Origin: Sphingosinicella sp. BN140058
Lineage (GTDB): Bacteria > Pseudomonadota > Alphaproteobacteria > Sphingomonadales > Sphingomonadaceae
Direction: 5' to 3'
Length of the DNA: 64,000 nucleotides
Assembly: GCF_004135585.1 (NCBI RefSeq)
Contig: NZ_CP035501.1
Span: 5,093,501 to 5,157,500 of the forward strand
Below the pieces are notes generated by a model. The model searched no databases. It had not been told where the DNA came from and saw nothing but the letters and a program-made list of their open reading frames with translations. Made by a program: the position numbers and the translations under genes. How positions within the stretch are numbered: the stretch's first letter is position 1; each line of letters begins with the position of its first letter. Below are positions 1 through 64,000 of the stretch, piece by piece.

Positions 1-114
1 CGCCGCATATGTCGGGCCGAATTCGGTCAAGCTCCAGCCGAACGCGCTTTCGTAAAAGGCCTTGGCAGCAGCGACGTCGCGGACGGGAAGTTCGACATAA
101 TTGAGGCGGGACAT
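1..114 (-). CDS. VOC (glyoxalase/bleomycin resistance) family protein, N-terminal fragment
   Basis: Only the first 38 codons lie in the window; the rest runs off the left edge. The peptide starts MSRLNYVELPVRDVAAAKAF and continues YESAFGWSLTEFGPTYA, the first beta-alpha unit of the vicinal oxygen chelate fold: a strand with a potential metal ligand region, then the AAKAFYESAFGW helix. These small cytosolic proteins are metalloenzymes or ligand-binding proteins of varied function, and the substrate cannot be told from this piece. It is the last gene of the leftward block that contains lexA, about 270 bp downstream of it. Confidence 0.75.
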   Translation of the reverse strand, partial: MSRLNYVELPVRDVAAAKAFYESAFGWSLTEFGPTYAA

Positions 115-382
115 GGCACTGTTCCTATCTTGCCGCTCCCTCCTGGTGGGAAGCAGCGTGGGGTGGACCGAGACAGGCCGCCGGCGATCGCGCGTGCGAC
201 GACGACGCCCTTGCCGATCATGTCATGGCTCGAGGCGCGATGGCCGAAGCGAGATGGATCCGGCGGAGGGTCGACGGCCGATGTGGTGCCTCCGCCGCGT
301 CCATCCACCCTCTCAACCCAGGGGAGGGCTTCAGGCCTGTGTCGGGCTTATTCCGGACCGAGGCTTCCGCATCGAATTCGTC

Positions 383-1036
383 TCAATAGCGTCGGAGCAA
401 GCCCGCGAGTTTCCCTTGAATGCGGACCTGGTCGGGGCGGTAGCGCTGGGGATCGTAATTGCGGTTCGCAGGGTCAAGGCGGATCATCGAGCCTTCGCGG
501 CGGAAGGTCTTCAATGTCGCTTCTTCCTCATTGATCAGCGCCACCACGATCTCGCCATCACGCGCATTGTCGGTCTTGCGGACCAGAGCGTAGTCGCCAT
601 CGAGGATGCCTTCCTCGACCATCGAATCGCCCGCAACCTCGAGCGCATAATGTTCGCCGGGCCCTAGCAGGGCTGCCGGAACCGGCAGGGTGCTCTGCCC
701 CTCCAGCGCCTCGATCGGCATGCCTGCGGCGATACGGCCGTGCAGCGGAAGCTCGATGACATCGTTGGCCGCCTGCGGCGTGCTGACCGGCGCCTTGGGC
801 TGGCTGGCAATGCCGGCCTTGACGTCGGGCATGCGCATCACCTCCAGCGCACGCGCCCGGTTCGGCAGGCGACGAAGGAAGCCGCGCTCTTCAAGCGCCG
901 AGATCAGGCGGTGCACGCCCGATTTCGACTTGAGGTCGAGCGCATCCTTCATTTCTTCGAAGGACGGCGACACGCCCGTTTCGGCGAGCTTGTCGTGAAT
1001 ATAGGTCAGAAGCTCATGTTGCTTGCGCGTCAGCAT
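383..1036 (-). CDS. lexA: LexA SOS repressor / self-cleaving serine peptidase
   Basis: This is the 217-residue transcriptional repressor of the SOS response. Residues 1-65 are the winged helix-turn-helix DNA-binding domain (begins [20 protein letters not shown]), followed by a Pro/Ala-rich linker and the S24 peptidase domain. The Ala-Gly scissile bond is visible at A104-G105 (RIAAGMP), the nucleophile is S138 in GDSM and the general base is K176 in ATLKTF. RecA filaments stimulate self-cleavage. Length and motifs are those of a full, active LexA. It has its own promoter with an SOS box directly upstream, so it is probably autoregulated. In many sphingomonads the upstream neighbour is a molybdopterin gene; here it is trpG. 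Confidence 0.97.
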
Positions 1037-1051
1037 CGTCTGGCCCTCAAG

Positions 1052-1094
1052 GAACGAATGCGGAACGTGTAGGAAACAGGTGCAGGCCTGTCAA
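1052..1094 (-). promoter_or_regulatory. lexA promoter with SOS box
   Basis: Reading leftward, a consensus -35 (TTGACA, plus-strand 1089-1094) is followed after 17 bp by TACACG (1066-1071). Right at the -10 sits the direct repeat GAAC-N7-GAAC (plus-strand GAACGAATGCGGAAC, 1052-1066), which is the alphaproteobacterial LexA operator. LexA bound here would block its own promoter. The start codon of lexA is 16 bp further on. Confidence 0.85.
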
Positions 1095-1139
1095 CTCGTT
1101 TCACGCACGGCTCGAATTGCGAGCGCTATCGGTGCACGT

Positions 1140-1805
1140 TCAGGCGCCGCGGCTCAGGGCGATGAAGTTCTGGAGCATCCGGTAGCCGCCCTCGCTGGCG
1201 ACGCTTTCCGGGTGGAACTGGACGCCATGGATGGGCAACGTGCGATGGCGAAGCCCCTGCACGGTGGCATCGTCCGCCGTCGCGTTTACGATCAGGCAGT
1301 CGGGGACGCTTGCCGGCTCTGCGACCAGAGAATGGTAGCGTGCGGCGGTGAAGGGCGAGGGGAGGCCTTCGAACAGAAAGTCTCCGTCGTGGCGGACCGG
1401 ACAGGTCTTGCCGTGCATCGGCTTGGGCGCGCGAACGACCTTGCCGCCGAAGGTGGCGGCGATCGCCTGGTGGCCGAGGCAGATTCCGAGCAGCGGCTTG
1501 GCGGTCTCGGCGCAGGCGGCGACGAGCGCCATCGAGATGCCGGCCTCCTCCGGCCGTCCCGGACCGGGCGAGACGAGGATGCCGTCGGCGCCGTAGGCGA
1601 AGGCATCGGCGACGCTGATGTCGTCGGTGCGCTCGATCCTTACCTGGGCGCCGAGCGCGCGCAGATAATGGACGATGTTCCAGGTGAAGCTGTCGTAATT
1701 GTCGACGACGAGGATCCGGGCCGCATATTGGCGCCGCTGCGGGCGCTTCAGGAACGGCCGGCTCCGCCGCGTGGGCCGGGCCCACGCGGGAGAGCCCGCA
1801 ATCAT
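1140..1805 (-). CDS. trpG: Anthranilate/aminodeoxychorismate synthase glutamine amidotransferase subunit
   Basis: This is a class I glutamine amidotransferase that supplies ammonia to TrpE or PabB. The family N-terminus ILVVDNYDSFTWNIVHYL begins about 30 residues in. The catalytic cysteine lies in LLGICLGHQ, and the His-Glu pair in VQFHPES. The first 29 residues (Arg/Pro rich) are not family sequence, yet the only usable in-frame start is this ATG, which overlaps the ppiD stop as ATGA, so it is probably translationally coupled. A GC-rich palindrome lies inside this extension. The usual partners trpE, trpD and trpC are absent next to it, so it may serve folate (with PabB) as well as or instead of tryptophan synthesis. 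Confidence 0.9.
   Translation of the reverse strand: MIAGSPAWARPTRRSRPFLKRPQRRQYAARILVVDNYDSFTWNIVHYLRALGAQVRIERTDDISVADAFAYGADGILVSPGPGRPEEAGISMALVAACAETAKPLLGICLGHQAIAATFGGKVVRAPKPMHGKTCPVRHDGDFLFEGLPSPFTAARYHSLVAEPASVPDCLIVNATADDATVQGLRHRTLPIHGVQFHPESVASEGGYRMLQNFIALSRGA
1767..1789 (-). repeat. GC-rich perfect inverted repeat at the ppiD-trpG junction
   Basis: Two 11-base arms (CCGCGTGGGCC and GGCCCACGCGG) flank a single base. The hairpin would form 13 bp after the ppiD stop codon, inside the unusual 5' extension of trpG. There is no T-run on either strand, so it is not a normal intrinsic terminator. It may lower expression of trpG after ppiD or mark a deletion junction. Confidence 0.6.
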
Positions 1806-3748
1806 TGGCCGCCGCCGGTCAGCTGCTTCCTGAGCGCCTGGATCGCTTCCTCGTTGCGCTTGACCTTGGTGCGGGCACGCACGGCGGCGCTGAGCTGGTC
1901 GACATATTCGTTGCCGATCACTTCGCTGAACTGGTTCTTCACGCTGGAGATTAGTGCCGCTTCCTTGCTCGCATCGCCGGGCACGACCTTGTCGAGATAG
2001 ACGACGAACCAGCCCGCGCCGTTGGGGGCCGGTATGAGCTTGGCCTTGCCGCGCGGCAGGCTGAACAGCATGGCCAGCGGCGGCGGTACCCGCTGCCCCT
2101 GGCGGGCGATGTCGATCCGGGCGGCGGTGACCGGCTGCACGCCCGGCAGCTTAACCTGCGCTTCGGCGAACGCCTGAGCAGGTGCGGTACCGGCGTTGAT
2201 CTTCGACACCAGCGCGGTCGCGATCGCCTTGGCGCGATCGTTGGCGCGGCGGGCGATCAGATCCGCCTTCACACGATCGCGGATCTGGGCGACCGGCGGC
2301 GCCGTGGCAGGGACGACGTTGCTGACGATCATCATCGCATAGCGCTCGTTGGGCGTGATCGCCTCCACCACCGGCTCGGCATTGGCCTCGATCTCGAACG
2401 CGGTGCGAAGCAGCGGCTGAAGCTCGGGCGTCGGCTGCCATTGCGGGTTGCCCGGCGCTGCGCCCGATCCGGTGACCGGCGGCGTTTCCTGGACGGCCAG
2501 CTTCTCGCGCTGCGCGATCTCCTGGAAATTTGCGCCGTCGGCGATCGCATTCTCGATCCGGCCGGAGAGATCTCCGAGCGCGGCAGTGGCCTTCGCTTGC
2601 TGGAGCTTGGCTGCGATCTCCGCACGCACCGCGGCGAAGGGGCGGGCGGCGACGGTCTTGACGTCGTCGACGCGGACGACGTGCCAGCCGAGCGGCGAAC
2701 GCACCGGTCCGACGGTTGCGCCCTTGGCGGCGCCGAACACGGCATTGGCGACTGCCGGCGCGCTGAGGCGCGCGAACGCCTCCTTGCTCTGCTCGCCGAC
2801 CGCAATGTCGGCGGCGCCGAAGCCGGCCTGGAGCGCAGCGGCGTCGAAAGCGGTACCGCCCGTCACCTTCTGGGCGAAGCTGCGCGCAGCGGCTTCGTCG
2901 GGGAGGACGACTTGCGACAGCGACCGAGTCTCCCTGGCGCCATAGGTCGCCTGATCGCGCTGGAAGGCGGCCTGGATCTCGGCGTCGGTCGGCTGGGTGG
3001 CTGCCGCCACCGTGTCCTTGCCGAACACCGCGTAGCGGATCGTGCGGCGCTCGGGGATCGTGTAGCGACCGATATTCTGCTGATAGAAAGTCGCGATCTC
3101 CGCGTCGCTCGGCTCGCGGCCCGGACCCATCGCTTCCGCCGGAACGACGCCGACGAGGCCGGAGCGCTTTTCCAGCAGCAACGATGCATATTGGGCGGCA
3201 AAGCCCTGCGGGACGAACACCGAACCCGCCGCCGGCGCGACCAGCTGGCGCTGGATCAGGCGGTTGGAGACGTCCTCGCGGAATTTCGCCTCGGTCACCT
3301 TTTCGGACTGCAGGAAGCGCTGGAACGTCGCCGGATCGAACTGGCCGGCGAGGTTGCGGAAGCGCGGATCGCGCTGGATCTCGCGCTCGACCATCTCTCG
3401 CGTCGCAACCAGGCCCATGTCGGTGCCGAAAGCGGTGACTGCTGCCATGTCGATCATCTGGTCGACGATGATCTCCAGCGATCCCTGGCGCAGGAATGCG
3501 GTGAGATCGAGATCCGGCTGCTGCTGACGGAAGCGGGCCAGTTCCTGTTGGGTGACCTGGGTGACCTCCTGGGCGGTGATCTTCTCCCCGTCGACCGAGG
3601 CGATCGCGCCGCCTGTACCGCCGGTGTCGAGGCCGCCGAGACCGCTGCCGCCGGTGCCGAAGCCGGTGATCACGATCGCGAAGATGCCGATGCCGAGGAC
3701 GAGAAGCATGAGCTTGGCCACTGGGCCGCGGCGAAAGAAGGAGAGCAT
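1802..3748 (-). CDS. ppiD: PpiD-like periplasmic peptidyl-prolyl isomerase (SurA N-terminal domain)
   Basis: A membrane-anchored periplasmic folding factor of 648 residues. The start chosen begins MLSFFRRGPVAKLMLLVLG, preceded by an AAGG ribosome-binding site; an upstream ATG at 3808 would add 20 residues with no family support. A single N-terminal transmembrane segment (residues about 10-32) is followed by a SurA-type chaperone domain and a parvulin rotamase-like domain (region ending VRSPLGWHVVRVDDV). Length fits PpiD. It reads away from tpiA with about 125 bp between the two starts, and its stop overlaps the trpG start. In related genomes, from memory, trpE follows here. Confidence 0.9.
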   Translation of the reverse strand: MLSFFRRGPVAKLMLLVLGIGIFAIVITGFGTGGSGLGGLDTGGTGGAIASVDGEKITAQEVTQVTQQELARFRQQQPDLDLTAFLRQGSLEIIVDQMIDMAAVTAFGTDMGLVATREMVEREIQRDPRFRNLAGQFDPATFQRFLQSEKVTEAKFREDVSNRLIQRQLVAPAAGSVFVPQGFAAQYASLLLEKRSGLVGVVPAEAMGPGREPSDAEIATFYQQNIGRYTIPERRTIRYAVFGKDTVAAATQPTDAEIQAAFQRDQATYGARETRSLSQVVLPDEAAARSFAQKVTGGTAFDAAALQAGFGAADIAVGEQSKEAFARLSAPAVANAVFGAAKGATVGPVRSPLGWHVVRVDDVKTVAARPFAAVRAEIAAKLQQAKATAALGDLSGRIENAIADGANFQEIAQREKLAVQETPPVTGSGAAPGNPQWQPTPELQPLLRTAFEIEANAEPVVEAITPNERYAMMIVSNVVPATAPPVAQIRDRVKADLIARRANDRAKAIATALVSKINAGTAPAQAFAEAQVKLPGVQPVTAARIDIARQGQRVPPPLAMLFSLPRGKAKLIPAPNGAGWFVVYLDKVVPGDASKEAALISSVKNQFSEVIGNEYVDQLSAAVRARTKVKRNEEAIQALRKQLTGGGQ

Positions 3749-3874
3749 CTTGGTACCTTGGAAGCTGGTTTTGCGGCAGGTCATAGAAGGGCCGGTGGCA
3801 GCGGGCAAGCTTGGCAGGGCCGTTGCCGGTTGGTAGGCCGGAGATCACGATCGAAGAAAGAAAAGGGGAGCGCG

Positions 3875-4624
3875 ATGCACGTCCGTCGCAAGCTGGTTGC
3901 CGGCAATTGGAAGATGAATGGAAGCCTCCACCAGCTTGCCGAGTTGAGCGCCATCGCCGCCGCCGCCCGCGGTGCGCCCGGCGTCGACGTTGCGATCTGC
4001 CCGCCTTTCACATTGATCGCCTCGGCGGTTGCGCGGGGCGGGGGCATTCCGATCGGCGGCCAGGATTGCCACCATCAGCCGAGTGGAGCTTTCACCGGCA
4101 ACGTCTCGGCAGCGATGCTCAAGGAATCCGGGGCGAGGCTGGTCATCGTCGGCCACAGCGAACGGCGCGCCGAGCAGCAGGAAAGCGACGCACAGGTTCT
4201 CGCGAAAGCGGAAGCGGCGCTCGCTGCGGGCCTGCAGACCATTGTCTGCATAGGCGAGAGCGAGGCGGAGCGCGAGGCGGGGCAGGCCGTGGACCGCTGC
4301 GCGGCCCAGCTTGCCGGCTCCATCCCCGAACTTTCCGGCGACGCCGAACTGGTCGTCGCCTACGAGCCGGTCTGGGCGATCGGCACCGGCCGCACCGCGA
4401 CCTGCGACGACGTTCGTGAAATCCACGCGGCCATCCGCGGGGCACTCGTCGATCGCTTCGGCGACGCCGGCGGACGGATTCGTATTCTCTACGGCGGCTC
4501 GGTGCGAGGCGACAATGCCGCCGAGCTGTTTGCGGTCGACAATGTCGACGGGGCGCTGGTCGGCGGCGCGAGCCTCACCGCCGAACAATTCGTGCCGATC
4601 ATCGAGGCGGCGGCGCACAGCTGA
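3875..4624 (+). CDS. tpiA: Triose-phosphate isomerase
   Basis: Interconverts dihydroxyacetone phosphate and glyceraldehyde 3-phosphate in the cytosol. The 249-residue product has all active-site elements: the NWKMN lysine (K13), the electrophilic histidine H94 in VGHSERR, the catalytic glutamate E164 in AYEPVWAIGTG, and the phosphate-binding YGGSV and GALVGGASL loops near the C-terminus. The start is fixed by a strong AAAAGGGGAG ribosome-binding site. It is the first gene of the tpiA-secG-pyrG series, divergent from ppiD. Confidence 0.97.
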   Translation: MHVRRKLVAGNWKMNGSLHQLAELSAIAAAARGAPGVDVAICPPFTLIASAVARGGGIPIGGQDCHHQPSGAFTGNVSAAMLKESGARLVIVGHSERRAEQQESDAQVLAKAEAALAAGLQTIVCIGESEAEREAGQAVDRCAAQLAGSIPELSGDAELVVAYEPVWAIGTGRTATCDDVREIHAAIRGALVDRFGDAGGRIRILYGGSVRGDNAAELFAVDNVDGALVGGASLTAEQFVPIIEAAAHS

Positions 4625-4686
4625 GCCGGGCAGCGGCTTCCCCGGCTGAACGTGCGGAACGCCGTTCCGGCGCGGGACTCGCGCGG

Positions 4687-4715
4687 TTGAACCTTGCGCC
4701 GCGATCGACTAGATC
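4687..4715 (+). promoter_or_regulatory. Putative secG promoter
   Basis: TTGAAC (4687-4692), then 17 bp, then TAGATC (4710-4715). This resembles a housekeeping sigma-70 promoter about 70 bp upstream of the secG start. Sequence match only. Confidence 0.45.
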
Positions 4716-4785
4716 GCGCGACTGAAATCCCACATCTCCGGTGCGCAGCGGCATGGTCGCGGCGAACCCGTTTGAAAGACGTTCG

Positions 4786-5193
4786 ATGTTCACCTTCTTC
4801 CTGATCGTTCAGACCCTCGTCGCCGCCGCACTCGTAGCGGTGATCCTGATGCAGCGCTCGGAAGGCGGTGGCCTCGGCATGGGCGGCAGCCCCTCGGGCC
4901 TGATGTCAGCGCGTGGCGCTGCGGATTTCCTGACCAGGGCGACGTCGATCCTGGGCGGTCTGTTCGTGATCCTGTCGATCGTTCTTGCCGGCCTCGCCGC
5001 GATCGAGCGTGCGCCGATGCGGATCGATCCCGCAGCGGTGGCGCCGAGCCCGACTCCGGTGTCGCCGGCACCCGTCGGCACCCCCGCCGCACCCGCCACC
5101 GATCCGCTGACCGGCGCTGCCCAGCGCGCTCCGGCCCCGGGCGCGGCGTCGGCACCCGCCCCGTCGAACGGCGCCGTGCCGATCGCGCAATAA
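4786..5193 (+). CDS. secG: Preprotein translocase subunit SecG
   Basis: Small inner-membrane subunit of the SecYEG channel. The 135-residue protein starts MFTFFLIVQTLVAAALVAVI (first transmembrane helix), then has the diagnostic cytoplasmic loop LMQRSEGGGLGMGGSPSG and RGAADFLTRAT, and a second helix (ILGGLFVILSIVLAGLAAI). The C-terminal 60 residues are a low-complexity Ala/Pro tail, common in alphaproteobacterial SecG. It lies between tpiA and pyrG, the usual order. Confidence 0.95.
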   Translation: MFTFFLIVQTLVAAALVAVILMQRSEGGGLGMGGSPSGLMSARGAADFLTRATSILGGLFVILSIVLAGLAAIERAPMRIDPAAVAPSPTPVSPAPVGTPAAPATDPLTGAAQRAPAPGAASAPAPSNGAVPIAQ

Positions 5194-5323
5194 GCGCGTC
5201 GTCACTTCTCGCAGGATCCGGGGGCGACGCCTCCGGATCGTCGCTGGGCGTGAAAATATTCCGCCCACTTCGTGATTCGCGGCCTTGCCCTTGCGCGGTC
5301 CGCCCCACTATCCGGTAACTCCC

Positions 5324-6952
5324 ATGGCGCGGTTCATTTTCATCACCGGCGGCGTGGTCTCCAGCCTCGGCAAAGGTCTCATGGCGGCATCGCTTGCCGC
5401 CCTCCTGCAGGCGCGTGGCTACAAGGTCCGCATTCGCAAGTTCGATCCTTATCTGAACGTCGATCCCGGGACGATGTCGCCCTATCAGCATGGCGAAGTC
5501 TATGTGACCGACGACGGCGCGGAGACCGATCTCGATCTTGGCCATTACGAGCGCTTCACCGGCGTCGCCGCGCGCCAGTCGGACAACATCACGACGGGGC
5601 GGATCTACCGCGACATCATCACCAAGGAGCGGCGCGGCGATTATCTCGGCGCAACCGTCCAGGTGATCCCGCACGTCACCAACGAGATTAAGGCGTTCGC
5701 CCGCGCCGAGGTCGACGATCTCGATTTCCTGATCTGCGAGATCGGCGGCACCGTCGGCGACATCGAGTCGCTGCCGTTCATCGAGGCGATCCGACAGCTT
5801 CGCAACGATCTCGGCCGCACCCAGACGGTGTCGATCCACACCACCCTGATCCCCTACATCGCCGCGGCGGGCGAACTGAAGACCAAGCCGACCCAGCATT
5901 CGGTGCGCGATCTGACCTCGCTCGGCATCCAGCCCGATCTCCTGCTCTGCCGCGTTGATCGGCCGCTGCCGGACAGCGATCGTGCCAAGATCGCGCAATT
6001 CTGCAACGTGCGGAAGGAAGCGGTGATTCCGGCGCTCGACGCCAAGAGCATCTATTCGGTGCCGCTCCAATATCACCGCGAAGGGCTGGACGCCGAAGTG
6101 CTGCGCGCGTTCGGCATCGAGGACGCGCCCGAGCCCGATCTCGCCCGCTGGGACGACATTCTCGATCGCCTGTTCAACCCCCAGGGCGAAGTCACGATCG
6201 GGGTCGTCGGCAAATATGTCGGCCTTCCCGACGCCTACAAGTCGCTGACCGAAGCGCTCGTCCATGGCGGCCTCGCCAACCGGGTGAAGGTCAACATCAA
6301 GTGGCTCGATGCCGAATTGTTCGAGGAAGCGGACGTGCCGTCCCACCTCGAGCCGATGCACGGCATCCTCGTCCCCGGCGGCTTCGGCGAGCGCGGCTCC
6401 GAGGGCAAGATCGCCAGCGTCCAATTCGCCCGCGAACGCAAGGTCCCGTTCTTCGGCATCTGCCTCGGCATGCAGATGGCCTGTATCGAGGGCGCGCGGA
6501 ACACCGCCGGTCTCGCCGGCGCCAGCACCACCGAGTTCGGCGACACCGAGGAGCCGGTGGTCGGCCTCATTACCGAGTGGATGGGCAAGGAAGGCCTCGA
6601 GAAAAGAGCCGCCAACGGCGATCTCGGCGGCACCATGCGCCTCGGCGCCTATGATGCGACCCTGGACGGCAACAGCCACGTCGCGGCGATCTATGGCGGC
6701 ACCTCGATCAGCGAGCGCCACCGCCACCGCTATGAGGTCAACGCGCATTACAAGAGCGCGCTCGAGAGCGGCGGCCTGATCTTCAGCGGCATGAGCCCCG
6801 ACGGCACTCTGCCCGAGATCGTCGAGCGCCCGGACCATCCCTGGTTCGTCGGCGTGCAGTTCCACCCCGAGCTGAAGTCGAAGCCGTTCGACCCGCATCC
6901 CCTGTTCGCGAGCTTTATCGAGGCGGCGGTCAAGCAGAGCCGTCTGGTCTGA
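5324..6952 (+). CDS. pyrG: CTP synthase
   Basis: Makes CTP from UTP, ATP and glutamine. The 542-residue product has the N-terminal synthase (amidoligase) domain beginning [19 protein letters not shown] with the P-loop, then a C-terminal class I glutaminase domain with nucleophile C380 in FFGICLGMQ and the His-Glu pair in [13 protein letters not shown]. Full length for the family. The ATG at 5324 gives the conserved [10 protein letters not shown] start; no strong ribosome-binding site is seen. Follows secG by 130 bp. Confidence 0.97.
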
Positions 6953-7082
6953 ACCGAGCCGCGGAGTTCAAGGCTCTGCCGCTGCGCTGGGCAGGTGCCG
7001 CGGCTGTTCACAGGATCTGTATCTCGCTGTACTCTCGGCAACGAGATTCGGCCGGCTCGGCGGTGCGCGGGGGAGAAAGACC

Positions 7083-7406
7083 ATGACGGGCAGTTTTCGG
7101 CATCGCGCCCTGAAGGCGCTGCGGTTTGCGGGGGTGCTTCCGTTGGTGATCGCGACCGGCGGCTGCGACCGCGCCGACGCGCCGGGCACCGCCAACGAAG
7201 CCTCTCCCGCTGCCGATCAGAACGAGCTGCTGGAGGCCGCGGAGGCAAATGCCGCCGTTCTTGCCCAGGACGAGGAACTCGCCAACGATGCCGCAGCGGA
7301 CGAGGCGGCCGACACGGACGTGTTCGGCGGCAACGCGGCGGCAGGCGAGACGAGCAACGGCTCCGCCCCGATCGCCGAGGCAAATACGGGCGCCAGCGCT
7401 CGGTAG
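7083..7406 (+). CDS. Small acidic lipoprotein, function unknown
   Basis: A 107-residue protein with a signal peptide ending in a lipobox-like VIATGGC, so it is probably lipid-anchored at about residue 27. The mature part is rich in Ala, Asp, Glu and Asn with no recognisable domain. A GGGGGAGAAAG ribosome-binding site precedes the ATG. I do not recognise a family. It stands alone between pyrG and korA. Confidence 0.6.
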   Translation: MTGSFRHRALKALRFAGVLPLVIATGGCDRADAPGTANEASPAADQNELLEAAEANAAVLAQDEELANDAAADEAADTDVFGGNAAAGETSNGSAPIAEANTGASAR

Positions 7407-7550
7407 AGCGCCGCCCCGCCCGCCTGCGCTCCGGCGCACCGCCCCTCGTCAAAGCCGGTCGATCCCGCTATGGAGCCCGACATACCCGGCGCGCGTCATC
7501 GGCGTGCGCTTCAAGCCTCTCGTTTGCCGTGCTTTTCATCCCGGCGCGCG

Positions 7551-7579
7551 TTGAGAAACGGGCCTTCACTATCTACCTT
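7551..7579 (+). promoter_or_regulatory. Putative korAB promoter
   Basis: TTGAGA (7551-7556), 17 bp, TACCTT (7574-7579), about 60 bp before the korA start. Plausible sigma-70 type match, with a weak -10 element. Confidence 0.4.
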
Positions 7580-7639
7580 GGGCGAAGCCGCCTCAGGCGA
7601 TAGAAGAGGCCGCAACAGACAGTTCAGGAACCCTGCCCG

Positions 7640-9520
7640 ATGGCGACGGCCACGCATCTCCTCACTCCCGAAGAAGCCAGTGCGCATCCGGCGCCGGAGG
7701 CGGTCGTCGTCCGCTTCGCCGGAGACAGCGGCGACGGCATGCAGCTGACCGGCGGCCAGTTCACGCTCTCGACGGCGCTCGCCGGCAACGATCTCGCCAC
7801 CTTCCCGGATTTCCCGGCCGAGATCCGCGCGCCGCAGGGCACCACCTTCGGAGTCTCGGCCTTCCAGATCAATTTCGGTTCGACCGCGATCGAGACCGCC
7901 GGCGATGCGCCCGACGTGCTGGTGGCGATGAACCCGGCCGCACTCAAGGTGAACGTCAGCGACCTCAAGGCCGGCGGCCTGATCATCGCCGACGAAGGCG
8001 AGTTCGGCGTGCGCAACCTCGCCAAGGCCGGCTATGAGGGCAATCCGCTCGAGGACGGCTCCCTCGCCAAGTGGCAATTGATCAAGTTCAACATCTCGCA
8101 GCTCACCCTCGATGCCGTGAAGCCGTTCGGCCTCGGCAACAAGGAAGCGCTGCGCTGTAAGAACATGTGGACGCTGGGCCTCGCGCTCTGGATGTTCGAC
8201 CGCGATCGCGCGCCGATCGAGCAATGGCTGCGGACCAAATTCGCGAAGGCACCGGAGCTCGCCGAGGCGAACATCGCGGCGCTCAACGCAGGCCATGCTT
8301 ATGGCGAGACCGCCGAAATCGGTGGCCAGATCCCGCAGCATCATATCGAGCCCGCGCCGGCCGAGCCCGGCCTCTATCGCACCGTCAACGGCGCCGAGGC
8401 GATCTCGATGGGGCTGGTCGCCGGCGCGCAGCTCGCCGGCCTCAAGATGTTCTTCGGCGGCTATCCGATCACCCCGGCCTCGGCGATCCTCCATCATCTC
8501 TCGCGGCTCAAGGAATTCGGAGTCACCACATTCCAGGCGGAGGATGAGATCGCGGCGATCGGCTCGGCGATCGGCGCCAGCTATGCCGGAAGCCTCGGCG
8601 TCACCTCCTCGTCCGGACCGGGCATCGCGCTCAAGGCGGAGGCGATGGGACTTGCGATCATGACCGAGCTGCCGCTGGTCATCATCAATTCGCAGCGTGG
8701 CGGTCCATCGACCGGCCTGCCGACCAAGACCGAGCAATCGGATCTCTATCAGGCGGTCTACGGCCGCAACGGCGACGCGCCGATGCCGGTGATCGCCGCC
8801 CGCTCGCCCGCCGACGCATTCGACTGCGCGATCGAGGCATGCCGGATCGCGGTCGAGTATATGACCCCGGTGATGCTGCTGACGGACGGCTATATCGCCA
8901 ATGCGGCGGAGCCGTGGAAGGTACCAGACATGTCCGGCTATCGGCCGTTCAAGGTCGAGTTCTATGAAGAGGTGCCTGCCGAGGGCGCGGGGTTCAACCC
9001 TTATGCGCGCGACGAGAAGCTGAAGCGGCCGTGGATCCGTCCTGGCACCTATGGCCTCACCCATCGGATCGGCGGCATCGAAAAGAACGCCAATACCGGC
9101 CACATCGAATATGCGCCGGCCAACCACCAGGCGATGACCGACATTCGCGAGAAAAAGGTGCTCGGCGTCGCCGACTCGATCCCGGAGCAGGACGTGTGTC
9201 TCGGGGGCGCGAGCGGCAAGCTCGCGGTGGTCGGCTGGGGCTCGACCTTCGGCCCCATTCACCAGGCGGTCCGCCGCGCCCGCGCCAAGGGGCTCGACGT
9301 CAGCCATATCCACATTCGGCACATCTGGCCGCTGCCGAAGAATCTGGGCGATCTGCTCAAGAGCTTCGACAAGGTGATCGTGCCGGAGATGAATACGGGC
9401 CAGTTGAAGACCGTGCTGCGCGACCAGTATCTGGTCGACGCGCGGCCGGTGAACAAGGTTTCGGGCCAGCCCTTCAAGATCGCGGAGATCGAGGCGGCCA
9501 TTCAGGAAGCGCTGCAATGA
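7640..9520 (+). CDS. korA: 2-oxoacid:acceptor (ferredoxin) oxidoreductase, fused gamma-alpha subunit
   Basis: Large subunit of a thiamine-dependent 2-oxoacid:ferredoxin oxidoreductase, most like the 2-oxoglutarate type. The 626 residues hold an N-terminal gamma domain (VVRFAGDSGDGMQLTGGQF, about 25-215) fused to the alpha (pyrimidine-binding) domain from about residue 245, with GGYPITPASAILHHL, FQAEDEIAAIGSAIGASYAG and the INSQRGGPSTGLPTKTEQSD signature. It works with the beta subunit encoded next, whose ATG overlaps this stop codon (ATGA). Oxidative decarboxylation of 2-oxoglutarate with reduced ferredoxin as product is expected; the exact acid is inferred. Confidence 0.92.
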   Translation: MATATHLLTPEEASAHPAPEAVVVRFAGDSGDGMQLTGGQFTLSTALAGNDLATFPDFPAEIRAPQGTTFGVSAFQINFGSTAIETAGDAPDVLVAMNPAALKVNVSDLKAGGLIIADEGEFGVRNLAKAGYEGNPLEDGSLAKWQLIKFNISQLTLDAVKPFGLGNKEALRCKNMWTLGLALWMFDRDRAPIEQWLRTKFAKAPELAEANIAALNAGHAYGETAEIGGQIPQHHIEPAPAEPGLYRTVNGAEAISMGLVAGAQLAGLKMFFGGYPITPASAILHHLSRLKEFGVTTFQAEDEIAAIGSAIGASYAGSLGVTSSSGPGIALKAEAMGLAIMTELPLVIINSQRGGPSTGLPTKTEQSDLYQAVYGRNGDAPMPVIAARSPADAFDCAIEACRIAVEYMTPVMLLTDGYIANAAEPWKVPDMSGYRPFKVEFYEEVPAEGAGFNPYARDEKLKRPWIRPGTYGLTHRIGGIEKNANTGHIEYAPANHQAMTDIREKKVLGVADSIPEQDVCLGGASGKLAVVGWGSTFGPIHQAVRRARAKGLDVSHIHIRHIWPLPKNLGDLLKSFDKVIVPEMNTGQLKTVLRDQYLVDARPVNKVSGQPFKIAEIEAAIQEALQ

Positions 9521-10539
9521 ACGAGATGACCAAGCTCACCGCGAAGGATTTCGCCACCGACCAGGAAGTGCGCTGGTGCCCCGGCTGCGGCGATTACGCC
9601 GTGCTGAAGGCGGTGCAGCGCACCCTGCCGGAAATCGGCGTGCGTCCGGAAAACACCGTCTTCGTCTCCGGTATCGGCTGCTCGAGCCGCTTCCCTTATT
9701 ATATGGAGACCTACGGCTTCCACACCATCCACGGCCGGGCGCCAACCTTCGCGACCGGGATCAAGCTCGCCAACCCCGATCTGTCGGTGTGGATCATCAC
9801 CGGCGACGGCGATGCGCTGTCGATCGGCGGCAACCACACGATGCATGTGCTGCGCCGCAATCTCGATTGCCAGATCCTGCTGTTCAACAACGAGATTTAC
9901 GGTCTGACCAAGGGCCAATATTCGCCGACCAGCCGGGTCGGCACCCGCTCTCCGTCGACTCCGTTCGGCTCGGTCGACCGCCCCGCCAGCCCCTGCGCCT
10001 TCGCGCTCGGATCGGGCGCGCGGTTCATCGCCCGCGGGATCGACGTCCACAAGAATCTGCCCGAGGTGCTGAAGGCCGCGCATGCCCACAAGGGCGCGGC
10101 GTTCGTCGAGATCTACCAAAATTGCATCGTCTATAATGACGACGTGTTCGCGCCGTTCACGGCCAAGGAGAATAGCGGCAATCAATTGTGGCTGAAGGCC
10201 GGCGAGCCGATGCTCTTCGCGGCGGGCACGAAGGGCATCGCGCTCGATCGCGAGGCGCTGGCGCTGAAGGTGGTCGAGGTCGAAGGCGGCGACTGGCAGT
10301 CCGCCGGCGTGCTCGTCCACGATCCCCGCAATCGCTCGGTCGCGCACATGCTGGTCGAAATGCCGTTCGGCGCATTTCCGACGGCCCTCGGCGTCCTCTA
10401 CGAGGATCCGGCACCGACCTTCGAAAGCGCGGTGGTCGAGCAGAATGCGCAGGCCGCTGCGGGCAAGACCCCCGACCTCCAGGCCCTGGTATCCAAGGGG
10501 CAGAGCTGGGAAGTGACCAAGGAGCCGCACGTCATCTGA
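9517..10539 (+). CDS. korB: 2-oxoacid:ferredoxin oxidoreductase beta subunit
   Basis: A 340-residue thiamine diphosphate and iron-sulfur subunit that pairs with the preceding gene. The cluster ligands include the CxxC of VRWCPGCGDYAVLKAV and the cysteine of SGIGCSSRFPYYM; a third region has QNCIVYND. The thiamine site motif IITGDGDALSIGGNH follows. Its start overlaps the korA stop by four bases, implying coupled translation and equal subunit supply. A strong bidirectional hairpin follows the stop codon. Confidence 0.93.
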   Translation: MNEMTKLTAKDFATDQEVRWCPGCGDYAVLKAVQRTLPEIGVRPENTVFVSGIGCSSRFPYYMETYGFHTIHGRAPTFATGIKLANPDLSVWIITGDGDALSIGGNHTMHVLRRNLDCQILLFNNEIYGLTKGQYSPTSRVGTRSPSTPFGSVDRPASPCAFALGSGARFIARGIDVHKNLPEVLKAAHAHKGAAFVEIYQNCIVYNDDVFAPFTAKENSGNQLWLKAGEPMLFAAGTKGIALDREALALKVVEVEGGDWQSAGVLVHDPRNRSVAHMLVEMPFGAFPTALGVLYEDPAPTFESAVVEQNAQAAAGKTPDLQALVSKGQSWEVTKEPHVI

Positions 10540-10543
10540 CGAT

Positions 10544-10566
10544 CTCCCCGAGCGGCGCTCGGGGAG
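10544..10566. terminator. Bidirectional hairpin between korB and the SDR gene
   Basis: A perfect 10-bp stem (CTCCCCGAGC / GCTCGGGGAG) with a GGC loop sits between two convergent genes, 4 bp after the korB stop. It lacks a strong T-run but its position fits a shared terminator. Confidence 0.6.
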
Positions 10567-10575
10567 GGTATCGGT

Positions 10576-11286
10576 TTAGCGGACTTCGAGGCGGTGACCG
10601 GTCTCGAAGTCGCTCGCGAGCAGCCCCACCATTGCGGCGGCCACGGCTGCGGGACCCTTCAGCGTCGCCGGATCTTCGCCCGGAAAGGCACGGGCACGCA
10701 TCGTCGTCGCGGTGGCGCCGGGATCGATGATCGCGACCTTGACCGGTGCGACGTTGCGGACCTCCTCACCATAGCTTTGCACCAGCGTCTCGAGCGCGGC
10801 CTTCGAGGCGCCGTAGGCACCCCAATAGGCGCGCGGCGATCGGCCGACGCTGGACGTCACGGCGAGCAGGCGACCGGCGGCGCTTTTGCGCAGCAGCGGG
10901 TCGAAGCCGGCGATCAGTGCCTGGTTGGCGAGCACGTTCAAGGTCAGCACCCGGTTGAACTCGGCACCGTCGATCTGCGCCACCGGCGTCAGCGAGCCTA
11001 GCGTCGCGGCGTTCAGCACGAGCAGGTCCAGCGCCTGCCAGCGGCCGGCGATCGCCGTCGCCAAACGGGCGATGCTGTCGCTCTCGATCAGATCGAGCGG
11101 CGCGATCGTCGCGCTTCCGCCCAAGGCGTGGATGCGCTCCTCGACCTGTTCGAGACCCTCGGCGGTGCGGGCGGTCAGGACGACATGCGCACCGGCCGCG
11201 CCCAGCGCTTCGGCGGTCGCCGCACCGACCCCCCGGCTGGCACCGGTGACGAGGGCAAGGCGGCCGTCGAGGAACCTGTCAGACAC
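10576..11286 (-). CDS. Short-chain dehydrogenase/reductase (SDR) family oxidoreductase
   Basis: A 236-residue classical SDR. The nucleotide-binding TGASRGVG lies at residues 15-22, the NAG-like region is VLNAATLG, and the catalytic Ser and Tyr-xxx-Lys are in VTSSVGRSP and YGASKAALE. The substrate is unknown. It reads leftward and is separated from purF by a 216-bp gap holding a repeat element. Confidence 0.88.
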   Translation of the reverse strand: MSDRFLDGRLALVTGASRGVGAATAEALGAAGAHVVLTARTAEGLEQVEERIHALGGSATIAPLDLIESDSIARLATAIAGRWQALDLLVLNAATLGSLTPVAQIDGAEFNRVLTLNVLANQALIAGFDPLLRKSAAGRLLAVTSSVGRSPRAYWGAYGASKAALETLVQSYGEEVRNVAPVKVAIIDPGATATTMRARAFPGEDPATLKGPAAVAAAMVGLLASDFETGHRLEVR

Positions 11287-11380
11287 TGGTGAACTCCGTG
11301 ATTGAATGTGCCGGAGCCCTACGGACTGAGGTGCGGCTTGGCCAGAGGCGGGGCAGACCAGGCGGCTGGTTGCCTCATTC

Positions 11381-11469
11381 TCGTCATCCCAGCGAAAGCT
11401 GGGATCTCAGGCCGCTACAGACACCGGCGTCGGCACCCGACGAGATCCCAGCTTCCGCTGGGATGACGA
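11381..11469. repeat. Intergenic palindromic repeat pair (REP-like)
   Basis: Two imperfect copies in inverted orientation: TCGTCATCCCAGC with following GAAAGCTGGGATCTC (11381-11408), and GAGATCCCAGCTTCCGCTGG with following GATGACGA (11442-11469). Each copy is itself a hairpin (CCCAGC/GCTGGG) and the two together can form a long cruciform. Elements of this type recur between genes in many alphaproteobacteria; only this pair is seen in the window. Confidence 0.75.
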
Positions 11470-11503
11470 CGGGGAAGGTAGGCCCGGATAGGTTTCGCGT
11501 TGG

Positions 11504-12967
<1,464 letters not shown>

Positions 12968-13211
12968 CTCGCCCCGCAATGCCTGTTGCCGTGCCGGACC
13001 CGCCCCCAACAGGTACGCTCGGTAGTACCGATGCGCGCCATATAGGGTGGGCAGGGCGGTTTGTCGCCCCTGGCCGCTTGATTTCGATGTGGATTATGGA
13101 ACGGCTCGCCTCTTGCGCGCTGTTGCCTGAACCTCAGGTGGCTGGCAGGAACAATGATCGGGGTTCGTGCCTTTCATCACGCCTGCGAATCGACGAGGTC
13201 CGGAGAACAGC

Positions 13212-13718
13212 ATGAAGAAGTCGCTCCTGTTGCTCGCTCTGGTCGCCGGCTGCGGCGGTGCCGACCAGGACGGCAACACCCAGGCCGCGGCAAACGCCTC
13301 CGCGCCGCAGACCGAGAGTGCAGCAGCGGGCGCAGCCGAGGCTGGATCGACGGCGCTGACCGGTCTGTTCGAAAGCAACACGGGCGATCAGAAGAACCAG
13401 CTCTGCATGGTCGAGAAGGGCAGCAGCACCCAGTTCGGCCTTATCGTCTGGGGATCGGACATGCACAGCTGTGCCGGCGCGGGCACCGCCGTGCGCAAGG
13501 GCGACCAGCTCAGTTTGACCATGACCGGCGATTCAAGCTGCACGATCGCGGCGACGATGGAGGGCGGCAGGATCACGCTGCCCGCCAGCCTGCCGCAGGG
13601 TTGCGCTTATTATTGCGGCGCCCGTGCCAGCATGACCGGGATCAGCTTCACGCGGACCGGCACCAGCGCTGCGGACGCCTCAAGGGCAAAGGATCTTGCC
13701 GGAGATCCGCTCTGCTGA
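13212..13718 (+). CDS. Putative lipoprotein, function unknown
   Basis: A 168-residue secreted protein that starts MKKSLLLLALVAGCGGADQD, a clear lipoprotein signal with the lipid-bearing cysteine at residue 14. The mature part contains several cysteines (CMVEKG, HSCAGAG, SSCTIAA, GCAYYCGA) that could form disulfides in the periplasm, and ends DPLC. No domain is recognised with certainty. It diverges from purF and precedes a MerR gene. Confidence 0.75.
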   Translation: MKKSLLLLALVAGCGGADQDGNTQAAANASAPQTESAAAGAAEAGSTALTGLFESNTGDQKNQLCMVEKGSSTQFGLIVWGSDMHSCAGAGTAVRKGDQLSLTMTGDSSCTIAATMEGGRITLPASLPQGCAYYCGARASMTGISFTRTGTSAADASRAKDLAGDPLC

Positions 13719-13752
13719 GCCCCTCGGCCACAGTGTCGGCCGAGCCGGCGGC

Positions 13753-13774
13753 TTGACGTTGACGTAACCGTAAA
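13753..13774. promoter_or_regulatory. Dyad operator in front of the MerR gene
   Basis: A 22-bp near-palindrome starting TTGACGTTGACGT and ending AACCGTAAA; 8 of the 11 base pairs of the dyad are symmetric. It lies 14 bp before the start of the MerR regulator. Spaced ACGT repeats of this kind match operators known for MerR-type regulators of branched-chain acid/acyl-CoA degradation (LiuR group), so autoregulation is likely. Confidence 0.6.
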
Positions 13775-13788
13775 CTACCCCTTTGCCC

Positions 13789-14205
13789 ATGCCCGACACC
13801 GCGCTTCATTCCGATTTCGAGGCTCCGAGCGAGAAGACCTACACGATCACCGATCTGTGCGAGGAATTCGACGTCACGCCGCGGGCGCTGCGTTTCTACG
13901 AAGACGAGGGGCTGATCGCGCCGCGCCGGCATGGGCTTTCGCGCATCTACGGCTGGCGCGATCGCGCGCGGCTCGCCTGGATCCTGCGCGGAAAAAGGGT
14001 CGGCTTCAGTCTCGCCGAGATCCGCGAGATGATCGATCTTTATGATCTCGGCGACGGCCGCGCCTCGCAGCGCCGGGTTACGCTCGAGAAATGCCGCGGC
14101 CGCGTCGACGCGCTGAGGAAGCAGCGGCTCGACATCGACTCGACGATCGCCGAGCTCGAACGGTTCATCGACATGGTCGAGGCCGCCGACGGCCCGAACC
14201 CCTGA
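13789..14205 (+). CDS. MerR family transcriptional regulator
   Basis: A 138-residue regulator. The MerR winged-helix domain starts at [20 protein letters not shown] and includes [20 protein letters not shown]; the C-terminal helix (region to [16 protein letters not shown]) is a dimerising coiled coil. No cysteine pattern of metal sensors is seen, which suits an acyl-CoA or metabolite sensor. An ATG at 13789 is preferred to a TTG two codons upstream. It is 58 bp upstream of an acyl-CoA dehydrogenase, its likely target, and has a dyad operator at its promoter. Confidence 0.9.
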
Positions 14206-14263
14206 GCGCCTGCCGGTCGGGCCGGCGGCGCCCCATACCAGACGTTTTCCCGGAGAGGATGCA

Positions 14264-16063
<1,800 letters not shown>

Positions 16064-16069
16064 TCCGAC

Positions 16070-16515
16070 CTAAAGGACGCCTCGCACCCAGGCGGCGAGC
16101 TGCTGAAGCGGCATCGCGCCGGCGGTGCGGGCGACCTCCCGGCCCTTGCTGAACAGGATGAGGCTCGGGATCGAACGCACCGCGAAACGGGCGGAGAGGC
16201 CGGGCTCCGCTTCGGTGTCGACCTTGCCGAGGCGCAGCTGCGGTTCGAACTCGCCGGCCGCCGCCTGAAGATCGGGGCGAATTGCCGGCAGGGGCCGCAC
16301 CACGACGCCCTGAAATCAACGAGCAACGGCAGATCGCTGGTGCCGGCGTGCCGATCGAAATTGGCGGCGGTGAGGGTGATCGGTTTGGCCTGGAACAAGG
16401 CGGACTTGCACTTGCCGCATGTGCCCTCGCCGAGGCGGGCTTTCGGCAGCCGGTTGGACGCGGCGCAGACGGGGCACGCAACGATCAGCGGATCCGGTAG
16501 AGCGGCGGGAGCCAT
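16070..16515 (-). pseudogene. trxC: Thioredoxin TrxC, broken by a frameshift
   Basis: The 5' part reads as a thioredoxin-2 start: MAPAALPDPLIVACPVCAAS then TCGKCK (two CxxC zinc pairs) and LVDFRASWCGPCRQFAPIF, with the redox site WCGPC. From there the frame runs out of homology. The 3' half (AAAGEFEPQLRLGKVDTEAE, then SIPSLILFSKG) continues in another frame. The switch falls at plus-strand 16265-16275; adding one base there would restore one thioredoxin of about 148 residues. It is also odd that the usual Trp of VDFWASWC is Arg. Either a true pseudogene or a one-base sequence error. Confidence 0.85.
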
Positions 16516-16559
16516 GTCGGCGTGCTACGCTGGCCCGGCGAGATGCTCAAGCCGGCGCG

Positions 16560-17351
16560 TCACATGGCCCCGCGGTCGACCCGGCGGATGCTGCTGAGAG
16601 CCGGGATCGTGAAGGCGGGCATCGTCTCGAACGCAGGCCGGGCGATCAGATACCCCTGGATGTAGCGAATGCCGATCGCCCGGAGCGCGTCGAGCTCGGC
16701 TTCGGTCTCGATCCCTTCCGCGACCAGAGTTATGCCGAGCTGCCGGCACATGCGCGCGAGGCCGTCGACGATGACCCGTCGCGGCAGGCTGGTCTCGATG
16801 CCGCGGACCAGTTCCATGTCGAGCTTGATGATGTTCGGCTGGAACCGAGCGAGCAGGCTCAGGCCGGCGTGGCCGGCACCGAAATCGTCGAGCGCGGTTC
16901 CGAAGCCCATGGCCTGATAAGTCTGGACGATGTTCGCAACGTGGTTCGGATCGGACATCTCCTCGTTTTCGGTGAATTCGAAGATGAGTCGGTCGGTCGG
17001 GAAGTCGTTCGAAGCCGCTGTCCTGAGGGTGAGCTGGATGCAGGCCTTGGGCGAGTAGACCGCGTTCGGTAGGAAGTTGATCGAAAGACGCGCGCCGGTG
17101 TTCAGGATGCCCGCACGGGCAGCGACTTCGATGGCCTTCACTCGGCAGGATTGATCGAAGGCGTAGCGATTCTCCGAGGTCACCCGCTGCAGGATCTCGC
17201 CTGCGGACTCGCCGCCAAGTCCGCGAACCAGCGCTTCATAGGCGAAGGGTAGACCGGTCTCGACGTCCACGATCGGTTGCAGTGCCATCGAGAAATCGAA
17301 ATCGAGCGCGGCGCCGTCGCGGCAGCCGGCACAGGGGGACGGAAAAGACAC
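16560..17351 (-). CDS. EAL domain protein, probable cyclic di-GMP phosphodiesterase
   Basis: A stand-alone 263-residue EAL domain with no transmembrane or receiver region. The motifs needed for activity are present: YEALVRG (EAL), LSINFLPN, IFEFTENE, the metal pair DDFGAGHAGLSLL, IIKLDMELVR, LVAEGIET and the final IQGYLIARP. It should therefore degrade c-di-GMP to pGpG. Three cysteines occur, two of them close together near the N-terminus (CAGC). It reads leftward, as does the following trxC remnant. Confidence 0.92.
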   Translation of the reverse strand: MSFPSPCAGCRDGAALDFDFSMALQPIVDVETGLPFAYEALVRGLGGESAGEILQRVTSENRYAFDQSCRVKAIEVAARAGILNTGARLSINFLPNAVYSPKACIQLTLRTAASNDFPTDRLIFEFTENEEMSDPNHVANIVQTYQAMGFGTALDDFGAGHAGLSLLARFQPNIIKLDMELVRGIETSLPRRVIVDGLARMCRQLGITLVAEGIETEAELDALRAIGIRYIQGYLIARPAFETMPAFTIPALSSIRRVDRGAM

Positions 17352-17437
17352 GAGCGGGATCCTTGGCGAACGTTCGCGACGTTCCTGCCACGAACGTCGT
17401 TAACATCGCGTTCGCAACCTGGATCAGGCATTTGCGG

Positions 17438-19030
17438 TCATGCCACCCGCTTCAGCTTGCGCCGATCGGCAAGGATCGCGTGCGCCGCATTGTGGCCGGG
17501 CGCGCCGGTGACACCGCCGCCCGGATGGGCGCCCGCGCCGCACAGATAGAGGCCGGCGAGCGGCATGCGGTAATCGGCATGGCCAAGCATCGGCCGCGCG
17601 GAGAAGAGCTGATCGAGGCCCATTTTGCCGTGAAAGATATCGCCGCCGACGAGATTGAAGCGCTGTTCGAGATGCCACGGTGAAAGCGCCAGGCGCCCGA
17701 TCACGGAGGCTTTGAAGCCCGGCGCATAGGCGTCGACATGGTCGATGATGTGATCGGCGGCCTCGTCGACCCGCGCCGGCCAGCCGCCTTCGACATTGTA
17801 AGGGAAATGCTGGCAGAACAGGCTCGCGACATGGCCTCCCGGTGGCGCCAGGCTGTCGTCCAGGGTAGAAGGGATCAACATTTCGACGATCGGTTCGCGC
17901 GCCCATCCCTCGCTCCGGGCGCTGGTGTAGGCGCGATCCATATAGCCGAGCGATGGTGCGATGATGATTCCGGCGGTGAGATGATCGCCGGGCTTCGGAC
18001 GGCTGGTGAAGCGCGGCAGTTCGGACAGCGCGACGTTCATCCGGAAGGTCGCCGATTCGGCGCCCCATCCGGCCATGCGGCGGCTGATTTCCGGCGCGAC
18101 CGCACCGTCGGGCAGCAGGCTGCCGAACAGGAATTTGGGATTGACGTTCGCGGCGACTGCGCGGGCCCGGAAGGCCTTGCCGCCGGCGACCACGCCCGTG
18201 GCGCGTCCGCGCTCGACGATGATCTCCTCAACCGGCGTGTCGAGGAGGATTTCGACGCCTTTCTCCCGACAGGCCTTGGCCATCGCCTGGGTGATCGCGC
18301 CCATCCCGCCGATGGCATGGCCCCAGGCGCCTGCGACTCCCGCCGCTTCCCCGAACAGGTGGTGGAGCAGGACGTAGGCCGAGCCCGGCGCGTGGGGGCT
18401 CGCATAGTTTCCGACGACGGCGTCGAAGCCGAACAGCGCCTTGACGATGTCGGTGCGGAAATAGCGTTCGAGGATCTCGGCGGCGGACTTGGTAAAGAAA
18501 TCGAGCAGCACGCGCTGCCCCTCCAGATCCATGTGCCGGACGCCATTGCCGAGCTTGAGCAGCGAGAGGATGTCGGCAAGGCCGCCGCCGGCGTTGGGCG
18601 GCGCCCGGAGCAGCCAGGCGCGAAGCAAGGCGACGACCGAGTCCAGCGCCGCGACATAGGCGTCATAGCCTTCCGCATCGGCGGGCGAATGCCGCGCGAT
18701 CTCGGCGCGGGTGAGGCCGTTGCGGCCCGAAAGCAGGTGATCCGAGCCGAGCGTCGGCAGGAAATTGTCGATCTTGCGCAGCACCACGCGGAGGCCGTGC
18801 CGGTACAGGCCCATATCGTCGATGATCTTGGGGTTGAGCAGGCTGACGGTGTAGCTCGCCGTCGAGTTGCGGAAGCCCGGTACGAACTCCTCGGTTACCG
18901 CGGCGCCGCCGACGACGGAACGTCGCTCCAGCATGGTGACCTTCATGCCGGCTGCGGCGAGGTAGTAAGCGCAGGCGAGGCCGTTATGGCCCGCGCCGAT
19001 GATGAGTATGTCGGATGTCGCTTCGGTCAT
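17438..19030 (-). CDS. Phytoene-desaturase-like FAD/NAD(P)-dependent oxidoreductase
   Basis: A 530-residue flavoprotein of the CrtI/PYROXD2 superfamily. The Rossmann FAD site is at the N-terminus (ILIIGAGHNGLACAYYL), followed by the ERR..VGGAAVTEE segment; the C-terminal FAD motif is LYLCGAGAHPGGGVTGAPGH. The start MTEATSDILI is chosen because an upstream start would add 29 residues without family support. There are no carotenoid genes nearby, so it is probably one of the unspecific family members and not a true phytoene desaturase. Divergent from ahcY. Confidence 0.88.
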   Translation of the reverse strand: MTEATSDILIIGAGHNGLACAYYLAAAGMKVTMLERRSVVGGAAVTEEFVPGFRNSTASYTVSLLNPKIIDDMGLYRHGLRVVLRKIDNFLPTLGSDHLLSGRNGLTRAEIARHSPADAEGYDAYVAALDSVVALLRAWLLRAPPNAGGGLADILSLLKLGNGVRHMDLEGQRVLLDFFTKSAAEILERYFRTDIVKALFGFDAVVGNYASPHAPGSAYVLLHHLFGEAAGVAGAWGHAIGGMGAITQAMAKACREKGVEILLDTPVEEIIVERGRATGVVAGGKAFRARAVAANVNPKFLFGSLLPDGAVAPEISRRMAGWGAESATFRMNVALSELPRFTSRPKPGDHLTAGIIIAPSLGYMDRAYTSARSEGWAREPIVEMLIPSTLDDSLAPPGGHVASLFCQHFPYNVEGGWPARVDEAADHIIDHVDAYAPGFKASVIGRLALSPWHLEQRFNLVGGDIFHGKMGLDQLFSARPMLGHADYRMPLAGLYLCGAGAHPGGGVTGAPGHNAAHAILADRRKLKRVA

Positions 19031-19094
19031 GACGGACCTATAACGGCCCTGCTGCGGATCGGCGAGGCGATCTTGGCTGCCCGCCTCTCGTGCC

Positions 19095-19137
19095 TTGTCC
19101 GGATCGCGGGAACTCACATATAAAGATATCTTTATAT
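19095..19137 (+). promoter_or_regulatory. ahcY promoter with a perfect 20-bp palindromic operator
   Basis: The sequence ATATAAAGATATCTTTATAT (19118-19137) is a perfect palindrome and very AT-rich for this genome. It overlaps the -10 of a plausible promoter, TTGTCC (19095-19100) with TATAAA (19119-19124). This looks like an operator for a homodimeric repressor. From memory it resembles the operators of ArsR-family regulators of S-adenosylhomocysteine/methionine genes (SahR type). No such regulator is encoded in the window. Confidence 0.75.
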
Positions 19138-19177
19138 TTGCATCTTCACCCGCTTCCGGGTAGAGCGCGGGCCGTTC

Positions 19178-19208
19178 GCCGCCCCGCTTCCGGCGGCCTT
19201 TTCTTTTC
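19178..19208 (+). terminator. Terminator-like hairpin in the ahcY leader
   Basis: GCCGCC (19178-19183), an 8-base loop and GGCGGC (19192-19197) are followed by CTTTTCTTTTC. On the plus strand this is a good intrinsic terminator, yet it lies between the putative promoter and the ahcY ribosome-binding site (AGGAG 19209-19213). The element CCCGCTTCCGG occurs twice (19149-19159 and 19183-19193), which could allow an alternative fold. It may be an attenuator. Confidence 0.5.
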
Positions 19209-19220
19209 AGGAGACCGTCC

Positions 19221-20633
<1,413 letters not shown>

Positions 20634-20656
20634 GCGGCAGCGCTCGTGCGTTCAGG

Positions 20657-20695
20657 AGGGCGTCCCCGCAGCGTCGGGGGCGCCCTTCCTGTTTT
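20657..20695 (+). terminator. ahcY terminator
   Basis: A 12-bp stem (AGGGCGTCCCCG / CGGGGGCGCCCT, one T-G pair) with a 6-base loop is followed by TCCTGTTTT, 23 bp after the ahcY stop. A typical intrinsic terminator. Confidence 0.85.
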
Positions 20696-20741
20696 CCGCC
20701 TTCCTGGTTTCCGAATGCCGGCAGGGCGACATACGGCTCCA

Positions 20742-20768
20742 TTGATGCCGCATGCCCGTTCCCCATAT
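20742..20768 (+). promoter_or_regulatory. Sigma-32 (heat shock) type promoter of lon
   Basis: TTGATG (20742-20747), exactly 13 bp, then CCCCATAT (20761-20768). This matches the RpoH consensus (CTTGAA-N13/14-CCCCATNT), about 40 bp upstream of the lon start. It indicates heat-shock control of Lon. Confidence 0.75.
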
Positions 20769-20808
20769 ATGATGGTAAGGATGGCCGTCCGGCCTCAGCG
20801 GAGTTCCA

Positions 20809-23214
20809 ATGACCCAGAGTTTCCCAGTCCTGCCCCTGCGCGACATCGTCGTGTTCCCGCAGATGATCGTGCCCCTGTTCGTCGGGCGCGACAAATCGGT
20901 GGCGGCGCTCGAAAGCGCGATGGCGGCGGACAAGCAGATCTTCCTCGTCTCGCAGCTCGATCCGGCCGAGGACGATCCCGATCGCGACGCGCTCTACGAT
21001 CTCGGCGTGATCGCCACCATTCTGCAGCTGCTGAAGCTGCCGGACGGCACCGTGCGCGTGCTGGTCGAGGGCCAGCAGCGCGCGTCGCTCAGCGCGATCG
21101 CGATGCAGGGGACCCACCTCGTCGCCGATGTCGACGCAATCGAGACGGAGGAGCCGGCCGGGGCCGAAGTGTCGGCGCTGATGCGCTCGGTGGTCGAGCA
21201 GTTCGAGAATTATTCCAAGCTCAACAAGAAGCTTCCGGCCGAGACTGCCGTTCAGCTCGGCCAGATCGAGGAAGCTTCGCGTCTTGCCGATGCGGTGGCT
21301 GCGAACATCAACATCAAGGTTTCCGACAAGCAGACCCTGCTTGCGGAACTGAACCCGGTGCGCCGGCTCGAGATGACCTTCGCCTTCATGGAAGGCGAAT
21401 TGGGCGTGCTCCAGGTCGAGAAGAAGATCCGCAGCCGCGTCAAGCGGCAGATGGAGAAGACCCAGCGCGAATATTATCTCAACGAGCAGCTCAAGGCGAT
21501 CCAGCGTGAGCTCGGCAATGAGGGTGAGGATGGTGACGGCGACGAGTTGGCCGAGCTCGGCCGCAAGATCGAGCGCACCAAGCTGTCCAAGGAAGCCAAG
21601 GCCAAGGCGACGTCCGAGCTCAAGAAGCTGAAGGCGATGGCGCCGATGTCGGCCGAAGCGACCGTCTCGCGCAACTATCTCGACGTCCTGCTCGGCCTGC
21701 CCTGGGGCAAGAAGTCCAAGGTCAAGAAGGACATCGCCGAGGCGCAGGCGATCCTCGACGAGGACCATTATGGCCTTGAGAAGGTCAAGGACCGAATCGT
21801 CGAATATCTCGCCGTGCAGGCCCGGACCAACAAGCTGAAGGGGCCGATTCTGTGCCTCGTCGGTCCGCCGGGCGTGGGCAAGACCTCGCTCGGCCGCTCG
21901 ATCGCGAAGGCGACCGGACGCGAATTCGTTCGTCAGTCTCTGGGCGGCGTGCGCGATGAGGCCGAGATCCGCGGCCATCGCCGCACTTATATCGGCTCGC
22001 TTCCGGGCAAGATCGTCTCGAACCTCAGGAAGGCCGGCACCTCGAACCCGCTGTTCCTGCTCGACGAGATCGACAAGCTCGGCCAGGATTTCCGTGGCGA
22101 CCCGGCATCGGCCTTGCTCGAGGTGCTCGATCCGGAGCAGAATTCGAAGTTCCAGGACCATTATCTGGAGCTCGATTACGACCTGAGCGACATCATGTTC
22201 GTCACCACGGCGAACACGATGGACATGCCTCAGCCTCTGCTCGACCGTATGGAGATCATCCGGCTCGAAGGCTATACCGAGGACGAGAAGGTCGAGATTG
22301 CCCGCCGCCACCTGATCGAGAAGCAGATCGAGGCGCACGGATTGAAGGAGGGTGAGCTCACCTTCACCGAGCAGGGGCTGCGCACCCTGATCCGTCATTA
22401 CACCCGGGAGGCGGGCGTGCGGACGCTCGAGCGCGAGATCGCAAAGGTCGCGCGCAAGGCGTTGCGCCGGATCCTGGAAGGCAAGACCGAGAAGGTCGAG
22501 ATCACGCCCGACAATGTCGGCGAGTTCGCCGGCGTCCAGCGCTTCCGCCACGGTGTCGGCGAGGAAGAGGATCAGATCGGTGCGGTGACCGGCCTGGCCT
22601 GGACCGAAGTCGGCGGCGAGTTGCTGAGCATCGAGGCGGTGACCGTGCCCGGCAAGGGCGCGATTCGCACCACCGGCAAGTTGGGCGACGTCATGCAGGA
22701 GTCGATCCAGGCCGCCTTCTCGTTCGTCAAGGCGCGTAGTCCGAGCTACGGGGTCAAGCCCAGCGTGTTCGGCCGCAAGGACATCCACGTCCACTTGCCT
22801 GAAGGGGCGGTGCCGAAGGACGGGCCGTCGGCGGGCATCGGCATGGTCACGGCGATCATCTCGACCCTGACCGGCATCCCGGTGCGCCGCGATGTCGCGA
22901 TGACCGGTGAAGTCACTCTGCGCGGACGGGTGTTGCCGATTGGCGGCCTCAAGGAGAAGCTGCTCGCGGCGCTGCGCGGCGGCATCAAGAAGGTTCTGAT
23001 TCCGGCCGAGAATGAGAAGGATCTTGCCGAGATCCCCGATGCGATCAAGGCGGGCCTCGAAATCCTTCCGGTCAGCCATGTCGACGAGGTTCTCGCACAG
23101 GCGCTTGCAACGCCGGTGGTGCCGATCGAGTGGACCGAGGCAGACGAGCTGGCGACGGTTCCGGCGACCGAGCTCGGCAAGGAAGATGGACCGGCCGTGT
23201 CGATCCGGCATTGA
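20809..23214 (+). CDS. lon: ATP-dependent protease Lon (LonA type)
   Basis: Cytosolic AAA+ serine protease that removes misfolded and regulatory proteins. The 801 residues comprise the N-terminal substrate domain ([20 protein letters not shown]), a coiled-coil segment, the AAA+ module with Walker A GPPGVGKT at 352-359 and Walker [10 protein letters not shown], and the protease domain with the Ser-Lys dyad S674 ([10 protein letters not shown]) and K717 ([11 protein letters not shown]). Spacing of the dyad (43) equals that of E. coli Lon. It has a sigma-32-like promoter and is followed by an HU gene, a common order. Confidence 0.98.
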
Positions 23215-23329
23215 CGGGGCGACGTTCGGCGCGCCTTTGCCTCTGACCCTTCACCAGGTTGAGGGGGCATCATGAGGTGCGCAGGATGAATGGATCATTC
23301 CTGCCCTGCAACGAATCTGTCCCGGGAAG

Positions 23330-23365
23330 GCGCGGTTTTCTCCGGAAAATCCGCGCTTTCCTTTT
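23330..23365 (+). terminator. lon terminator
   Basis: GCGCGGTTTTC and GAAAATCCGCGC pair around a TCCG loop (one bulged T) and are followed by TTTCCTTTT. It lies just in front of, and slightly overlaps, the -35 of the HU promoter. Confidence 0.75.
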
Positions 23366-23392
23366 GACTCGCACGGCGCACCTGACTTTAGA
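23364..23392 (+). promoter_or_regulatory. Promoter of the HU gene
   Basis: TTGACT (23364-23369), 17 bp, TTTAGA (23387-23392); the HU start codon is 48 bp further on. Good sigma-70 type match. Confidence 0.65.
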
Positions 23393-23440
23393 TGGACGAA
23401 GGCGTGCAGCCGCGATTCCATAAGCAGGGGTTCCAAAGGG

Positions 23441-23716
23441 ATGAACAAGCAGGAGTTGATCGGTCAGGTGGCCGACACCACCGGGCTTAGCCGGGGCGAT
23501 GCGAGCAGGGCCGTCGAAGGTGTGTTCGACGCGATCACCAATGCGCTGAAGCGCGGCGACGAAGTCCGGCTGGTTGGATTTGGCACCTTTTCCTGTTCGA
23601 CGCGCAAGGCGTCTACGGGGCGCAATCCCCGTACCGGAGAACCGATGCAGATTGCCGAGTCGACCCAACCCAAGTTCAAGGCCGGCAAGGGCCTCAAGGA
23701 TTCGGTCAGCCGCTGA
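23441..23716 (+). CDS. hup: HU family DNA-binding protein
   Basis: A 91-residue nucleoid protein that binds and bends DNA as a dimer. It begins MNKQELIGQVADTTGLSRGD and has the signature VGFGTFSCSTRKASTGRNPR with the DNA-wrapping beta arm (GRNPRTGEPMQI), ending FKAGKGLKDSVSR. Length and motifs are normal. It has its own promoter after the lon terminator and a good AAAGGGATG start context. Confidence 0.96.
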   Translation: MNKQELIGQVADTTGLSRGDASRAVEGVFDAITNALKRGDEVRLVGFGTFSCSTRKASTGRNPRTGEPMQIAESTQPKFKAGKGLKDSVSR

Positions 23717-23899
23717 GCTTTACGATGGGCGGGCGCGGGGGCGCGCCAGCCGTCGCTCCGCATGGTCTCGCCGCCTTGCCGAACCGCGTATTTTCCCCGC
23801 TGGACAGCAGGAAAGCAGCGCATTAGAGACCCCGCAACGACCCGATCCGGGCCGTTCTTCCTTCCGCGCCGCGACCCGGTTGCACGCGGATGCCGGCGT

Positions 23900-23974
23900 G
23901 GGCGCGTAGCTCAGTGGTAGAGCACACCCTTCACACGGGTGGGGTCGTAGGTTCAATCCCTACCGCGCCCACCA
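23900..23974 (+). tRNA. tRNA-Val (anticodon CAC)
   Basis: A full cloverleaf: acceptor GGGCGCG/CGCGCCC, D arm GCTC-AGTGGTA-GAGC, anticodon stem CACCC/GGGTG with loop TTCACAC (anticodon CAC at 23932-23934), T arm GTAGG-TTCAATC-CCTAC, then ACCA encoded in the DNA. CAC reads the valine codon GUG. Confidence 0.95.
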
Positions 23975-23987
23975 CGCCTTCTCGACG

Positions 23988-24287
23988 ATGAAACCCTATA
24001 CGGTGGAGCGTGACGCGATCCGCCTGGCGGTCCGCTTTACCCCGCGGGCGCGCAAGGACGCTTTGGCCGGCATCATCGACGCAGGGGCCGGACGCGCAGC
24101 CCTGGCGATCCGGCTGACCGCGCCGCCGGTCGACGGCGCGGCCAATCAGGCGTTGATCGCGTTTCTTGCGTCGGCACTCGGTCTGCCGAAATCCGCTGTG
24201 ACGATTGCGACCGGCGACAAGGCACGGCTCAAGATCGTACGTCTTGCGGGGGTTACGGTGCCGGACGTCGAGCGGCTGCTGATCTGA
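23988..24287 (+). CDS. DUF167 (YggU) family protein
   Basis: A 99-residue protein of the YggU/DUF167 family, whose role is not established. It begins KPYTVERDAIRLAVRFTPRA and has the family core APPVDGAANQALIAFLASAL plus SAVTIATGDKARLKIVRL. Length is typical. It starts 13 bp after the tRNA-Val gene, so it may be co-transcribed with it. Confidence 0.9.
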   Translation: MKPYTVERDAIRLAVRFTPRARKDALAGIIDAGAGRAALAIRLTAPPVDGAANQALIAFLASALGLPKSAVTIATGDKARLKIVRLAGVTVPDVERLLI

Positions 24288-24308
24288 TAGCGGCCGCCTG
24301 GAGCTTCA

Positions 24309-24497
24309 TCATCCCTCGCCAATCGGAGCCCCGAGCTTCTTCGCGATTCGTGCGACCTCCTCGTCGCTCGGCGGATCCGGAAGGTCCTGGCCCGGCGCCA
24401 GAGCATCGTCGGGAATGCCTCCCGCGGTACCGGCAATATTCTCGTTCACCGACCGCTCGTTCGGACCGTTGGTGATCTTGGCTCTGTCGTCGCTCAT
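24309..24497 (-). CDS. Small conserved-looking hypothetical protein
   Basis: A 62-residue acidic protein (MSDDRAKITNGPNERSVNEN to APIGEG) with a disordered N-terminal half and a short helix SDEEVARIAKKLGAP. A clear GGAGGAG-type ribosome-binding site precedes the ATG (TGGAGGAGCGGATCATG), which supports a real gene. Function unknown. It lies between the DUF167 and YjbR-like genes, divergent from the latter. Confidence 0.65.
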   Translation of the reverse strand: MSDDRAKITNGPNERSVNENIAGTAGGIPDDALAPGQDLPDPPSDEEVARIAKKLGAPIGEG

Positions 24498-24565
24498 GAT
24501 CCGCTCCTCCATTGGTGCTAATAGGAAAGAGCGAGAACCGTCGATGTTCCGAAAGGAGGCGCGTG

Positions 24566-24931
24566 ATGACGGGCGAAGACGTGTTGAAGGCACTGCGCGC
24601 ATGGGGTCTCGGCTTCCCCGGCGCCCATTCCAAATCTCCTTGGCCGGGCCATGACGATCTCGCCGTCAACGACAAGACCTTCGCCTATCTGGCCGCGGAC
24701 GGGGAACCGTTCAGCCTTTCTGTCAAACTGCCCTACACCCACTCGGTCGCGCTCGATCTGCGCTTTGCAAAGCCGACCGGCTACGGCCTCGGCAAGAGCG
24801 GATGGGTGACCATGACGCCGGGCGATGAGGAGATGCCCAGCCTGGACCAGCTCAAGGACTGGATCGACGAAAGCTATCGTGCTCAGGCGCCGAAACGGCT
24901 TGTCAGGGAGCTGGACGCCCGTACCTCCTAA
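24566..24931 (+). CDS. MmcQ/YjbR family protein
   Basis: A 121-residue protein of the MmcQ/YjbR fold. It begins [20 protein letters not shown], followed by the typical [20 protein letters not shown] strand pair, and ends in the ELDAR region. A GAAAGGAGG ribosome-binding site sets the start. Members are small cytosolic proteins with a CyaY-like fold; the function is not established. The stop codon overlaps by four bases the stop of the convergent oxidoreductase gene. Confidence 0.85.
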
Positions 24932-25932
24932 GCGGCGCGGGCAAGCCCACCCGGCATCATGGCGTCTGCCACGATCTCGTAGGATCGTATCCGCGCGCGG
25001 TGATCCCAAATCTGGGACGTGATCATCAATTCGTCGGCGCCGGTACGGGCGATGAACTGCTCTATCGCCTGCTTGACCGTCGCACGCCCTCCGATCGCCG
25101 AGCAGGACAGCACGTCGCCCAGCATCGCTCTTGCCGCTGGCGGCAGCGTCTCGCCATAGCTGGGCAGCGGCGGCGGCAATTTGGTCGGCCGACCGGACCG
25201 CAGGTTGACGAATGCCTGCATGACCGAGGTGGCGAGCAGTTCCGCTTCCTCGTCGGTGTCGGCGGCGAACGCATTGAAGCCGAGCATCACATAAGGCCGG
25301 TCAAGCTGCGCGGAGGGCTGGAAGCGCTCGCGATAGACACGGATCGCCTCCATCATCGCGGCCGGCGCGAAGTGCGAGGCAAAGGCATAAGGCAGGCCGA
25401 GCATCGCCGCGAGCTGGGCGCCGAACAGGCTCGACCCAAGGATCCAGACCGGTATGGCAAGACCTTCGCCGGGGATCGCGCGGACCTTGCGCTGCGGATC
25501 GGCAACGAAATAGTCCATCAGCTCGACGACATCGCGCGGGAACTGGTTCTCGTCGGAGGCGAGATTGCGCCGCATCGCCATGGCGGCGGCCCGGTCCGTT
25601 CCCGGAGCGCGGCCAAGGCCGAGATCGATCCGCCCCGGATAGAGCGCCTCGAGCGTGCCGAACTGTTCGGCGATCACCAGCGGCGCATGGTTGGGGAGCA
25701 TCACGCCGCCGGCGCCGAGCCGGATCGAGCTGGTGCCGGCGCCGACGAAGGCAAGCGCGACCGACGTCGCCGCACTGGCAATGCCCGGCATCGAATGGTG
25801 CTCCGCCATCCAAAAGCGGCGGAAGCCGAGCCGCTCGCCCGTTTGGGCGAGTTCGAGTGCGTTGCGCAGCGCCTGTCCGGCATCGGCGCCTTCGGCGATC
25901 GGCGCGAGATCGAGAATGGAGAGGGGGGTCAT
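24928..25932 (-). CDS. LLM class flavin-dependent oxidoreductase
   Basis: A 334-residue bacterial luciferase-like TIM barrel protein. Features are [20 protein letters not shown] at the N-terminus, [19 protein letters not shown], the [20 protein letters not shown] block and [12 protein letters not shown]. Such proteins use FMNH2 or reduced F420-like flavins; the substrate is unknown. It reads leftward, divergent from the MATE gene. Confidence 0.9.
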
Positions 25933-26023
25933 CGCAAGGAGATGGGAGGGCGCACCGGCGCTCGCAACCCCGCGCCACGGTGCCGGGATGATGCTTGCTC
26001 CCGAGCTTTGCGCTGCCTACGGG

Positions 26024-27412
26024 ATGCGCATGCTGCAGGATCGGTCCTCGAAACGCGCCCCGTGGCGCGCCGAAGTGCGCGCCACGCTGGCGCTCGCCTG
26101 GCCGCTGATCCTCACTAACGTCGCCCAGGCGCTGATCCATGCGACCGACGTGATCCTGCTCGGCTGGGCCGGATCGCGTACGCTCGCGGCCGGAACGCTG
26201 GGCGTGAATGTCTACAACGCCTTCCTGATCTTCGGCATGGGGTTGATGACGGCGGCCTCGCCGATGCTGGCGCGGGAACTCGGCAGACGGCGCCACAGCG
26301 TCCGCGACGTGCGCCGGACGGTGCGACAGGCGATGTGGGCGGCCTTTGCGATTGCAATCCCGGTCTGGGTCATTCTCTGGAACAGCGGCGCGATCCTGGT
26401 CGCGATCGGACAGGAGCCGGCGCTCGCCGCAGGTGCGCAGAGTTTCGTCAGGGCGATGCAGTGGGGCCTGCTGCCCTATCTGTTCTTTCTGGTGCTAAGA
26501 TCCTTCATTGCCGCGCTGGAGCGGCCCATCTGGTCTTTCGTCGTCGGGCTGGCCGCAGTGGCGTTCAACGCGGTCGCGAATTACGGACTGATCTTCGGCC
26601 ATTTCGGTTTGCCGAAGCTCGGCCTGCAAGGGGCCGGCATCGGCAGCGCCTGTGCCAACACGTTGATGTTCGCCGGCCTTGCGGCGGTGATCCTTCTTCA
26701 TCCGCGCTTCCGCCGTTACCGGTTGTTCGGTCGCTTCTGGCGGTCGGACTGGGAACGGTTCCGCGAGATCTGGCGGCTGGGTCTGCCGATCGCCGTCACG
26801 CTGGGGCTCGAGATCACGATCTTCAACGCCGCCGTGTTCCTGATGGGCCTGATCGGGGCGGACTCGATCGCTGCGCACGCCATCGCCATCCAGATCGCGT
26901 CGCTGACCTTCATGGTCCCGATGGGCCTCGCGCAGGCCGTGACAGTACGCGTCGGATTGGCCTACGGCCGGAGCGATCGGGACGGGGTGACCGTGGCCGG
27001 CTGGACAGCGTTTGCACTTGGGGTCGGTTTCATGAGCCTGACCGCGCTTGCCATGCTCGCCATCCCCGGCCAACTCGTTGCCTTGTTCCTGAACGCGTCC
27101 GATCCAGCGAGTGTACGGGTCATCCCGCTCGCCGTCTCCTTCCTGTTCGTTGCGGCTATCTTTCAGGTGGTGGACGGCGCCCAGGTCGTTGCGGCAGGCA
27201 TGCTGCGCGGCCTCCACGACACCAAGGTCCCGATGGCCTATGCGGCGTTCGGCTATTGGGTGATCGGTCTTGCTGTCGCGGTCGGTCTCGCCTTCGGTCT
27301 CGGCTGGGGCGGGATCGGCATCTGGACCGGCCTCGCCACGGGTCTGGCTTCGGTCGCGCTGCTGATGGTGACCCGATGGATTCGACGCGAGCGGCTGGGC
27401 TTGGTGACCTGA
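26024..27412 (+). CDS. MATE family multidrug/Na+ (H+) antiporter
   Basis: An inner-membrane exporter of about 462 residues with 12 predicted helices in two MatE halves (first helix around LALAWPLILTNVAQALIHAT). NorM-like, so likely to export cationic compounds in exchange for cations. The start MRMLQDRSSK is chosen as the ATG nearest to the family N-terminus; ATG codons at 25988 and 26030 are alternatives. Its 3' end overlaps the convergent subtilase gene by 160 bp. Confidence 0.9.
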   Translation: MRMLQDRSSKRAPWRAEVRATLALAWPLILTNVAQALIHATDVILLGWAGSRTLAAGTLGVNVYNAFLIFGMGLMTAASPMLARELGRRRHSVRDVRRTVRQAMWAAFAIAIPVWVILWNSGAILVAIGQEPALAAGAQSFVRAMQWGLLPYLFFLVLRSFIAALERPIWSFVVGLAAVAFNAVANYGLIFGHFGLPKLGLQGAGIGSACANTLMFAGLAAVILLHPRFRRYRLFGRFWRSDWERFREIWRLGLPIAVTLGLEITIFNAAVFLMGLIGADSIAAHAIAIQIASLTFMVPMGLAQAVTVRVGLAYGRSDRDGVTVAGWTAFALGVGFMSLTALAMLAIPGQLVALFLNASDPASVRVIPLAVSFLFVAAIFQVVDGAQVVAAGMLRGLHDTKVPMAYAAFGYWVIGLAVAVGLAFGLGWGGIGIWTGLATGLASVALLMVTRWIRRERLGLVT

Positions 27413-28257
27413 TCGGCGGACGTGGCGGCCGCCGCGAGGGTGATGCTCGCATTCGGATCGATCACGGCGACGGACATTTCGCAGCCGGTGGTCGCGCCCT
27501 GCATGGCATGCTTGCTGCGGCACTGCAGCAGCCGCGCCGTCTCGGCCGGAGTCGCAAACGAGGTGCCGGTGACTCGGGTCACGGCACCCGCGGCGGTGAC
27601 CGAAGGCACGGCGACCCCGCGCTGCCACGCGTAATTGTAGGCGCTGGAGCCGGTGCCCGGCTTGTTGGTTCCGCTCCAGGGCAGGCCGGCATCGTCCAGC
27701 GCACCCACCAGCACGGCATTGGGGAAACCGGCGGTCGCCATGTCGAGATTGCCCGGGCGCTCGCGCCCGTCGTTGCCGGCGGCGAGCACGACCAGAATGC
27801 CCTGTTCCGTCGCTTCGCGGACTGCGGCCGTAATGGCCTTGTCGTCGCGAAGGGCGAGCGAGATGTTGATGGCGTCCACGCCGAGGCTCGCGGCCTTGCG
27901 GATCGCCTTGACCAGCGGCTTGGCCGACGGTTGGCAGGGCGGCACCAGCCCCTTTGGACAACCGGCCGGGTCGTCGATCCGGAAGGAGACGATGTTCAGC
28001 GCCTGCCGGGACTCGCGAAGCAGGATGGTCGCGACCAGAGTGCCGTGATCGTAGCGCGGCTTGAACGGCTCCCGGGTGTCGTCCGAGGCCATGTCATATT
28101 CGGCCGTGACGACGTGGGCGAGTTCGGGCGTGCGCGCGATGCCGCTGTCGATCACTGCCACCACCAAGGGAGGCTTGGCTTCGACCATGGGCGTCGCAGC
28201 GGCGCCCGTGGGCGCGGCGGCTGCGAACAGGGCAAAAGACAGGATCAGGTTCCGCAC
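27253..28257 (-). CDS. S8 family serine peptidase (subtilase), secreted
   Basis: A compact secreted protease of 334 residues. A GTG start with GGAG upstream gives the signal peptide MRNLILSFALFAAAAPTGAA; an ATG at 28332 would add 25 non-signal residues. The catalytic triad is D37 (VVAVIDSG), H71 (YDHGTLVA) and S233 (GTSFATP), with the oxyanion Asn in LAAGNDG. The last 53 codons run antisense into the MATE gene and are Pro/Arg rich (ending TARPITQ), so the C-terminus has no family character. Confidence 0.85.
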   Translation of the reverse strand: MRNLILSFALFAAAAPTGAAATPMVEAKPPLVVAVIDSGIARTPELAHVVTAEYDMASDDTREPFKPRYDHGTLVATILLRESRQALNIVSFRIDDPAGCPKGLVPPCQPSAKPLVKAIRKAASLGVDAINISLALRDDKAITAAVREATEQGILVVLAAGNDGRERPGNLDMATAGFPNAVLVGALDDAGLPWSGTNKPGTGSSAYNYAWQRGVAVPSVTAAGAVTRVTGTSFATPAETARLLQCRSKHAMQGATTGCEMSVAVIDPNASITLAAAATSADQVTKPSRSRRIHRVTISSATEARPVARPVQMPIPPQPRPKARPTATARPITQ

Positions 28258-28545
28258 GCGACGCTCCGCACACCACAAGGCTTCATTGGCATTGTAGAAA
28301 GGCGACGCGCGCGACAGCGCGGCAGACGGCATGATTCATTGACTTCCCCCCGGAAGATCGCTCGTCCGTGATCCTGTTGAACAATCAGCGCTTTGGCAAT
28401 CGGGGATATTCGCAGCCATGTCGTTTTCGGGCTGCGATGCAGGAAAGCCACAGACCAGGCCGGCCTGCTTGCGAGTTCCCCTTCCGTTCCGGGCCTGCTA
28501 CGCTCGCACGATGATCTCCATCTTCTCTCATTCGAGTGCCGGCTG

Positions 28546-29805
28546 ATGGCGAAGCGCGCCGGCAGTGCCGATCTGCCGCTCCATGGCGGCCACGTGCCCG
28601 CCTGGCTCGGCGAACGGATGACCAGGCTCGGCACGGCCATTTCGGAGGCGATCGTCCTCGAATATGGCCGCGACGAACTTCTCCGTCGGCTCGCCCATCC
28701 GTTCTGGTTCCAGTCCTTCGGTGCGGTGATGGGGATGGACTGGCACTCGTCCGGGATCACCACCAGCGTGCTGGGGTCGCTGAAGCGCGGCCTCGCGCCG
28801 CTTGCGGGCGAACTCGGCATTCACGTCTGTGGTGGCCGCGGCAAGCAGAGTCGCAGGACTCCGGACGAACTGAACGCGGTGGGCGAGCGGGTCGGCCTCG
28901 ACGGCGGTGCTCTCGGCCACGCCAGCCGGCTTGTCGCCAAGGTCGACAGCGCCGCGGTTCAGGACGGTTTCGATCTTTACCTGCACGGCTTCATCGTCAC
29001 CGACGACGGCCGCTGGGTGGTGATCCAGCAAGGGATGAACGATGCGCGCGGGCAGGCGCGCCGCTACCATTGGCTGTCCGAAAACGTGACCAGCTTCGTC
29101 GAAGATCCGCATGCGGCGATCGACGGGCGGGAGCAGGGGACGATCGTCAACCTTACCGATCGGCGGGCCGACGCGTCGCGGCGGGGCCAGCTCGCGCTTC
29201 TGGCCGATCTCGGACCCGACGGAGTCGTCCGCGAGCTCGCGCGGCTCGATCCGCCTGCGCCCCGTCAGCCGACGGCGCAGCCGCTGCTGCCCCATCTCGT
29301 CATGCCGGATCATCACGATCTGCGCGCGGAGGACGTCGTCGCGCGCCGTCTCCATGGCAATCTGGCCGCGGCCGCGGCGCAGGGGCCGGAGGATTTCGCC
29401 GCGCTGCTGATGGTGCCTGGGGTCGGCGCTCGGACAGTGCGCGCGCTCGCGATGGTCGCAGAAGTCGTGCACGGCGCGCCGTGCCGGTTCAGCGATCCCG
29501 CGCGCTTCTCGCTTGCCCATGGCGGCAAGGACGGGCACCCGTTTCCGGTGCCGATCAAGGTCTACGACAAGACAATCGGGGTGATGAAGAGCGCGATCGT
29601 CAAGGCGAAGCTTGGACGCGAGGAAGAGCTTGCCGCGCTCAGGCGTCTCGATCAGCAGGCGCGGCGACTGGAGCGCCATGTCACGGGTCCTTCCGTTGAG
29701 GCGCTGCTCGCGGAAGAACGGGCCGCCAGCCATTCTTATGGTGGCCGCACCGTGTTCGGCGACGCGCCACCACCGGACGAAGACGCCGCTCGCAGCAGCG
29801 GATGA
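28546..29805 (+). CDS. DUF763 domain protein with helix-hairpin-helix motif
   Basis: A 419-residue protein of the DUF763 family: the N-terminus AKRAGSADLPLHGGHVPAWL is the family hallmark, and the block SLAHGGKDGHPFPVPIKVYD with KTIGVMKSAIVKAKLG follows later. Between them, LLMVPGVGARTVRALAMVAE is a helix-hairpin-helix, suggesting nucleic acid contact. The family is better known from archaea and thermophiles and has no assigned role. The ATG at 28546 gives the conserved start; the gene stands alone before tRNA-His. Confidence 0.88.
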   Translation: MAKRAGSADLPLHGGHVPAWLGERMTRLGTAISEAIVLEYGRDELLRRLAHPFWFQSFGAVMGMDWHSSGITTSVLGSLKRGLAPLAGELGIHVCGGRGKQSRRTPDELNAVGERVGLDGGALGHASRLVAKVDSAAVQDGFDLYLHGFIVTDDGRWVVIQQGMNDARGQARRYHWLSENVTSFVEDPHAAIDGREQGTIVNLTDRRADASRRGQLALLADLGPDGVVRELARLDPPAPRQPTAQPLLPHLVMPDHHDLRAEDVVARRLHGNLAAAAAQGPEDFAALLMVPGVGARTVRALAMVAEVVHGAPCRFSDPARFSLAHGGKDGHPFPVPIKVYDKTIGVMKSAIVKAKLGREEELAALRRLDQQARRLERHVTGPSVEALLAEERAASHSYGGRTVFGDAPPPDEDAARSSG

Positions 29806-29922
29806 TTGATCGAACTGGTGTTTCATAGCCAGGTGCATCTGGGTGTGACATCCGCTGGCCGCGGGCTTGGAGCAGAACAAACCGCAGGGTCGAAGATGTG
29901 CGCCGAGGGGCACGAAACGTCC

Positions 29923-29952
29923 TTGACGCTTCCCACGCCACACTCCTATGTG
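29923..29952 (+). promoter_or_regulatory. Promoter of tRNA-His
   Basis: TTGACG (29923-29928), 18 bp, TATGTG (29947-29952), 22 bp before the mature tRNA. Good match for a stable-RNA promoter. Confidence 0.65.
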
Positions 29953-29974
29953 CGCGGCGCACCCCGTGCGCAGT

Positions 29975-30052
29975 GGCGATCGTAGCTCAGTTGGTCAGAG
30001 CACCGGTTTGTGGTACCGGGGGTCGCGGGTTCAAGCCCCGTCGATCGCCCCA
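29975..30052 (+). tRNA. tRNA-His (anticodon GTG)
   Basis: Acceptor GCGATCG/CGATCGC with an encoded extra G at position -1 (29975) facing C73, the classical histidine identity pair. The anticodon stem is CCGGT/ACCGG with loop TTGTGGT (GTG at 30010-30012), T arm GCGGG-TTCAAGC-CCCGT, and CCA encoded. Confidence 0.95.
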
Positions 30053-30090
30053 TTTGCGCAGCATCCCCTAGAGCCCAGCAGGATCACCCG

Positions 30091-31137
30091 ATGCAGTCGC
30101 CGTGGGACTATCCCGACTTCGACGATCACGAGATCGTTCATTTCGTCCATGATCGCGCAAGCGGCCTCCGGGCGATCATCGCGGTCCACTCCACCCATTT
30201 GGGGCCCGGCGCCGGCGGTGTCCGCTTCTGGCATTATGCCGACCCTGGCGACGCCCTGCGCGATGCTCTGCGCTTGTCGCGGGGAATGAGCTTCAAGAAT
30301 GCCATGGCCGGGTTACCGCTCGGCGGTGGCAAGGCGGTGATCCTGGCCGATCCGGCGCGCACCAAGACACCCGAGATGCTCGCCGCTTATGGCAAGGCGG
30401 TCGAGAAACTCTCCGGCTCCTACGTGACCGCCGAGGATGTCGGGATCACGGTCGCCGATCTCGACGCGGTCTCGAAGCACACCCGCTTCATCGCCGGACT
30501 GCCGGTCGGCGAGGGCGAGGTCGGCGGCGATCCGGGACCGCATACCAGCTATGGCGTATTCCTCGGCATCAAGGCCGCAGTTCGCCGCGCGCTCGGCAAG
30601 GACAGCCTTGCCGGCCTTCACATTGCCATGCAGGGCGCGGGCAGCGTCGCCGGCGGGGTCGCGCGCCGTGCCGCTGCCGAAGGTGCCCGGATCAGCCTTA
30701 CCGACATCGATCGTGCCCGTGCCGACCGGCTCGCTGCCGAGACCGGGGCGAGCGCGGTCGCGCCCGACGAGATCGTGACGCTGGAAGCCGACGTGTTCAG
30801 TCCCAATGCCCTCGGCGCGATTTTGACCGAGGAAACGATTGCGGGCCTCAAGGTTCCGATCGTCGCCGGGGGGGCTAACAACCAACTCGCCACGCCCGCG
30901 GACGGCCAGCGCATCCATCAGCGCGGCATCCTCTATGCTCCGGACTACGTGATCAATGCCGGCGGCATCATCAACGTCTCGTCCGAATATCTCCGCGACG
31001 CCGATGCGGCCGGGGTCAAGAGCCGCGTCGAGCAGGTTCCGGTGCGTCTGGAGCAGATCTGGTCGGAAAGCGCCGCCACCGGCCGCAACCCGGCCGAAGT
31101 TGCCGACGACATGGCGAAGCGGCTGATCGGCCGGTAG
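30091..31137 (+). CDS. Glu/Leu/Phe/Val dehydrogenase family protein (leucine dehydrogenase-like)
   Basis: A 348-residue NAD-dependent amino-acid dehydrogenase. The dimerisation/catalytic domain has LGPGAGGVRFWHYADPGDAL, the lysine of LPLGGGKAVILADP and the Asp region YVTAEDVGITVADLDAV; the Rossmann domain has IAMQGAGSVAGGVARRAA. Length and pattern match leucine/phenylalanine dehydrogenases, not glutamate dehydrogenase. It deaminates a branched-chain or aromatic amino acid to the 2-oxoacid; the exact substrate is inferred. It follows tRNA-His closely. Confidence 0.9.
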   Translation: MQSPWDYPDFDDHEIVHFVHDRASGLRAIIAVHSTHLGPGAGGVRFWHYADPGDALRDALRLSRGMSFKNAMAGLPLGGGKAVILADPARTKTPEMLAAYGKAVEKLSGSYVTAEDVGITVADLDAVSKHTRFIAGLPVGEGEVGGDPGPHTSYGVFLGIKAAVRRALGKDSLAGLHIAMQGAGSVAGGVARRAAAEGARISLTDIDRARADRLAAETGASAVAPDEIVTLEADVFSPNALGAILTEETIAGLKVPIVAGGANNQLATPADGQRIHQRGILYAPDYVINAGGIINVSSEYLRDADAAGVKSRVEQVPVRLEQIWSESAATGRNPAEVADDMAKRLIGR

Positions 31138-31140
31138 ACC

Positions 31141-32052
31141 TCAGCCCCCGGCCGCTTCCGTCTTGGCGGCGTCGCGGCCAAGCTTGTGTTCGCGGTAGAC
31201 CGTATAGAGGCCGCTGCCGACGATGACGGCGGCGCCCGCCCAGGTCGTTGCGGCGGCATGATCGGCGAAGAGCAGCCAGCCGAACAACACCGCCCACAGC
31301 AATTGGGCATAATCGAACGGCACCACCACCGACACGGGCGCGAAGCGCAGCGACGAGGTCAGCAGCAGCTGGCCGATGCCGCCGACTGTGCCCAGAGCAA
31401 GCAGAATCCCCCAGGTCGTCGCATCGTGCGCGCTGCCGTAGAATGGCAGGAACAGGCCGAGCACCAGGACGGCGAGGCAGGTGAACCAGAGGACGGTGGT
31501 CTGGGTATGCTCGGTCCGGCCGATCTGGCGGATGGTGATGGTGACGATGCCGCTGCCGAACGCGCCGCCGATCGCCAGCGCCAGCCCGACCATCGGCATC
31601 CGATCCCCCTCCGGCCGCATCACGATCATCACGCCGATGAGGCCGATGAAGACGGCGGTCCAGCGATGCACGCCGACTTTCTCCTTGAGCACCGCGGCCG
31701 AGAGAATGACCGCAAACAAAGGGGCCGCGAACCCGATCGTGGTCGCCTCTGCCAACGGCAGGTAGGCGAGGGCGCTGAAGCCCATCATCATCGTCGTCAG
31801 GCCGATCGCGGCCCGCCACGCATGGGCGCCCGGGCGGGTTGTGCGCCAGGCCGTCCAGTTGCGGCTGAGGGCGATCCACAGGATCAATGGCGGCAGGCCG
31901 AAGGCGAAGCGGTAGAAGCCGATCTCGATCGTCGGCAGGCCATGCATGTGGGCGAGCTTGATCAGAGCGGCCATGCCCGCGAAGCAGGTCGCGGCACACA
32001 GCCTGAGCGCGATGCCGGCAAGCTTATTCTGTTCGGGGCGGAGGGAAGCCAT
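31141..32052 (-). CDS. DMT family transporter (two EamA domains)
   Basis: A 303-residue inner-membrane protein with ten predicted helices forming two EamA repeats (first GIALRLCAATCFAGMAALIK; second around VGLALAIGGAFGSGIVTITI). Such proteins usually export metabolites or amino acids. The next gene, a leucine dehydrogenase-like enzyme, ends 3 bp away in the convergent direction. Substrate unknown. Confidence 0.88.
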   Translation of the reverse strand: MASLRPEQNKLAGIALRLCAATCFAGMAALIKLAHMHGLPTIEIGFYRFAFGLPPLILWIALSRNWTAWRTTRPGAHAWRAAIGLTTMMMGFSALAYLPLAEATTIGFAAPLFAVILSAAVLKEKVGVHRWTAVFIGLIGVMIVMRPEGDRMPMVGLALAIGGAFGSGIVTITIRQIGRTEHTQTTVLWFTCLAVLVLGLFLPFYGSAHDATTWGILLALGTVGGIGQLLLTSSLRFAPVSVVVPFDYAQLLWAVLFGWLLFADHAAATTWAGAAVIVGSGLYTVYREHKLGRDAAKTEAAGG

Positions 32053-32222
32053 TGCGTGAGGCCTTGCGCTGCGACATGCCGGCCGCGCAAGTCCGGGCCT
32101 TTACTGTCGAGATCCGACGCGCCCGAGCGGTGGCGACTAGGTAAACCGCCGGATTTCGCTTTCGTGCCAAAGGCGCGAAGCGCTTTCCCGACAGGCGATC
32201 ACGCTCTAGAGGGAGGGACAAA

Positions 32223-32939
32223 ATGCACATCTTCGCGAACCCTGCCCGCTTTCTGAAGATCGCGCGACCGCTCACGCCCGTGCTGGGCTGGGGCGGAGCG
32301 CTGCTGATTCTCGGCGCACTCGGGGTCGGCCTGTTCGTTGCGCCGCGCGATTATCTTCAAGGCGAGAGCGTCCGCATCATCTACGTCCATGTGCCCGCAG
32401 CCTGGCTCGGCATGGGCGGCTGGACGGGGCTGGCGGTCGCCAGCTTCATGCAGTTGGTGTGGCGTCATCCGCTGGCGGCAGTCGCCGCCCGTGCGATCGC
32501 GGTGCCGGGTGCCGTGTTTGCAGCGATCTGTCTCGTCACCGGTTCGCTCTGGGGCAAGCCGACTTGGGGCACCTATTGGCAATGGGACGCGCGGCTGACG
32601 TCGATGCTGATCCTGCTCTTTCTCTACATCGCCTATATCGCGCTCGACGACGCCGAGCGGGAGCGGGGCGGGGAGGGGCGGATCGCCGCCATTTTCGGCC
32701 TCGTCGGGGCGATCAATATTCCGATCATTCATTATTCGGTCGAATATTGGAACACGCTCCACCAGGGCCAGAGCATCTCGTTCCTGCGCGCGAGTTCGAG
32801 CATCGACGGCTCCATGCTGTGGCCGCTGCTCGTCTCGGCGCTCGGCTTCACCCTGCTCTTCGGAGCGATCGTGCTGATGCGAATGCGCGCGGCGCTTGCC
32901 CGACAAAAGGTCGAAGCCCGCCTCAGGAGACTTTCGTGA
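32223..32939 (+). CDS. ccmC: Heme export/transfer protein CcmC
   Basis: Membrane protein of System I cytochrome c maturation that passes heme to CcmE. The 238 residues form about six helices. The heme-handling WWD-type region is GKPTWGTYWQWDARLTSMLI, and flanking histidines are in IYVHVPAAWLG and IIHYSVEYWNTLHQG. AGAGGGAGGG gives the ribosome-binding site. First gene of the ccmCDEFGHI run; the CcmAB transporter genes are not in this window. Confidence 0.95.
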   Translation: MHIFANPARFLKIARPLTPVLGWGGALLILGALGVGLFVAPRDYLQGESVRIIYVHVPAAWLGMGGWTGLAVASFMQLVWRHPLAAVAARAIAVPGAVFAAICLVTGSLWGKPTWGTYWQWDARLTSMLILLFLYIAYIALDDAERERGGEGRIAAIFGLVGAINIPIIHYSVEYWNTLHQGQSISFLRASSSIDGSMLWPLLVSALGFTLLFGAIVLMRMRAALARQKVEARLRRLS

Positions 32940-33067
32940 GCCATTGGACCTTCATCCTCGCCGCTTATGCGCTGACGGCGATCGGCACAATCGGTCTCGT
33001 CTGGTCCAGCTGGGCGGCGATGCGCCGGGCTGAGCGCCAGGTCGATGCCCTGCGCGGCGAGAGATGA
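32936..33067 (+). CDS. ccmD: Heme exporter protein CcmD
   Basis: A 43-residue single-span membrane peptide, MSHWTFILAAYALTAIGTIG then LVWSSWAAMRRAERQVDALR. The GTG start overlaps the ccmC stop (GTGA). Size, hydrophobic N-terminus and charged C-terminus fit CcmD, which helps release holo-CcmE from CcmC. Confidence 0.9.
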   Translation: MSHWTFILAAYALTAIGTIGLVWSSWAAMRRAERQVDALRGER

Positions 33068-33077
33068 GGATCCGGCG

Positions 33078-33518
33078 GTGAAGCCAAAGACCCAGCGCCT
33101 GTTCCTGCTCATCCTCGCCATCGTCGCCGTGCTGGCGGCGGTGCTGCTCGCCATGTCGGCGCTCAAGGATCAGGCCGCCTATTTCTACGCGCCGGCCGAT
33201 GTTGCGCGTGAAGGTGCGCCGCAGGGCCGCAATGTTCGCATCGGCGGCATGGTCAAGGAAGGGTCGATCCGACGCGCCGCCGACGGCGTGACGATCGCCT
33301 TCGTGGTCGGCGACGACAGCCCCCACACGATCGCCGTGCGCTACCGCGGCATCGTCCCCGATCTGTTTCGCGAGGAAAGCGGTGTCGTCGCCGAAGGCCG
33401 GTTCCAGCCCGACGGGCTGTTTGTCGCGGACGAGATCCTGGCAAAGCATGACGAGAATTACATGCCGCCGCAGCTCGACGCCAAAAAGGGCGAGCACAAG
33501 AGCGAGAGCCTGAAGTGA
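33078..33518 (+). CDS. ccmE: Cytochrome c maturation heme chaperone CcmE
   Basis: Periplasmic heme chaperone of 146 residues tethered by an N-terminal helix (RLFLLILAIVAVLAAVLLAM). The covalent heme-binding histidine lies in the signature LAKHDENYMPP. The OB-fold core has the block NVRIGGMVKEGSI. The start is GTG after GAGGATCCGGCG. Its stop overlaps the ccmF GTG by three bases. Confidence 0.95.
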   Translation: MKPKTQRLFLLILAIVAVLAAVLLAMSALKDQAAYFYAPADVAREGAPQGRNVRIGGMVKEGSIRRAADGVTIAFVVGDDSPHTIAVRYRGIVPDLFREESGVVAEGRFQPDGLFVADEILAKHDENYMPPQLDAKKGEHKSESLK

Positions 33519-35434
33519 TTGCCGAAACCGCGCTTGCGGCGCTCTGGCTCGCGGCAGCGATGTCGGTCCTGCAATTGCTGTTCGGGGTGGTCGCCTTGCG
33601 GCCCGGCGGCGGCGAGGTGACCTCGGCCATGCGGCCGATCGCGGTCGCGCAGGCGCTGCTGGTCGGGCTCTCCTTTCTGCTGCTGATCCAGCTGTTCCTG
33701 CGCACCGATCTTTCGGTCGGCCTGGTCGCGGCAAACAGCCACACGATGAAGCCGTGGCTGTACAAGGTCGCCGGCGCGTGGGGCAATCATGAAGGCTCGA
33801 TGCTGCTGTGGGTGACGGTGCTCGCCATCGCCGGCGCCGCAGTGGCCCTGTTCGAGCGCCGGCTGGACGAACGGACGCTGATCGCGACGCTGGCGGCCCA
33901 GGCGGCGATCGGGCTCGGCTTCTACGCCTTCCTGCTTTTCTCCTCCAATCCGTTCGAGCGGTTGTTCCCTGCACCGCTGGAAGGCAATGGCCTCAATCCC
34001 CTGCTTCAGGATCCGGGTCTCGCCTTCCATCCGCCGACTTTATATTTCGGCTATGTCGGGATCTCGATCGCTTTCTCGTTCGCCGTCGGCGCTCTGATCA
34101 CGCGCGACGTCGGTCCGGCCTTCGCACGGGCGATGCGCCCATGGGTGCTCGCCGCCTGGATCTTCCTGACGCTTGGCATCACGGCCGGCTCCTATTGGGC
34201 CTATTACGAACTCGGCTGGGGCGGCTGGTGGTTCTGGGATCCGGTCGAGAATGCGTCGCTGATGCCGTGGCTGGCGGCCACGGCGCTGCTGCATTCGGTA
34301 ACCGTGCTTGCAACCCGCGATGGCCTGCGTGCTTGGACGGTGATGCTGGCGGTGGTCGCCTTTTCGATGTCGATGATCGGCACCTTTCTCGTCCGGTCGG
34401 GAATTCTCACCTCGGTGCACAGCTTCGCCGTCGATCCGGAGCGCGGAGCGTTCATCCTTGCGCTGCTTGCGCTCTACATCGGCGGGGCGCTCGCTCTGTT
34501 TGCGCTGCGGGTGGGGACGGTGAAGGAGGGATCTACCTTCGATCTGGTCAGTCGCGAAGGGGCGCTGGTCGCCAACAATCTGTTTCTGTCGGCGATTCTC
34601 GGGATCGTCTTTGTCGGCACCCTGTACCCGCTGCTGATCGAGGCGCTCGCGGGCGAGAAGCTGTCGGTAGGGCCGCCCTATTTCAACAGCGTCGCAGGGC
34701 CAATCGCCTTGGCGCTGGTGGCGGTGATGGGGGCTGGTCCGCTGCTGCGCTGGCGGCGTGACCGGGTGACCGATCTGGTCCGGCGCCTGGCGCTTCCGCT
34801 GGCGATCACCGGCCTTGCGCTGCTTGCATTGCTGCTGCTCGCCCCGGGGCTTGGCATTCTGCCGCTGGTGGGGCTGGTCGTCGCCTTCGGCGTCGGCGCT
34901 GCCAGCCTCGCGCCTCTCTGGAAGCGCAACCTGCGGCGGACGCCGCTGTTCACCTGGGGCATGGTGATCTCGCACCTGGGCATCGCCGTCAGCCTCGCCG
35001 GCATGGCCTCCGAGGCGGCGTTCACCAAGGAGACCCTGATCGCTGCCCGGCCGGGCGAGACGGTTCGCGTTGGTCCGTATGCCTTGCGGTTCGACTCGGT
35101 GGCGCCGATCGCAGGCCCCAATTGGACCGCGATGGAGGCGACGCTGACCGCTCGCCGGGGAGATGGCGGAGGGTTCGTGCTGCGGCCGCAGGCGCGGACC
35201 TTCAATGCGCCGCGCACGGACACCAGCGAGGCAGCGATCGCCACCCGTCTCGATGGTCAGCTTTACACCGTGATCGGCAAGGCCGACGAGGGCGGACGCT
35301 GGCAGCTGCGCCTTTGGTGGAAGCCCTTCGTCACCTTGATCTGGCTCGGTGGCGCGCTGGTCGCCTTCGGCGGGCTGCTGTCGCTTATCGGCCGCGTTCG
35401 CCGTCGTCGCCGCGACGGGGAGAGCCACGCATGA
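33515..35434 (+). CDS. ccmF: Cytochrome c heme lyase subunit CcmF
   Basis: Large integral membrane protein (639 residues, about 15 helices) that joins heme to apocytochrome. The WWD signature WGGWWFWDPVENASLMPWL is present, with the conserved histidines in SHTMKPWLYKVAGAWGNHEG and VLIAARPGE-side loop after the last large periplasmic domain. GTG start in the GTGA overlap with ccmE; stop overlaps dsbE start as ATGA. Confidence 0.96.
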   Translation: MIAETALAALWLAAAMSVLQLLFGVVALRPGGGEVTSAMRPIAVAQALLVGLSFLLLIQLFLRTDLSVGLVAANSHTMKPWLYKVAGAWGNHEGSMLLWVTVLAIAGAAVALFERRLDERTLIATLAAQAAIGLGFYAFLLFSSNPFERLFPAPLEGNGLNPLLQDPGLAFHPPTLYFGYVGISIAFSFAVGALITRDVGPAFARAMRPWVLAAWIFLTLGITAGSYWAYYELGWGGWWFWDPVENASLMPWLAATALLHSVTVLATRDGLRAWTVMLAVVAFSMSMIGTFLVRSGILTSVHSFAVDPERGAFILALLALYIGGALALFALRVGTVKEGSTFDLVSREGALVANNLFLSAILGIVFVGTLYPLLIEALAGEKLSVGPPYFNSVAGPIALALVAVMGAGPLLRWRRDRVTDLVRRLALPLAITGLALLALLLLAPGLGILPLVGLVVAFGVGAASLAPLWKRNLRRTPLFTWGMVISHLGIAVSLAGMASEAAFTKETLIAARPGETVRVGPYALRFDSVAPIAGPNWTAMEATLTARRGDGGGFVLRPQARTFNAPRTDTSEAAIATRLDGQLYTVIGKADEGGRWQLRLWWKPFVTLIWLGGALVAFGGLLSLIGRVRRRRRDGESHA

Positions 35435-35958
35435 GACGGATTCTGCTGTTCCTGCCGCTCGGCGCCTTCGTCTTGATCGTTGCCGTGTTCGCGTTCCGGC
35501 TGCATGCCCCGGGCGATTCGATCGTCCGGTCCCGCATGATCGGCAAGCCAATGCCCGCTTTTGTCCTGAAGGCGATGGTCGGCAGCCATCCCGGTCTGAC
35601 TGCTGCCGACCTGCGCGCCGGCCGGCCCCGTCTCGTCAATGTGTTCGGAAGTTGGTGCATTCCCTGCCGCGCCGAGGCCCCGCAACTCGAGACGCTGAAG
35701 GCGCGCGGCCTCCCGATCGACGCGATCGCAATTCGCGACACGCCGGGCGACGTCGCCGCGTTCCTCAAGGATTATGGTGACCCGTTTCAGCGCATCGGCG
35801 ACGATCCGCGCAGCCAGGTGCAGTTCGCGCTCGGGTCATCGGGCGTGCCGGAGACGTTCGTCGTCGATGGGAGGGGCATCATCCGTCACCAGCATATCGG
35901 CGACATTCGACCGGAGCATGTCGACGAGATCGTCAAGGCGTATGAGGCGGCGCGATGA
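35431..35958 (+). CDS. ccmG: Thiol:disulfide oxidoreductase CcmG/DsbE
   Basis: A membrane-tethered periplasmic thioredoxin of 175 residues that keeps the CxxCH cysteines of apocytochrome c reduced. The N-terminal anchor is RRILLFLPLGAFVLIVAVFA; the redox site is GSWCIPCRAEAP; the cis-proline loop is SSGVPETFVVD. Coupled to ccmF (ATGA) and to ccmH (ATGA). Confidence 0.95.
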   Translation: MRRILLFLPLGAFVLIVAVFAFRLHAPGDSIVRSRMIGKPMPAFVLKAMVGSHPGLTAADLRAGRPRLVNVFGSWCIPCRAEAPQLETLKARGLPIDAIAIRDTPGDVAAFLKDYGDPFQRIGDDPRSQVQFALGSSGVPETFVVDGRGIIRHQHIGDIRPEHVDEIVKAYEAAR

Positions 35959-36377
35959 GGCGCCAGCCGGCCTTGCGCCTGTCCGTCTTGCTCCTGCTCG
36001 TTACCGGCGTGCCTGCGGCCGGCCAGCCGACGACTCCCCCTGCGCCCTACGCCTACCGCCAACTCGAAAATCCGCAGCAGGAAGCGCAGGCGAAGGCGTT
36101 GATGGAGAGTTTGCGGTGCCTTGTCTGCCAGGGCCAGTCGATCGCCGACAGCGACGCCGACATGGCGGGTGACATGCGCTCGATGGTGCGGGAGCGGATC
36201 AAGGCCGGTGAGAAGCCGGAGGCGATCCGGACCTGGCTGATCGAACGCTACGGCAGCTGGGTGAGCTACAAGCCGACGGTTGAGCCGGTCACCTGGCCGC
36301 TCTGGGCGGCGCCGATCCTGCTCCTCCTCGTCGGCCTGTGGCTGGCGCGCGGGCGGTTCCGGCGAAGGACACGCTGA
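35955..36377 (+). CDS. ccmH: Cytochrome c maturation protein CcmH/CycL
   Basis: A 140-residue periplasmic protein with a signal peptide, the redox motif LRCLVCQGQSI, a three-helix bundle (SDADMAGDMRSMVRERI) and a C-terminal transmembrane anchor (LWAAPILLLLVGLWLARG). It relays reductant between CcmG and the apocytochrome. Its stop and the next start overlap as TGATG. Confidence 0.94.
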   Translation: MRRQPALRLSVLLLLVTGVPAAGQPTTPPAPYAYRQLENPQQEAQAKALMESLRCLVCQGQSIADSDADMAGDMRSMVRERIKAGEKPEAIRTWLIERYGSWVSYKPTVEPVTWPLWAAPILLLLVGLWLARGRFRRRTR

Positions 36378-37009
36378 TGGGCTGGTTCATCATCCTGATC
36401 ATGGCCCTGCTGGTATTTGCTTCGCTTTGGCATTTCGCCAGGCTGGAGAAGGGGCCGCTGCAGTTCGTCGCAGCGGCCCTGCTGCTCGCGCTCGCCGGCT
36501 ATGCCTGGCAGGGACGGCCGAACCTGGAAGGTGCGCCGCGCCGGATGGAGGTTGCGGAGAAGCAGCCGGACAGTCCGTTCATGGCGCTGCGCCGGGAGAT
36601 GTTCGGCCAGTTCGACAGTGCGGACCGTTGGCTGATCCTGTCCGAAAATTATCGTCGTAGCGGCAAGACCCAGGACGGTGCCGCGATCATCCGTTCGGCG
36701 CTCCGCGCCCATCCCCGGAACGTGACCTTGTGGATCGGCTACGGCGACGCCCTGGTCGCGCATGGCGGCGGCACCCTGACTCCCGCGGCGGAATTCGCCT
36801 TTCTGCGCGCCGCGGCGCTGGCGCCGAAGCATCCGGGACCCTCGCTCTTCTACGGCATCGCACTTGCGCAGAGCGGGGACTTCGTACGTGCCGAACAGCA
36901 ATGGCGGCGCGCTTTGGCCCTGGCACCGGCGAACGCCTCATGGCGCGCGGAGCTGGTGCGTCAGCTCGGAATGATCGATCGGGCGAGGGCGGCCGGACAG
37001 ATCCGCTGA
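36377..37009 (+). CDS. ccmI: Cytochrome c biogenesis protein CcmI/CycH (TPR)
   Basis: A 210-residue membrane-anchored apocytochrome c chaperone. Two helices at the N-terminus (GWFIILIMALLVFASLWHFA and FVAAALLLALAGYAW) are followed by TPR repeats from about residue 75 (DRWLILSENYRRSGKTQDGA, AEFAFLRAAALAPKHPG and FVRAEQQWRRALALAPANAS). It is the last gene of the ccm run. Shorter than some CcmI but in the range for alphaproteobacteria. Confidence 0.88.
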   Translation: MGWFIILIMALLVFASLWHFARLEKGPLQFVAAALLLALAGYAWQGRPNLEGAPRRMEVAEKQPDSPFMALRREMFGQFDSADRWLILSENYRRSGKTQDGAAIIRSALRAHPRNVTLWIGYGDALVAHGGGTLTPAAEFAFLRAAALAPKHPGPSLFYGIALAQSGDFVRAEQQWRRALALAPANASWRAELVRQLGMIDRARAAGQIR

Positions 37010-37067
37010 TTGCACCTGTGCGGACCTGATGCTACGTTTGTAGCATGAGCGTGGCCGGGGGGATCTC

Positions 37068-38228
37068 GTGCGCAATGGATTGCTGCGATTGCTGCTGTCG
37101 TCGAGTGTTTTGCTCGCCCAGGGCGCGGATGCCGGCGTGACCCGTGCCGATGTCGAGCGGGAGGCGGAACAGGCACTGCGCGACACCGGTGCGCGCGGGC
37201 TGGCGATCGCGCTGATCGAAGACGGCAAGGTGGTGCATGCCGGCAGCTTCGGCGTGCGCAATGCGGCGGGCGCGCCGCTCGAGACAGACACGATCATGTA
37301 CGGCGCCTCGCTGACGAAGGCGGTGTTCGCCTATTACGTCATGCAGCTGGTCGACGACAAGCGGATCGCGCTCGACACACCGATCGATCGTTACCTTGCC
37401 AAGCCGCTGCCCGACTATCCCGCCGATCCGCGCTACGGGCCCTGGCCCGATCTCGCCGGTGACGAGCGCTGGCGAACGCTGACGCCACGCGTCCTGCTTT
37501 CCCATGGCGGCGGCTTCCCGAATTTCGAATGGGACGAACCCGACGGCAAGCTGCGCATCCACTTCGATCCGGGCAGCCGCTATGCCTATTCCGGGACCGG
37601 CATCATCTTGCTGCAGTTCGTGCTGGAGCAGGGCCTCGGCCTCGATGTCGGCAAGGACATCCAGCGCCGGATCTTCGATCCGCTCGGCATGGCCGACACC
37701 AGCCTGATCTGGCGCCCGACTTTCGCCGCAAACCTCGCCGACGGGTTCGATGTGGCCGGCAAGGTCGAGCCGCATGACGAGCGAAGCAAAGTGCGCGCCG
37801 CGGGATCGATGGACACGACCATCGCCGACTTCGCCAAGTTCGCAGCTGCCTATGTGCGCGGGTGGGGCCTTTCGGCTTCCGCCCGCGCCGAGTTGGTCAA
37901 GGCACAGCTGCCGATCACCACCGCAAGCCAGTTTCCCTCGCTCCAGCCAGAGGCTCCGCCGGCGCAGCGTCGCGCCGATCTCGCCGCCGGGCTTGGCGTG
38001 ATCGTGTTCGACGGGCCGCAAGGCCGCGGCTTCATGAAGGGCGGCCATAACGACACCACCGGCAACAGCTGGGTGTGCGTGGAGAAAGGCCGTCGCTGCG
38101 TCATCCTGCTCGCCAACGACGTCCGCGCGGAGCCGGCCTTTGGTCGCATCGTCGAGACGCTGATCGGTCCGACGGGTGCGCCATGGCGATGGGAGTATGG
38201 CGGAATGACGCTGCTCGGCGCGCCTTAG
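37068..38228 (+). CDS. Serine hydrolase of the beta-lactamase/class C family
   Basis: A 386-residue secreted hydrolase with an N-terminal signal peptide (RNGLLRLLLSSSVLLAQGAD). The SxxK motif is S81-L-T-K84 in GASLTKAVFAY, the YxN-equivalent is YSG in YAYSGTGIILLQF, and KGGHND stands for the KTG box. Such proteins are esterases, D-amino peptidases or beta-lactamases; which one cannot be told. GTG start after GGGGGATC. Not part of the ccm operon by spacing (58 bp). Confidence 0.85.
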   Translation: MRNGLLRLLLSSSVLLAQGADAGVTRADVEREAEQALRDTGARGLAIALIEDGKVVHAGSFGVRNAAGAPLETDTIMYGASLTKAVFAYYVMQLVDDKRIALDTPIDRYLAKPLPDYPADPRYGPWPDLAGDERWRTLTPRVLLSHGGGFPNFEWDEPDGKLRIHFDPGSRYAYSGTGIILLQFVLEQGLGLDVGKDIQRRIFDPLGMADTSLIWRPTFAANLADGFDVAGKVEPHDERSKVRAAGSMDTTIADFAKFAAAYVRGWGLSASARAELVKAQLPITTASQFPSLQPEAPPAQRRADLAAGLGVIVFDGPQGRGFMKGGHNDTTGNSWVCVEKGRRCVILLANDVRAEPAFGRIVETLIGPTGAPWRWEYGGMTLLGAP

Positions 38229-38284
38229 CGCCAAGGCGGGGCTCTCGCCGCAGGAGACGAAAGCCCCTATGCCGCCGGATCCGG

Positions 38285-38497
38285 TCAGTGGTCGACGCCG
38301 CGTCCGGTTTCCTGCTGAAGTTCGTCGATCTTCTTCGAAGCTTCGGCCTTGCTGAGCTCCGGATCGAACTCCTCGCCGGCCTCTTGTGCCAGGGTCTTCA
38401 GGTAGGAGGCCTGCGGCGCCGTCATGCTCTCGTCGCCGGTAACCCAGTCGTCGGGATCCTTGGCAGCGGCCTGATTGGTGTCGTTGCGATCGGACAT
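38285..38497 (-). CDS. DUF3072 domain protein
   Basis: A 70-residue protein matching DUF3072: its core is MTAPQASYLKTLAQEAGEEF followed by DPELSKAEASKKIDELQ, a helical pair usually linked to DNA or stress proteins but not characterised. The N-terminus (MSDRNDTNQAAAKDPDDW) is disordered. A GGGAG-type site lies upstream of the ATG. It reads leftward, after alanine dehydrogenase. Confidence 0.8.
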   Translation of the reverse strand: MSDRNDTNQAAAKDPDDWVTGDESMTAPQASYLKTLAQEAGEEFDPELSKAEASKKIDELQQETGRGVDH

Positions 38498-38585
38498 GGC
38501 TGAACTTTCCGTTGAGGGAGACATGGCCGAAGCACCGCCTCGGCCTTTCTCCATCAACGGAAATGTTCCAGATTTGTTCCGGCGC

Positions 38586-39686
38586 TCAGGCCGGTACGAA
38601 GTCGAGGTCGAGCGCCTCTGCCACCGCCTGGTGACGTATCTTGCCGCCGGAGACGTTGAGTCCGTTGGCGAGGTGCGAATCCTCCGCCATGGCAGCCTCC
38701 GCGCCCAGATTGGCGAGGCGCAGCACGAACGGCAGCGTCGCGTTGTTGAGCGCAAAGGCGGAGGTGCGGGCGACCGCGCCCGGCATGTTCGCGACGCAGT
38801 AGTGGATGACGCCGTCGACCTCGAAAACCGGATCCTCATGGGTGGTGGCGCGCGACGTTTCGAAACAGCCCCCTTGATCGATCGCAATGTCGACCAGCAC
38901 CGACCCGCGCTTCATCGTCTTCAGCATGTCGCGCGTGACGAGCTTCGGCGCGGCCGCCCCGGGGACGAGCACCGCGCCGATCACCAGTTCCGCCTCGCTC
39001 ACGGCTTTGGCAATCGCCGCCTTCGAGGCGTAGGCCGTCTTGATCTGACTGCCGAAGAACATGTCGAGTTCGGCGAGACGGGCATTCGAGATGTCGTAGA
39101 TGGTGACGTCGGCGCGCATGCCGACCGCCATTTGCGCCGCATTCACGCCGGAGACGCCGCCGCCGAGGATCGCGACTCGCGCCGGCGCGACTCCCGGAAC
39201 GCCGCCGAGCAGGACGCCGCGGCCGCCCTGCTCCTTTTCGAGATAGTGCGCGCCGACCTGGATCGACATACGCCCGGCAACCTCGGACATCGGCTTGAGC
39301 AGCGGCAGCGAGCGGTCGTGCGACGTCACCGTCTCATAGGCGATGCAGGTGGCCCCGGACGCCATCAAACCCTCGGCCTGCGGCTTGTCCGCGGCGAGAT
39401 GGAGATAGGTGAACAAGAGATGCCGGGATTCGAGGAGAGCGATCTCCTGTGCCTGCGGCTCCTTGACCTTGACGATCATGTCGGCACCGGCAAACACCTC
39501 TGCCGCCGTCGCGACGATGCTTGCTCCGGCCTTCACATATTCCTGATCGTCGAAGTCGATGCCGAGCCCGGCACGGGTTTCGACGATCACTTGGTGGCCG
39601 GCACTGGCCAGCTCGGCAACGGATGCCGGGGTCAGCCCGACTCGGAACTCGTTGTTCTTGATCTCTTTCGGCACGCCGACGCGCAT
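38586..39686 (-). CDS. ald: Alanine dehydrogenase
   Basis: NAD-dependent oxidative deamination of L-alanine to pyruvate and ammonia (reversible). The 366-residue protein begins MRVGVPKEIKNNEFRVGLTP, has the catalytic lysine in IVKVKEPQ and histidine in FTYLHLAADK, and the NAD fold ILGGGVSGVNAAQMAVGMRA. The second Asp region is VLVDIAIDQGGCFE. Full length. It stands between the DUF3072 and kup genes; regulation is not evident. Confidence 0.96.
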   Translation of the reverse strand: MRVGVPKEIKNNEFRVGLTPASVAELASAGHQVIVETRAGLGIDFDDQEYVKAGASIVATAAEVFAGADMIVKVKEPQAQEIALLESRHLLFTYLHLAADKPQAEGLMASGATCIAYETVTSHDRSLPLLKPMSEVAGRMSIQVGAHYLEKEQGGRGVLLGGVPGVAPARVAILGGGVSGVNAAQMAVGMRADVTIYDISNARLAELDMFFGSQIKTAYASKAAIAKAVSEAELVIGAVLVPGAAAPKLVTRDMLKTMKRGSVLVDIAIDQGGCFETSRATTHEDPVFEVDGVIHYCVANMPGAVARTSAFALNNATLPFVLRLANLGAEAAMAEDSHLANGLNVSGGKIRHQAVAEALDLDFVPA

Positions 39687-39847
39687 CGGAGGCTCTCCAT
39701 CTATTTTATGATGGCGCGGCTATAGACCGGCTCGGTGATTTTGTCGCCGTTGCGAAGGGGAGGCGCAGCGTGCTAAGCGCGGCGCGCCTGGCGGGGCCAG
39801 TGCGCGAGACGTGAAGGATATCGAGGGCTTAACCGCCTTCAACACCC

Positions 39848-41791
39848 ATGAACGACACTGCCGCCGCCCAATCGCCAGCTCCCGACATGCGTTCGGAGTC
39901 CCATGCTCAGCACGGCAGCATCGTCGCGCTCGCCGTGTCTGCGATCGGTATCGTCTTCGGCGATATCGGAACGTCGCCGCTCTACGCCTTCCGGGAGACC
40001 TTCTCCGGTCACCACAAGCTCGCGCACGGGCCGCAGGAGATTGTCGGCGTACTCAGCCTGATCTTCTGGTCGATGATGATCGTGGTGACGTTGAAGTACG
40101 TCGCCGTGATCATGCGAGCCGATAACAAGGGGGAGGGCGGCAGTCTGGCGCTGCTCGCGCTCATCAACCGCAAGAGCGAGCGTAGCGGGCCGCGCAAGTG
40201 GACGGCCGGAATCATCCTGCTCGGGGTGTTCGCCTGCGCGCTCTTCTACGGCGACAGCATGATCACCCCCGCGATTTCCGTGCTGTCGGCGGTCGAGGGT
40301 CTCACGACCGTCCAGTCAAGCTTCGAGCCGTTCGTGCTGCCGGTTGCGGTCGGGATATTGGTCGGCCTGTTCACGATACAGTCGGTCGGCACCGCGCGAG
40401 TCGGCGCCTTTTTCGGCCCGATCATGCTGGTCTATTTCCTGACCCTGTCGGTGCTCGGCATCATCCACATCGTCGACCGGCCGGCGATCATCCTCGAGAC
40501 GATCAACCCGCTCAACGCGATCAACTTCTTCATCGTCGACGGTTGGGCAGCCTTTCTCGCGCTCGGATCGGTGGTTCTCGCCGTGACCGGTGCCGAGGCT
40601 CTCTATGCCGACATGGGCCATTTCGGCCGCAAGCCGATCGGCTTGTCCTGGCTGTGGTTCGTGCTGCCGAGCCTGATGCTGAACTATATGGGGCAGGGTG
40701 CGATGATCCTGACGCTCGATCCGGCCGCGGCCGACGAGACGATCAAGAACCCGTTCTTCCTGCTCGCGCCCGAGATGCTGCGGCTGCCGCTGGTGATTCT
40801 CGCGACGCTCGCCACGATCATCGCCAGCCAGGCGGTGATTTCCGGCGCCTTCTCCGTCACCCAGCAGGCGATGCAGCTCGGCTTCATCCCGCGTCTGCGC
40901 ATCCTCCACACCAGCGCGTCGGCGGCGGGTCAGATCTATATTCCGGTGATTAACTGGGCGCTGCTGGTCATGGTGACCCTGCTCGTCCTGTTCTTCCAGA
41001 ATTCGAGCAACCTCGCCGCGGCCTATGGCATTGCGGTGACGGGGGCGATGTTCATCGACTCCTGTCTGCTCGCCGTGGTGCTGTTCTCGCTCTGGAACTG
41101 GCGCCCGATCTTCGCGGTGCCGCTGCTCGCGCTCTTTTTCCTGGTCGACATCGCCTATTTTGCCGCCAATCTGACCAAGGTGCCCGACGGCGGCTGGTTC
41201 CCGCTGCTGATCGGCCTGATCGCCTTCACCCTGCTCACGACCTGGGCACGCGGACGCCAGCTGATGCTGGCGCGGATGCGGGAGGCCTCGATGCCGGTGG
41301 AGATCTTCGTCAGATCGGCGGCAAGCAGCGCCACCCGGGTACCGGGCACCGCCGTGTTCATGACCACGACGCCGGACGGCGTTCCCCATGCGCTGCTGCA
41401 CAATCTCAAGCACAACAAGGTGCTGCACGACCGGGTCATGCTGCTGACCGTGAAGATCGAGGATGTGCCGTTCGTCGAGGAGGATCGCCGCTTCGATCTC
41501 ACCGATCTCGGCAGCGGCTTCTACCGTCTCGTGCTTCGGTTCGGTTTCATGCAGGAATCGGATGTGCCTGCGGCGCTTGCCCGTGTCGAGACCTGCGGGC
41601 CGGCCTTCAAGATGATGGACACCAGCTTCTTCCTGGCCCGGCAGACGCTGCTCGCCTCGGCTCGCCCGGGAATGTGGATCTGGCGCGAACGCCTGTTCGC
41701 CTGGATGCTGCGAAACGCCGAAAGCGCGATGGAATTCTTCAAGCTGCCGCCGAACCGGGTCGTCGAGCTCGGCAGCCAGGTGGAAATTTGA
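39848..41791 (+). CDS. kup: Low-affinity potassium uptake protein Kup
   Basis: A 647-residue inner-membrane K+/H+ symporter with 12 helices and a cytoplasmic C-terminal domain. The family start is [20 protein letters not shown]; the pore regions [14 protein letters not shown] and [19 protein letters not shown] follow. The C-terminal region with [20 protein letters not shown] is also conserved. The stop overlaps a possible TTG start of the next gene. Confidence 0.95.
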
Positions 41792-42312
41792 GGTCCGAGG
41801 ACGGTGCAGCGACGGCGCCGGTGATCGTCACGGCGACGTTCGGAGACGGCGACAATGGCTGGCTGCAGGAGCTTCGCCGCGCGCACTTCCCGCCGGAGCG
41901 CAACCAGGTCCCGGCGCATCTCACCTTGTTCCACCATCTGCCGCCGAGCGTGATCCGCGAGCTCGATCAGCGGCTTGCCCGTCACGCGGCGATGGCCGCG
42001 CCGCGCGCCGCTGTCGGCGGGATCATCGATCTGGGTGGGGGCACGGCGCTGCGCGTCGACAGCGCGGAACTGGAGGACATACGCCACGATCTCGCGGAGG
42101 CGCTGCGCGGCTTGCTGACCCCGCAGGATCAGGCGCCGTGGCGTCCGCACGTCACCATTCAGAACAAGGTGGAGCCGCGTGAGGCGAAGCGCCTTCAGCA
42201 GCAGCTGCGCGCCACCTTCACGCCGCGCCCGCTGGCCATCCGGGGATTGGCCACCTGGCACTATCTCGGCGGGCCCTGGGCGCCGCTCAAGACCTACGTC
42301 TTTCGCGGCTGA
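41788..42312 (+). CDS. 2'-5' RNA ligase-like protein (2H phosphoesterase)
   Basis: A protein of about 174 residues with the two HxTx motifs that define the 2H phosphoesterase fold: HLTLFH and HVTIQN. These enzymes act on 2'-5' or cyclic phosphate linkages in RNA. The start is unsure: a TTG overlapping the kup stop (TTGA) is used, while a GTG at 41821 would begin [15 protein letters not shown]. Coupled or closely spaced to kup. Confidence 0.82.
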
Positions 42313-42333
42313 GAGGCGCCCCTCCGGCCTCCG

Positions 42334-42756
42334 TCAGTCCAGCTGGCCGACGCCGTCGCAGCTATAATCGAATGCGGCGAGGCCGGCTTCGAGATGCGAT
42401 GCGAGCAGGGGCATGTCGAGCAGCTCGTCGATCGCGCTTTCGGGATCGTTCTCGCCGGCTTCGGCGAAAGCGTCGTCCCATTCGCTGACGTCGAACGTGC
42501 CGCGACCCACCCAGGCCAGGGCGAGCGTCTCCGACAGCTGATCGTCGGCGAGATCGTCCAGCGTCGCGCGGAGTTCCTCCTCGACGTCGTTCAGTTCGTC
42601 TTCGAGCGTCGATAGCGCGCCGGCGCCGCTGTCGTCGTCGAAATCGTCGACGTTGTCGGCGTCTTCATCCGGATCCTGTGCCGGCACCTGCGCTTCGTTC
42701 TCGCGCGCCCGGATGATGATCCGGCAAAGCGTCTCGAGAGGGGTTAACAATTCCAT
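42334..42756 (-). CDS. DUF3775 domain protein
   Basis: A 140-residue acidic protein. The C-terminal half is the DUF3775 block DDQLSETLALAWVGRGTFDV then SEWDDAFAEA and IDELLDMPLLASHLEAGL; the middle is a run of Asp/Glu. ATG at 42756 with GGAG 8 bp upstream is preferred to a GTG two codons earlier. Function unknown; the family is found mainly in alphaproteobacteria. Convergent with the RNA ligase-like gene. Confidence 0.85.
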   Translation of the reverse strand: MELLTPLETLCRIIIRARENEAQVPAQDPDEDADNVDDFDDDSGAGALSTLEDELNDVEEELRATLDDLADDQLSETLALAWVGRGTFDVSEWDDAFAEAGENDPESAIDELLDMPLLASHLEAGLAAFDYSCDGVGQLD

Positions 42757-42918
42757 CGCCACGTCTCCATTTTCGCCCGGCTAACGACAAAGGGCGCGGC
42801 GGAGTTCCCGAACGTTCCGGGACGGAAAGGATATAGCGTCCGAAATTGTGTCTTCGGCGTGACGGATCGGGCGCCTTTGGCCTTCGTGCCTGCTGGATCA
42901 TGACCCGCGAGAGCCTAG

Positions 42919-42947
42919 TTGACGCTGCGCGAGGCCGTGCCTATAGC
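42919..42947 (+). promoter_or_regulatory. Promoter of tRNA-Met
   Basis: TTGACG (42919-42924), 17 bp, TATAGC (42942-42947), about 40 bp upstream of the tRNA. Strong match. Confidence 0.7.
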
Positions 42948-42987
42948 CCCGCCACGCCCGCTGCCGAGCAGCGGTGCGGCGCCTTGG

Positions 42988-43064
42988 GGCGGAGTAGCTC
43001 AGCTGGTTAGAGCAGCGGAATCATAATCCGCGTGTCGGGGGTTCAAGTCCCTCCTCCGCTACCA
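42988..43064 (+). tRNA. tRNA-Met (anticodon CAT)
   Basis: Acceptor GGCGGAG/CTCCGCT (one G-T), anticodon stem GCGGA/TCCGC with loop ATCATAA (CAT at 43022-43024), T arm with TTCAAGT, then ACCA. Best read as elongator tRNA-Met; a lysidine-modified tRNA-Ile2 also has CAT in the gene and cannot be fully excluded. Its 3' flank holds partial repeats of the anticodon arm. Confidence 0.9.
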
Positions 43065-43508
43065 CGAAAAAGCTTGCTCTCTAAAAGGGTTGGCAGGCTT
43101 TTTTATGCCCTGAACGGACCCGCAGGAAGGCCTCAGAAGGCCCAAAAAGGGCTTGGAGAGGGGACACTGGGGGTTAGTGAGCCGCCCATCAAAATACCGT
43201 AGATTCCGCGTGTCGATGTGTTACCCTCTTGATTGCGAACCGATATTTTGTGCGTTTTTGAACACGCGGATTTTCCTGACGAAAATTCCGCTGTTCTAGA
43301 CCGACTAAGCTGTTCTAATTCGAGGGTACAAAGGTCGGGTGATGGATTCTTTCGAGCCCAGCGGCCCGCAACGCTTGGCGGGCTAGTCTACGAATATTGC
43401 TCATAGGGGGTGGTAGCAGAGAGAATCCAATAAAAGAAAGGTGTCGTGCATTTGTGTGCGAGCGGGTCTCGCATCGCAGCGTTTCCGCCGCTCCTTGGCC
43501 GGTCGGAG
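43065..43508. other. AT-richer gene-free stretch beside tRNA-Met with short repeats
   Basis: After the tRNA terminator there are about 400 bp without a convincing gene and with many stop codons. The anticodon-arm sequence TCCGCGTGTCG (43027-43037) recurs at 43205-43215, and ACACGCGGATT at 43262-43272 is the same sequence inverted. GCTGTTCTA occurs at 43290-43298 and 43309-43317. This looks like the remains of a recombination or attachment region; no integrase is seen. Confidence 0.55.
43067..43104 (+). terminator. tRNA-Met terminator
   Basis: An 11-bp stem (AAAAAGCTTGC / GCAGGCTTTTT, one T-G pair) with a 15-base loop and a T6 run directly after the tRNA. Classical intrinsic terminator. Confidence 0.8.
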
Positions 43509-46478
43509 CTAGGGCAACATGCCTTTGGCCAGAGACGCGGCCATCCCGGGCGTGGAGTGACTCGTCCACCGTCGGCGCGTGCTGATCGAAACCGCGCCCA
43601 GCAATCCGGACGGGGCATCGGCCGGCTCCTCGACGATCAGCACGATGTTGCGCGGCCCCGCGCCGGACGGCAGCCGGGCGGTGAGCGGGCCAGGCGCCGC
43701 GCCGCTCTTCGAGGCGAGCTTGACGCCGTCGACCCAGAGCTCGGCAGATCCGCCCACATCCATGAAATCGATTCGTCCGCCCTGCGCCGCCACTTTCTTC
43801 CAGGGCATTATCTGAGTCCGATACACGCGCCAGCCGGCCCCGGGTGTCGCCGGGGTTGCGATACCGCTGCGCACGAAATCCCAGCTGTTGTTGTCGCCGT
43901 CGGGCGGCGCCAGGCTGGGCAACGGACGTTCGGCAAGTCGAGGCGAGCGGCGCCACTCGCGGATTGCGAACGTGGCCGCCGTGGCCGCCACCTGCGCCCG
44001 CGGCGGCACATCGGCCCGGTCGATACTCAGCGTCGCCGGCCTGAGCCCGTCTGCCGACGCCTTGATGGTGATGCGACCTCGGCCACTGGCGGCGCGGACG
44101 ATAATCTGGGCGAGGCCGTTGAACAGGGACCGCGTGCCGCTGCCGGGCGCCGTCTGTTCGGGCTCATGGCTGTTGGGATCGCCATTCCCGATCCCGATTA
44201 TGGTCGCCCCATCGACCGTGAAGCGCGTCAGCAGGTTGGCGGTGGGAACATGACGCCCCTTGGCATCGACAGCGTCGATGGTGACGGGCTGGGCATCTTC
44301 GTCGTCTCCGGCCATCGCGGTCCGAGTCGGGGTGAGACGCAGTGCGACGGGTCGGCCGGCGGTCTCGTGCACCGCCCGTGCGACAACCTTGCCGCTCCGC
44401 ATCGCAATCGCCTCGATCCTTCCCGGTGCATAGGGGACCGTCCAGCTGTTGCCCATGATCCGGTCGACGGGCTGCGTTCCAAGCTGTCGGCCGTTCAGGC
44501 GCAGGGACACCGTGTCGGCATTGCTGCTGACGAAGACCTTGATTTTTTCGCCCTCACGGCCCGGCCACGTCCAGTGGGGCGCGATCGCCACCACGGCTTC
44601 GTCGTCGATCCAGTGGGCGCGATGGATGTCGAAGGCGGTCTTCGGGAAGCCGCACAGGTCGAGGATGCCGAAGAAGCTCGAGATGGTCGGCCACTCATGC
44701 GGGGTCGGCTCGCCATGATAGTCGAAGCCGGTCCAGACGAAGCCGCCGGCGACGAAAGGGCGCTCGGCGATCGCTTTCCAGCTGTCGCGGTGGGTGCCGC
44801 CCCAGCTCGCCGCTTCCTCGTCATAGGACGTGATGACATGACCGGCCTTGTCGGTCGCGAAGGCGCCGCGCGTTTCGAATGCGCTGGTGTCTTCCGAGCT
44901 GGTCATCGGCTTGGCCGGGTTGAGGCGGTGGAACTTGTCGTAATCGGCCTGATAATAATTGAACCCCATGACGTCGACGACGGTCGAGACGTTGGCGGGA
45001 TTGTAGAAAGCGCCGTTCATCGCCGCAGTGATCGGGCGGGCGCGGTCGAGCCGGTGGACCGCTGCCGACATTCGCCGGACCATTTCGACACCGGCTTCGG
45101 TGCCCTGCATGGGCTCCTCGTTGAACACCGACCACAGGATCACGCTCGGATGATTGCGGTCGCGGCGAACCAGCCATTCCAGCTGAGCGAGGTAATCGGG
45201 AGCTGGGTTGAAGATCCGGTTCTCGTCCATGACGAGGAAGCCCATCCGGTCGCACCAGTCGAGCAACTCGGCGGCCGGCGCATTATGGGACATTCGAATT
45301 GCATTGCAGCCCATCGCCTTCAGCCGCTCGAGCCGCCACGCCATCAGCGAGTCCGGCACGGCCACGCCGACTCCGGCATGGTCCTGGTGAAGGCACACGC
45401 CCTTGAGCTTGACCGGCCGATCGTTGACGAACAGCCCCCGGTCGGCATCGAAGCGGATCGTGCGAAAGCCGATCGCGATACGGCGCTCGTCGACGGCGGC
45501 CCCAGCGCGGATGACGCGGGTCTGAACGGTATAGAGGATGGGGGTCTCGACGGACCAGAGGCTCGGCGCTCCCGGATCGAGCATGAGCCGCGCCTCGGCC
45601 CGATCGAGAACTGGAATTGTCACCTCGGCACGCGCAGTGGATATCTGGCGACCTTCGGGATCGAGGAGGATCGCCTCGACCGTCACGGGTGCCGCTTCGC
45701 GTTCGATGTTGGCGAGGGTGGCGGTAACCGGCACCTGCCAGTGCGCGTCGGCGCTTCGCACCGGATTGCAATGGACGCCGTCGGTGACGATCGCGACCGG
45801 CGCGCGCCGCACCAGCCAGACATGGCGGTAGAGGCCGGCGCCTTCGTACCACCAGCCTTCCTTGGCGTCGGCGTCGACCCGAATGGCGATGATATTCTCC
45901 TCGTCGCCGAATCGCGCGAACGGCGTCAGATCGACATGGACGCTGTTATACCCGGACCAATTGTGGGCGACGAGGCTGCCGTTCACCCACAGCGTGGCGT
46001 TGGTCGCGATGCCGTCGAAGTGCAGTTCGATCGTCTTGCCGCGATCGGCGGGATCGAGCCGCAACATGCGGCGATACCAACCGATACCTCGCCGGCGGAA
46101 GCCCTGGGAGACGTTGGCGTTCTGCTCGAAGGGCTGCGCGGCGGCCCAGTCATGCGGCAGCCGCACCTCCGCCCAATCGCTGTCGTCGTAGAGCATCGCG
46201 GCGGCGCCGCGGGCATTGCCGGCCTTGACGCTGAGATAGGTGTCGTTGTGTCCCTGCGGCTCGGGTGTCGGGATGTCGCCTTCATGGAATCGCCAGCCGA
46301 GTTCGAGAAGCGTGCGCGACGGATCGGTCTCGGGAAGGCGCTGCAGCAGGCGCCGTTGCGGCGCCGGCATCGGGAAACCGTCGGCGACATCCCGGCCGAC
46401 AGGCGCCGCGCTTACGGGTGCGATGCCGAGCAGGGCGCCGGCGCTGGCGCTGCCGAGAAGAAGTTCGCGTCGGTTCAC
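43509..46478 (-). CDS. GH2 beta-galactosidase (GalA-like), exported
   Basis: A 989-residue glycoside hydrolase family 2 enzyme expected to remove terminal beta-galactose. The N-terminus MNRRELLLGSASAGALLGIA is a twin-arginine type signal. The sugar-binding domain has the block GWYRRMLRLDPADRGKTIEL, the TIM barrel has the acid/base E454 (SVFNEEP) and the likely nucleophile E529 (PMTSSEDTSAFETRG). C-terminal Ig-like domains include TNLLTRFTVDGATIIGIGNG-like sequence (TANLLTRFTV). The last 20-25 residues look unlike the family and abut the gene-free strip. It follows gntR in the same direction after 38 bp, so both may share control. Confidence 0.9.
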   Translation of the reverse strand: MNRRELLLGSASAGALLGIAPVSAAPVGRDVADGFPMPAPQRRLLQRLPETDPSRTLLELGWRFHEGDIPTPEPQGHNDTYLSVKAGNARGAAAMLYDDSDWAEVRLPHDWAAAQPFEQNANVSQGFRRRGIGWYRRMLRLDPADRGKTIELHFDGIATNATLWVNGSLVAHNWSGYNSVHVDLTPFARFGDEENIIAIRVDADAKEGWWYEGAGLYRHVWLVRRAPVAIVTDGVHCNPVRSADAHWQVPVTATLANIEREAAPVTVEAILLDPEGRQISTARAEVTIPVLDRAEARLMLDPGAPSLWSVETPILYTVQTRVIRAGAAVDERRIAIGFRTIRFDADRGLFVNDRPVKLKGVCLHQDHAGVGVAVPDSLMAWRLERLKAMGCNAIRMSHNAPAAELLDWCDRMGFLVMDENRIFNPAPDYLAQLEWLVRRDRNHPSVILWSVFNEEPMQGTEAGVEMVRRMSAAVHRLDRARPITAAMNGAFYNPANVSTVVDVMGFNYYQADYDKFHRLNPAKPMTSSEDTSAFETRGAFATDKAGHVITSYDEEAASWGGTHRDSWKAIAERPFVAGGFVWTGFDYHGEPTPHEWPTISSFFGILDLCGFPKTAFDIHRAHWIDDEAVVAIAPHWTWPGREGEKIKVFVSSNADTVSLRLNGRQLGTQPVDRIMGNSWTVPYAPGRIEAIAMRSGKVVARAVHETAGRPVALRLTPTRTAMAGDDEDAQPVTIDAVDAKGRHVPTANLLTRFTVDGATIIGIGNGDPNSHEPEQTAPGSGTRSLFNGLAQIIVRAASGRGRITIKASADGLRPATLSIDRADVPPRAQVAATAATFAIREWRRSPRLAERPLPSLAPPDGDNNSWDFVRSGIATPATPGAGWRVYRTQIMPWKKVAAQGGRIDFMDVGGSAELWVDGVKLASKSGAAPGPLTARLPSGAGPRNIVLIVEEPADAPSGLLGAVSISTRRRWTSHSTPGMAASLAKGMLP

Positions 46479-46516
46479 AGTTCAAGCTCCTGGACGGCCG
46501 CTGCGGGCCCTGAGGG

Positions 46517-47254
46517 TCAGACGTCGCTCAGTTCCGCGACGAAATCGTAGGCGTCGCCACGATAATAAGAGCGGGTGACTTCGGCGGGACGGCCGTCGCG
46601 CAAGAAGGCGCGGCGTTCGATAAGAAGGCCGGCATGCCCCGGATCCACTCCCAGCATCCGCGCGTGTTCGCCGCCGAAGGGTACGGCGCGAAGTCGCTGG
46701 ATCGCGCGGACCGGGCGCGTGCCCGCTTCTTCCAGTGCGATATAAAGGGAGTCCTTCACGGCACCGACGGACGGCAGGCAGTAACCGGCGACGGTGGAGA
46801 ATTCGAGTGCCATCGGCTCTTCGTCGGCAAAGCGGATGCGCGCGAAGCGCAGCACCGGCGCCGCCGGCGACAGGCCGAGCATCAGTGCCTCTTCGGGATT
46901 TACCTGACCGGCACCGCGCGAGATCCAGCTGCTGCTCGCCCTGCGACCGCGTGCCGCCATGTCCTCGGTGAACGACGTCAATTTGGAAAAGCTCTTTTCG
47001 ACCCGCCCGGCAACGAAGGTCCCGGCACCCCGACGCCGGGTGAGCAGGCCCTCCTCGACCAAGCCGCCGATCGCCTTGCGAACGGTGATGCGGGAGACGT
47101 CATATTCCGCGGCAAGCTCGCGCTCCGGCGGGATCGCATCGCCCTGCGCCAACACATGGCCGTCGATTGCGTCGCGGATCAGCTGCTGCAGCTGAAGATA
47201 GAGTGGAGACGGATTGTTGGTTCGGAATCGACCCACCTGTTCCGAAAAGGTCAT
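46517..47254 (-). CDS. GntR family regulator with UTRA domain (HutC/NagR type)
   Basis: A 245-residue transcription factor. The winged helix spans about residues 15-80 (SPLYLQLQQLIRDAIDGHVL, then IPPERELAAEYDVSRITVRK), and the UTRA effector domain from about 95 on (SSWISRGAGQVNPEEALMLG, ending RSYYRGDAYDFVAELSDV). UTRA proteins often sense phosphosugars or amino sugars. Positioned between two divergent groups of glycosidase genes, it is the likely switch for the locus. Confidence 0.92.
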   Translation of the reverse strand: MTFSEQVGRFRTNNPSPLYLQLQQLIRDAIDGHVLAQGDAIPPERELAAEYDVSRITVRKAIGGLVEEGLLTRRRGAGTFVAGRVEKSFSKLTSFTEDMAARGRRASSSWISRGAGQVNPEEALMLGLSPAAPVLRFARIRFADEEPMALEFSTVAGYCLPSVGAVKDSLYIALEEAGTRPVRAIQRLRAVPFGGEHARMLGVDPGHAGLLIERRAFLRDGRPAEVTRSYYRGDAYDFVAELSDV

Positions 47255-47342
47255 CGTTCCTCCCCCCGGCTCCGCCCTCGCGCTTCTTCTTGTTAAGCGT
47301 CGCTACCGCAAGCGGGACCGTTCGGCAACTCGCGACCCCGGC

Positions 47343-47366
47343 CTATATTGGTCTTATCCTTTTGAC
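47343..47366. promoter_or_regulatory. Control region between gntR and the beta-mannosidase gene
   Basis: This part of the 248-bp divergent gap contains TATATTGGTCTTATCC followed by TTTTGACA. The element TTGGTCTT (47348-47355) resembles TTGGTATT in the aspartylglucosaminidase promoter, and TTGACA (47361-47366) could be a -35. A binding site for the GntR protein is an inference from position and the shared core only. Confidence 0.35.
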
Positions 47367-47502
47367 AAATAGCGGGTGAAAAATTGTCGCGAACGGGCGG
47401 AAATGCGGCGAAAGATCCACCGGACCTATTGTGAGCAATGACATAGATTGGTTACACGCCCGCCGAGCGCCGCATCCGAGCGGCGCATGGCGGAGGCTGA
47501 TC

Positions 47503-50115
47503 ATGGTATCTTTTCGGGCGCGCAGGATCGCGGCCCTGAGCGGCGCGGCACTGCTGTTCGCATCGGCACCCGCATTATCGGCTGGACGCGACACGATTGC
47601 GCTCGACGGGCCATGGCAGGCGCGTATCGACCCACGCGACAGCGCGGCCGCGAAGGCGCATCCGCAGGAAGCCGACTGGTTTGCGGCGCATGTTCCCGGC
47701 AGCGTCCAGCAGGATCTGATCGCCGCCAAGCGCGTGCCCGATCCGTTCAAGGGCACCAACGAAGCCGCGATCCAGTGGGCCGGTCTCACCAGTTGGCAGT
47801 TCCGACGGGTGATCGACGTGACACCGGCGATGCTGGCACGAGACCATCTCGATCTCGTTTTCGAGGGGCTCGACACCTTCGCCACCATATCGGTGAACGG
47901 CACCAGATTGCTCAGCACGGGCAACGCGCACCGCCGCTGGCGGGTGGATGCCAAGCCGGCGCTCAGGGCCGGACGAAACGAGCTGCTGATCGAGATCGCG
48001 TCGCCGATCCGCACCTTGCAGCCGCAAGTGCTAGCCGATGCCAACCCGCTGCCCGGCGAGTATGAATCGGCGTTCGGGGACGAACCCAAGGGCAAGCAGA
48101 CATCCCCGTACATCCGCAAGCCGAAATACCATTATGGCTGGGACTGGGGTCCCCGGATCGTTTCGATCGGGATCTGGCGTGCCGTGCGGCTGGAGGGGTG
48201 GGACGATGCTCGGGTGGACGGCTTCCGGATCGACCAGGAAGCGCTCAACCAGGCCGAGGCGAGACTGGTCGCGCGTTACCGCATCGTCGCGGACGAGGAT
48301 GGTGACGTCCGGCTGCGCACCACGCTGACGGCACCCGACGGCACCGAACAGACGGTCGAGCGAACCGCACATGTTGCTGCCGGCGCCAACGAGGTCAGCG
48401 TCCCGCTCGCCGTCGCAGCGCCAAGGCGGTGGTGGCCGGTCGGCTATGGCGATCAGCCGCTCTACCGTGTCGAAGGTAGCGTCGCCGATGCCGAAGGCGA
48501 GATCGACCGGGTCGAGCGCAAGATCGGCCTTCGCACGGTCGAGCTGATCCGCAAGGATGGCAGCTTCGGTTTCAAGGTCAACGACGTGCCGATCTTCGCC
48601 AAGGGCGCCAATCTGATCCCGTTCGACATGTTCCCGGCCCGCGTTCCGACTGCGCAGATGCGCCATCTGGTCGAGAGCGCGCGCGACGCGAACATGAACA
48701 TGATCCGGATCTGGGGCGGCGGCTATTATCTCGACGACACCTTCTACGAGATTGCGGACGAACTCGGCATGATGATCTGGCAGGATTTTATGTTCGGCGG
48801 CTCGGTTACCCCGCCGGAGGCGGCCTTCCGGCACGACGTTCAGATCGAGGCCGAAGAGCAGGTCGAGCGGCTGCAGCCGCATCCGTCGGTGGTCGTGTGG
48901 GCCGGCAACAACGAAGTCCTTTCAGGCTGGGAGAATTGGTCCGATCGCAAGGCGTACAAGAAGAAGGTCGGCGCGGACGAGCAGGAGCGGATCGGGGTCG
49001 GCATGGCAGTGCTGTTCGATCGCGTGCTCCGCGATGCGGTGCTGACCCGGTCGCCGGGCATACCCTATTGGCCGGGATCGCCATCGACCGATTACGAGGG
49101 GCCCACCGACACCGACAAGGATGGCGATCGTCACTTCTGGGATGTGTGGTCGGGATCGAAGCCGGTCGAGCGTTACCTCGACAGCTGTCCCCGCTTCATG
49201 TCCGAATATGGGTTCCAGGCCATGCCCGATCTCTCGACGATCCGGAACTTCGCCGGGAAGGGGGCGCTCGCAATCGACAGCCCGGTGCTGAAGGCCCACC
49301 AGAAGTTCCTCGCAGGCGAGGGCAATGCCCGCCTGCAAATGTATCTCGATCAGCGGTTGCGGCCGGCGCGCGACTTTGCCGACCTCGTCTACCTGACCCA
49401 GGTCAACCAGGCCCAGGCGATCGACATGGCGGCGCGGCACCATCGCGCCTGCCGCCCCGTGACGATGGGATCGCTGTTCTGGCAGCTCAACGACACCTGG
49501 CCTGCAATCTCCTGGGCGAGCATCGACTATGAGGGGCAATGGAAATTGCTTCATCATGCCACCCGCCGCTTCTTCGCGCCTCAGGCGATCGTCACCGAGC
49601 ATCGCAACGGCAGCACTCGGGTCGCGCTCGTCTCCGACGCGACCACGCCCGTGCAAGCCGAATGGCGCATCCGTGCATTCGACATGGCGGGGAAGCCGCT
49701 TGCCGACCGTCGCGAAGCGATCGTGCTCGCGCCGCTGAGCGCGCGTGACGTCGCCGCCATCCCGGATGCAGAGCTGTTCGCGGACGCCGATCCCAAGGCA
49801 AGCTACGGCGTTGCCGAGCTGCTGGTGGATGGGCGCAGCGTATCGCGCACGATCATAGAGCGGGTCGCGCCCAAGGACATGGATTATGCGCCGCCGGGCC
49901 TCTCCGCCCGTTGGGACGGCAAGACAGTGACGATCACCGCAAAGGCGCTCGCCCGCGCCGTGATGCTCGATTTCGGCGCCGTCGCGGCGCAGCCGAGCGA
50001 TGATGGTTTCGATCTGTTGCCGGGCGAGAGCGTGACCATCGAGGTGCGCTCCGACGCCTCCGCCGCGGCCCTCCGCCGCGCGCTTACGCTCCGCAGCTTG
50101 GGGCCGCAGGCATGA
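47503..50115 (+). CDS. GH2 beta-mannosidase, exported
   Basis: An 870-residue family 2 enzyme cleaving terminal beta-mannosides, as in the Man-beta-1,4-GlcNAc core of N-glycans. The family block PKYHYGWDWGPRIVSIGIWR is diagnostic for beta-mannosidases. The acid/base E471 is in VVWAGNNEVLSGW and the nucleophile E568 in PRFMSEYGFQAMP. The N-terminus has an RARR stretch and a hydrophobic signal ending ALSAG. GGAGG lies 7 bp before the ATG. Stop overlaps the GH3 start (ATGA): translational coupling. Confidence 0.93.
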   Translation: MVSFRARRIAALSGAALLFASAPALSAGRDTIALDGPWQARIDPRDSAAAKAHPQEADWFAAHVPGSVQQDLIAAKRVPDPFKGTNEAAIQWAGLTSWQFRRVIDVTPAMLARDHLDLVFEGLDTFATISVNGTRLLSTGNAHRRWRVDAKPALRAGRNELLIEIASPIRTLQPQVLADANPLPGEYESAFGDEPKGKQTSPYIRKPKYHYGWDWGPRIVSIGIWRAVRLEGWDDARVDGFRIDQEALNQAEARLVARYRIVADEDGDVRLRTTLTAPDGTEQTVERTAHVAAGANEVSVPLAVAAPRRWWPVGYGDQPLYRVEGSVADAEGEIDRVERKIGLRTVELIRKDGSFGFKVNDVPIFAKGANLIPFDMFPARVPTAQMRHLVESARDANMNMIRIWGGGYYLDDTFYEIADELGMMIWQDFMFGGSVTPPEAAFRHDVQIEAEEQVERLQPHPSVVVWAGNNEVLSGWENWSDRKAYKKKVGADEQERIGVGMAVLFDRVLRDAVLTRSPGIPYWPGSPSTDYEGPTDTDKDGDRHFWDVWSGSKPVERYLDSCPRFMSEYGFQAMPDLSTIRNFAGKGALAIDSPVLKAHQKFLAGEGNARLQMYLDQRLRPARDFADLVYLTQVNQAQAIDMAARHHRACRPVTMGSLFWQLNDTWPAISWASIDYEGQWKLLHHATRRFFAPQAIVTEHRNGSTRVALVSDATTPVQAEWRIRAFDMAGKPLADRREAIVLAPLSARDVAAIPDAELFADADPKASYGVAELLVDGRSVSRTIIERVAPKDMDYAPPGLSARWDGKTVTITAKALARAVMLDFGAVAAQPSDDGFDLLPGESVTIEVRSDASAAALRRALTLRSLGPQA

Positions 50116-52676
50116 TCCCGTTGCTGCTGCTCGCCGCTGCGGCAGAGCCCGATCCGCAGGCGATCTCCGCTGCCCTGGCGACGATGACGATCGAGGAGAA
50201 GGCCGCCCAGCTCCAAAGCACGGCGCCCGCCGATGCAGAGGCGGGGCTGCCTGCCTTCGATTGGTGGAATGAAGGCCTGCACGGTCTCGCCCGCAACGGT
50301 TACGCGACCGTGTTCCCGCAGGCGATCGGGCTCGCCGCAACCTGGGACGTCGAACTGCTCGGCAAGGTCGGCGATGTCGTCGCAACGGAGGCGCGCGCCA
50401 AGTTCAATGCGGCCCCGCGCGATGCCGATCGCCGCATCTATGAGGGGCTGACGATCTGGTCGCCCAACATCAACATCTTTCGCGATCCGCGTTGGGGACG
50501 CGGACAGGAGACCTACGGCGAGGATCCGTATCTGACGGGGCAGCTCGGAACCGCCTTCATCCGCGGTTTGCAGGGCCCCGATCCGGCCCACCCGAAGGTG
50601 ATCGCGACTCCCAAGCACTTCCTCGTCCACAGCGGCCCCGAAGCCGGGCGCGACGGCTTCGACGTGGACCCTAGCCCGCAGGATCTCGAATCCACCTATT
50701 TGCCGGCCTTTCGAATGGCGGTCACCGAGGGCAACGCGCGCTCGCTGATGTGCGCCTACAATTCGCTGCACGGCGTTCCGGCCTGCGCACTGCCCGACAT
50801 GATGATCACCAGGCTGCGCAAGGATTGGGGGTTCACCGGCTTCACGGTCTCCGACTGCGACGCCGTCGCCAACATCCACCTGTTCCACCATTATCGCCTG
50901 GACGGCGCCGCCGCGGCTGCGGCCGCGCTGCGGGGCGGCACCGATCTCAACTGCGGCTCGGCTTACGCCGCGCTGCCGCAGGCGGTGAAGCGCGGGCTCG
51001 TCACCGAGGCGGAGCTCGATACCGCGCTGACCCGCGCGCTCGCCGCGCGACAGGCGCTCGGTACCATCCTTGGCGGCGACAGTCCGTGGAACGCGATCAA
51101 ACCGGATACGGTCGGAACGCCTGCCCATCAGGCGCTTGCGCTTGAGGCCGCGCGCAAGGGCATCGTGCTGCTCAAGAACGATCCCGGCCGGTTGCCGCTG
51201 AAGCCGGAAAGCCGGATTGCGGTGATCGGCGCCGGTGCCGACGATCTTGCCGTGCTCGAAGCCAATTATCACGGCACGGCCAAGGCGCCTGTAACTCCGC
51301 TGGAGGGTATCCGACGCCAGTTCGGTGCTGCGAGCGTCCGCTACGCGCAGGGATCGGTCATGGCCGACGGCGCTCCGGTGGTGATCCCTGAAACGGCGTT
51401 CGAGGCGCACGGCAAGCCGGGCCTGCGTGCCGAATATTTTGCCGGTTCCGCAATCGCCGGCACGCCGGTCGCGGTTCGGCAAGATCGCCGGATCGACTTC
51501 AACTACACGCGGGTCGCGCCGCTGCCGCAGCTCGACGCCAAGGGCTTTGCCGTCCGCTGGTCTGGCGCGCTCGTGCCGCCCGGTGCGGGCCGCTACACCC
51601 TCGCGATCGACATCCCGGCCTGCTGGAAGGATTGCACCGCCCACGACGCGGTGCGCCTGTGGATCGACGGCAAGCCCCTGCATCAGGGGGCGCTCGGCAA
51701 GGGTCGCGTCGAGATCCCGTTCGAAAGCGACGGCCGTCGTCACGATTTTCGCCTTGAGCTCGATCATCAGGGCGAGGATGAGGGGCTGCGCCTGATGTGG
51801 CTGCCTCCGGCCGAGCCGATGCTCGCGCAGGCGGTCCGCGCGGCCGAGGAGTCGGACGTGATCGTCGCGGTGCTGGGGCTCTCGCCCGATCTGGAGGGCG
51901 AGGCCTTGCAGGTGATCGTTCCGGGCTTCGTCGGCGGCGATCGTACCGACATATCGCTGCCGCCGGCGCAGCAGCGCCTGCTCCAGAGCCTGCGCGACAC
52001 CGGCAAGCCGGTCGTCCTCGTCCTGACCAGCGGCAGTGCCGTCGCCGTCGATCCGGCGATGGCCGACGCGATCCTCGCCGCCTGGTATCCGGGCGAGGCG
52101 GGCGGCACCGCCATCGCCGAGACCCTGGCAGGCCTCAACAATCCGTCCGGCCGTCTGCCCGTCACCTTCTACAAGAGCGCGTCCGACCTGCCCGCCTTCG
52201 TCGATTACGGGATGAAGGAGCGGACCTACCGCTTCTTCACCGGATCGCCCTTGTGGGGCTTCGGCCATGGTCTCAGCTACACGAGCTTCGAATATGGCGA
52301 GGCGCAGGCCAAGGCGGCCGGCACCAACGCTCCGGTCGAGATCAGTGTGCCGGTGCGCAACAGCGGCGGCAGGGCAGGGGACGAGGTCGTCCAGGCCTAT
52401 GTCGTGCCACCCGGCGGCGAGCGGGGTGGCCTGACCACACCCGTCCTTCAGCGCCAACTGGCGGGGTTCCGCCGGGTGAGCCTCAAGCCGGGGAAGAGCG
52501 CGACCGTGCGCTTCACCCTCGATGCGCGAAGCATCAGCACCGTCTCCCGCGACGGTACCCGCCGGGTCCTGCCCGGCACCTACCGCCTGTGGCTCGGCGG
52601 TGGCCAGCCCGGTGACGGCGCCGGTGTCTGGACCGAATTCGCCCTGGGCGGCGAAGCGCAGGCGCTGCCGAAATGA
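50112..52676 (+). CDS. GH3 glycosidase with PA14 domain (beta-xylosidase or beta-glucosidase type)
   Basis: An 854-residue exported GH3 enzyme. A short signal (MIPLLLLAAAAEP) precedes the TIM barrel with FDWWNEGLHGLARNGYATVF, DPRWGRGQETYGEDPYLTGQ and KHFLVHSGPE; the nucleophile is D248 in FTVSDCDAV. A PA14 carbohydrate-binding domain (about 437-562, GLRAEYFAGSAIAGTP) is inserted before the second GH3 domain and a C-terminal fibronectin III-like domain. This build is typical of xylosidases/arabinosidases/glucosidases; removal of core beta-1,2-xylose from plant N-glycans would fit the neighbours but is inferred. Confidence 0.9.
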   Translation: MIPLLLLAAAAEPDPQAISAALATMTIEEKAAQLQSTAPADAEAGLPAFDWWNEGLHGLARNGYATVFPQAIGLAATWDVELLGKVGDVVATEARAKFNAAPRDADRRIYEGLTIWSPNINIFRDPRWGRGQETYGEDPYLTGQLGTAFIRGLQGPDPAHPKVIATPKHFLVHSGPEAGRDGFDVDPSPQDLESTYLPAFRMAVTEGNARSLMCAYNSLHGVPACALPDMMITRLRKDWGFTGFTVSDCDAVANIHLFHHYRLDGAAAAAAALRGGTDLNCGSAYAALPQAVKRGLVTEAELDTALTRALAARQALGTILGGDSPWNAIKPDTVGTPAHQALALEAARKGIVLLKNDPGRLPLKPESRIAVIGAGADDLAVLEANYHGTAKAPVTPLEGIRRQFGAASVRYAQGSVMADGAPVVIPETAFEAHGKPGLRAEYFAGSAIAGTPVAVRQDRRIDFNYTRVAPLPQLDAKGFAVRWSGALVPPGAGRYTLAIDIPACWKDCTAHDAVRLWIDGKPLHQGALGKGRVEIPFESDGRRHDFRLELDHQGEDEGLRLMWLPPAEPMLAQAVRAAEESDVIVAVLGLSPDLEGEALQVIVPGFVGGDRTDISLPPAQQRLLQSLRDTGKPVVLVLTSGSAVAVDPAMADAILAAWYPGEAGGTAIAETLAGLNNPSGRLPVTFYKSASDLPAFVDYGMKERTYRFFTGSPLWGFGHGLSYTSFEYGEAQAKAAGTNAPVEISVPVRNSGGRAGDEVVQAYVVPPGGERGGLTTPVLQRQLAGFRRVSLKPGKSATVRFTLDARSISTVSRDGTRRVLPGTYRLWLGGGQPGDGAGVWTEFALGGEAQALPK

Positions 52677-52728
52677 TCGATCGACGTACCTTTGCCGACA
52701 CCCGGCCGCGCCTTCTCCAGGAGCCCTT

Positions 52729-55047
52729 GTGAACCTTACCCGCCGTCAACTTCTCGCCAGCACGGCCGTAGGCCTCGCGGCTGCCGCCGCTCCTGCGGCC
52801 GCAGCGGGGCCGCGCCGTGCGGCCCCCAATCTGTTCATCGGCACGGGCGGACACGGCCATACCTATCCTGGACCGACCATGCCGTTCGGCATGGTTCAGT
52901 TGGGGCCCGACACCGATGTCGAGCGCTGGGATGCCTGTTCGGGCTATCATCGCACCGACACCTCGATCATCGGCTTCTCGCACACCCATCTTTCCGGCAC
53001 CGGCATCGGCGACATGCTCGACGTTCTGGTCGCGCCCGGCCGCGGTCCGGTGCAGCTTCAGCGGGGAACGCTCGAAGATCCCGACAGCGGCTACCGCCAG
53101 CGTTTCTCGGGCGAGCATGCCGAGCCGGGCTATTATCGGGTGGCGCTGGAGAGCGGCGTCGAGGCGGAGCTGACCGTCACCGATCGGATCGGCTGGCACC
53201 GCTATCGTTTTCCCAAGGGACAAGGGCATCTGTTGATCGACCTTTCCCATCTCGTCCTCGATTCGCGCCCGACCTCGCCGCTGATCGACGAGGCGTTGCT
53301 GGAAGTGGATTCCGCCGGAACCTTGACGGGCACGCGCCGCGTGTTCCGCTGGGCCAAGGGACGGCGAATCTTCTTCGCGATGCAGCTCTCGCGCCGGCCC
53401 GACCGGATCAGCTTCTATGGCGACGGCGATGCCGAGCAGCCGGCGGGCGCGACCCGGGTGGCGGGGCGGCGGCTCAAGGCGGTGCTGCATTATGACGATG
53501 CCGGAGCGGCGCCGATCCTGGTGCGCTGCGCGATCTCTGCTGTCGATTTGGAGGGTGCGCGTGCCAACCTCGCCGCCGAAGCGACGAGCTGGGATTTCGA
53601 TGCCGTGCGGCGTCGGGCGATCCGTGCATGGGACGATGCCTTGGCACGGGTGCGGGTGGAAGGTGGCACTGCCGACCAGCGCACGATCTTCTCGTCGGCG
53701 CTCTACCACGCCCAGGTGGCGCCGACCTTGCTGTCGGATGTCGACGGACGCTATCCGGGCCTGGATGGGAAGGTTCAGCGGGCTCCGCAAGGCCAGGCCG
53801 CATTCAGCAGCTATTCGCTCTGGGACACCTATCGCGCCGTCCATCCTTTGCTGACCCTGGTCGCCCCGGAACGCGCCAAAATCCTGGTCGACGATCTCAT
53901 CCGCCAGACGACGCAATCGCCGTACGGCCCTTTGGTTTGGCCGCTGCAGGGCAAGGAGACCGGCACCATGATCGGCTGGCACGGCGTGGTGCCGCTCGCC
54001 GAAGCCCAGGCCAAAGGCATCGAGGCGGATTATGCAGCCGCCTGGCCGGCCATCCGCCGCCGAAGCTTCGATTTCACGGCGCCGGACAAGGACAGCAGCC
54101 ACGGACGCGACCTCTATGACCGGCTCGGCTACGTTCCGGCCGACAAGGTCAACGAGAGCGTGAGCCGCACCCAGGAATATGCCTATGACGATTGGGCCTC
54201 GTCGAAACTGGCATTGGCATCCGGCGTACCCGACGATGCCGCACGGCTGCTGCGCCGCTCCGCCAACTGGCGCAACGTGATCGATCCCGCCGTTGGTTTC
54301 GCCCGTCCGAAATTTGCCGATGGGAAATGGTGGGCGCCTTATGATCCGATCCAGCTCGGCCACATGCCCACGCCGGATTGGCGCGATTATACCGAAGCCA
54401 ATGGCTGGCAGGCGACCTTCCTCAATCAGCACGACATATACGGTCTGATCGCGCATCTCGGCGGAGATGCGAAGTTCGAAGCGAAGCTGGACGCCCTGTT
54501 CACCGCGCCGTCGGAGCTTCCCGAGAATGCGCCGCCCGATATTGCCGGGCTGGTCGGCCAATATGCGCATGGCAACGAGCCGGATCAGCATGCGCCCTAC
54601 CTCTATTCCTATGTCGGCGCGGCCTGGAAGACACAGGCGATGGTGCGCCGCCTCTGCACGGAAATGTACCGCAACGATCCCGATGGCATCATCGGCAATG
54701 ACGATTGCGGGCAGATGAGCGCCTGGTTCGTCTTCTCGGCGCTCGGCTTCTATCCGGTCGACCCGGTGGAGGCGGTCTACGTGTTCGGCTCGCCCTTGTT
54801 CGAGCGCGCCGAGCTGGCGCTGGGCAGGGGGCGCAAGCTGGTCGTCGAGGCGCCCGGCAATGGACCCGACACGCCTTATGTCGCCGCGGTGGAGTTCAAC
54901 GGCCGTCCCTGGACGCGGAGCTGGATCGCCCATCGCGATCTCGCCGCCGGCGGCACTCTGCGCTTCACCATGGCGCGCACGCCCAACCGCGCCTTCGGCC
55001 GCAGCCAGGCCGATCGCCCGCCATCGTTCGGCCGTGCGCCGGCCTGA
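52729..55047 (+). CDS. GH92 exo-alpha-mannosidase, twin-arginine signal
   Basis: A 772-residue calcium-dependent enzyme trimming alpha-linked mannose from N-glycans. The GTG start with CCAGGAG upstream gives a clean twin-arginine leader, NLTRRQLLASTAVGLAAAA. Family blocks are FIGTGGHGHTYPGPTMPFGM, IIGFSHTHLSGTGIGDMLD, GYHRTDTS, HGNEPDQHAPYLYSYVG (catalytic acid E617) and GNDDCGQMSAWFVFSALGFY. It follows GH3 after 52 bp and precedes the fucosidase by 10 bp, in one operon. Confidence 0.93.
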   Translation: MNLTRRQLLASTAVGLAAAAAPAAAAGPRRAAPNLFIGTGGHGHTYPGPTMPFGMVQLGPDTDVERWDACSGYHRTDTSIIGFSHTHLSGTGIGDMLDVLVAPGRGPVQLQRGTLEDPDSGYRQRFSGEHAEPGYYRVALESGVEAELTVTDRIGWHRYRFPKGQGHLLIDLSHLVLDSRPTSPLIDEALLEVDSAGTLTGTRRVFRWAKGRRIFFAMQLSRRPDRISFYGDGDAEQPAGATRVAGRRLKAVLHYDDAGAAPILVRCAISAVDLEGARANLAAEATSWDFDAVRRRAIRAWDDALARVRVEGGTADQRTIFSSALYHAQVAPTLLSDVDGRYPGLDGKVQRAPQGQAAFSSYSLWDTYRAVHPLLTLVAPERAKILVDDLIRQTTQSPYGPLVWPLQGKETGTMIGWHGVVPLAEAQAKGIEADYAAAWPAIRRRSFDFTAPDKDSSHGRDLYDRLGYVPADKVNESVSRTQEYAYDDWASSKLALASGVPDDAARLLRRSANWRNVIDPAVGFARPKFADGKWWAPYDPIQLGHMPTPDWRDYTEANGWQATFLNQHDIYGLIAHLGGDAKFEAKLDALFTAPSELPENAPPDIAGLVGQYAHGNEPDQHAPYLYSYVGAAWKTQAMVRRLCTEMYRNDPDGIIGNDDCGQMSAWFVFSALGFYPVDPVEAVYVFGSPLFERAELALGRGRKLVVEAPGNGPDTPYVAAVEFNGRPWTRSWIAHRDLAAGGTLRFTMARTPNRAFGRSQADRPPSFGRAPA

Positions 55048-55057
55048 GAGGAAGCCA

Positions 55058-56977
55058 ATGACCGATCTTACCCGGCGCACCCTGATCGCCACCGGACTCA
55101 CCGCAGGCGCGTTGTCCGGCACTGCGCTTGCCGCACCCGCGCCCGCAGCGCCTAAGCCGTTCGGCGCCGTCCCGACGTCCCGCCAATGGCGCTGGCATGG
55201 GCGAGAGCAATATGCCTTCGTCCATTTTTCGATCAACACCTACACCGACAAGGAATGGGGCTATGGCGACGAGGATCCGGGGCTCTTCAACCCCAGCGAT
55301 TTCGATGCCGACCAGATCGTCGCGGCGGCCAAGGCCGGCGGACTCGAGGGGCTGATCCTCACCGCCAAGCACCATGACGGCTTTTGTCTGTGGCCAACGA
55401 AGCTGACCGAGCATTGCATCCGCAACAGCCCGTACAAGGGCGGCCAGGGCGACATCGTCGGCGAGATGGCGGCGGCGTGCCGGCGCGCGAAGCTTCCGTT
55501 CGGCCTCTATCTCTCGCCGTGGGACCGAAACCACGCCGAATACGGCCGCCCCGCCTATGTCGATTATTATCGGGCGCAACTGACTGAGCTCTGCACCCGC
55601 TACGGTGAGCTGTTCGAGCTCTGGTTCGACGGCGCCAATGGCGGCGACGGCTATTATGGCGGCGCGTGCGAAGCACGAAAGATCGATGCGCCACATTATT
55701 ACAACTGGCCTTCGATCGTTGCCTTGGTGCACAGGCTTCAGCCTAACGCCTGCACCTTCGATCCGCTCGGTGCCGACATACGCTGGGTCGGCAACGAGGA
55801 CGGGGTGGCGGGCGATCCCTGCTGGCCGACCATGCCGAACAAGCCCTATGATCAGAAAGAGGGCAATAGCGGCGTTCGCGGCGGCGAATTGTGGTGGCCG
55901 GCCGAAACCGATGTCTCGATCCGGCCCGGCTGGTTCTTCCACGCGGATGAGGATTCCAAGGTCAAGAGCCCGGAGCGGCTGATCCGGCTCTACGACGAGT
56001 CGGTCGGCCGCGGCACCAACCTCAACCTCAACATCCCACCGGATCGGCGCGGCCGCATCCCCGATCAGGATGTGAAGATCCTCAAATCCTATGGCGACGC
56101 GATCCGCGCCACCTTTGCACGGGATCTTGCGAGAAGCGCGGTGGCGCATGCAAGCCATAGCCGGGGCAGGGGCTTCGAGCCTGCGCGGGTGCTCGACGGG
56201 GATCGCGATACCTATTGGTCGTCACCCGACGGCGTCACCGATCCGGTGCTCACGCTCGATCTGAAGCCCGGCACCAGCTTCGACGTCGTCCGCCTCCGCG
56301 AATATCTGCCGCTCGGCGTCCGGGTCACGCGCTTCGCGGTCGACGCGGAACTGGCCGGCCGGTGGCAGACCCTCGCCGAGCAAGAGTGCATCTCCGCTCA
56401 GCGCATCCTTCGTTTGCCGAAGCCGATCGCGCCGCGTCGCCTCCGGTTGCGCATATTGGAGGCACCGGTTTGCCCGGCGATCAGCGAAGTCTCTTTGTTC
56501 AGGTCGGCGACCCCAGTGCCGGTACCGGCGATCGTCTCGTCCGATCCGACCATTCTCGACACGAGGGCCTGGAAGATCATCTCCGCTAGCGCGCCGGGCG
56601 CCGAGAAGCTGCTCGACAACGATGCGGGTACGATCTGGGCCCTTCCGGCGCCCGGCATAGGAAGCCCGGCCGAAGTGATCGCCGACATGGGCGGAACGGT
56701 TGCTCTGGCCGGCTTCAGCCTGACTCCATCCCGGCACGTGATGAGCGATGCCCGTCCCCCCAAAGGCTATGAGGCCGCGCTCAGCATCGATGGCACCAAT
56801 TGGGTACCAAGCGGAAGCGGCGAATTCTCGAACATCGCATACGCCTTGTCGACGCAGCGTATTGCGTTCGAGGCGCCGCGCGCAGCGCGCTTCCTGCGCC
56901 TTCGCTTTGCCGAGCTGTCGGTCCCGGCACCCCGTCTCGCGATCGCCGGCATCGGCGGCTTCACCGCCAAGCGCTGA
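55058..56977 (+). CDS. GH29 alpha-L-fucosidase with C-terminal F5/8-like regions
   Basis: A 639-residue exported fucosidase. The leader TDLTRRTLIATGLTAGAL is of the twin-arginine kind. The barrel contains FVHFSINTYTDKEWGYGDED, LILTAKHHDGFCLWPT, the likely nucleophile D191 in ELWFDGANG and the region RGTNLNLNIPPDRRGRIPDQ. From about residue 370 two discoidin (F5/8 type C)-like segments follow (SRGRGFEPARVLDGDRDTYW; later EKLLDNDAGTIWALPAPG), giving carbohydrate binding. It would remove core or antennary alpha-fucose. Operon member with GH92. Confidence 0.92.
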   Translation: MTDLTRRTLIATGLTAGALSGTALAAPAPAAPKPFGAVPTSRQWRWHGREQYAFVHFSINTYTDKEWGYGDEDPGLFNPSDFDADQIVAAAKAGGLEGLILTAKHHDGFCLWPTKLTEHCIRNSPYKGGQGDIVGEMAAACRRAKLPFGLYLSPWDRNHAEYGRPAYVDYYRAQLTELCTRYGELFELWFDGANGGDGYYGGACEARKIDAPHYYNWPSIVALVHRLQPNACTFDPLGADIRWVGNEDGVAGDPCWPTMPNKPYDQKEGNSGVRGGELWWPAETDVSIRPGWFFHADEDSKVKSPERLIRLYDESVGRGTNLNLNIPPDRRGRIPDQDVKILKSYGDAIRATFARDLARSAVAHASHSRGRGFEPARVLDGDRDTYWSSPDGVTDPVLTLDLKPGTSFDVVRLREYLPLGVRVTRFAVDAELAGRWQTLAEQECISAQRILRLPKPIAPRRLRLRILEAPVCPAISEVSLFRSATPVPVPAIVSSDPTILDTRAWKIISASAPGAEKLLDNDAGTIWALPAPGIGSPAEVIADMGGTVALAGFSLTPSRHVMSDARPPKGYEAALSIDGTNWVPSGSGEFSNIAYALSTQRIAFEAPRAARFLRLRFAELSVPAPRLAIAGIGGFTAKR

Positions 56978-57018
56978 AGGGTAGGCGGCGCGGCGCGCTG
57001 CCACGCACCCTCGCACAT

Positions 57019-57070
57019 TGTGGTACGTTCACCACATTTCGGTAAAATGACACCAATAAAGCAATTTGGT
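57019..57070 (+). promoter_or_regulatory. Promoter/operator region of the aspartylglucosaminidase gene
   Basis: Inside the 198-bp gap are two inverted repeats: TGTGGT-N6-ACCACA (57019-57036) and ACCAA-N9-TTGGT (57052-57070). Between them lies TAAAAT (57043-57048), a possible -10, with TTGTGG at 57018-57023 as a weak -35. The arrangement suggests a regulated promoter for the last two genes of the locus. The factor is unknown; the GntR protein is the nearest candidate. Confidence 0.5.
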
Positions 57071-57175
57071 ATTGAATGGATCCCATCGCTATGACACCGC
57101 TGGTCCGTGGCAACGATATGACGTCACGTCAGCGTGCCATGCCGGTTATAAAGCTGCTGCGATTGGGGACATTCG

Positions 57176-58174
57176 ATGAAAGCATCGCGTCGTGGAGCCA
57201 TGGCAATGGGGATGGGTGGCGCGTTCGCCGCTGCGGCTGCGCATGCCGCGCCACTGAAGCAAAAGCGGGCCATGATCGTTTCCACCTGGGATTTCGGCGC
57301 CGCCGCCAATGCGGCGGCGTTCGCGCGCATCAAGGCGGGCGGTTCGCTGCTCGACGCCGTCGAAGCGGGCGCCATGGTTCCGGAGGCGGACCCGACCAAC
57401 CATTCGGTCGGCTTCGGCGGCTACCCTGACCGCGAAGGATACGTCACCCTCGATGCGATCATCATGGACGATCGGGGCAATGTCGGCGCGGTTGCAGCGC
57501 TCGAAGACTTCGCGCATCCGATCTCGGTCGCGCGCCGTGTCATGGAGAAGACTCCCCATACCATGCTGGTCGGCGCGGGAGCGCACCAGTTTGCGCTCGA
57601 GCAGGGGTTCAGCCGTACCAAATTGCTGACGCCGGAGGCCGAGGCAGCCTGGCGCGAATGGCTCAGGACTTCTCAGTACAAGCCCGTCGCGAACAGCGAA
57701 AATCAGCGCGGTTCCGCGCTGGACCACGACACCATCGGTATCCTCGCCTGCGGAACGGACGGGCGTCTCGCCGGCGCCTGCACCACCTCAGGCATGGCCT
57801 TCAAGCTGCGTGGCCGGATCGGGGACTCGCCGCAATCGGGTTGCGGCCTCCTCGTCGAAGCCGGGGTCGGCGGTGCTACAGCCACGGGCGTCGGCGAGGA
57901 GGTGACGCGAATTGCCGGGTCCGCCCGGGTTGTCTCCTCCATGCGGGCCGGCATGTCGCCGATGGCCGCGTGCCGGGAGGCCGTTACTCATATCGCCAGG
58001 CTCCGCGGCGATGCAGTGAAGGACGCCCAGGTCGCCTTCCTGGCGATCGACCGTCGCGGCGAGGTGGGCGCCTACGCGCTCCAGCCCGGCTTTACCTATG
58101 CCGTCACCGACACGGACGGCCACACCCGAGTGTCCGCCGCGGAAAGTCTGAAGGGCGCTCCGCGCGCGCGCTGA
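57176..58174 (+). CDS. N4-(beta-N-acetylglucosaminyl)-L-asparaginase (aspartylglucosaminidase)
   Basis: An Ntn hydrolase of 332 residues that splits the amide bond between GlcNAc and asparagine. Self-cleavage is expected before T186 in LDHDTIGILACGTDGRLAG, giving alpha and beta chains; the substrate loop GRIGDSPQSGCGLLVEAGVG is conserved, as is the N-terminal STWDFGAAANAAAFARIKAG. An SRRGAMAMG leader indicates export (twin-arginine-like). GGGGACA precedes the ATG. It lies directly upstream of the TonB receptor (39 bp). Confidence 0.93.
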   Translation: MKASRRGAMAMGMGGAFAAAAAHAAPLKQKRAMIVSTWDFGAAANAAAFARIKAGGSLLDAVEAGAMVPEADPTNHSVGFGGYPDREGYVTLDAIIMDDRGNVGAVAALEDFAHPISVARRVMEKTPHTMLVGAGAHQFALEQGFSRTKLLTPEAEAAWREWLRTSQYKPVANSENQRGSALDHDTIGILACGTDGRLAGACTTSGMAFKLRGRIGDSPQSGCGLLVEAGVGGATATGVGEEVTRIAGSARVVSSMRAGMSPMAACREAVTHIARLRGDAVKDAQVAFLAIDRRGEVGAYALQPGFTYAVTDTDGHTRVSAAESLKGAPRAR

Positions 58175-58213
58175 ATATCGCAGACCTGTCTCTCCAAAGG
58201 GAAATCAAACAGA

Positions 58214-61200
58214 ATGAAGCACGTGAACGGGTTGCTGTTGGCCTCCACCTGTCTGGCCACGGCGTTTGCAACCCCCGCATTGGCGCAGGAATTGAACGAC
58301 ACCGGCGGCCCGGTTCCGGAAACCACTGCCTATGCGGATGCCGGCGAGGCCGTCGCGGACGCAACCGCCGACACCGGCATCGTCGTGACCGGTTCGCGCA
58401 TTAACCGTCCCAACGTCACGGCCGCGGCGCCGATCACCTCTGTCACCTCGGAGTCGATCCGCGCGCAGGCGGCGGTCAACATCGAGGAAGTGCTCAACCG
58501 CATCCCGCAGATCGCGCCCGACAGCCAGCAGAACTACCAGGATTCCGACGGTCGCCAGCGCATCAAGCTACGCAATCTCGGCTTCGAGCGGACGCTGACT
58601 CTGGTGGACGGCAAGCGCCTCGGCACGATGAACGGCATCGACGCGAACATGATCCCGACCGCGCTCATCCAGCGCGTCGACGTGCTCACGGGCGGTGCAT
58701 CGGCCGTCTATGGCTCGGACGCGGTCGCCGGCGTCGTCAACTTCATCATGAATGACGATTTCGAAGGCATTCAGATCAACGGCAACTACAACCTCTACGC
58801 CCACAACAACAAAGCCGGCCTGATCTCGGATGTTGCCAGCCAATATGGCTTCGACAGCCCGGCGCGGAATTTCGCGACCGACGGCGGCCGCGTCGACCTC
58901 TCGCTGACCGCCGGCACCAAGCTGTTCGACGATCGCTTTCACATCTCGGGCTACGTCAACTACCGCAAGGCGGCGCTGGTCCCGTATTCGGCGCGCGAGA
59001 CGTCGGGATGCCAGCTGGTCGAGACGGTCAAGGATGGTCCGCTGACCTGCTCCACCTCGACCTACACGCCCTACGGCTACCTTTCGCCGCGTTCGGGCGC
59101 CAATAACGGTAACGCCTACGTCAACAATCCGAACGGCAACGGCACCTTCGTTCCCTTCACGGACGCACTCGCAGCCAATCCTTATGACGGCTATTCCTTC
59201 CAGCGCGAAGCCGAGCGCTGGAATGCCGGCGGCTTCACCTCGTTCAAGATTTCGGATGCGGCGGAAGTCTATGCCAACGCCATGTGGTTCCGCGATCGTT
59301 CGAGCAACCCATATCCCGCCCGAGCCCTCAGCTACACGGCCTATGGCGACAGCCCGTATCAGGTGAATTGCAACAATCCGCTGATGTCCCCGGCCCAGGC
59401 CCAGACGATCTGCGGCAATCTCGCCGGAACCGCCGCTACGGCGCCGCTCGACGTGCGCTACCGCTTCGCCAACGTGCCCGACATCGAAGACGTCTACCTC
59501 AACAAGGGTCTCCGCATCACCGGCGGCCTGCGCGGCAGCTTCGCCGAGGGTTGGAGCTACGACGTTGGTGGCGTCTATGCCCGTAATCGGCAGGAGACCA
59601 CCTGGGGTCTCCCGGATTTCGACCGGGTGAACAATTCGCTGAACGTCGTCAACGTCAACGGCACGCTGACCTGCGCGTCCGTAGTCAACGGCACCGATCC
59701 GAATTGCCGGCCTTTCGACGCCTTCAGCCCGCGTTCCACGCGCAACGATGCTGCCCTTTACGAATACTTCGTCGACGGCAATTTCGGCACGTCGACGACG
59801 ATCAACACGCTCTACAACGGCATCGCCACCGTGCAGGGTGATCTCGGCACCTACGGCATTAAGAGCCCCTGGGCCGAGCAGGGCGTGGCGATCGCGTTCG
59901 GCGCCGAGTATCGCGAAGACCGGCTGAAGAGTTTCGCAGACGAAATCTGGCGCGAGCAGAATGGCGGCAGCGACGCCGCGCTTTCGCAGCATGTCTGGGA
60001 AGGCAATGTCGAGCTTCAGGTGCCGATCGTCGAGCGCAAGAAGTTCGCCCATCTGCTGCAGTTCAACGGTGCTTATCGCCTGTCCAAGTACAGCAGCAAC
60101 CCCGACACCTTCTCCACCTGGAAGGCGGAAGCCTTGTGGGCACCGGTGGCGGACATCACCTTCCGCGGCTCGATCAACCGGGCCCAGCGCGCTCCGACCG
60201 TGGTCGAAGCGTTCCAGGGTTCGAACATCAGCTACGATCGGATCACCACGGCCTATAACGATATCTGCGCACCGACGGTGACCTACGTCACCGATCCCAA
60301 GACGGGTGTCCGCACCGCTGTCTACGGTTCGCCGACGGCGTCGCGCGAAGTCTGCGCGGCCACGGGTCTTGCCGACAATCTCTACGGCAGCACCAGCCTT
60401 GTCTGCCCGGATGAGGTCGGCTGCACCGTCCGCCGCGGCGGCTTCGCCGTCGACCCGGAGACCGCCTACACCAAGACGTTCGGTGTCGTGTTGCGGCCGC
60501 GCTTCGTTCCCGGCCTGACCTTCTCGGTCGACCGCTTCCTGATCGATCTCAACGACTCGATCGGCTACAACGATTACGATTATTTCTCGAACGGCTGCCT
60601 TGCCACCGGCGACGAGTTCTTCTGCCGAATGTTCGTTCGCAATGCCGACGGAACGCTGTACAGCGCGCCCGGCGGCAATCCGTCGACGGGCTTCATCCGC
60701 GGGGGCACCACCAATTACTACAAGAGCAAGTCGCACGGCTGGGATTTCCAGGGCCAATATGCTCTGGCGCTCGGCAGCGCAGGTCGCCTGGACTTCGATT
60801 TCGCCGGATCGTTGACCACCTATGCCGGTGGCCAGGATTCGCCGATCCTCGCCAAGTATAATTGCACCGGCTATTATGGTGGCGGCTGCAGCCAGCTGAT
60901 CCCGAAGTGGACCCACAGCCTTCGCGGTACCTACACCACCGCCGACCGCTTCTTCAGCGCCTCGGTCAATTGGCGGCACCTGGGCCCGCTGACCAATGTC
61001 AGCAACTCCGGCGATCCGGCGCTCGGCTACACGCCGGCTGGTGAGCGTGAGACCTTCTATCGCATCGGCGCCTACGACTATTTCGATCTGGCGCTAAGCT
61101 TCCGGGTGAACGAGGCGTTCTCGTTCCGGGTCTCCGCGAACAACATCCTCGACAAGACCCCGCCGATCCTGCCGAACTCGTACAATTATGGTCTGTCGCG

Positions 61201-61273
61201 CAGCAACACTCTGTCGGCACGCTACGATTCGCTCGGCCGCATCCTGGCGGTTGGCGCAACGCTCAATTTCTGA
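58214..61273 (+). CDS. TonB-dependent outer-membrane receptor
   Basis: A 1,019-residue outer-membrane transporter with signal peptide (VNGLLLASTCLATAFATPAL). The plug has the TonB-box-proximal VVTGSRINRPNVTAAAPITS, then EEVLNRIPQIAPDSQQNYQD and VDVLTGGASAVYGSDAVAGV; a large beta barrel follows and the chain ends in phenylalanine (LAVGATLNF). It belongs to the type abundant in sphingomonads for carbohydrate or complex organic substrates. Co-transcription with aspartylglucosaminidase suggests uptake of a glycan or glycopeptide fragment. Confidence 0.94.
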   Translation: MKHVNGLLLASTCLATAFATPALAQELNDTGGPVPETTAYADAGEAVADATADTGIVVTGSRINRPNVTAAAPITSVTSESIRAQAAVNIEEVLNRIPQIAPDSQQNYQDSDGRQRIKLRNLGFERTLTLVDGKRLGTMNGIDANMIPTALIQRVDVLTGGASAVYGSDAVAGVVNFIMNDDFEGIQINGNYNLYAHNNKAGLISDVASQYGFDSPARNFATDGGRVDLSLTAGTKLFDDRFHISGYVNYRKAALVPYSARETSGCQLVETVKDGPLTCSTSTYTPYGYLSPRSGANNGNAYVNNPNGNGTFVPFTDALAANPYDGYSFQREAERWNAGGFTSFKISDAAEVYANAMWFRDRSSNPYPARALSYTAYGDSPYQVNCNNPLMSPAQAQTICGNLAGTAATAPLDVRYRFANVPDIEDVYLNKGLRITGGLRGSFAEGWSYDVGGVYARNRQETTWGLPDFDRVNNSLNVVNVNGTLTCASVVNGTDPNCRPFDAFSPRSTRNDAALYEYFVDGNFGTSTTINTLYNGIATVQGDLGTYGIKSPWAEQGVAIAFGAEYREDRLKSFADEIWREQNGGSDAALSQHVWEGNVELQVPIVERKKFAHLLQFNGAYRLSKYSSNPDTFSTWKAEALWAPVADITFRGSINRAQRAPTVVEAFQGSNISYDRITTAYNDICAPTVTYVTDPKTGVRTAVYGSPTASREVCAATGLADNLYGSTSLVCPDEVGCTVRRGGFAVDPETAYTKTFGVVLRPRFVPGLTFSVDRFLIDLNDSIGYNDYDYFSNGCLATGDEFFCRMFVRNADGTLYSAPGGNPSTGFIRGGTTNYYKSKSHGWDFQGQYALALGSAGRLDFDFAGSLTTYAGGQDSPILAKYNCTGYYGGGCSQLIPKWTHSLRGTYTTADRFFSASVNWRHLGPLTNVSNSGDPALGYTPAGERETFYRIGAYDYFDLALSFRVNEAFSFRVSANNILDKTPPILPNSYNYGLSRSNTLSARYDSLGRILAVGATLNF

Positions 61274-61284
61274 CGAAAGCGAAA

Positions 61285-61310
61285 CGGCCCGCCTCCTAAG
61301 GGGCGGGCCG
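61285..61310 (+). terminator. Hairpin after the TonB receptor gene
   Basis: CGGCCCGCC and GGCGGGCCG form a perfect 9-bp stem with an 8-base loop, 11 bp after the receptor stop codon. No T-run, but position supports transcription end. Confidence 0.6.
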
Positions 61311-61363
61311 CGAAATCTTGAAGAAGCGGGCCGATCACGCGATCGTGTCCGCTTTTTCGTTGA

Positions 61364-61906
61364 TCAGAGTTCGAGGCGCGCGACCTCGCTCGCCCGGGCC
61401 GGCCGGCGGGCCTTGCCGCGGCTGAACAGCGCATAGGCGCCGACGCCGATCGCGGCCATCACCGCGACCTTGGTCGCCAGGCCTTTCTTGTTGTGCTTCC
61501 ACTCGGCGCGCACCCCCATCTCGCCGGGGATGTTCGGCACCTTGCCGTGGCCCAGATCCTCGACCACGCCCTCGACGACGTTGATTCGGTCGGCGCCCAT
61601 CAGCAGCAGCCAATGCATCCAGTTGCTCTCGCTGTATCGAAAGGCGACCCGGCGGATCATGCCGCTGACCGCCGACGGCGGTGTCGACGTGCCGAACACC
61701 GCCGGCCGCCGGATGTGCTCGATCGATTGGAGCACCTCGACATTCGACTGCTGGACACGGGGGCGGACCCAATCGGCGGTGAGGCCGGGATCCTGGTCGC
61801 GGTTGCGGTAAGGGTAGGTGGGATCGTTGCGGGGATCGGCATCGACGGCCCAGCCGTTGATGGCCGACGTGTCGACGAGCGTCTTGTTTCCGGTCAATGC
61901 ATTCAT
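61364..61906 (-). CDS. Hypothetical protein with C-terminal membrane segment
   Basis: A 180-residue protein (MNALTGNKTLVDTSAINGWA...) that I do not recognise. Residues 1-145 look soluble, with WMHWLLLMGADRINVVEGVV in the middle; a hydrophobic segment, ATKVAVMAAIGVGAYALFS, near the C-terminus is a possible membrane anchor, followed by a basic stretch. It follows the alcohol dehydrogenase gene by 18 bp in the same direction, so the two are probably co-transcribed. Confidence 0.7.
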   Translation of the reverse strand: MNALTGNKTLVDTSAINGWAVDADPRNDPTYPYRNRDQDPGLTADWVRPRVQQSNVEVLQSIEHIRRPAVFGTSTPPSAVSGMIRRVAFRYSESNWMHWLLLMGADRINVVEGVVEDLGHGKVPNIPGEMGVRAEWKHNKKGLATKVAVMAAIGVGAYALFSRGKARRPARASEVARLEL

Positions 61907-61924
61907 CTCTCGGCTCCTCTTCGC

Positions 61925-63073
61925 TCAGGCCGCGTTCGGGATCAGCACCGGCTTGATGCAGCCGTCGAGCTTCGCCGAGAACATGTGGTAGGCGTCGGCG
62001 ACATCCTCCAGCGGCACGCGGTGGGTGATCATCGCTTTGGGATTGATGTGCCCGGCCTTCACATGGTCGATCAGCCGCGGCAGCAACCGCTTCACCGAGG
62101 CCTGGTTCGCGCGCAGGGTCAGGCCCTTGTTCACGACGTTGCCGATCGGGACCATGTTGCCGGTCGGCCCGTACACGCCGACGATCGACACGATACCACC
62201 CTTCTTCACCGAGTTGATCGCCCAGTGCAGCGCGATCGCGTTGCCCGCCTCGAGCTTGAGCTTGGTGCCGAACAGCCACTGCAGCGCGTTGCCCGCGGCA
62301 TCGCCGCCGACGGCGTCGATCGCGACGTCCGCACCGAGGCCGTCGGTGGTCTTCTTCATGAAGACGACCACGTCGTCGACCTCCTTGAAGTTGTAGACTT
62401 CGGCCGGGCCGAAGGTCCGTGCGAATTCCAGCCGGTAATCGATGTGGTCGAACACGATCACGCGGCCGGCGCCGAACAGCCAGGCGGAGCGCGCCGCCAT
62501 GAGGCCCACCGGGCCCGCGCCGAATACGACCACCGTGTCGCCCTTCTGGATACCGCCCATTTCGGCGGCCTGGTAGCCGGTCGGGACGACGTCGGTGAGC
62601 AGCACGGCGTCGTCCGGATCCATCCAGTCGGGGATCACGGTCGCCCCGAAATCGGCATAGGGCACGCGCGCATATTCCGCCTGGCCGCCGTCATAGCCGC
62701 CGGCCGTGTGAGAATAGCCGTAGATCCCGCCGACCGCCGTCGCCTGAGGATTGGATTCGTGACAGTTTCCGAACAGGCCCTGCTGGCAGAAATGACATTG
62801 GCCGCAGGCGATGTTGAACGGAACGAGCACGTGATCGCCGGCCTTCAGATTGGTGACCTCTGCGCCGACTTCCTCGACGATGCCGCAGAATTCGTGTCCG
62901 AAGGTCATGCCGACGCGCGTGTCGGGCACCATGCCATGGTAGAGATGGAGATCCGAACCGCAGATGCAGGAGCGGGTGACCCGGACGATCGCATCCCGGG
63001 GATGCTCGATCCTGGGGATCGGCTTGTCTTTGACCCGGACCCGGTAAGGGCCTCGATAATCCATTGCCAGCAT
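61925..63073 (-). CDS. Zinc-dependent alcohol dehydrogenase (formaldehyde dehydrogenase-like)
   Basis: A 382-residue medium-chain dehydrogenase. The catalytic zinc site is in RSCICGSDLHLYHGMVP and GHEFCGIVEEVG; the structural zinc cysteines are CGQCHFCQQGLFGNC; the NAD site is VVVFGAGPVGLMAARSAWLF. It matches the glutathione-independent formaldehyde/alcohol dehydrogenase subgroup with the IYGYSHTAGGYDGGQAEYAR loop. GGAG 8 bp upstream of ATG 63073; a second ATG at 63064 is an alternative. Confidence 0.93.
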   Translation of the reverse strand: MLAMDYRGPYRVRVKDKPIPRIEHPRDAIVRVTRSCICGSDLHLYHGMVPDTRVGMTFGHEFCGIVEEVGAEVTNLKAGDHVLVPFNIACGQCHFCQQGLFGNCHESNPQATAVGGIYGYSHTAGGYDGGQAEYARVPYADFGATVIPDWMDPDDAVLLTDVVPTGYQAAEMGGIQKGDTVVVFGAGPVGLMAARSAWLFGAGRVIVFDHIDYRLEFARTFGPAEVYNFKEVDDVVVFMKKTTDGLGADVAIDAVGGDAAGNALQWLFGTKLKLEAGNAIALHWAINSVKKGGIVSIVGVYGPTGNMVPIGNVVNKGLTLRANQASVKRLLPRLIDHVKAGHINPKAMITHRVPLEDVADAYHMFSAKLDGCIKPVLIPNAA

Positions 63074-63503
63074 GAGGGAGCTCCTTCGTTGCGCTTTGCT
63101 CCCTAACCGGATCGCGACGTCATGGTTCCAGCCGCTCCCGGCGACGGGACCCGAGCGGCTCACGCTCCCGGTACTTTGTGTCACCATCTTGATTCACATC
63201 AGGATTTTCCGGCAGTCGGGCCGCTTTGATGGCGATACCTTCTGTGTGCAGGGGCGCAGGGAAAGAGCCAGGCGGTGCAATGGCGTGCTCACCCCCGCAG
63301 ATGCGCTCGCCCCCGGAGCCGCAGGGCGATTGCGCTCGGCACCACCGTTGCATCGGGCGTGAACGCGGGATCGAGCAGCCAAGAGGTCCGCTCAATTCAC
63401 ATGGATGAAGTATTTTAGCCGCGAGAGCGTGCGTAGCGACTCCGTTGTTTGGCAAGCCAGGTGAAGGCGGCCGCCGCAACGATCGGTCGAGCGCGACCTG
63501 AGG
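63074..63503. other. 430-bp gap between the alcohol dehydrogenase and msrA
   Basis: No gene, tRNA or clear regulatory element is convincing here. Short open frames on both strands have no ribosome-binding site or recognisable product. Confidence 0.5.
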
Positions 63504-64000
63504 TCAGCGTTTTCCCCAGACCTCCTCGAGACGCGCATCGCGGCCGCACCGGTAGCGATAGTAGCGATACCGGACCGGGTTCTTCTTGTAATAATCCTGG
63601 TGATAGGTCTCGGCTGCGTAGAAGCGGGAAGCCGCGACGACCGGGGTGACGACCTTGCCGCCGAGCACCCGGTTCGCCTCCGCCTTGGCGGCTTCGGCGA
63701 TCTTTCGCTCGTCGGCATTCTTGACGAAGATCGCCGTACGATAGCTGTCGCCGCGATCGCAGAATTGGCCGCCGCCATCGGTCGGATCGATGGTCCTGAA
63801 GAAGTGGCTGACGAGAGCCGCGTAAGACACGCGGTTCGGATCGTAGAGAACCGTCACCGCTTCATAATGACCGGTGCCACCTGCCGAAACCTGTTCATAG
63901 CTGGGGTTGGCAAGCTTGCCGCCGGTGAAGCCTGAGACCGCGCGGATCACACCCGGCACCTTCTCGAAATCCGCTTCGGTGCACCAGAAGCAGCCGCCAG
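63504..64000 (-). CDS. msrA: Peptide-methionine (S)-S-oxide reductase MsrA, 5' end outside the window
   Basis: Repairs methionine S-sulfoxide in proteins. The visible 165 residues begin [20 protein letters not shown], holding the catalytic cysteine, and go on with [44 protein letters not shown] and [20 protein letters not shown]. The N-terminus is cut off by the window edge, so signal peptide or fusion cannot be judged. Confidence 0.94.

Follow-up and report, generated by a model that had tools for sequence, protein, structure and literature searches.

A cluster for N-glycan use, nix (nixD to nixL), was reportedly described in Xanthomonas campestris and Xanthomonas citri by Dupoiron in 2015. 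We take NixF, NixJ, and NixL to be members of families GH18, GH125, and GH35, respectively. The composition of the cluster, including the order of nixD to nixI, is given in passages of PMC5700972 and PMC6718126 (Table 2), which present nix in the Xanthomonadaceae as a feature either enriched in phytopathogens or confined to plant-associated genomes and interpret it as a set of tools against plant immunity. A pathway for plant complex N-glycans in Bacteroides massiliensis, as described in part of PMC9522356, shares with the locus examined here a GH92 enzyme (7ZGM, the nearest structure), a GH3 xylosidase, a GH2 beta-1,3-galactosidase, and a GH29 enzyme; it uses a PNGase and SusC/D, whereas our locus has a predicted glycosylasparaginase (AGA) and a TonB receptor.

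We analyzed a window of 64 kb (64,000 nucleotides) from Sphingosinicella sp. BN140058. A sequence-only reading had named eight genes at 43509-61273, and Pfam domains confirmed all of them. The features are:

43509..46478, minus strand: GH2 beta-galactosidase, GalA type (Pfam GH2 with TIM barrel; Tat-like signal NRREL)
46517..47254, minus strand: GntR/UTRA regulator, HutC subfamily (Pfam GntR and UTRA)
47339..47356, plus strand: operator-like site 1, contains ATTGGTCT (matrix score 20.6, the highest in the 64-kb window)
47439..47456, plus strand: operator-like site 2, contains ATTGGTTACA (matrix score 20.5, the second highest in the 64-kb window)
47503..50115 (ORF from 47431), plus strand: GH2 exo-beta-mannosidase (Pfam GH2 and mannosidase Ig domains; GNNE and SEYG motifs)
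50112..52676, plus strand: GH3-PA14 beta-xylosidase-like enzyme (Pfam GH3 N, C, and Fn3 with PA14)
52729..55047 (ORF from 52522), plus strand: GH92 alpha-mannosidase (Pfam GH92 N and C; Tat-like signal TRRQL)
55058..56977 (ORF from 54860), plus strand: GH29 alpha-L-fucosidase, AmGH29D/Lewis type (Pfam Alpha_L_fucos and F5/8 C domains; Tat-like TRRTL)
57048..57074, plus strand: element before AGA, conserved in relatives (ACCAA, 9 nt, TTGGTATTG at 57066-57074)
57176..58174, plus strand: glycosylasparaginase (aspartylglucosaminidase, AGA), Ntn hydrolase (Pfam Asparaginase_2)
58214..61273, plus strand: TonB-dependent receptor (Pfam TonB plug and barrel)

Visual inspection of ribosome sites and of N-termini resembling signals gave likely starts for three genes (47503, 52729, and 55058). 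With these starts, GH3 and GH92 are 52 nt apart and GH92 and GH29 are 10 nt apart. The beta-galactosidase and GntR genes are separated by 38 nt, the beta-mannosidase and GH3 genes overlap by 4 nt, and 39 nt lie between AGA and the receptor; the 198 nt between GH29 and AGA contain a conserved site of their own. The contiguity noted earlier, with coupled or short gaps, is an arrangement beyond chance that is conserved in other genomes. (Some of the gene calls in neighborhoods rest on a simple score of codon usage, for which the window's genes were the training set. Tat-like motifs were compared across relatives above 390 bits, with the window excluded and some ORFs cut at the ends of the stretches.)

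Related loci were collected from one alignment of the beta-mannosidase, with 10-kb flanks, and we kept the best 80 of 582 loci confirmed among the matches listed. Because the sample was drawn by the beta-mannosidase, that gene is in every locus, and the sample is rich in sphingomonads. Six of the 80 are under 22 kb, where contigs end. A gene was considered present if it had a tblastn match at 1e-12 (at the family level for GH92, GH20, and GH125); at least 45% identity was required for the galactosidase and for a receptor of the window's type. The operon recurs in named Sphingomonas, Novosphingobium, Sphingobium, Niveispirillum, and Caulobacter and, as a core, in Xanthomonas. Within these best 80 of 582 loci, the first gene matched beyond the mannosidase was GH3 in 77, and we found GH29 in 68, GntR in 65, GH92 in 64 (it is missing from 16), GH20 in 63, GH125 in 58, and the GH2 galactosidase in 47. 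S. gei and S. naasensis have a short form of the operon like the window's. In five farther loci (L109-L111, L113, and L114; mannosidase 45-47%), GH3, GH125, and AGA had no match in the stretches taken.

The locus of Xanthomonas sp. F10 (L194) has a receptor, GH29, an unassigned intervening stretch, GH20, the GH2 mannosidase, and GH3, and this order, with its GH20-GH2-GH3 core, matches the published one for nixD to nixI. NixH and NixI (a GH2 beta-mannosidase and then a GH3) also have adjacent counterparts in the window, which are 50% and 56% identical to the F10 pair. The window also has a member of GH92, the family of NixK (the L194 stretch that we compared ends before nixK), as well as a GH29, a beta-galactosidase, and a TonB receptor. 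In X. citri, according to a passage on the cluster, cutC (XAC3091) and an asparaginase (XAC3092) are not far from nixL (XAC3084).

Other parts differ. NixE is assigned in one passage to GH29 subfamily A, whereas the window's GH29 is of the Lewis (8AYR) type, and the window's galactosidase is GH2 rather than GH35 (NixL). NixF, a COG3858 glycosyl hydrolase taken here as GH18, would have no counterpart in the window locus, which holds no GH18; the L194 ORF scanned at the NixF position had no Pfam match. NixG (GH20) and NixJ are also absent from the window locus, in contrast to the 63 and 58 of the best 80 of 582 related loci that have GH20 and GH125. The receptor at the NixD position of L194 is of the TonB-Xanth-Caul type (805 bits to TIGR01782; the pre-operon receptor of L116 scores 663 bits), while the window's receptor has no match to this model at E 0.001. 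The window also has AGA and a receptor at the 3' end, behind their own conserved site, and a divergent NagR/DasR-like GntR. The locus is a relative of the Xanthomonas cluster, with another fucosidase, another receptor, and an added AGA, and not the nix cluster proper. In the comparison that the sequence-only reading had proposed, the parts that set it apart are the fucosidase, galactosidase, receptor, and GH18.

The added Asparaginase_2 protein is, by similarity, a glycosylasparaginase and not an isoaspartyl peptidase (327 bits to solved glycosylasparaginases versus 99 to isoaspartyl peptidases). It has the motifs STWDFG, HDTIG, TTSGMA, and RGRIGDSP. Alignment with a solved enzyme places the start of the beta chain at T186 and the counterparts of the bacterial enzyme's substrate residues at W38, T204, R214, and D217; we take the autoproteolytic threonine and substrate residues of the bacterial enzyme to be W11, T152, T170, R180, and D183. 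Few genomes have this class: among 296 from the order, 12 reach 434 bits or more, and the next best score is 181. Five AGA-like genes (L060-L064, 160-181 bits) lack the STW motif and were not counted. The AGA of G282 (L056) has an in-frame TGA inside it, and the motifs of L055 and L056 were read across an in-frame stop. GH29 of the locus type was found in 11 of the 296 genomes (ten strong, plus the weak G101), and two of the ten strong genomes (G183 and G224) have no mannosidase or GH3 near it. Nine genomes have both AGA and GH29 (probability 2.8e-13, counting all 11 GH29 genomes and ignoring relatedness), and in seven of the nine the two genes are in separate loci. In a far relative, G419 (L112), a mannosidase (34%), GH92 (40%), and AGA (53%) lie within 11 kb.

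Of the 12 genomes in the order sample that carry AGA, six have it adjacent to a receptor like the window's (our own, G275, G062, G249, G132, and G283; tandem in three and divergent in three), and the pair is also adjacent in all five named operons with AGA. Among the best 80 of 582 loci, nine have the window-type receptor downstream and 43 have a same-strand receptor upstream (a match to one of three receptors from our own genome, with an NCBIfam check for L116 and L194). No locus of the 80 has both, and 28 have neither, partly because the flanks end. In L118 and L145, a fragment of a receptor additionally lies upstream on the opposite strand. Tentatively, AGA and its neighbor may form a movable module for glycoasparagine uptake, in which a receptor outside the TonB-Xanth-Caul type would import N-glycans still on asparagine or a short peptide and AGA would cut last, so that neither an endoglycosidase nor a PNGase would be needed. 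Against this, six of the 12 AGA genomes have no such receptor near AGA, and the receptor follows GH29 without AGA in four of nine named loci (L118, L121, L125, and L145) and in G185. In favor of the module, TTGGTATTG precedes AGA in all seven loci with AGA inside the operon; against it, the element is missing from all ten AGA genes outside the operon (250 nt examined). Within the seven, ACCAA lies 8-9 nt ahead of TTGGTATTG in five, farther away in L049, and is absent from L124. The window contains one match to TTGGTATTG, versus 0.04 expected.

The glycosidases bear on the substrate. The beta-mannosidase scores 887 bits against a solved beta-mannosidase (6BYE), and the galactosidase scores 1122 bits against the NCBIfam GalA model (NF041462, cut-off 900); the activity of X. 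campestris GalA was reported as undetectable in strain Xc17. The closest solved relatives of the GH3 protein are beta-xylosidases. Enzymes from families GH2, GH3, and GH29 also act on hemicellulose, and the top NCBIfam match of our GH3 is the xylan xylosidase Xyl3A (746 bits, under the model's cut-off of 1250), so the locus might instead trim side chains of galactoglucomannan or xyloglucan oligomers with its beta-galactosidase, beta-mannosidase, beta-xylosidase, and fucosidase. We consider this very improbable: no part in such trimming is known for GH92, AGA, or the GH20 and GH125 of relatives, the eight proteins include no endo-mannanase or endo-xylanase domain, and the regulator and its sites are of the GlcNAc type.

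For GH92, the closest solved structure is 7ZGM (531 bits), a plant N-glycan alpha-1,3-mannosidase whose +1-subsite residues are Y72, W178, W209, H530, E532, and S533. Two of these six are kept (W209 and H530; the alignment implies a chain offset of 29, which the mapping uses) and Y72, W178, E532, and S533 are not, unlike in the B. massiliensis enzyme, so by these residues the protein would not be of the 7ZGM type. A locus for high-mannose glycans or fungal mannan, with GH92 (and GH125 in relatives) at its center and the other enzymes as accessories, would fit a review passage that has both families acting on alpha-mannans, and the genome has a second cluster at 4.63-4.66 Mb with three GH92 genes and GH125. 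This too is unlikely, if slightly less so, as no GH76 or GH99 endo-mannanase is found among the eight proteins, 16 of the best 80 of 582 loci have no GH92, and the frequencies of GH3 (77), GH29 (68), and the GH2 galactosidase (47) in these 80 fit a complex substrate.

The closest solved relative of the GH29 protein is 8AYR (AmGH29D, 527 bits), which is active on Lewis a/x and on mucin Lewis epitopes; other alpha-1,3/4-fucosidases are also near. Animal, insect, or mucin glycans (N- or O-linked) are therefore a conceivable substrate. We give this little credence given that Lewis a is also an antenna of plant N-glycans, that in 77 of the best 80 of 582 loci the mannosidase is followed by a xylosidase-like GH3, and that no sialidase domain is present in the eight proteins. 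The only other GH29 found in the genome is at 1.006 Mb, unlinked to the locus. The N-glycan reading assigns no enzyme to removal of the core alpha-1,3-fucose, which is a point against it.

The GntR protein is probably NagR/DasR-like, of the NagQ type, as its closest solved relatives are YvoA/NagR (125 bits) and DasR (120 bits; the next scores 91). Passages of PMC5343134 and PMC4494728 describe the NagQ regulon for GlcNAc in Proteobacteria, with the half-site TGGTATT and sites arranged as direct repeats. Our locus shares with it a HutC-subfamily GntR, conserved TGGTATT-like sites, and nearby PTS genes (25 of the best 80 of 582 loci have a homolog no more than 10 kb away); here, in contrast, the regulator adjoins an N-glycan operon and the sites are putative. 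Elsewhere in the genome, another GntR from this sequence cluster neighbors a GlcNAc PTS, GH20, and GH18. Conserved TTGGT sites resembling the NagQ half-site, putative operators, occur in both promoter regions. Sites 1 and 2 are 100 nt apart, and such pairs also occur in relatives; ATTGGTCT and ATTGGTTA, both at the divergent promoter, share one orientation. (A palindromic reading was dropped, since NagQ sites are described as direct repeats.) The matrix rests on 43 distinct sites found in relatives, with the window left out; these were picked for holding ATTGGT, so this core is built in. ATTGGTHW occurs three times in the window versus 2.5 expected, so its frequency is not above chance and the argument is carried by place and conservation; ATTGGT is absent from 17 of 68 divergent stretches. 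Across the genome, the longer pattern ACCTATATTGGTHW (one mismatch) matched only site 1, so a genome-wide regulon cannot be drawn. The matrix also scored stretches elsewhere in the genome: L014 at 18.5 (within a predicted ORF), L065 at 16.4, and L016, ahead of the PTS operon, at 15.7; the latter two are inside the range of best matches in five shuffled windows (12.0-17.4).

Some steps would have to be supplied by genes outside the locus. The gaps noted from sequence are right locally, as Pfam found no GH18, GH85, GH20, or GH84 domain in the eight proteins or in ten ORFs scanned at 33.5-64 kb. The description of the locus as "complete-looking" needs correction, because the GH20 and GH125 steps would depend on other loci, where both families are present: two GH20 genes (43% and 28% identical to a relative's in-locus GH20) and GH125 at 4.64 Mb. 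The two GH18 genes are also outside the locus; the one at the nag locus was considered as a NixF and rejected (tblastn at 1e-15 matched it in none of the best 80 of 582 loci). GH85 was not found in the genome (the control matched in one genome), and PNGase F (PF09113) had no match, but its control matched nowhere either, so this result does not speak for absence.

Overall, we think it quite likely that the locus, probably under a NagQ-type regulator, serves the catabolism of Asn-linked glycans, most plausibly of the plant complex type with Lewis a antennae and beta-1,2-xylose. N-glycan degradation and uptake, as first proposed, is supported by orthology, synteny with the nix-type core of Xanthomonas, the glycosylasparaginase, the GlcNAc-type regulator with its conserved sites, and the GH20 and GH125 genes in the operons of relatives. 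The plant complex type is likely but less firm: the xylosidase-like GH3 (77 of the best 80 of 582 loci), the Lewis a/x-type GH29, and 7ZGM as the nearest GH92 favor it, and the two of six +1-subsite residues do not. From the observed families, gene order, conservation, and sites, we would read substrates, cut order, import, and induction as follows. The TonB receptor would import the glycan still bearing asparagine or a short peptide, and degradation would take place in the periplasm, consistent with the signal-like N-termini. GH29 would take off antennary alpha-1,4-fucose, the GH2 galactosidase beta-1,3-galactose, and GH20 from elsewhere (in the operon in relatives) antennary GlcNAc. GH92, with GH125 from elsewhere, would remove alpha-mannoses, GH3 the beta-xylose, the GH2 mannosidase the core beta-mannose, and GH20 the outer core GlcNAc; AGA would last split GlcNAc from asparagine. 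GlcNAc derivatives would be the likely inducer.

Ten of the best 80 of 582 loci are from strains named "Leaf" and a number (leaf origin judged by name). The presence of the operon core in many Sphingomonas, including these strains, weakens nix as a mark of virulence and suggests that a nix-type core is a nutritional trait common to commensals and pathogens. The locus also offers a second architecture, in which AGA is joined by an unusual receptor, together with a set of enzymes that are likely to act on plant N-glycans.

The sequence-only reading had placed eight genes at 43509-61273, and Pfam and NCBIfam bear all eight out. Two genes, for the GH2 galactosidase and a GntR regulator, read leftward; the rightward series is beta-mannosidase, GH3-PA14, GH92, GH29, glycosylasparaginase (AGA) and TonB-dependent receptor, with intergenic distances, in that order, of -4, 52, 10, 198 and 39 nt. 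The right-hand end comprises:

57176-58174, forward strand: AGA
58214-61273, forward strand: TonB-dependent receptor
61364-61906, reverse strand: 180-aa ORF to the right of the locus

Pfam gave no match for this last ORF, which a zinc alcohol dehydrogenase adjoins on the same strand.

Twin-arginine-like signals are present on the galactosidase, GH92, GH29 and AGA of the window. Among relatives scoring above 390 bits, the motif was found in GH29 (9 of 9), GH125 (7 of 7), GH92 (6 of 8), AGA (8 of 11) and the galactosidase (4 of 5), and in none of 5 GH20, 14 mannosidase and 8 GH3 proteins. Such motifs would be consistent with transport to the periplasm.

We compared the proteins with solved chains. 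AGA matched glycosylasparaginases at 327 bits and isoaspartyl peptidases at no more than 99, and the alignment places the start of its beta chain at T186. The best solved relative of the beta-mannosidase is 6BYE (887 bits), which we take to be from Xanthomonas citri. For GH29 it is 8AYR (AmGH29D, 527 bits), which acts on Lewis a and Lewis x, and for GH3 the nearest are beta-xylosidases. The receptor's matches, to BtuB and to siderophore or colicin receptors, are confined to the plug region (about residues 50-200). GH92 is closest (531 bits) to 7ZGM, a B. massiliensis alpha-1,3-mannosidase described as acting on plant N-glycans, with a +1 subsite lined by Y72, W178, W209, H530, E532 and S533 (PMC9522356). 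Only W209 and H530 are retained in the window's GH92 in our alignment, so sequence does not settle its linkage specificity; this poor retention went against the proposal that the substrate is a plant glycan.

The regulator's best solved relatives are YvoA/NagR (125 bits) and DasR (120 bits), with the next at 91. In many relatives, the intergenic stretch that separates GntR from the divergent gene retains a pair of ATTGGT sites at a distance of about 100 nt: of 68 such stretches (23-500 nt, counting that of the window), one site or more occurs in 51, two or more in 37, and 17 have none. With a matrix derived from relatives alone (43 distinct sites, none from the window), the top two scores in the 64 kb were 20.6 at 47339 and 20.5 at 47439. 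The third, 14.3 at 57048, lies before AGA. Shuffling the window five times gave scores up to 12.0-17.4. At AGA itself, TTGGTATTG precedes the gene in all 7 in-operon loci, occurs once in the window (0.04 copies expected), and is absent from the 250 nt before ten AGA genes outside the operon. DasR, NagR and NagQ have been grouped as GlcNAc regulators, and NagQ sites described as direct repeats of TGGTATT (PMC4494728); NagQ is assigned to alphaproteobacteria, with a core of nagA, nagB and a PTS (PMC5343134). From the conserved sites and these descriptions, we infer that the window's GntR is a NagQ-type regulator whose inducers would be amino-sugar metabolites.

A single scan with a beta-mannosidase alignment gave 582 loci. 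Among the best 80 of these, the first matched gene that follows the mannosidase is GH3 in 77, and within 10 kb there is GH29 in 68, GntR in 65, GH92 in 64, GH20 in 63, GH125 in 58, a PTS homologue in 25 and AGA in 5. A galactosidase of at least 45% identity is present in 47 of the 80, and a window-type receptor at that threshold in 9; 46 have a receptor that is closer to the source genome's receptors at 4.64 or 0.73 Mb, and 6 have a GH29 that is closest to that genome's second GH29 (1.006 Mb). The window's exact gene order recurs in S. gei and S. naasensis. Records named Niveispirillum and "Azospirillum" (among L116, L119, L120, L131) carry the sphingomonad-type operon with a mannosidase of 76% and a GntR of 84% identity. 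Since Sphingomonas loci span these values, horizontal transfer is likely. One further record, under the name Microvirga sp. SRT01, may carry a wrong name.

CutC lies within 10 kb in 23 of the best 80 of 582 (e.g., L138, L147, L155, L164), often adjoining GntR. It also stands immediately before AGA in two genomes (G039 and G185; L050, L051) and adjoins a GH92 cluster of the source genome (L011:16319-17056). In X. citri, cutC and an asparaginase are reported near nix, the Xanthomonas N-glycan cluster, as well (PMC6718126, PMC5700972). The role of CutC beside N-glycan genes may not be copper-related.

Within the order, AGA occurs in 12 of 296 genomes (434-716 bits; next best 181) and locus-type GH29 in 11 (E <= 1e-60); the GH29 score is at least 881.8 bits in ten of these 11 and 317 in the other, G101. 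Nine of the 296 have both genes, which share a locus in two (the source genome and G275) and are apart in seven; their co-occurrence therefore points to a link beyond mere neighbourhood, in a count that does not control for kinship. Mannosidase, GH3 and GH29 cluster in 8 of the 10 strong-GH29 genomes; no mannosidase or GH3 was found near the strong GH29 of the other two, G183 and G224. The locus of G275, whose contig stops within the receptor gene, has the window's order with two additions: a GH20 ahead of the mannosidase, and a GH125 that separates GH3 from GH92. The gaps flagged by the sequence-only reading are therefore differences between lineages.

G101 belongs to a different family within the order; its three AGA-like genes, at 32% identity, flank a distant GH29 (35%) on both sides (L107, G101:C204). 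Five of 296 genomes (L060-L064) have an Asparaginase_2 class (160-181 bits) that is intermediate between AGA and the isoaspartyl peptidases, with GHDTVG present, STW absent and neighbours partly in common.

Across the phylum, where 21 of 398 genomes have the mannosidase at E <= 1e-100, the arrangement loosens among farther relatives. G503 (L108) retains CutC, mannosidase, GH3, GH125 and GH92, and G419 (L112) has GH92, mannosidase and AGA together. Five loci (L109-L111, L113, L114) retain GH92 with a mannosidase of 45-47% identity, and no GH3 was found in the stretches taken.

The source genome has six GH92 genes, with three matches at 1.168 Mb counted as one ORF. A cluster at 4.63-4.66 Mb (G000:C1:4632000-4656000; L011, L012) holds three GH92, GH125, GH43, GH2, three TonB receptors, trehalase and CutC. 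This cluster may supply the alpha-mannosidase step, since it encodes a GH92 that shares 69% identity with the window's GH92 and a GH125 that shares 62% with the one in the G275 locus. GH20 genes lie at 0.728 and 3.600 Mb; no GH85 was found in this genome. A GlcNAc locus at 3.59 Mb (G000:C1:3594000-3606000; L016) contains a GlcNAc PTS IIBC above its cut-off, an EI-HPr-EIIA fusion, GntR, GH18, GH20 and a NagX-like protein that scores under its cut-off; the GntR there falls in one sequence cluster with the window's.

In B. massiliensis, antennary fucose removal must precede galactose removal, and mannose and xylose go before complete core-fucose removal (PMC9522356). By analogy, degradation would proceed through GH29, GH2 galactosidase, GH20, GH92/GH125, GH3, GH2 mannosidase and GH20, with AGA last. 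Enzymes for core defucosylation and for the GH20 and GH125 steps would come from outside the locus, as would the proteases needed to produce glycopeptides.

At L194, from Xanthomonas sp. F10, the order is receptor, GH29, a stretch without assignment, GH20, mannosidase and GH3, which agrees with nixD, E, F, G, H, I as ordered in Table 2 of PMC6718126. A Caulobacter locus (L184), with another GH29 and GH18 upstream and a Lewis-type GH29 downstream, is a bridge between the nix and window architectures. A literature search found no sphingomonad N-glycan locus; subscription papers were mostly outside its reach, so this is no proof of novelty. The core of the window's locus is homologous to nix, but several defining nix parts are missing or replaced, and the locus is therefore a nix-related variant rather than the nix cluster.
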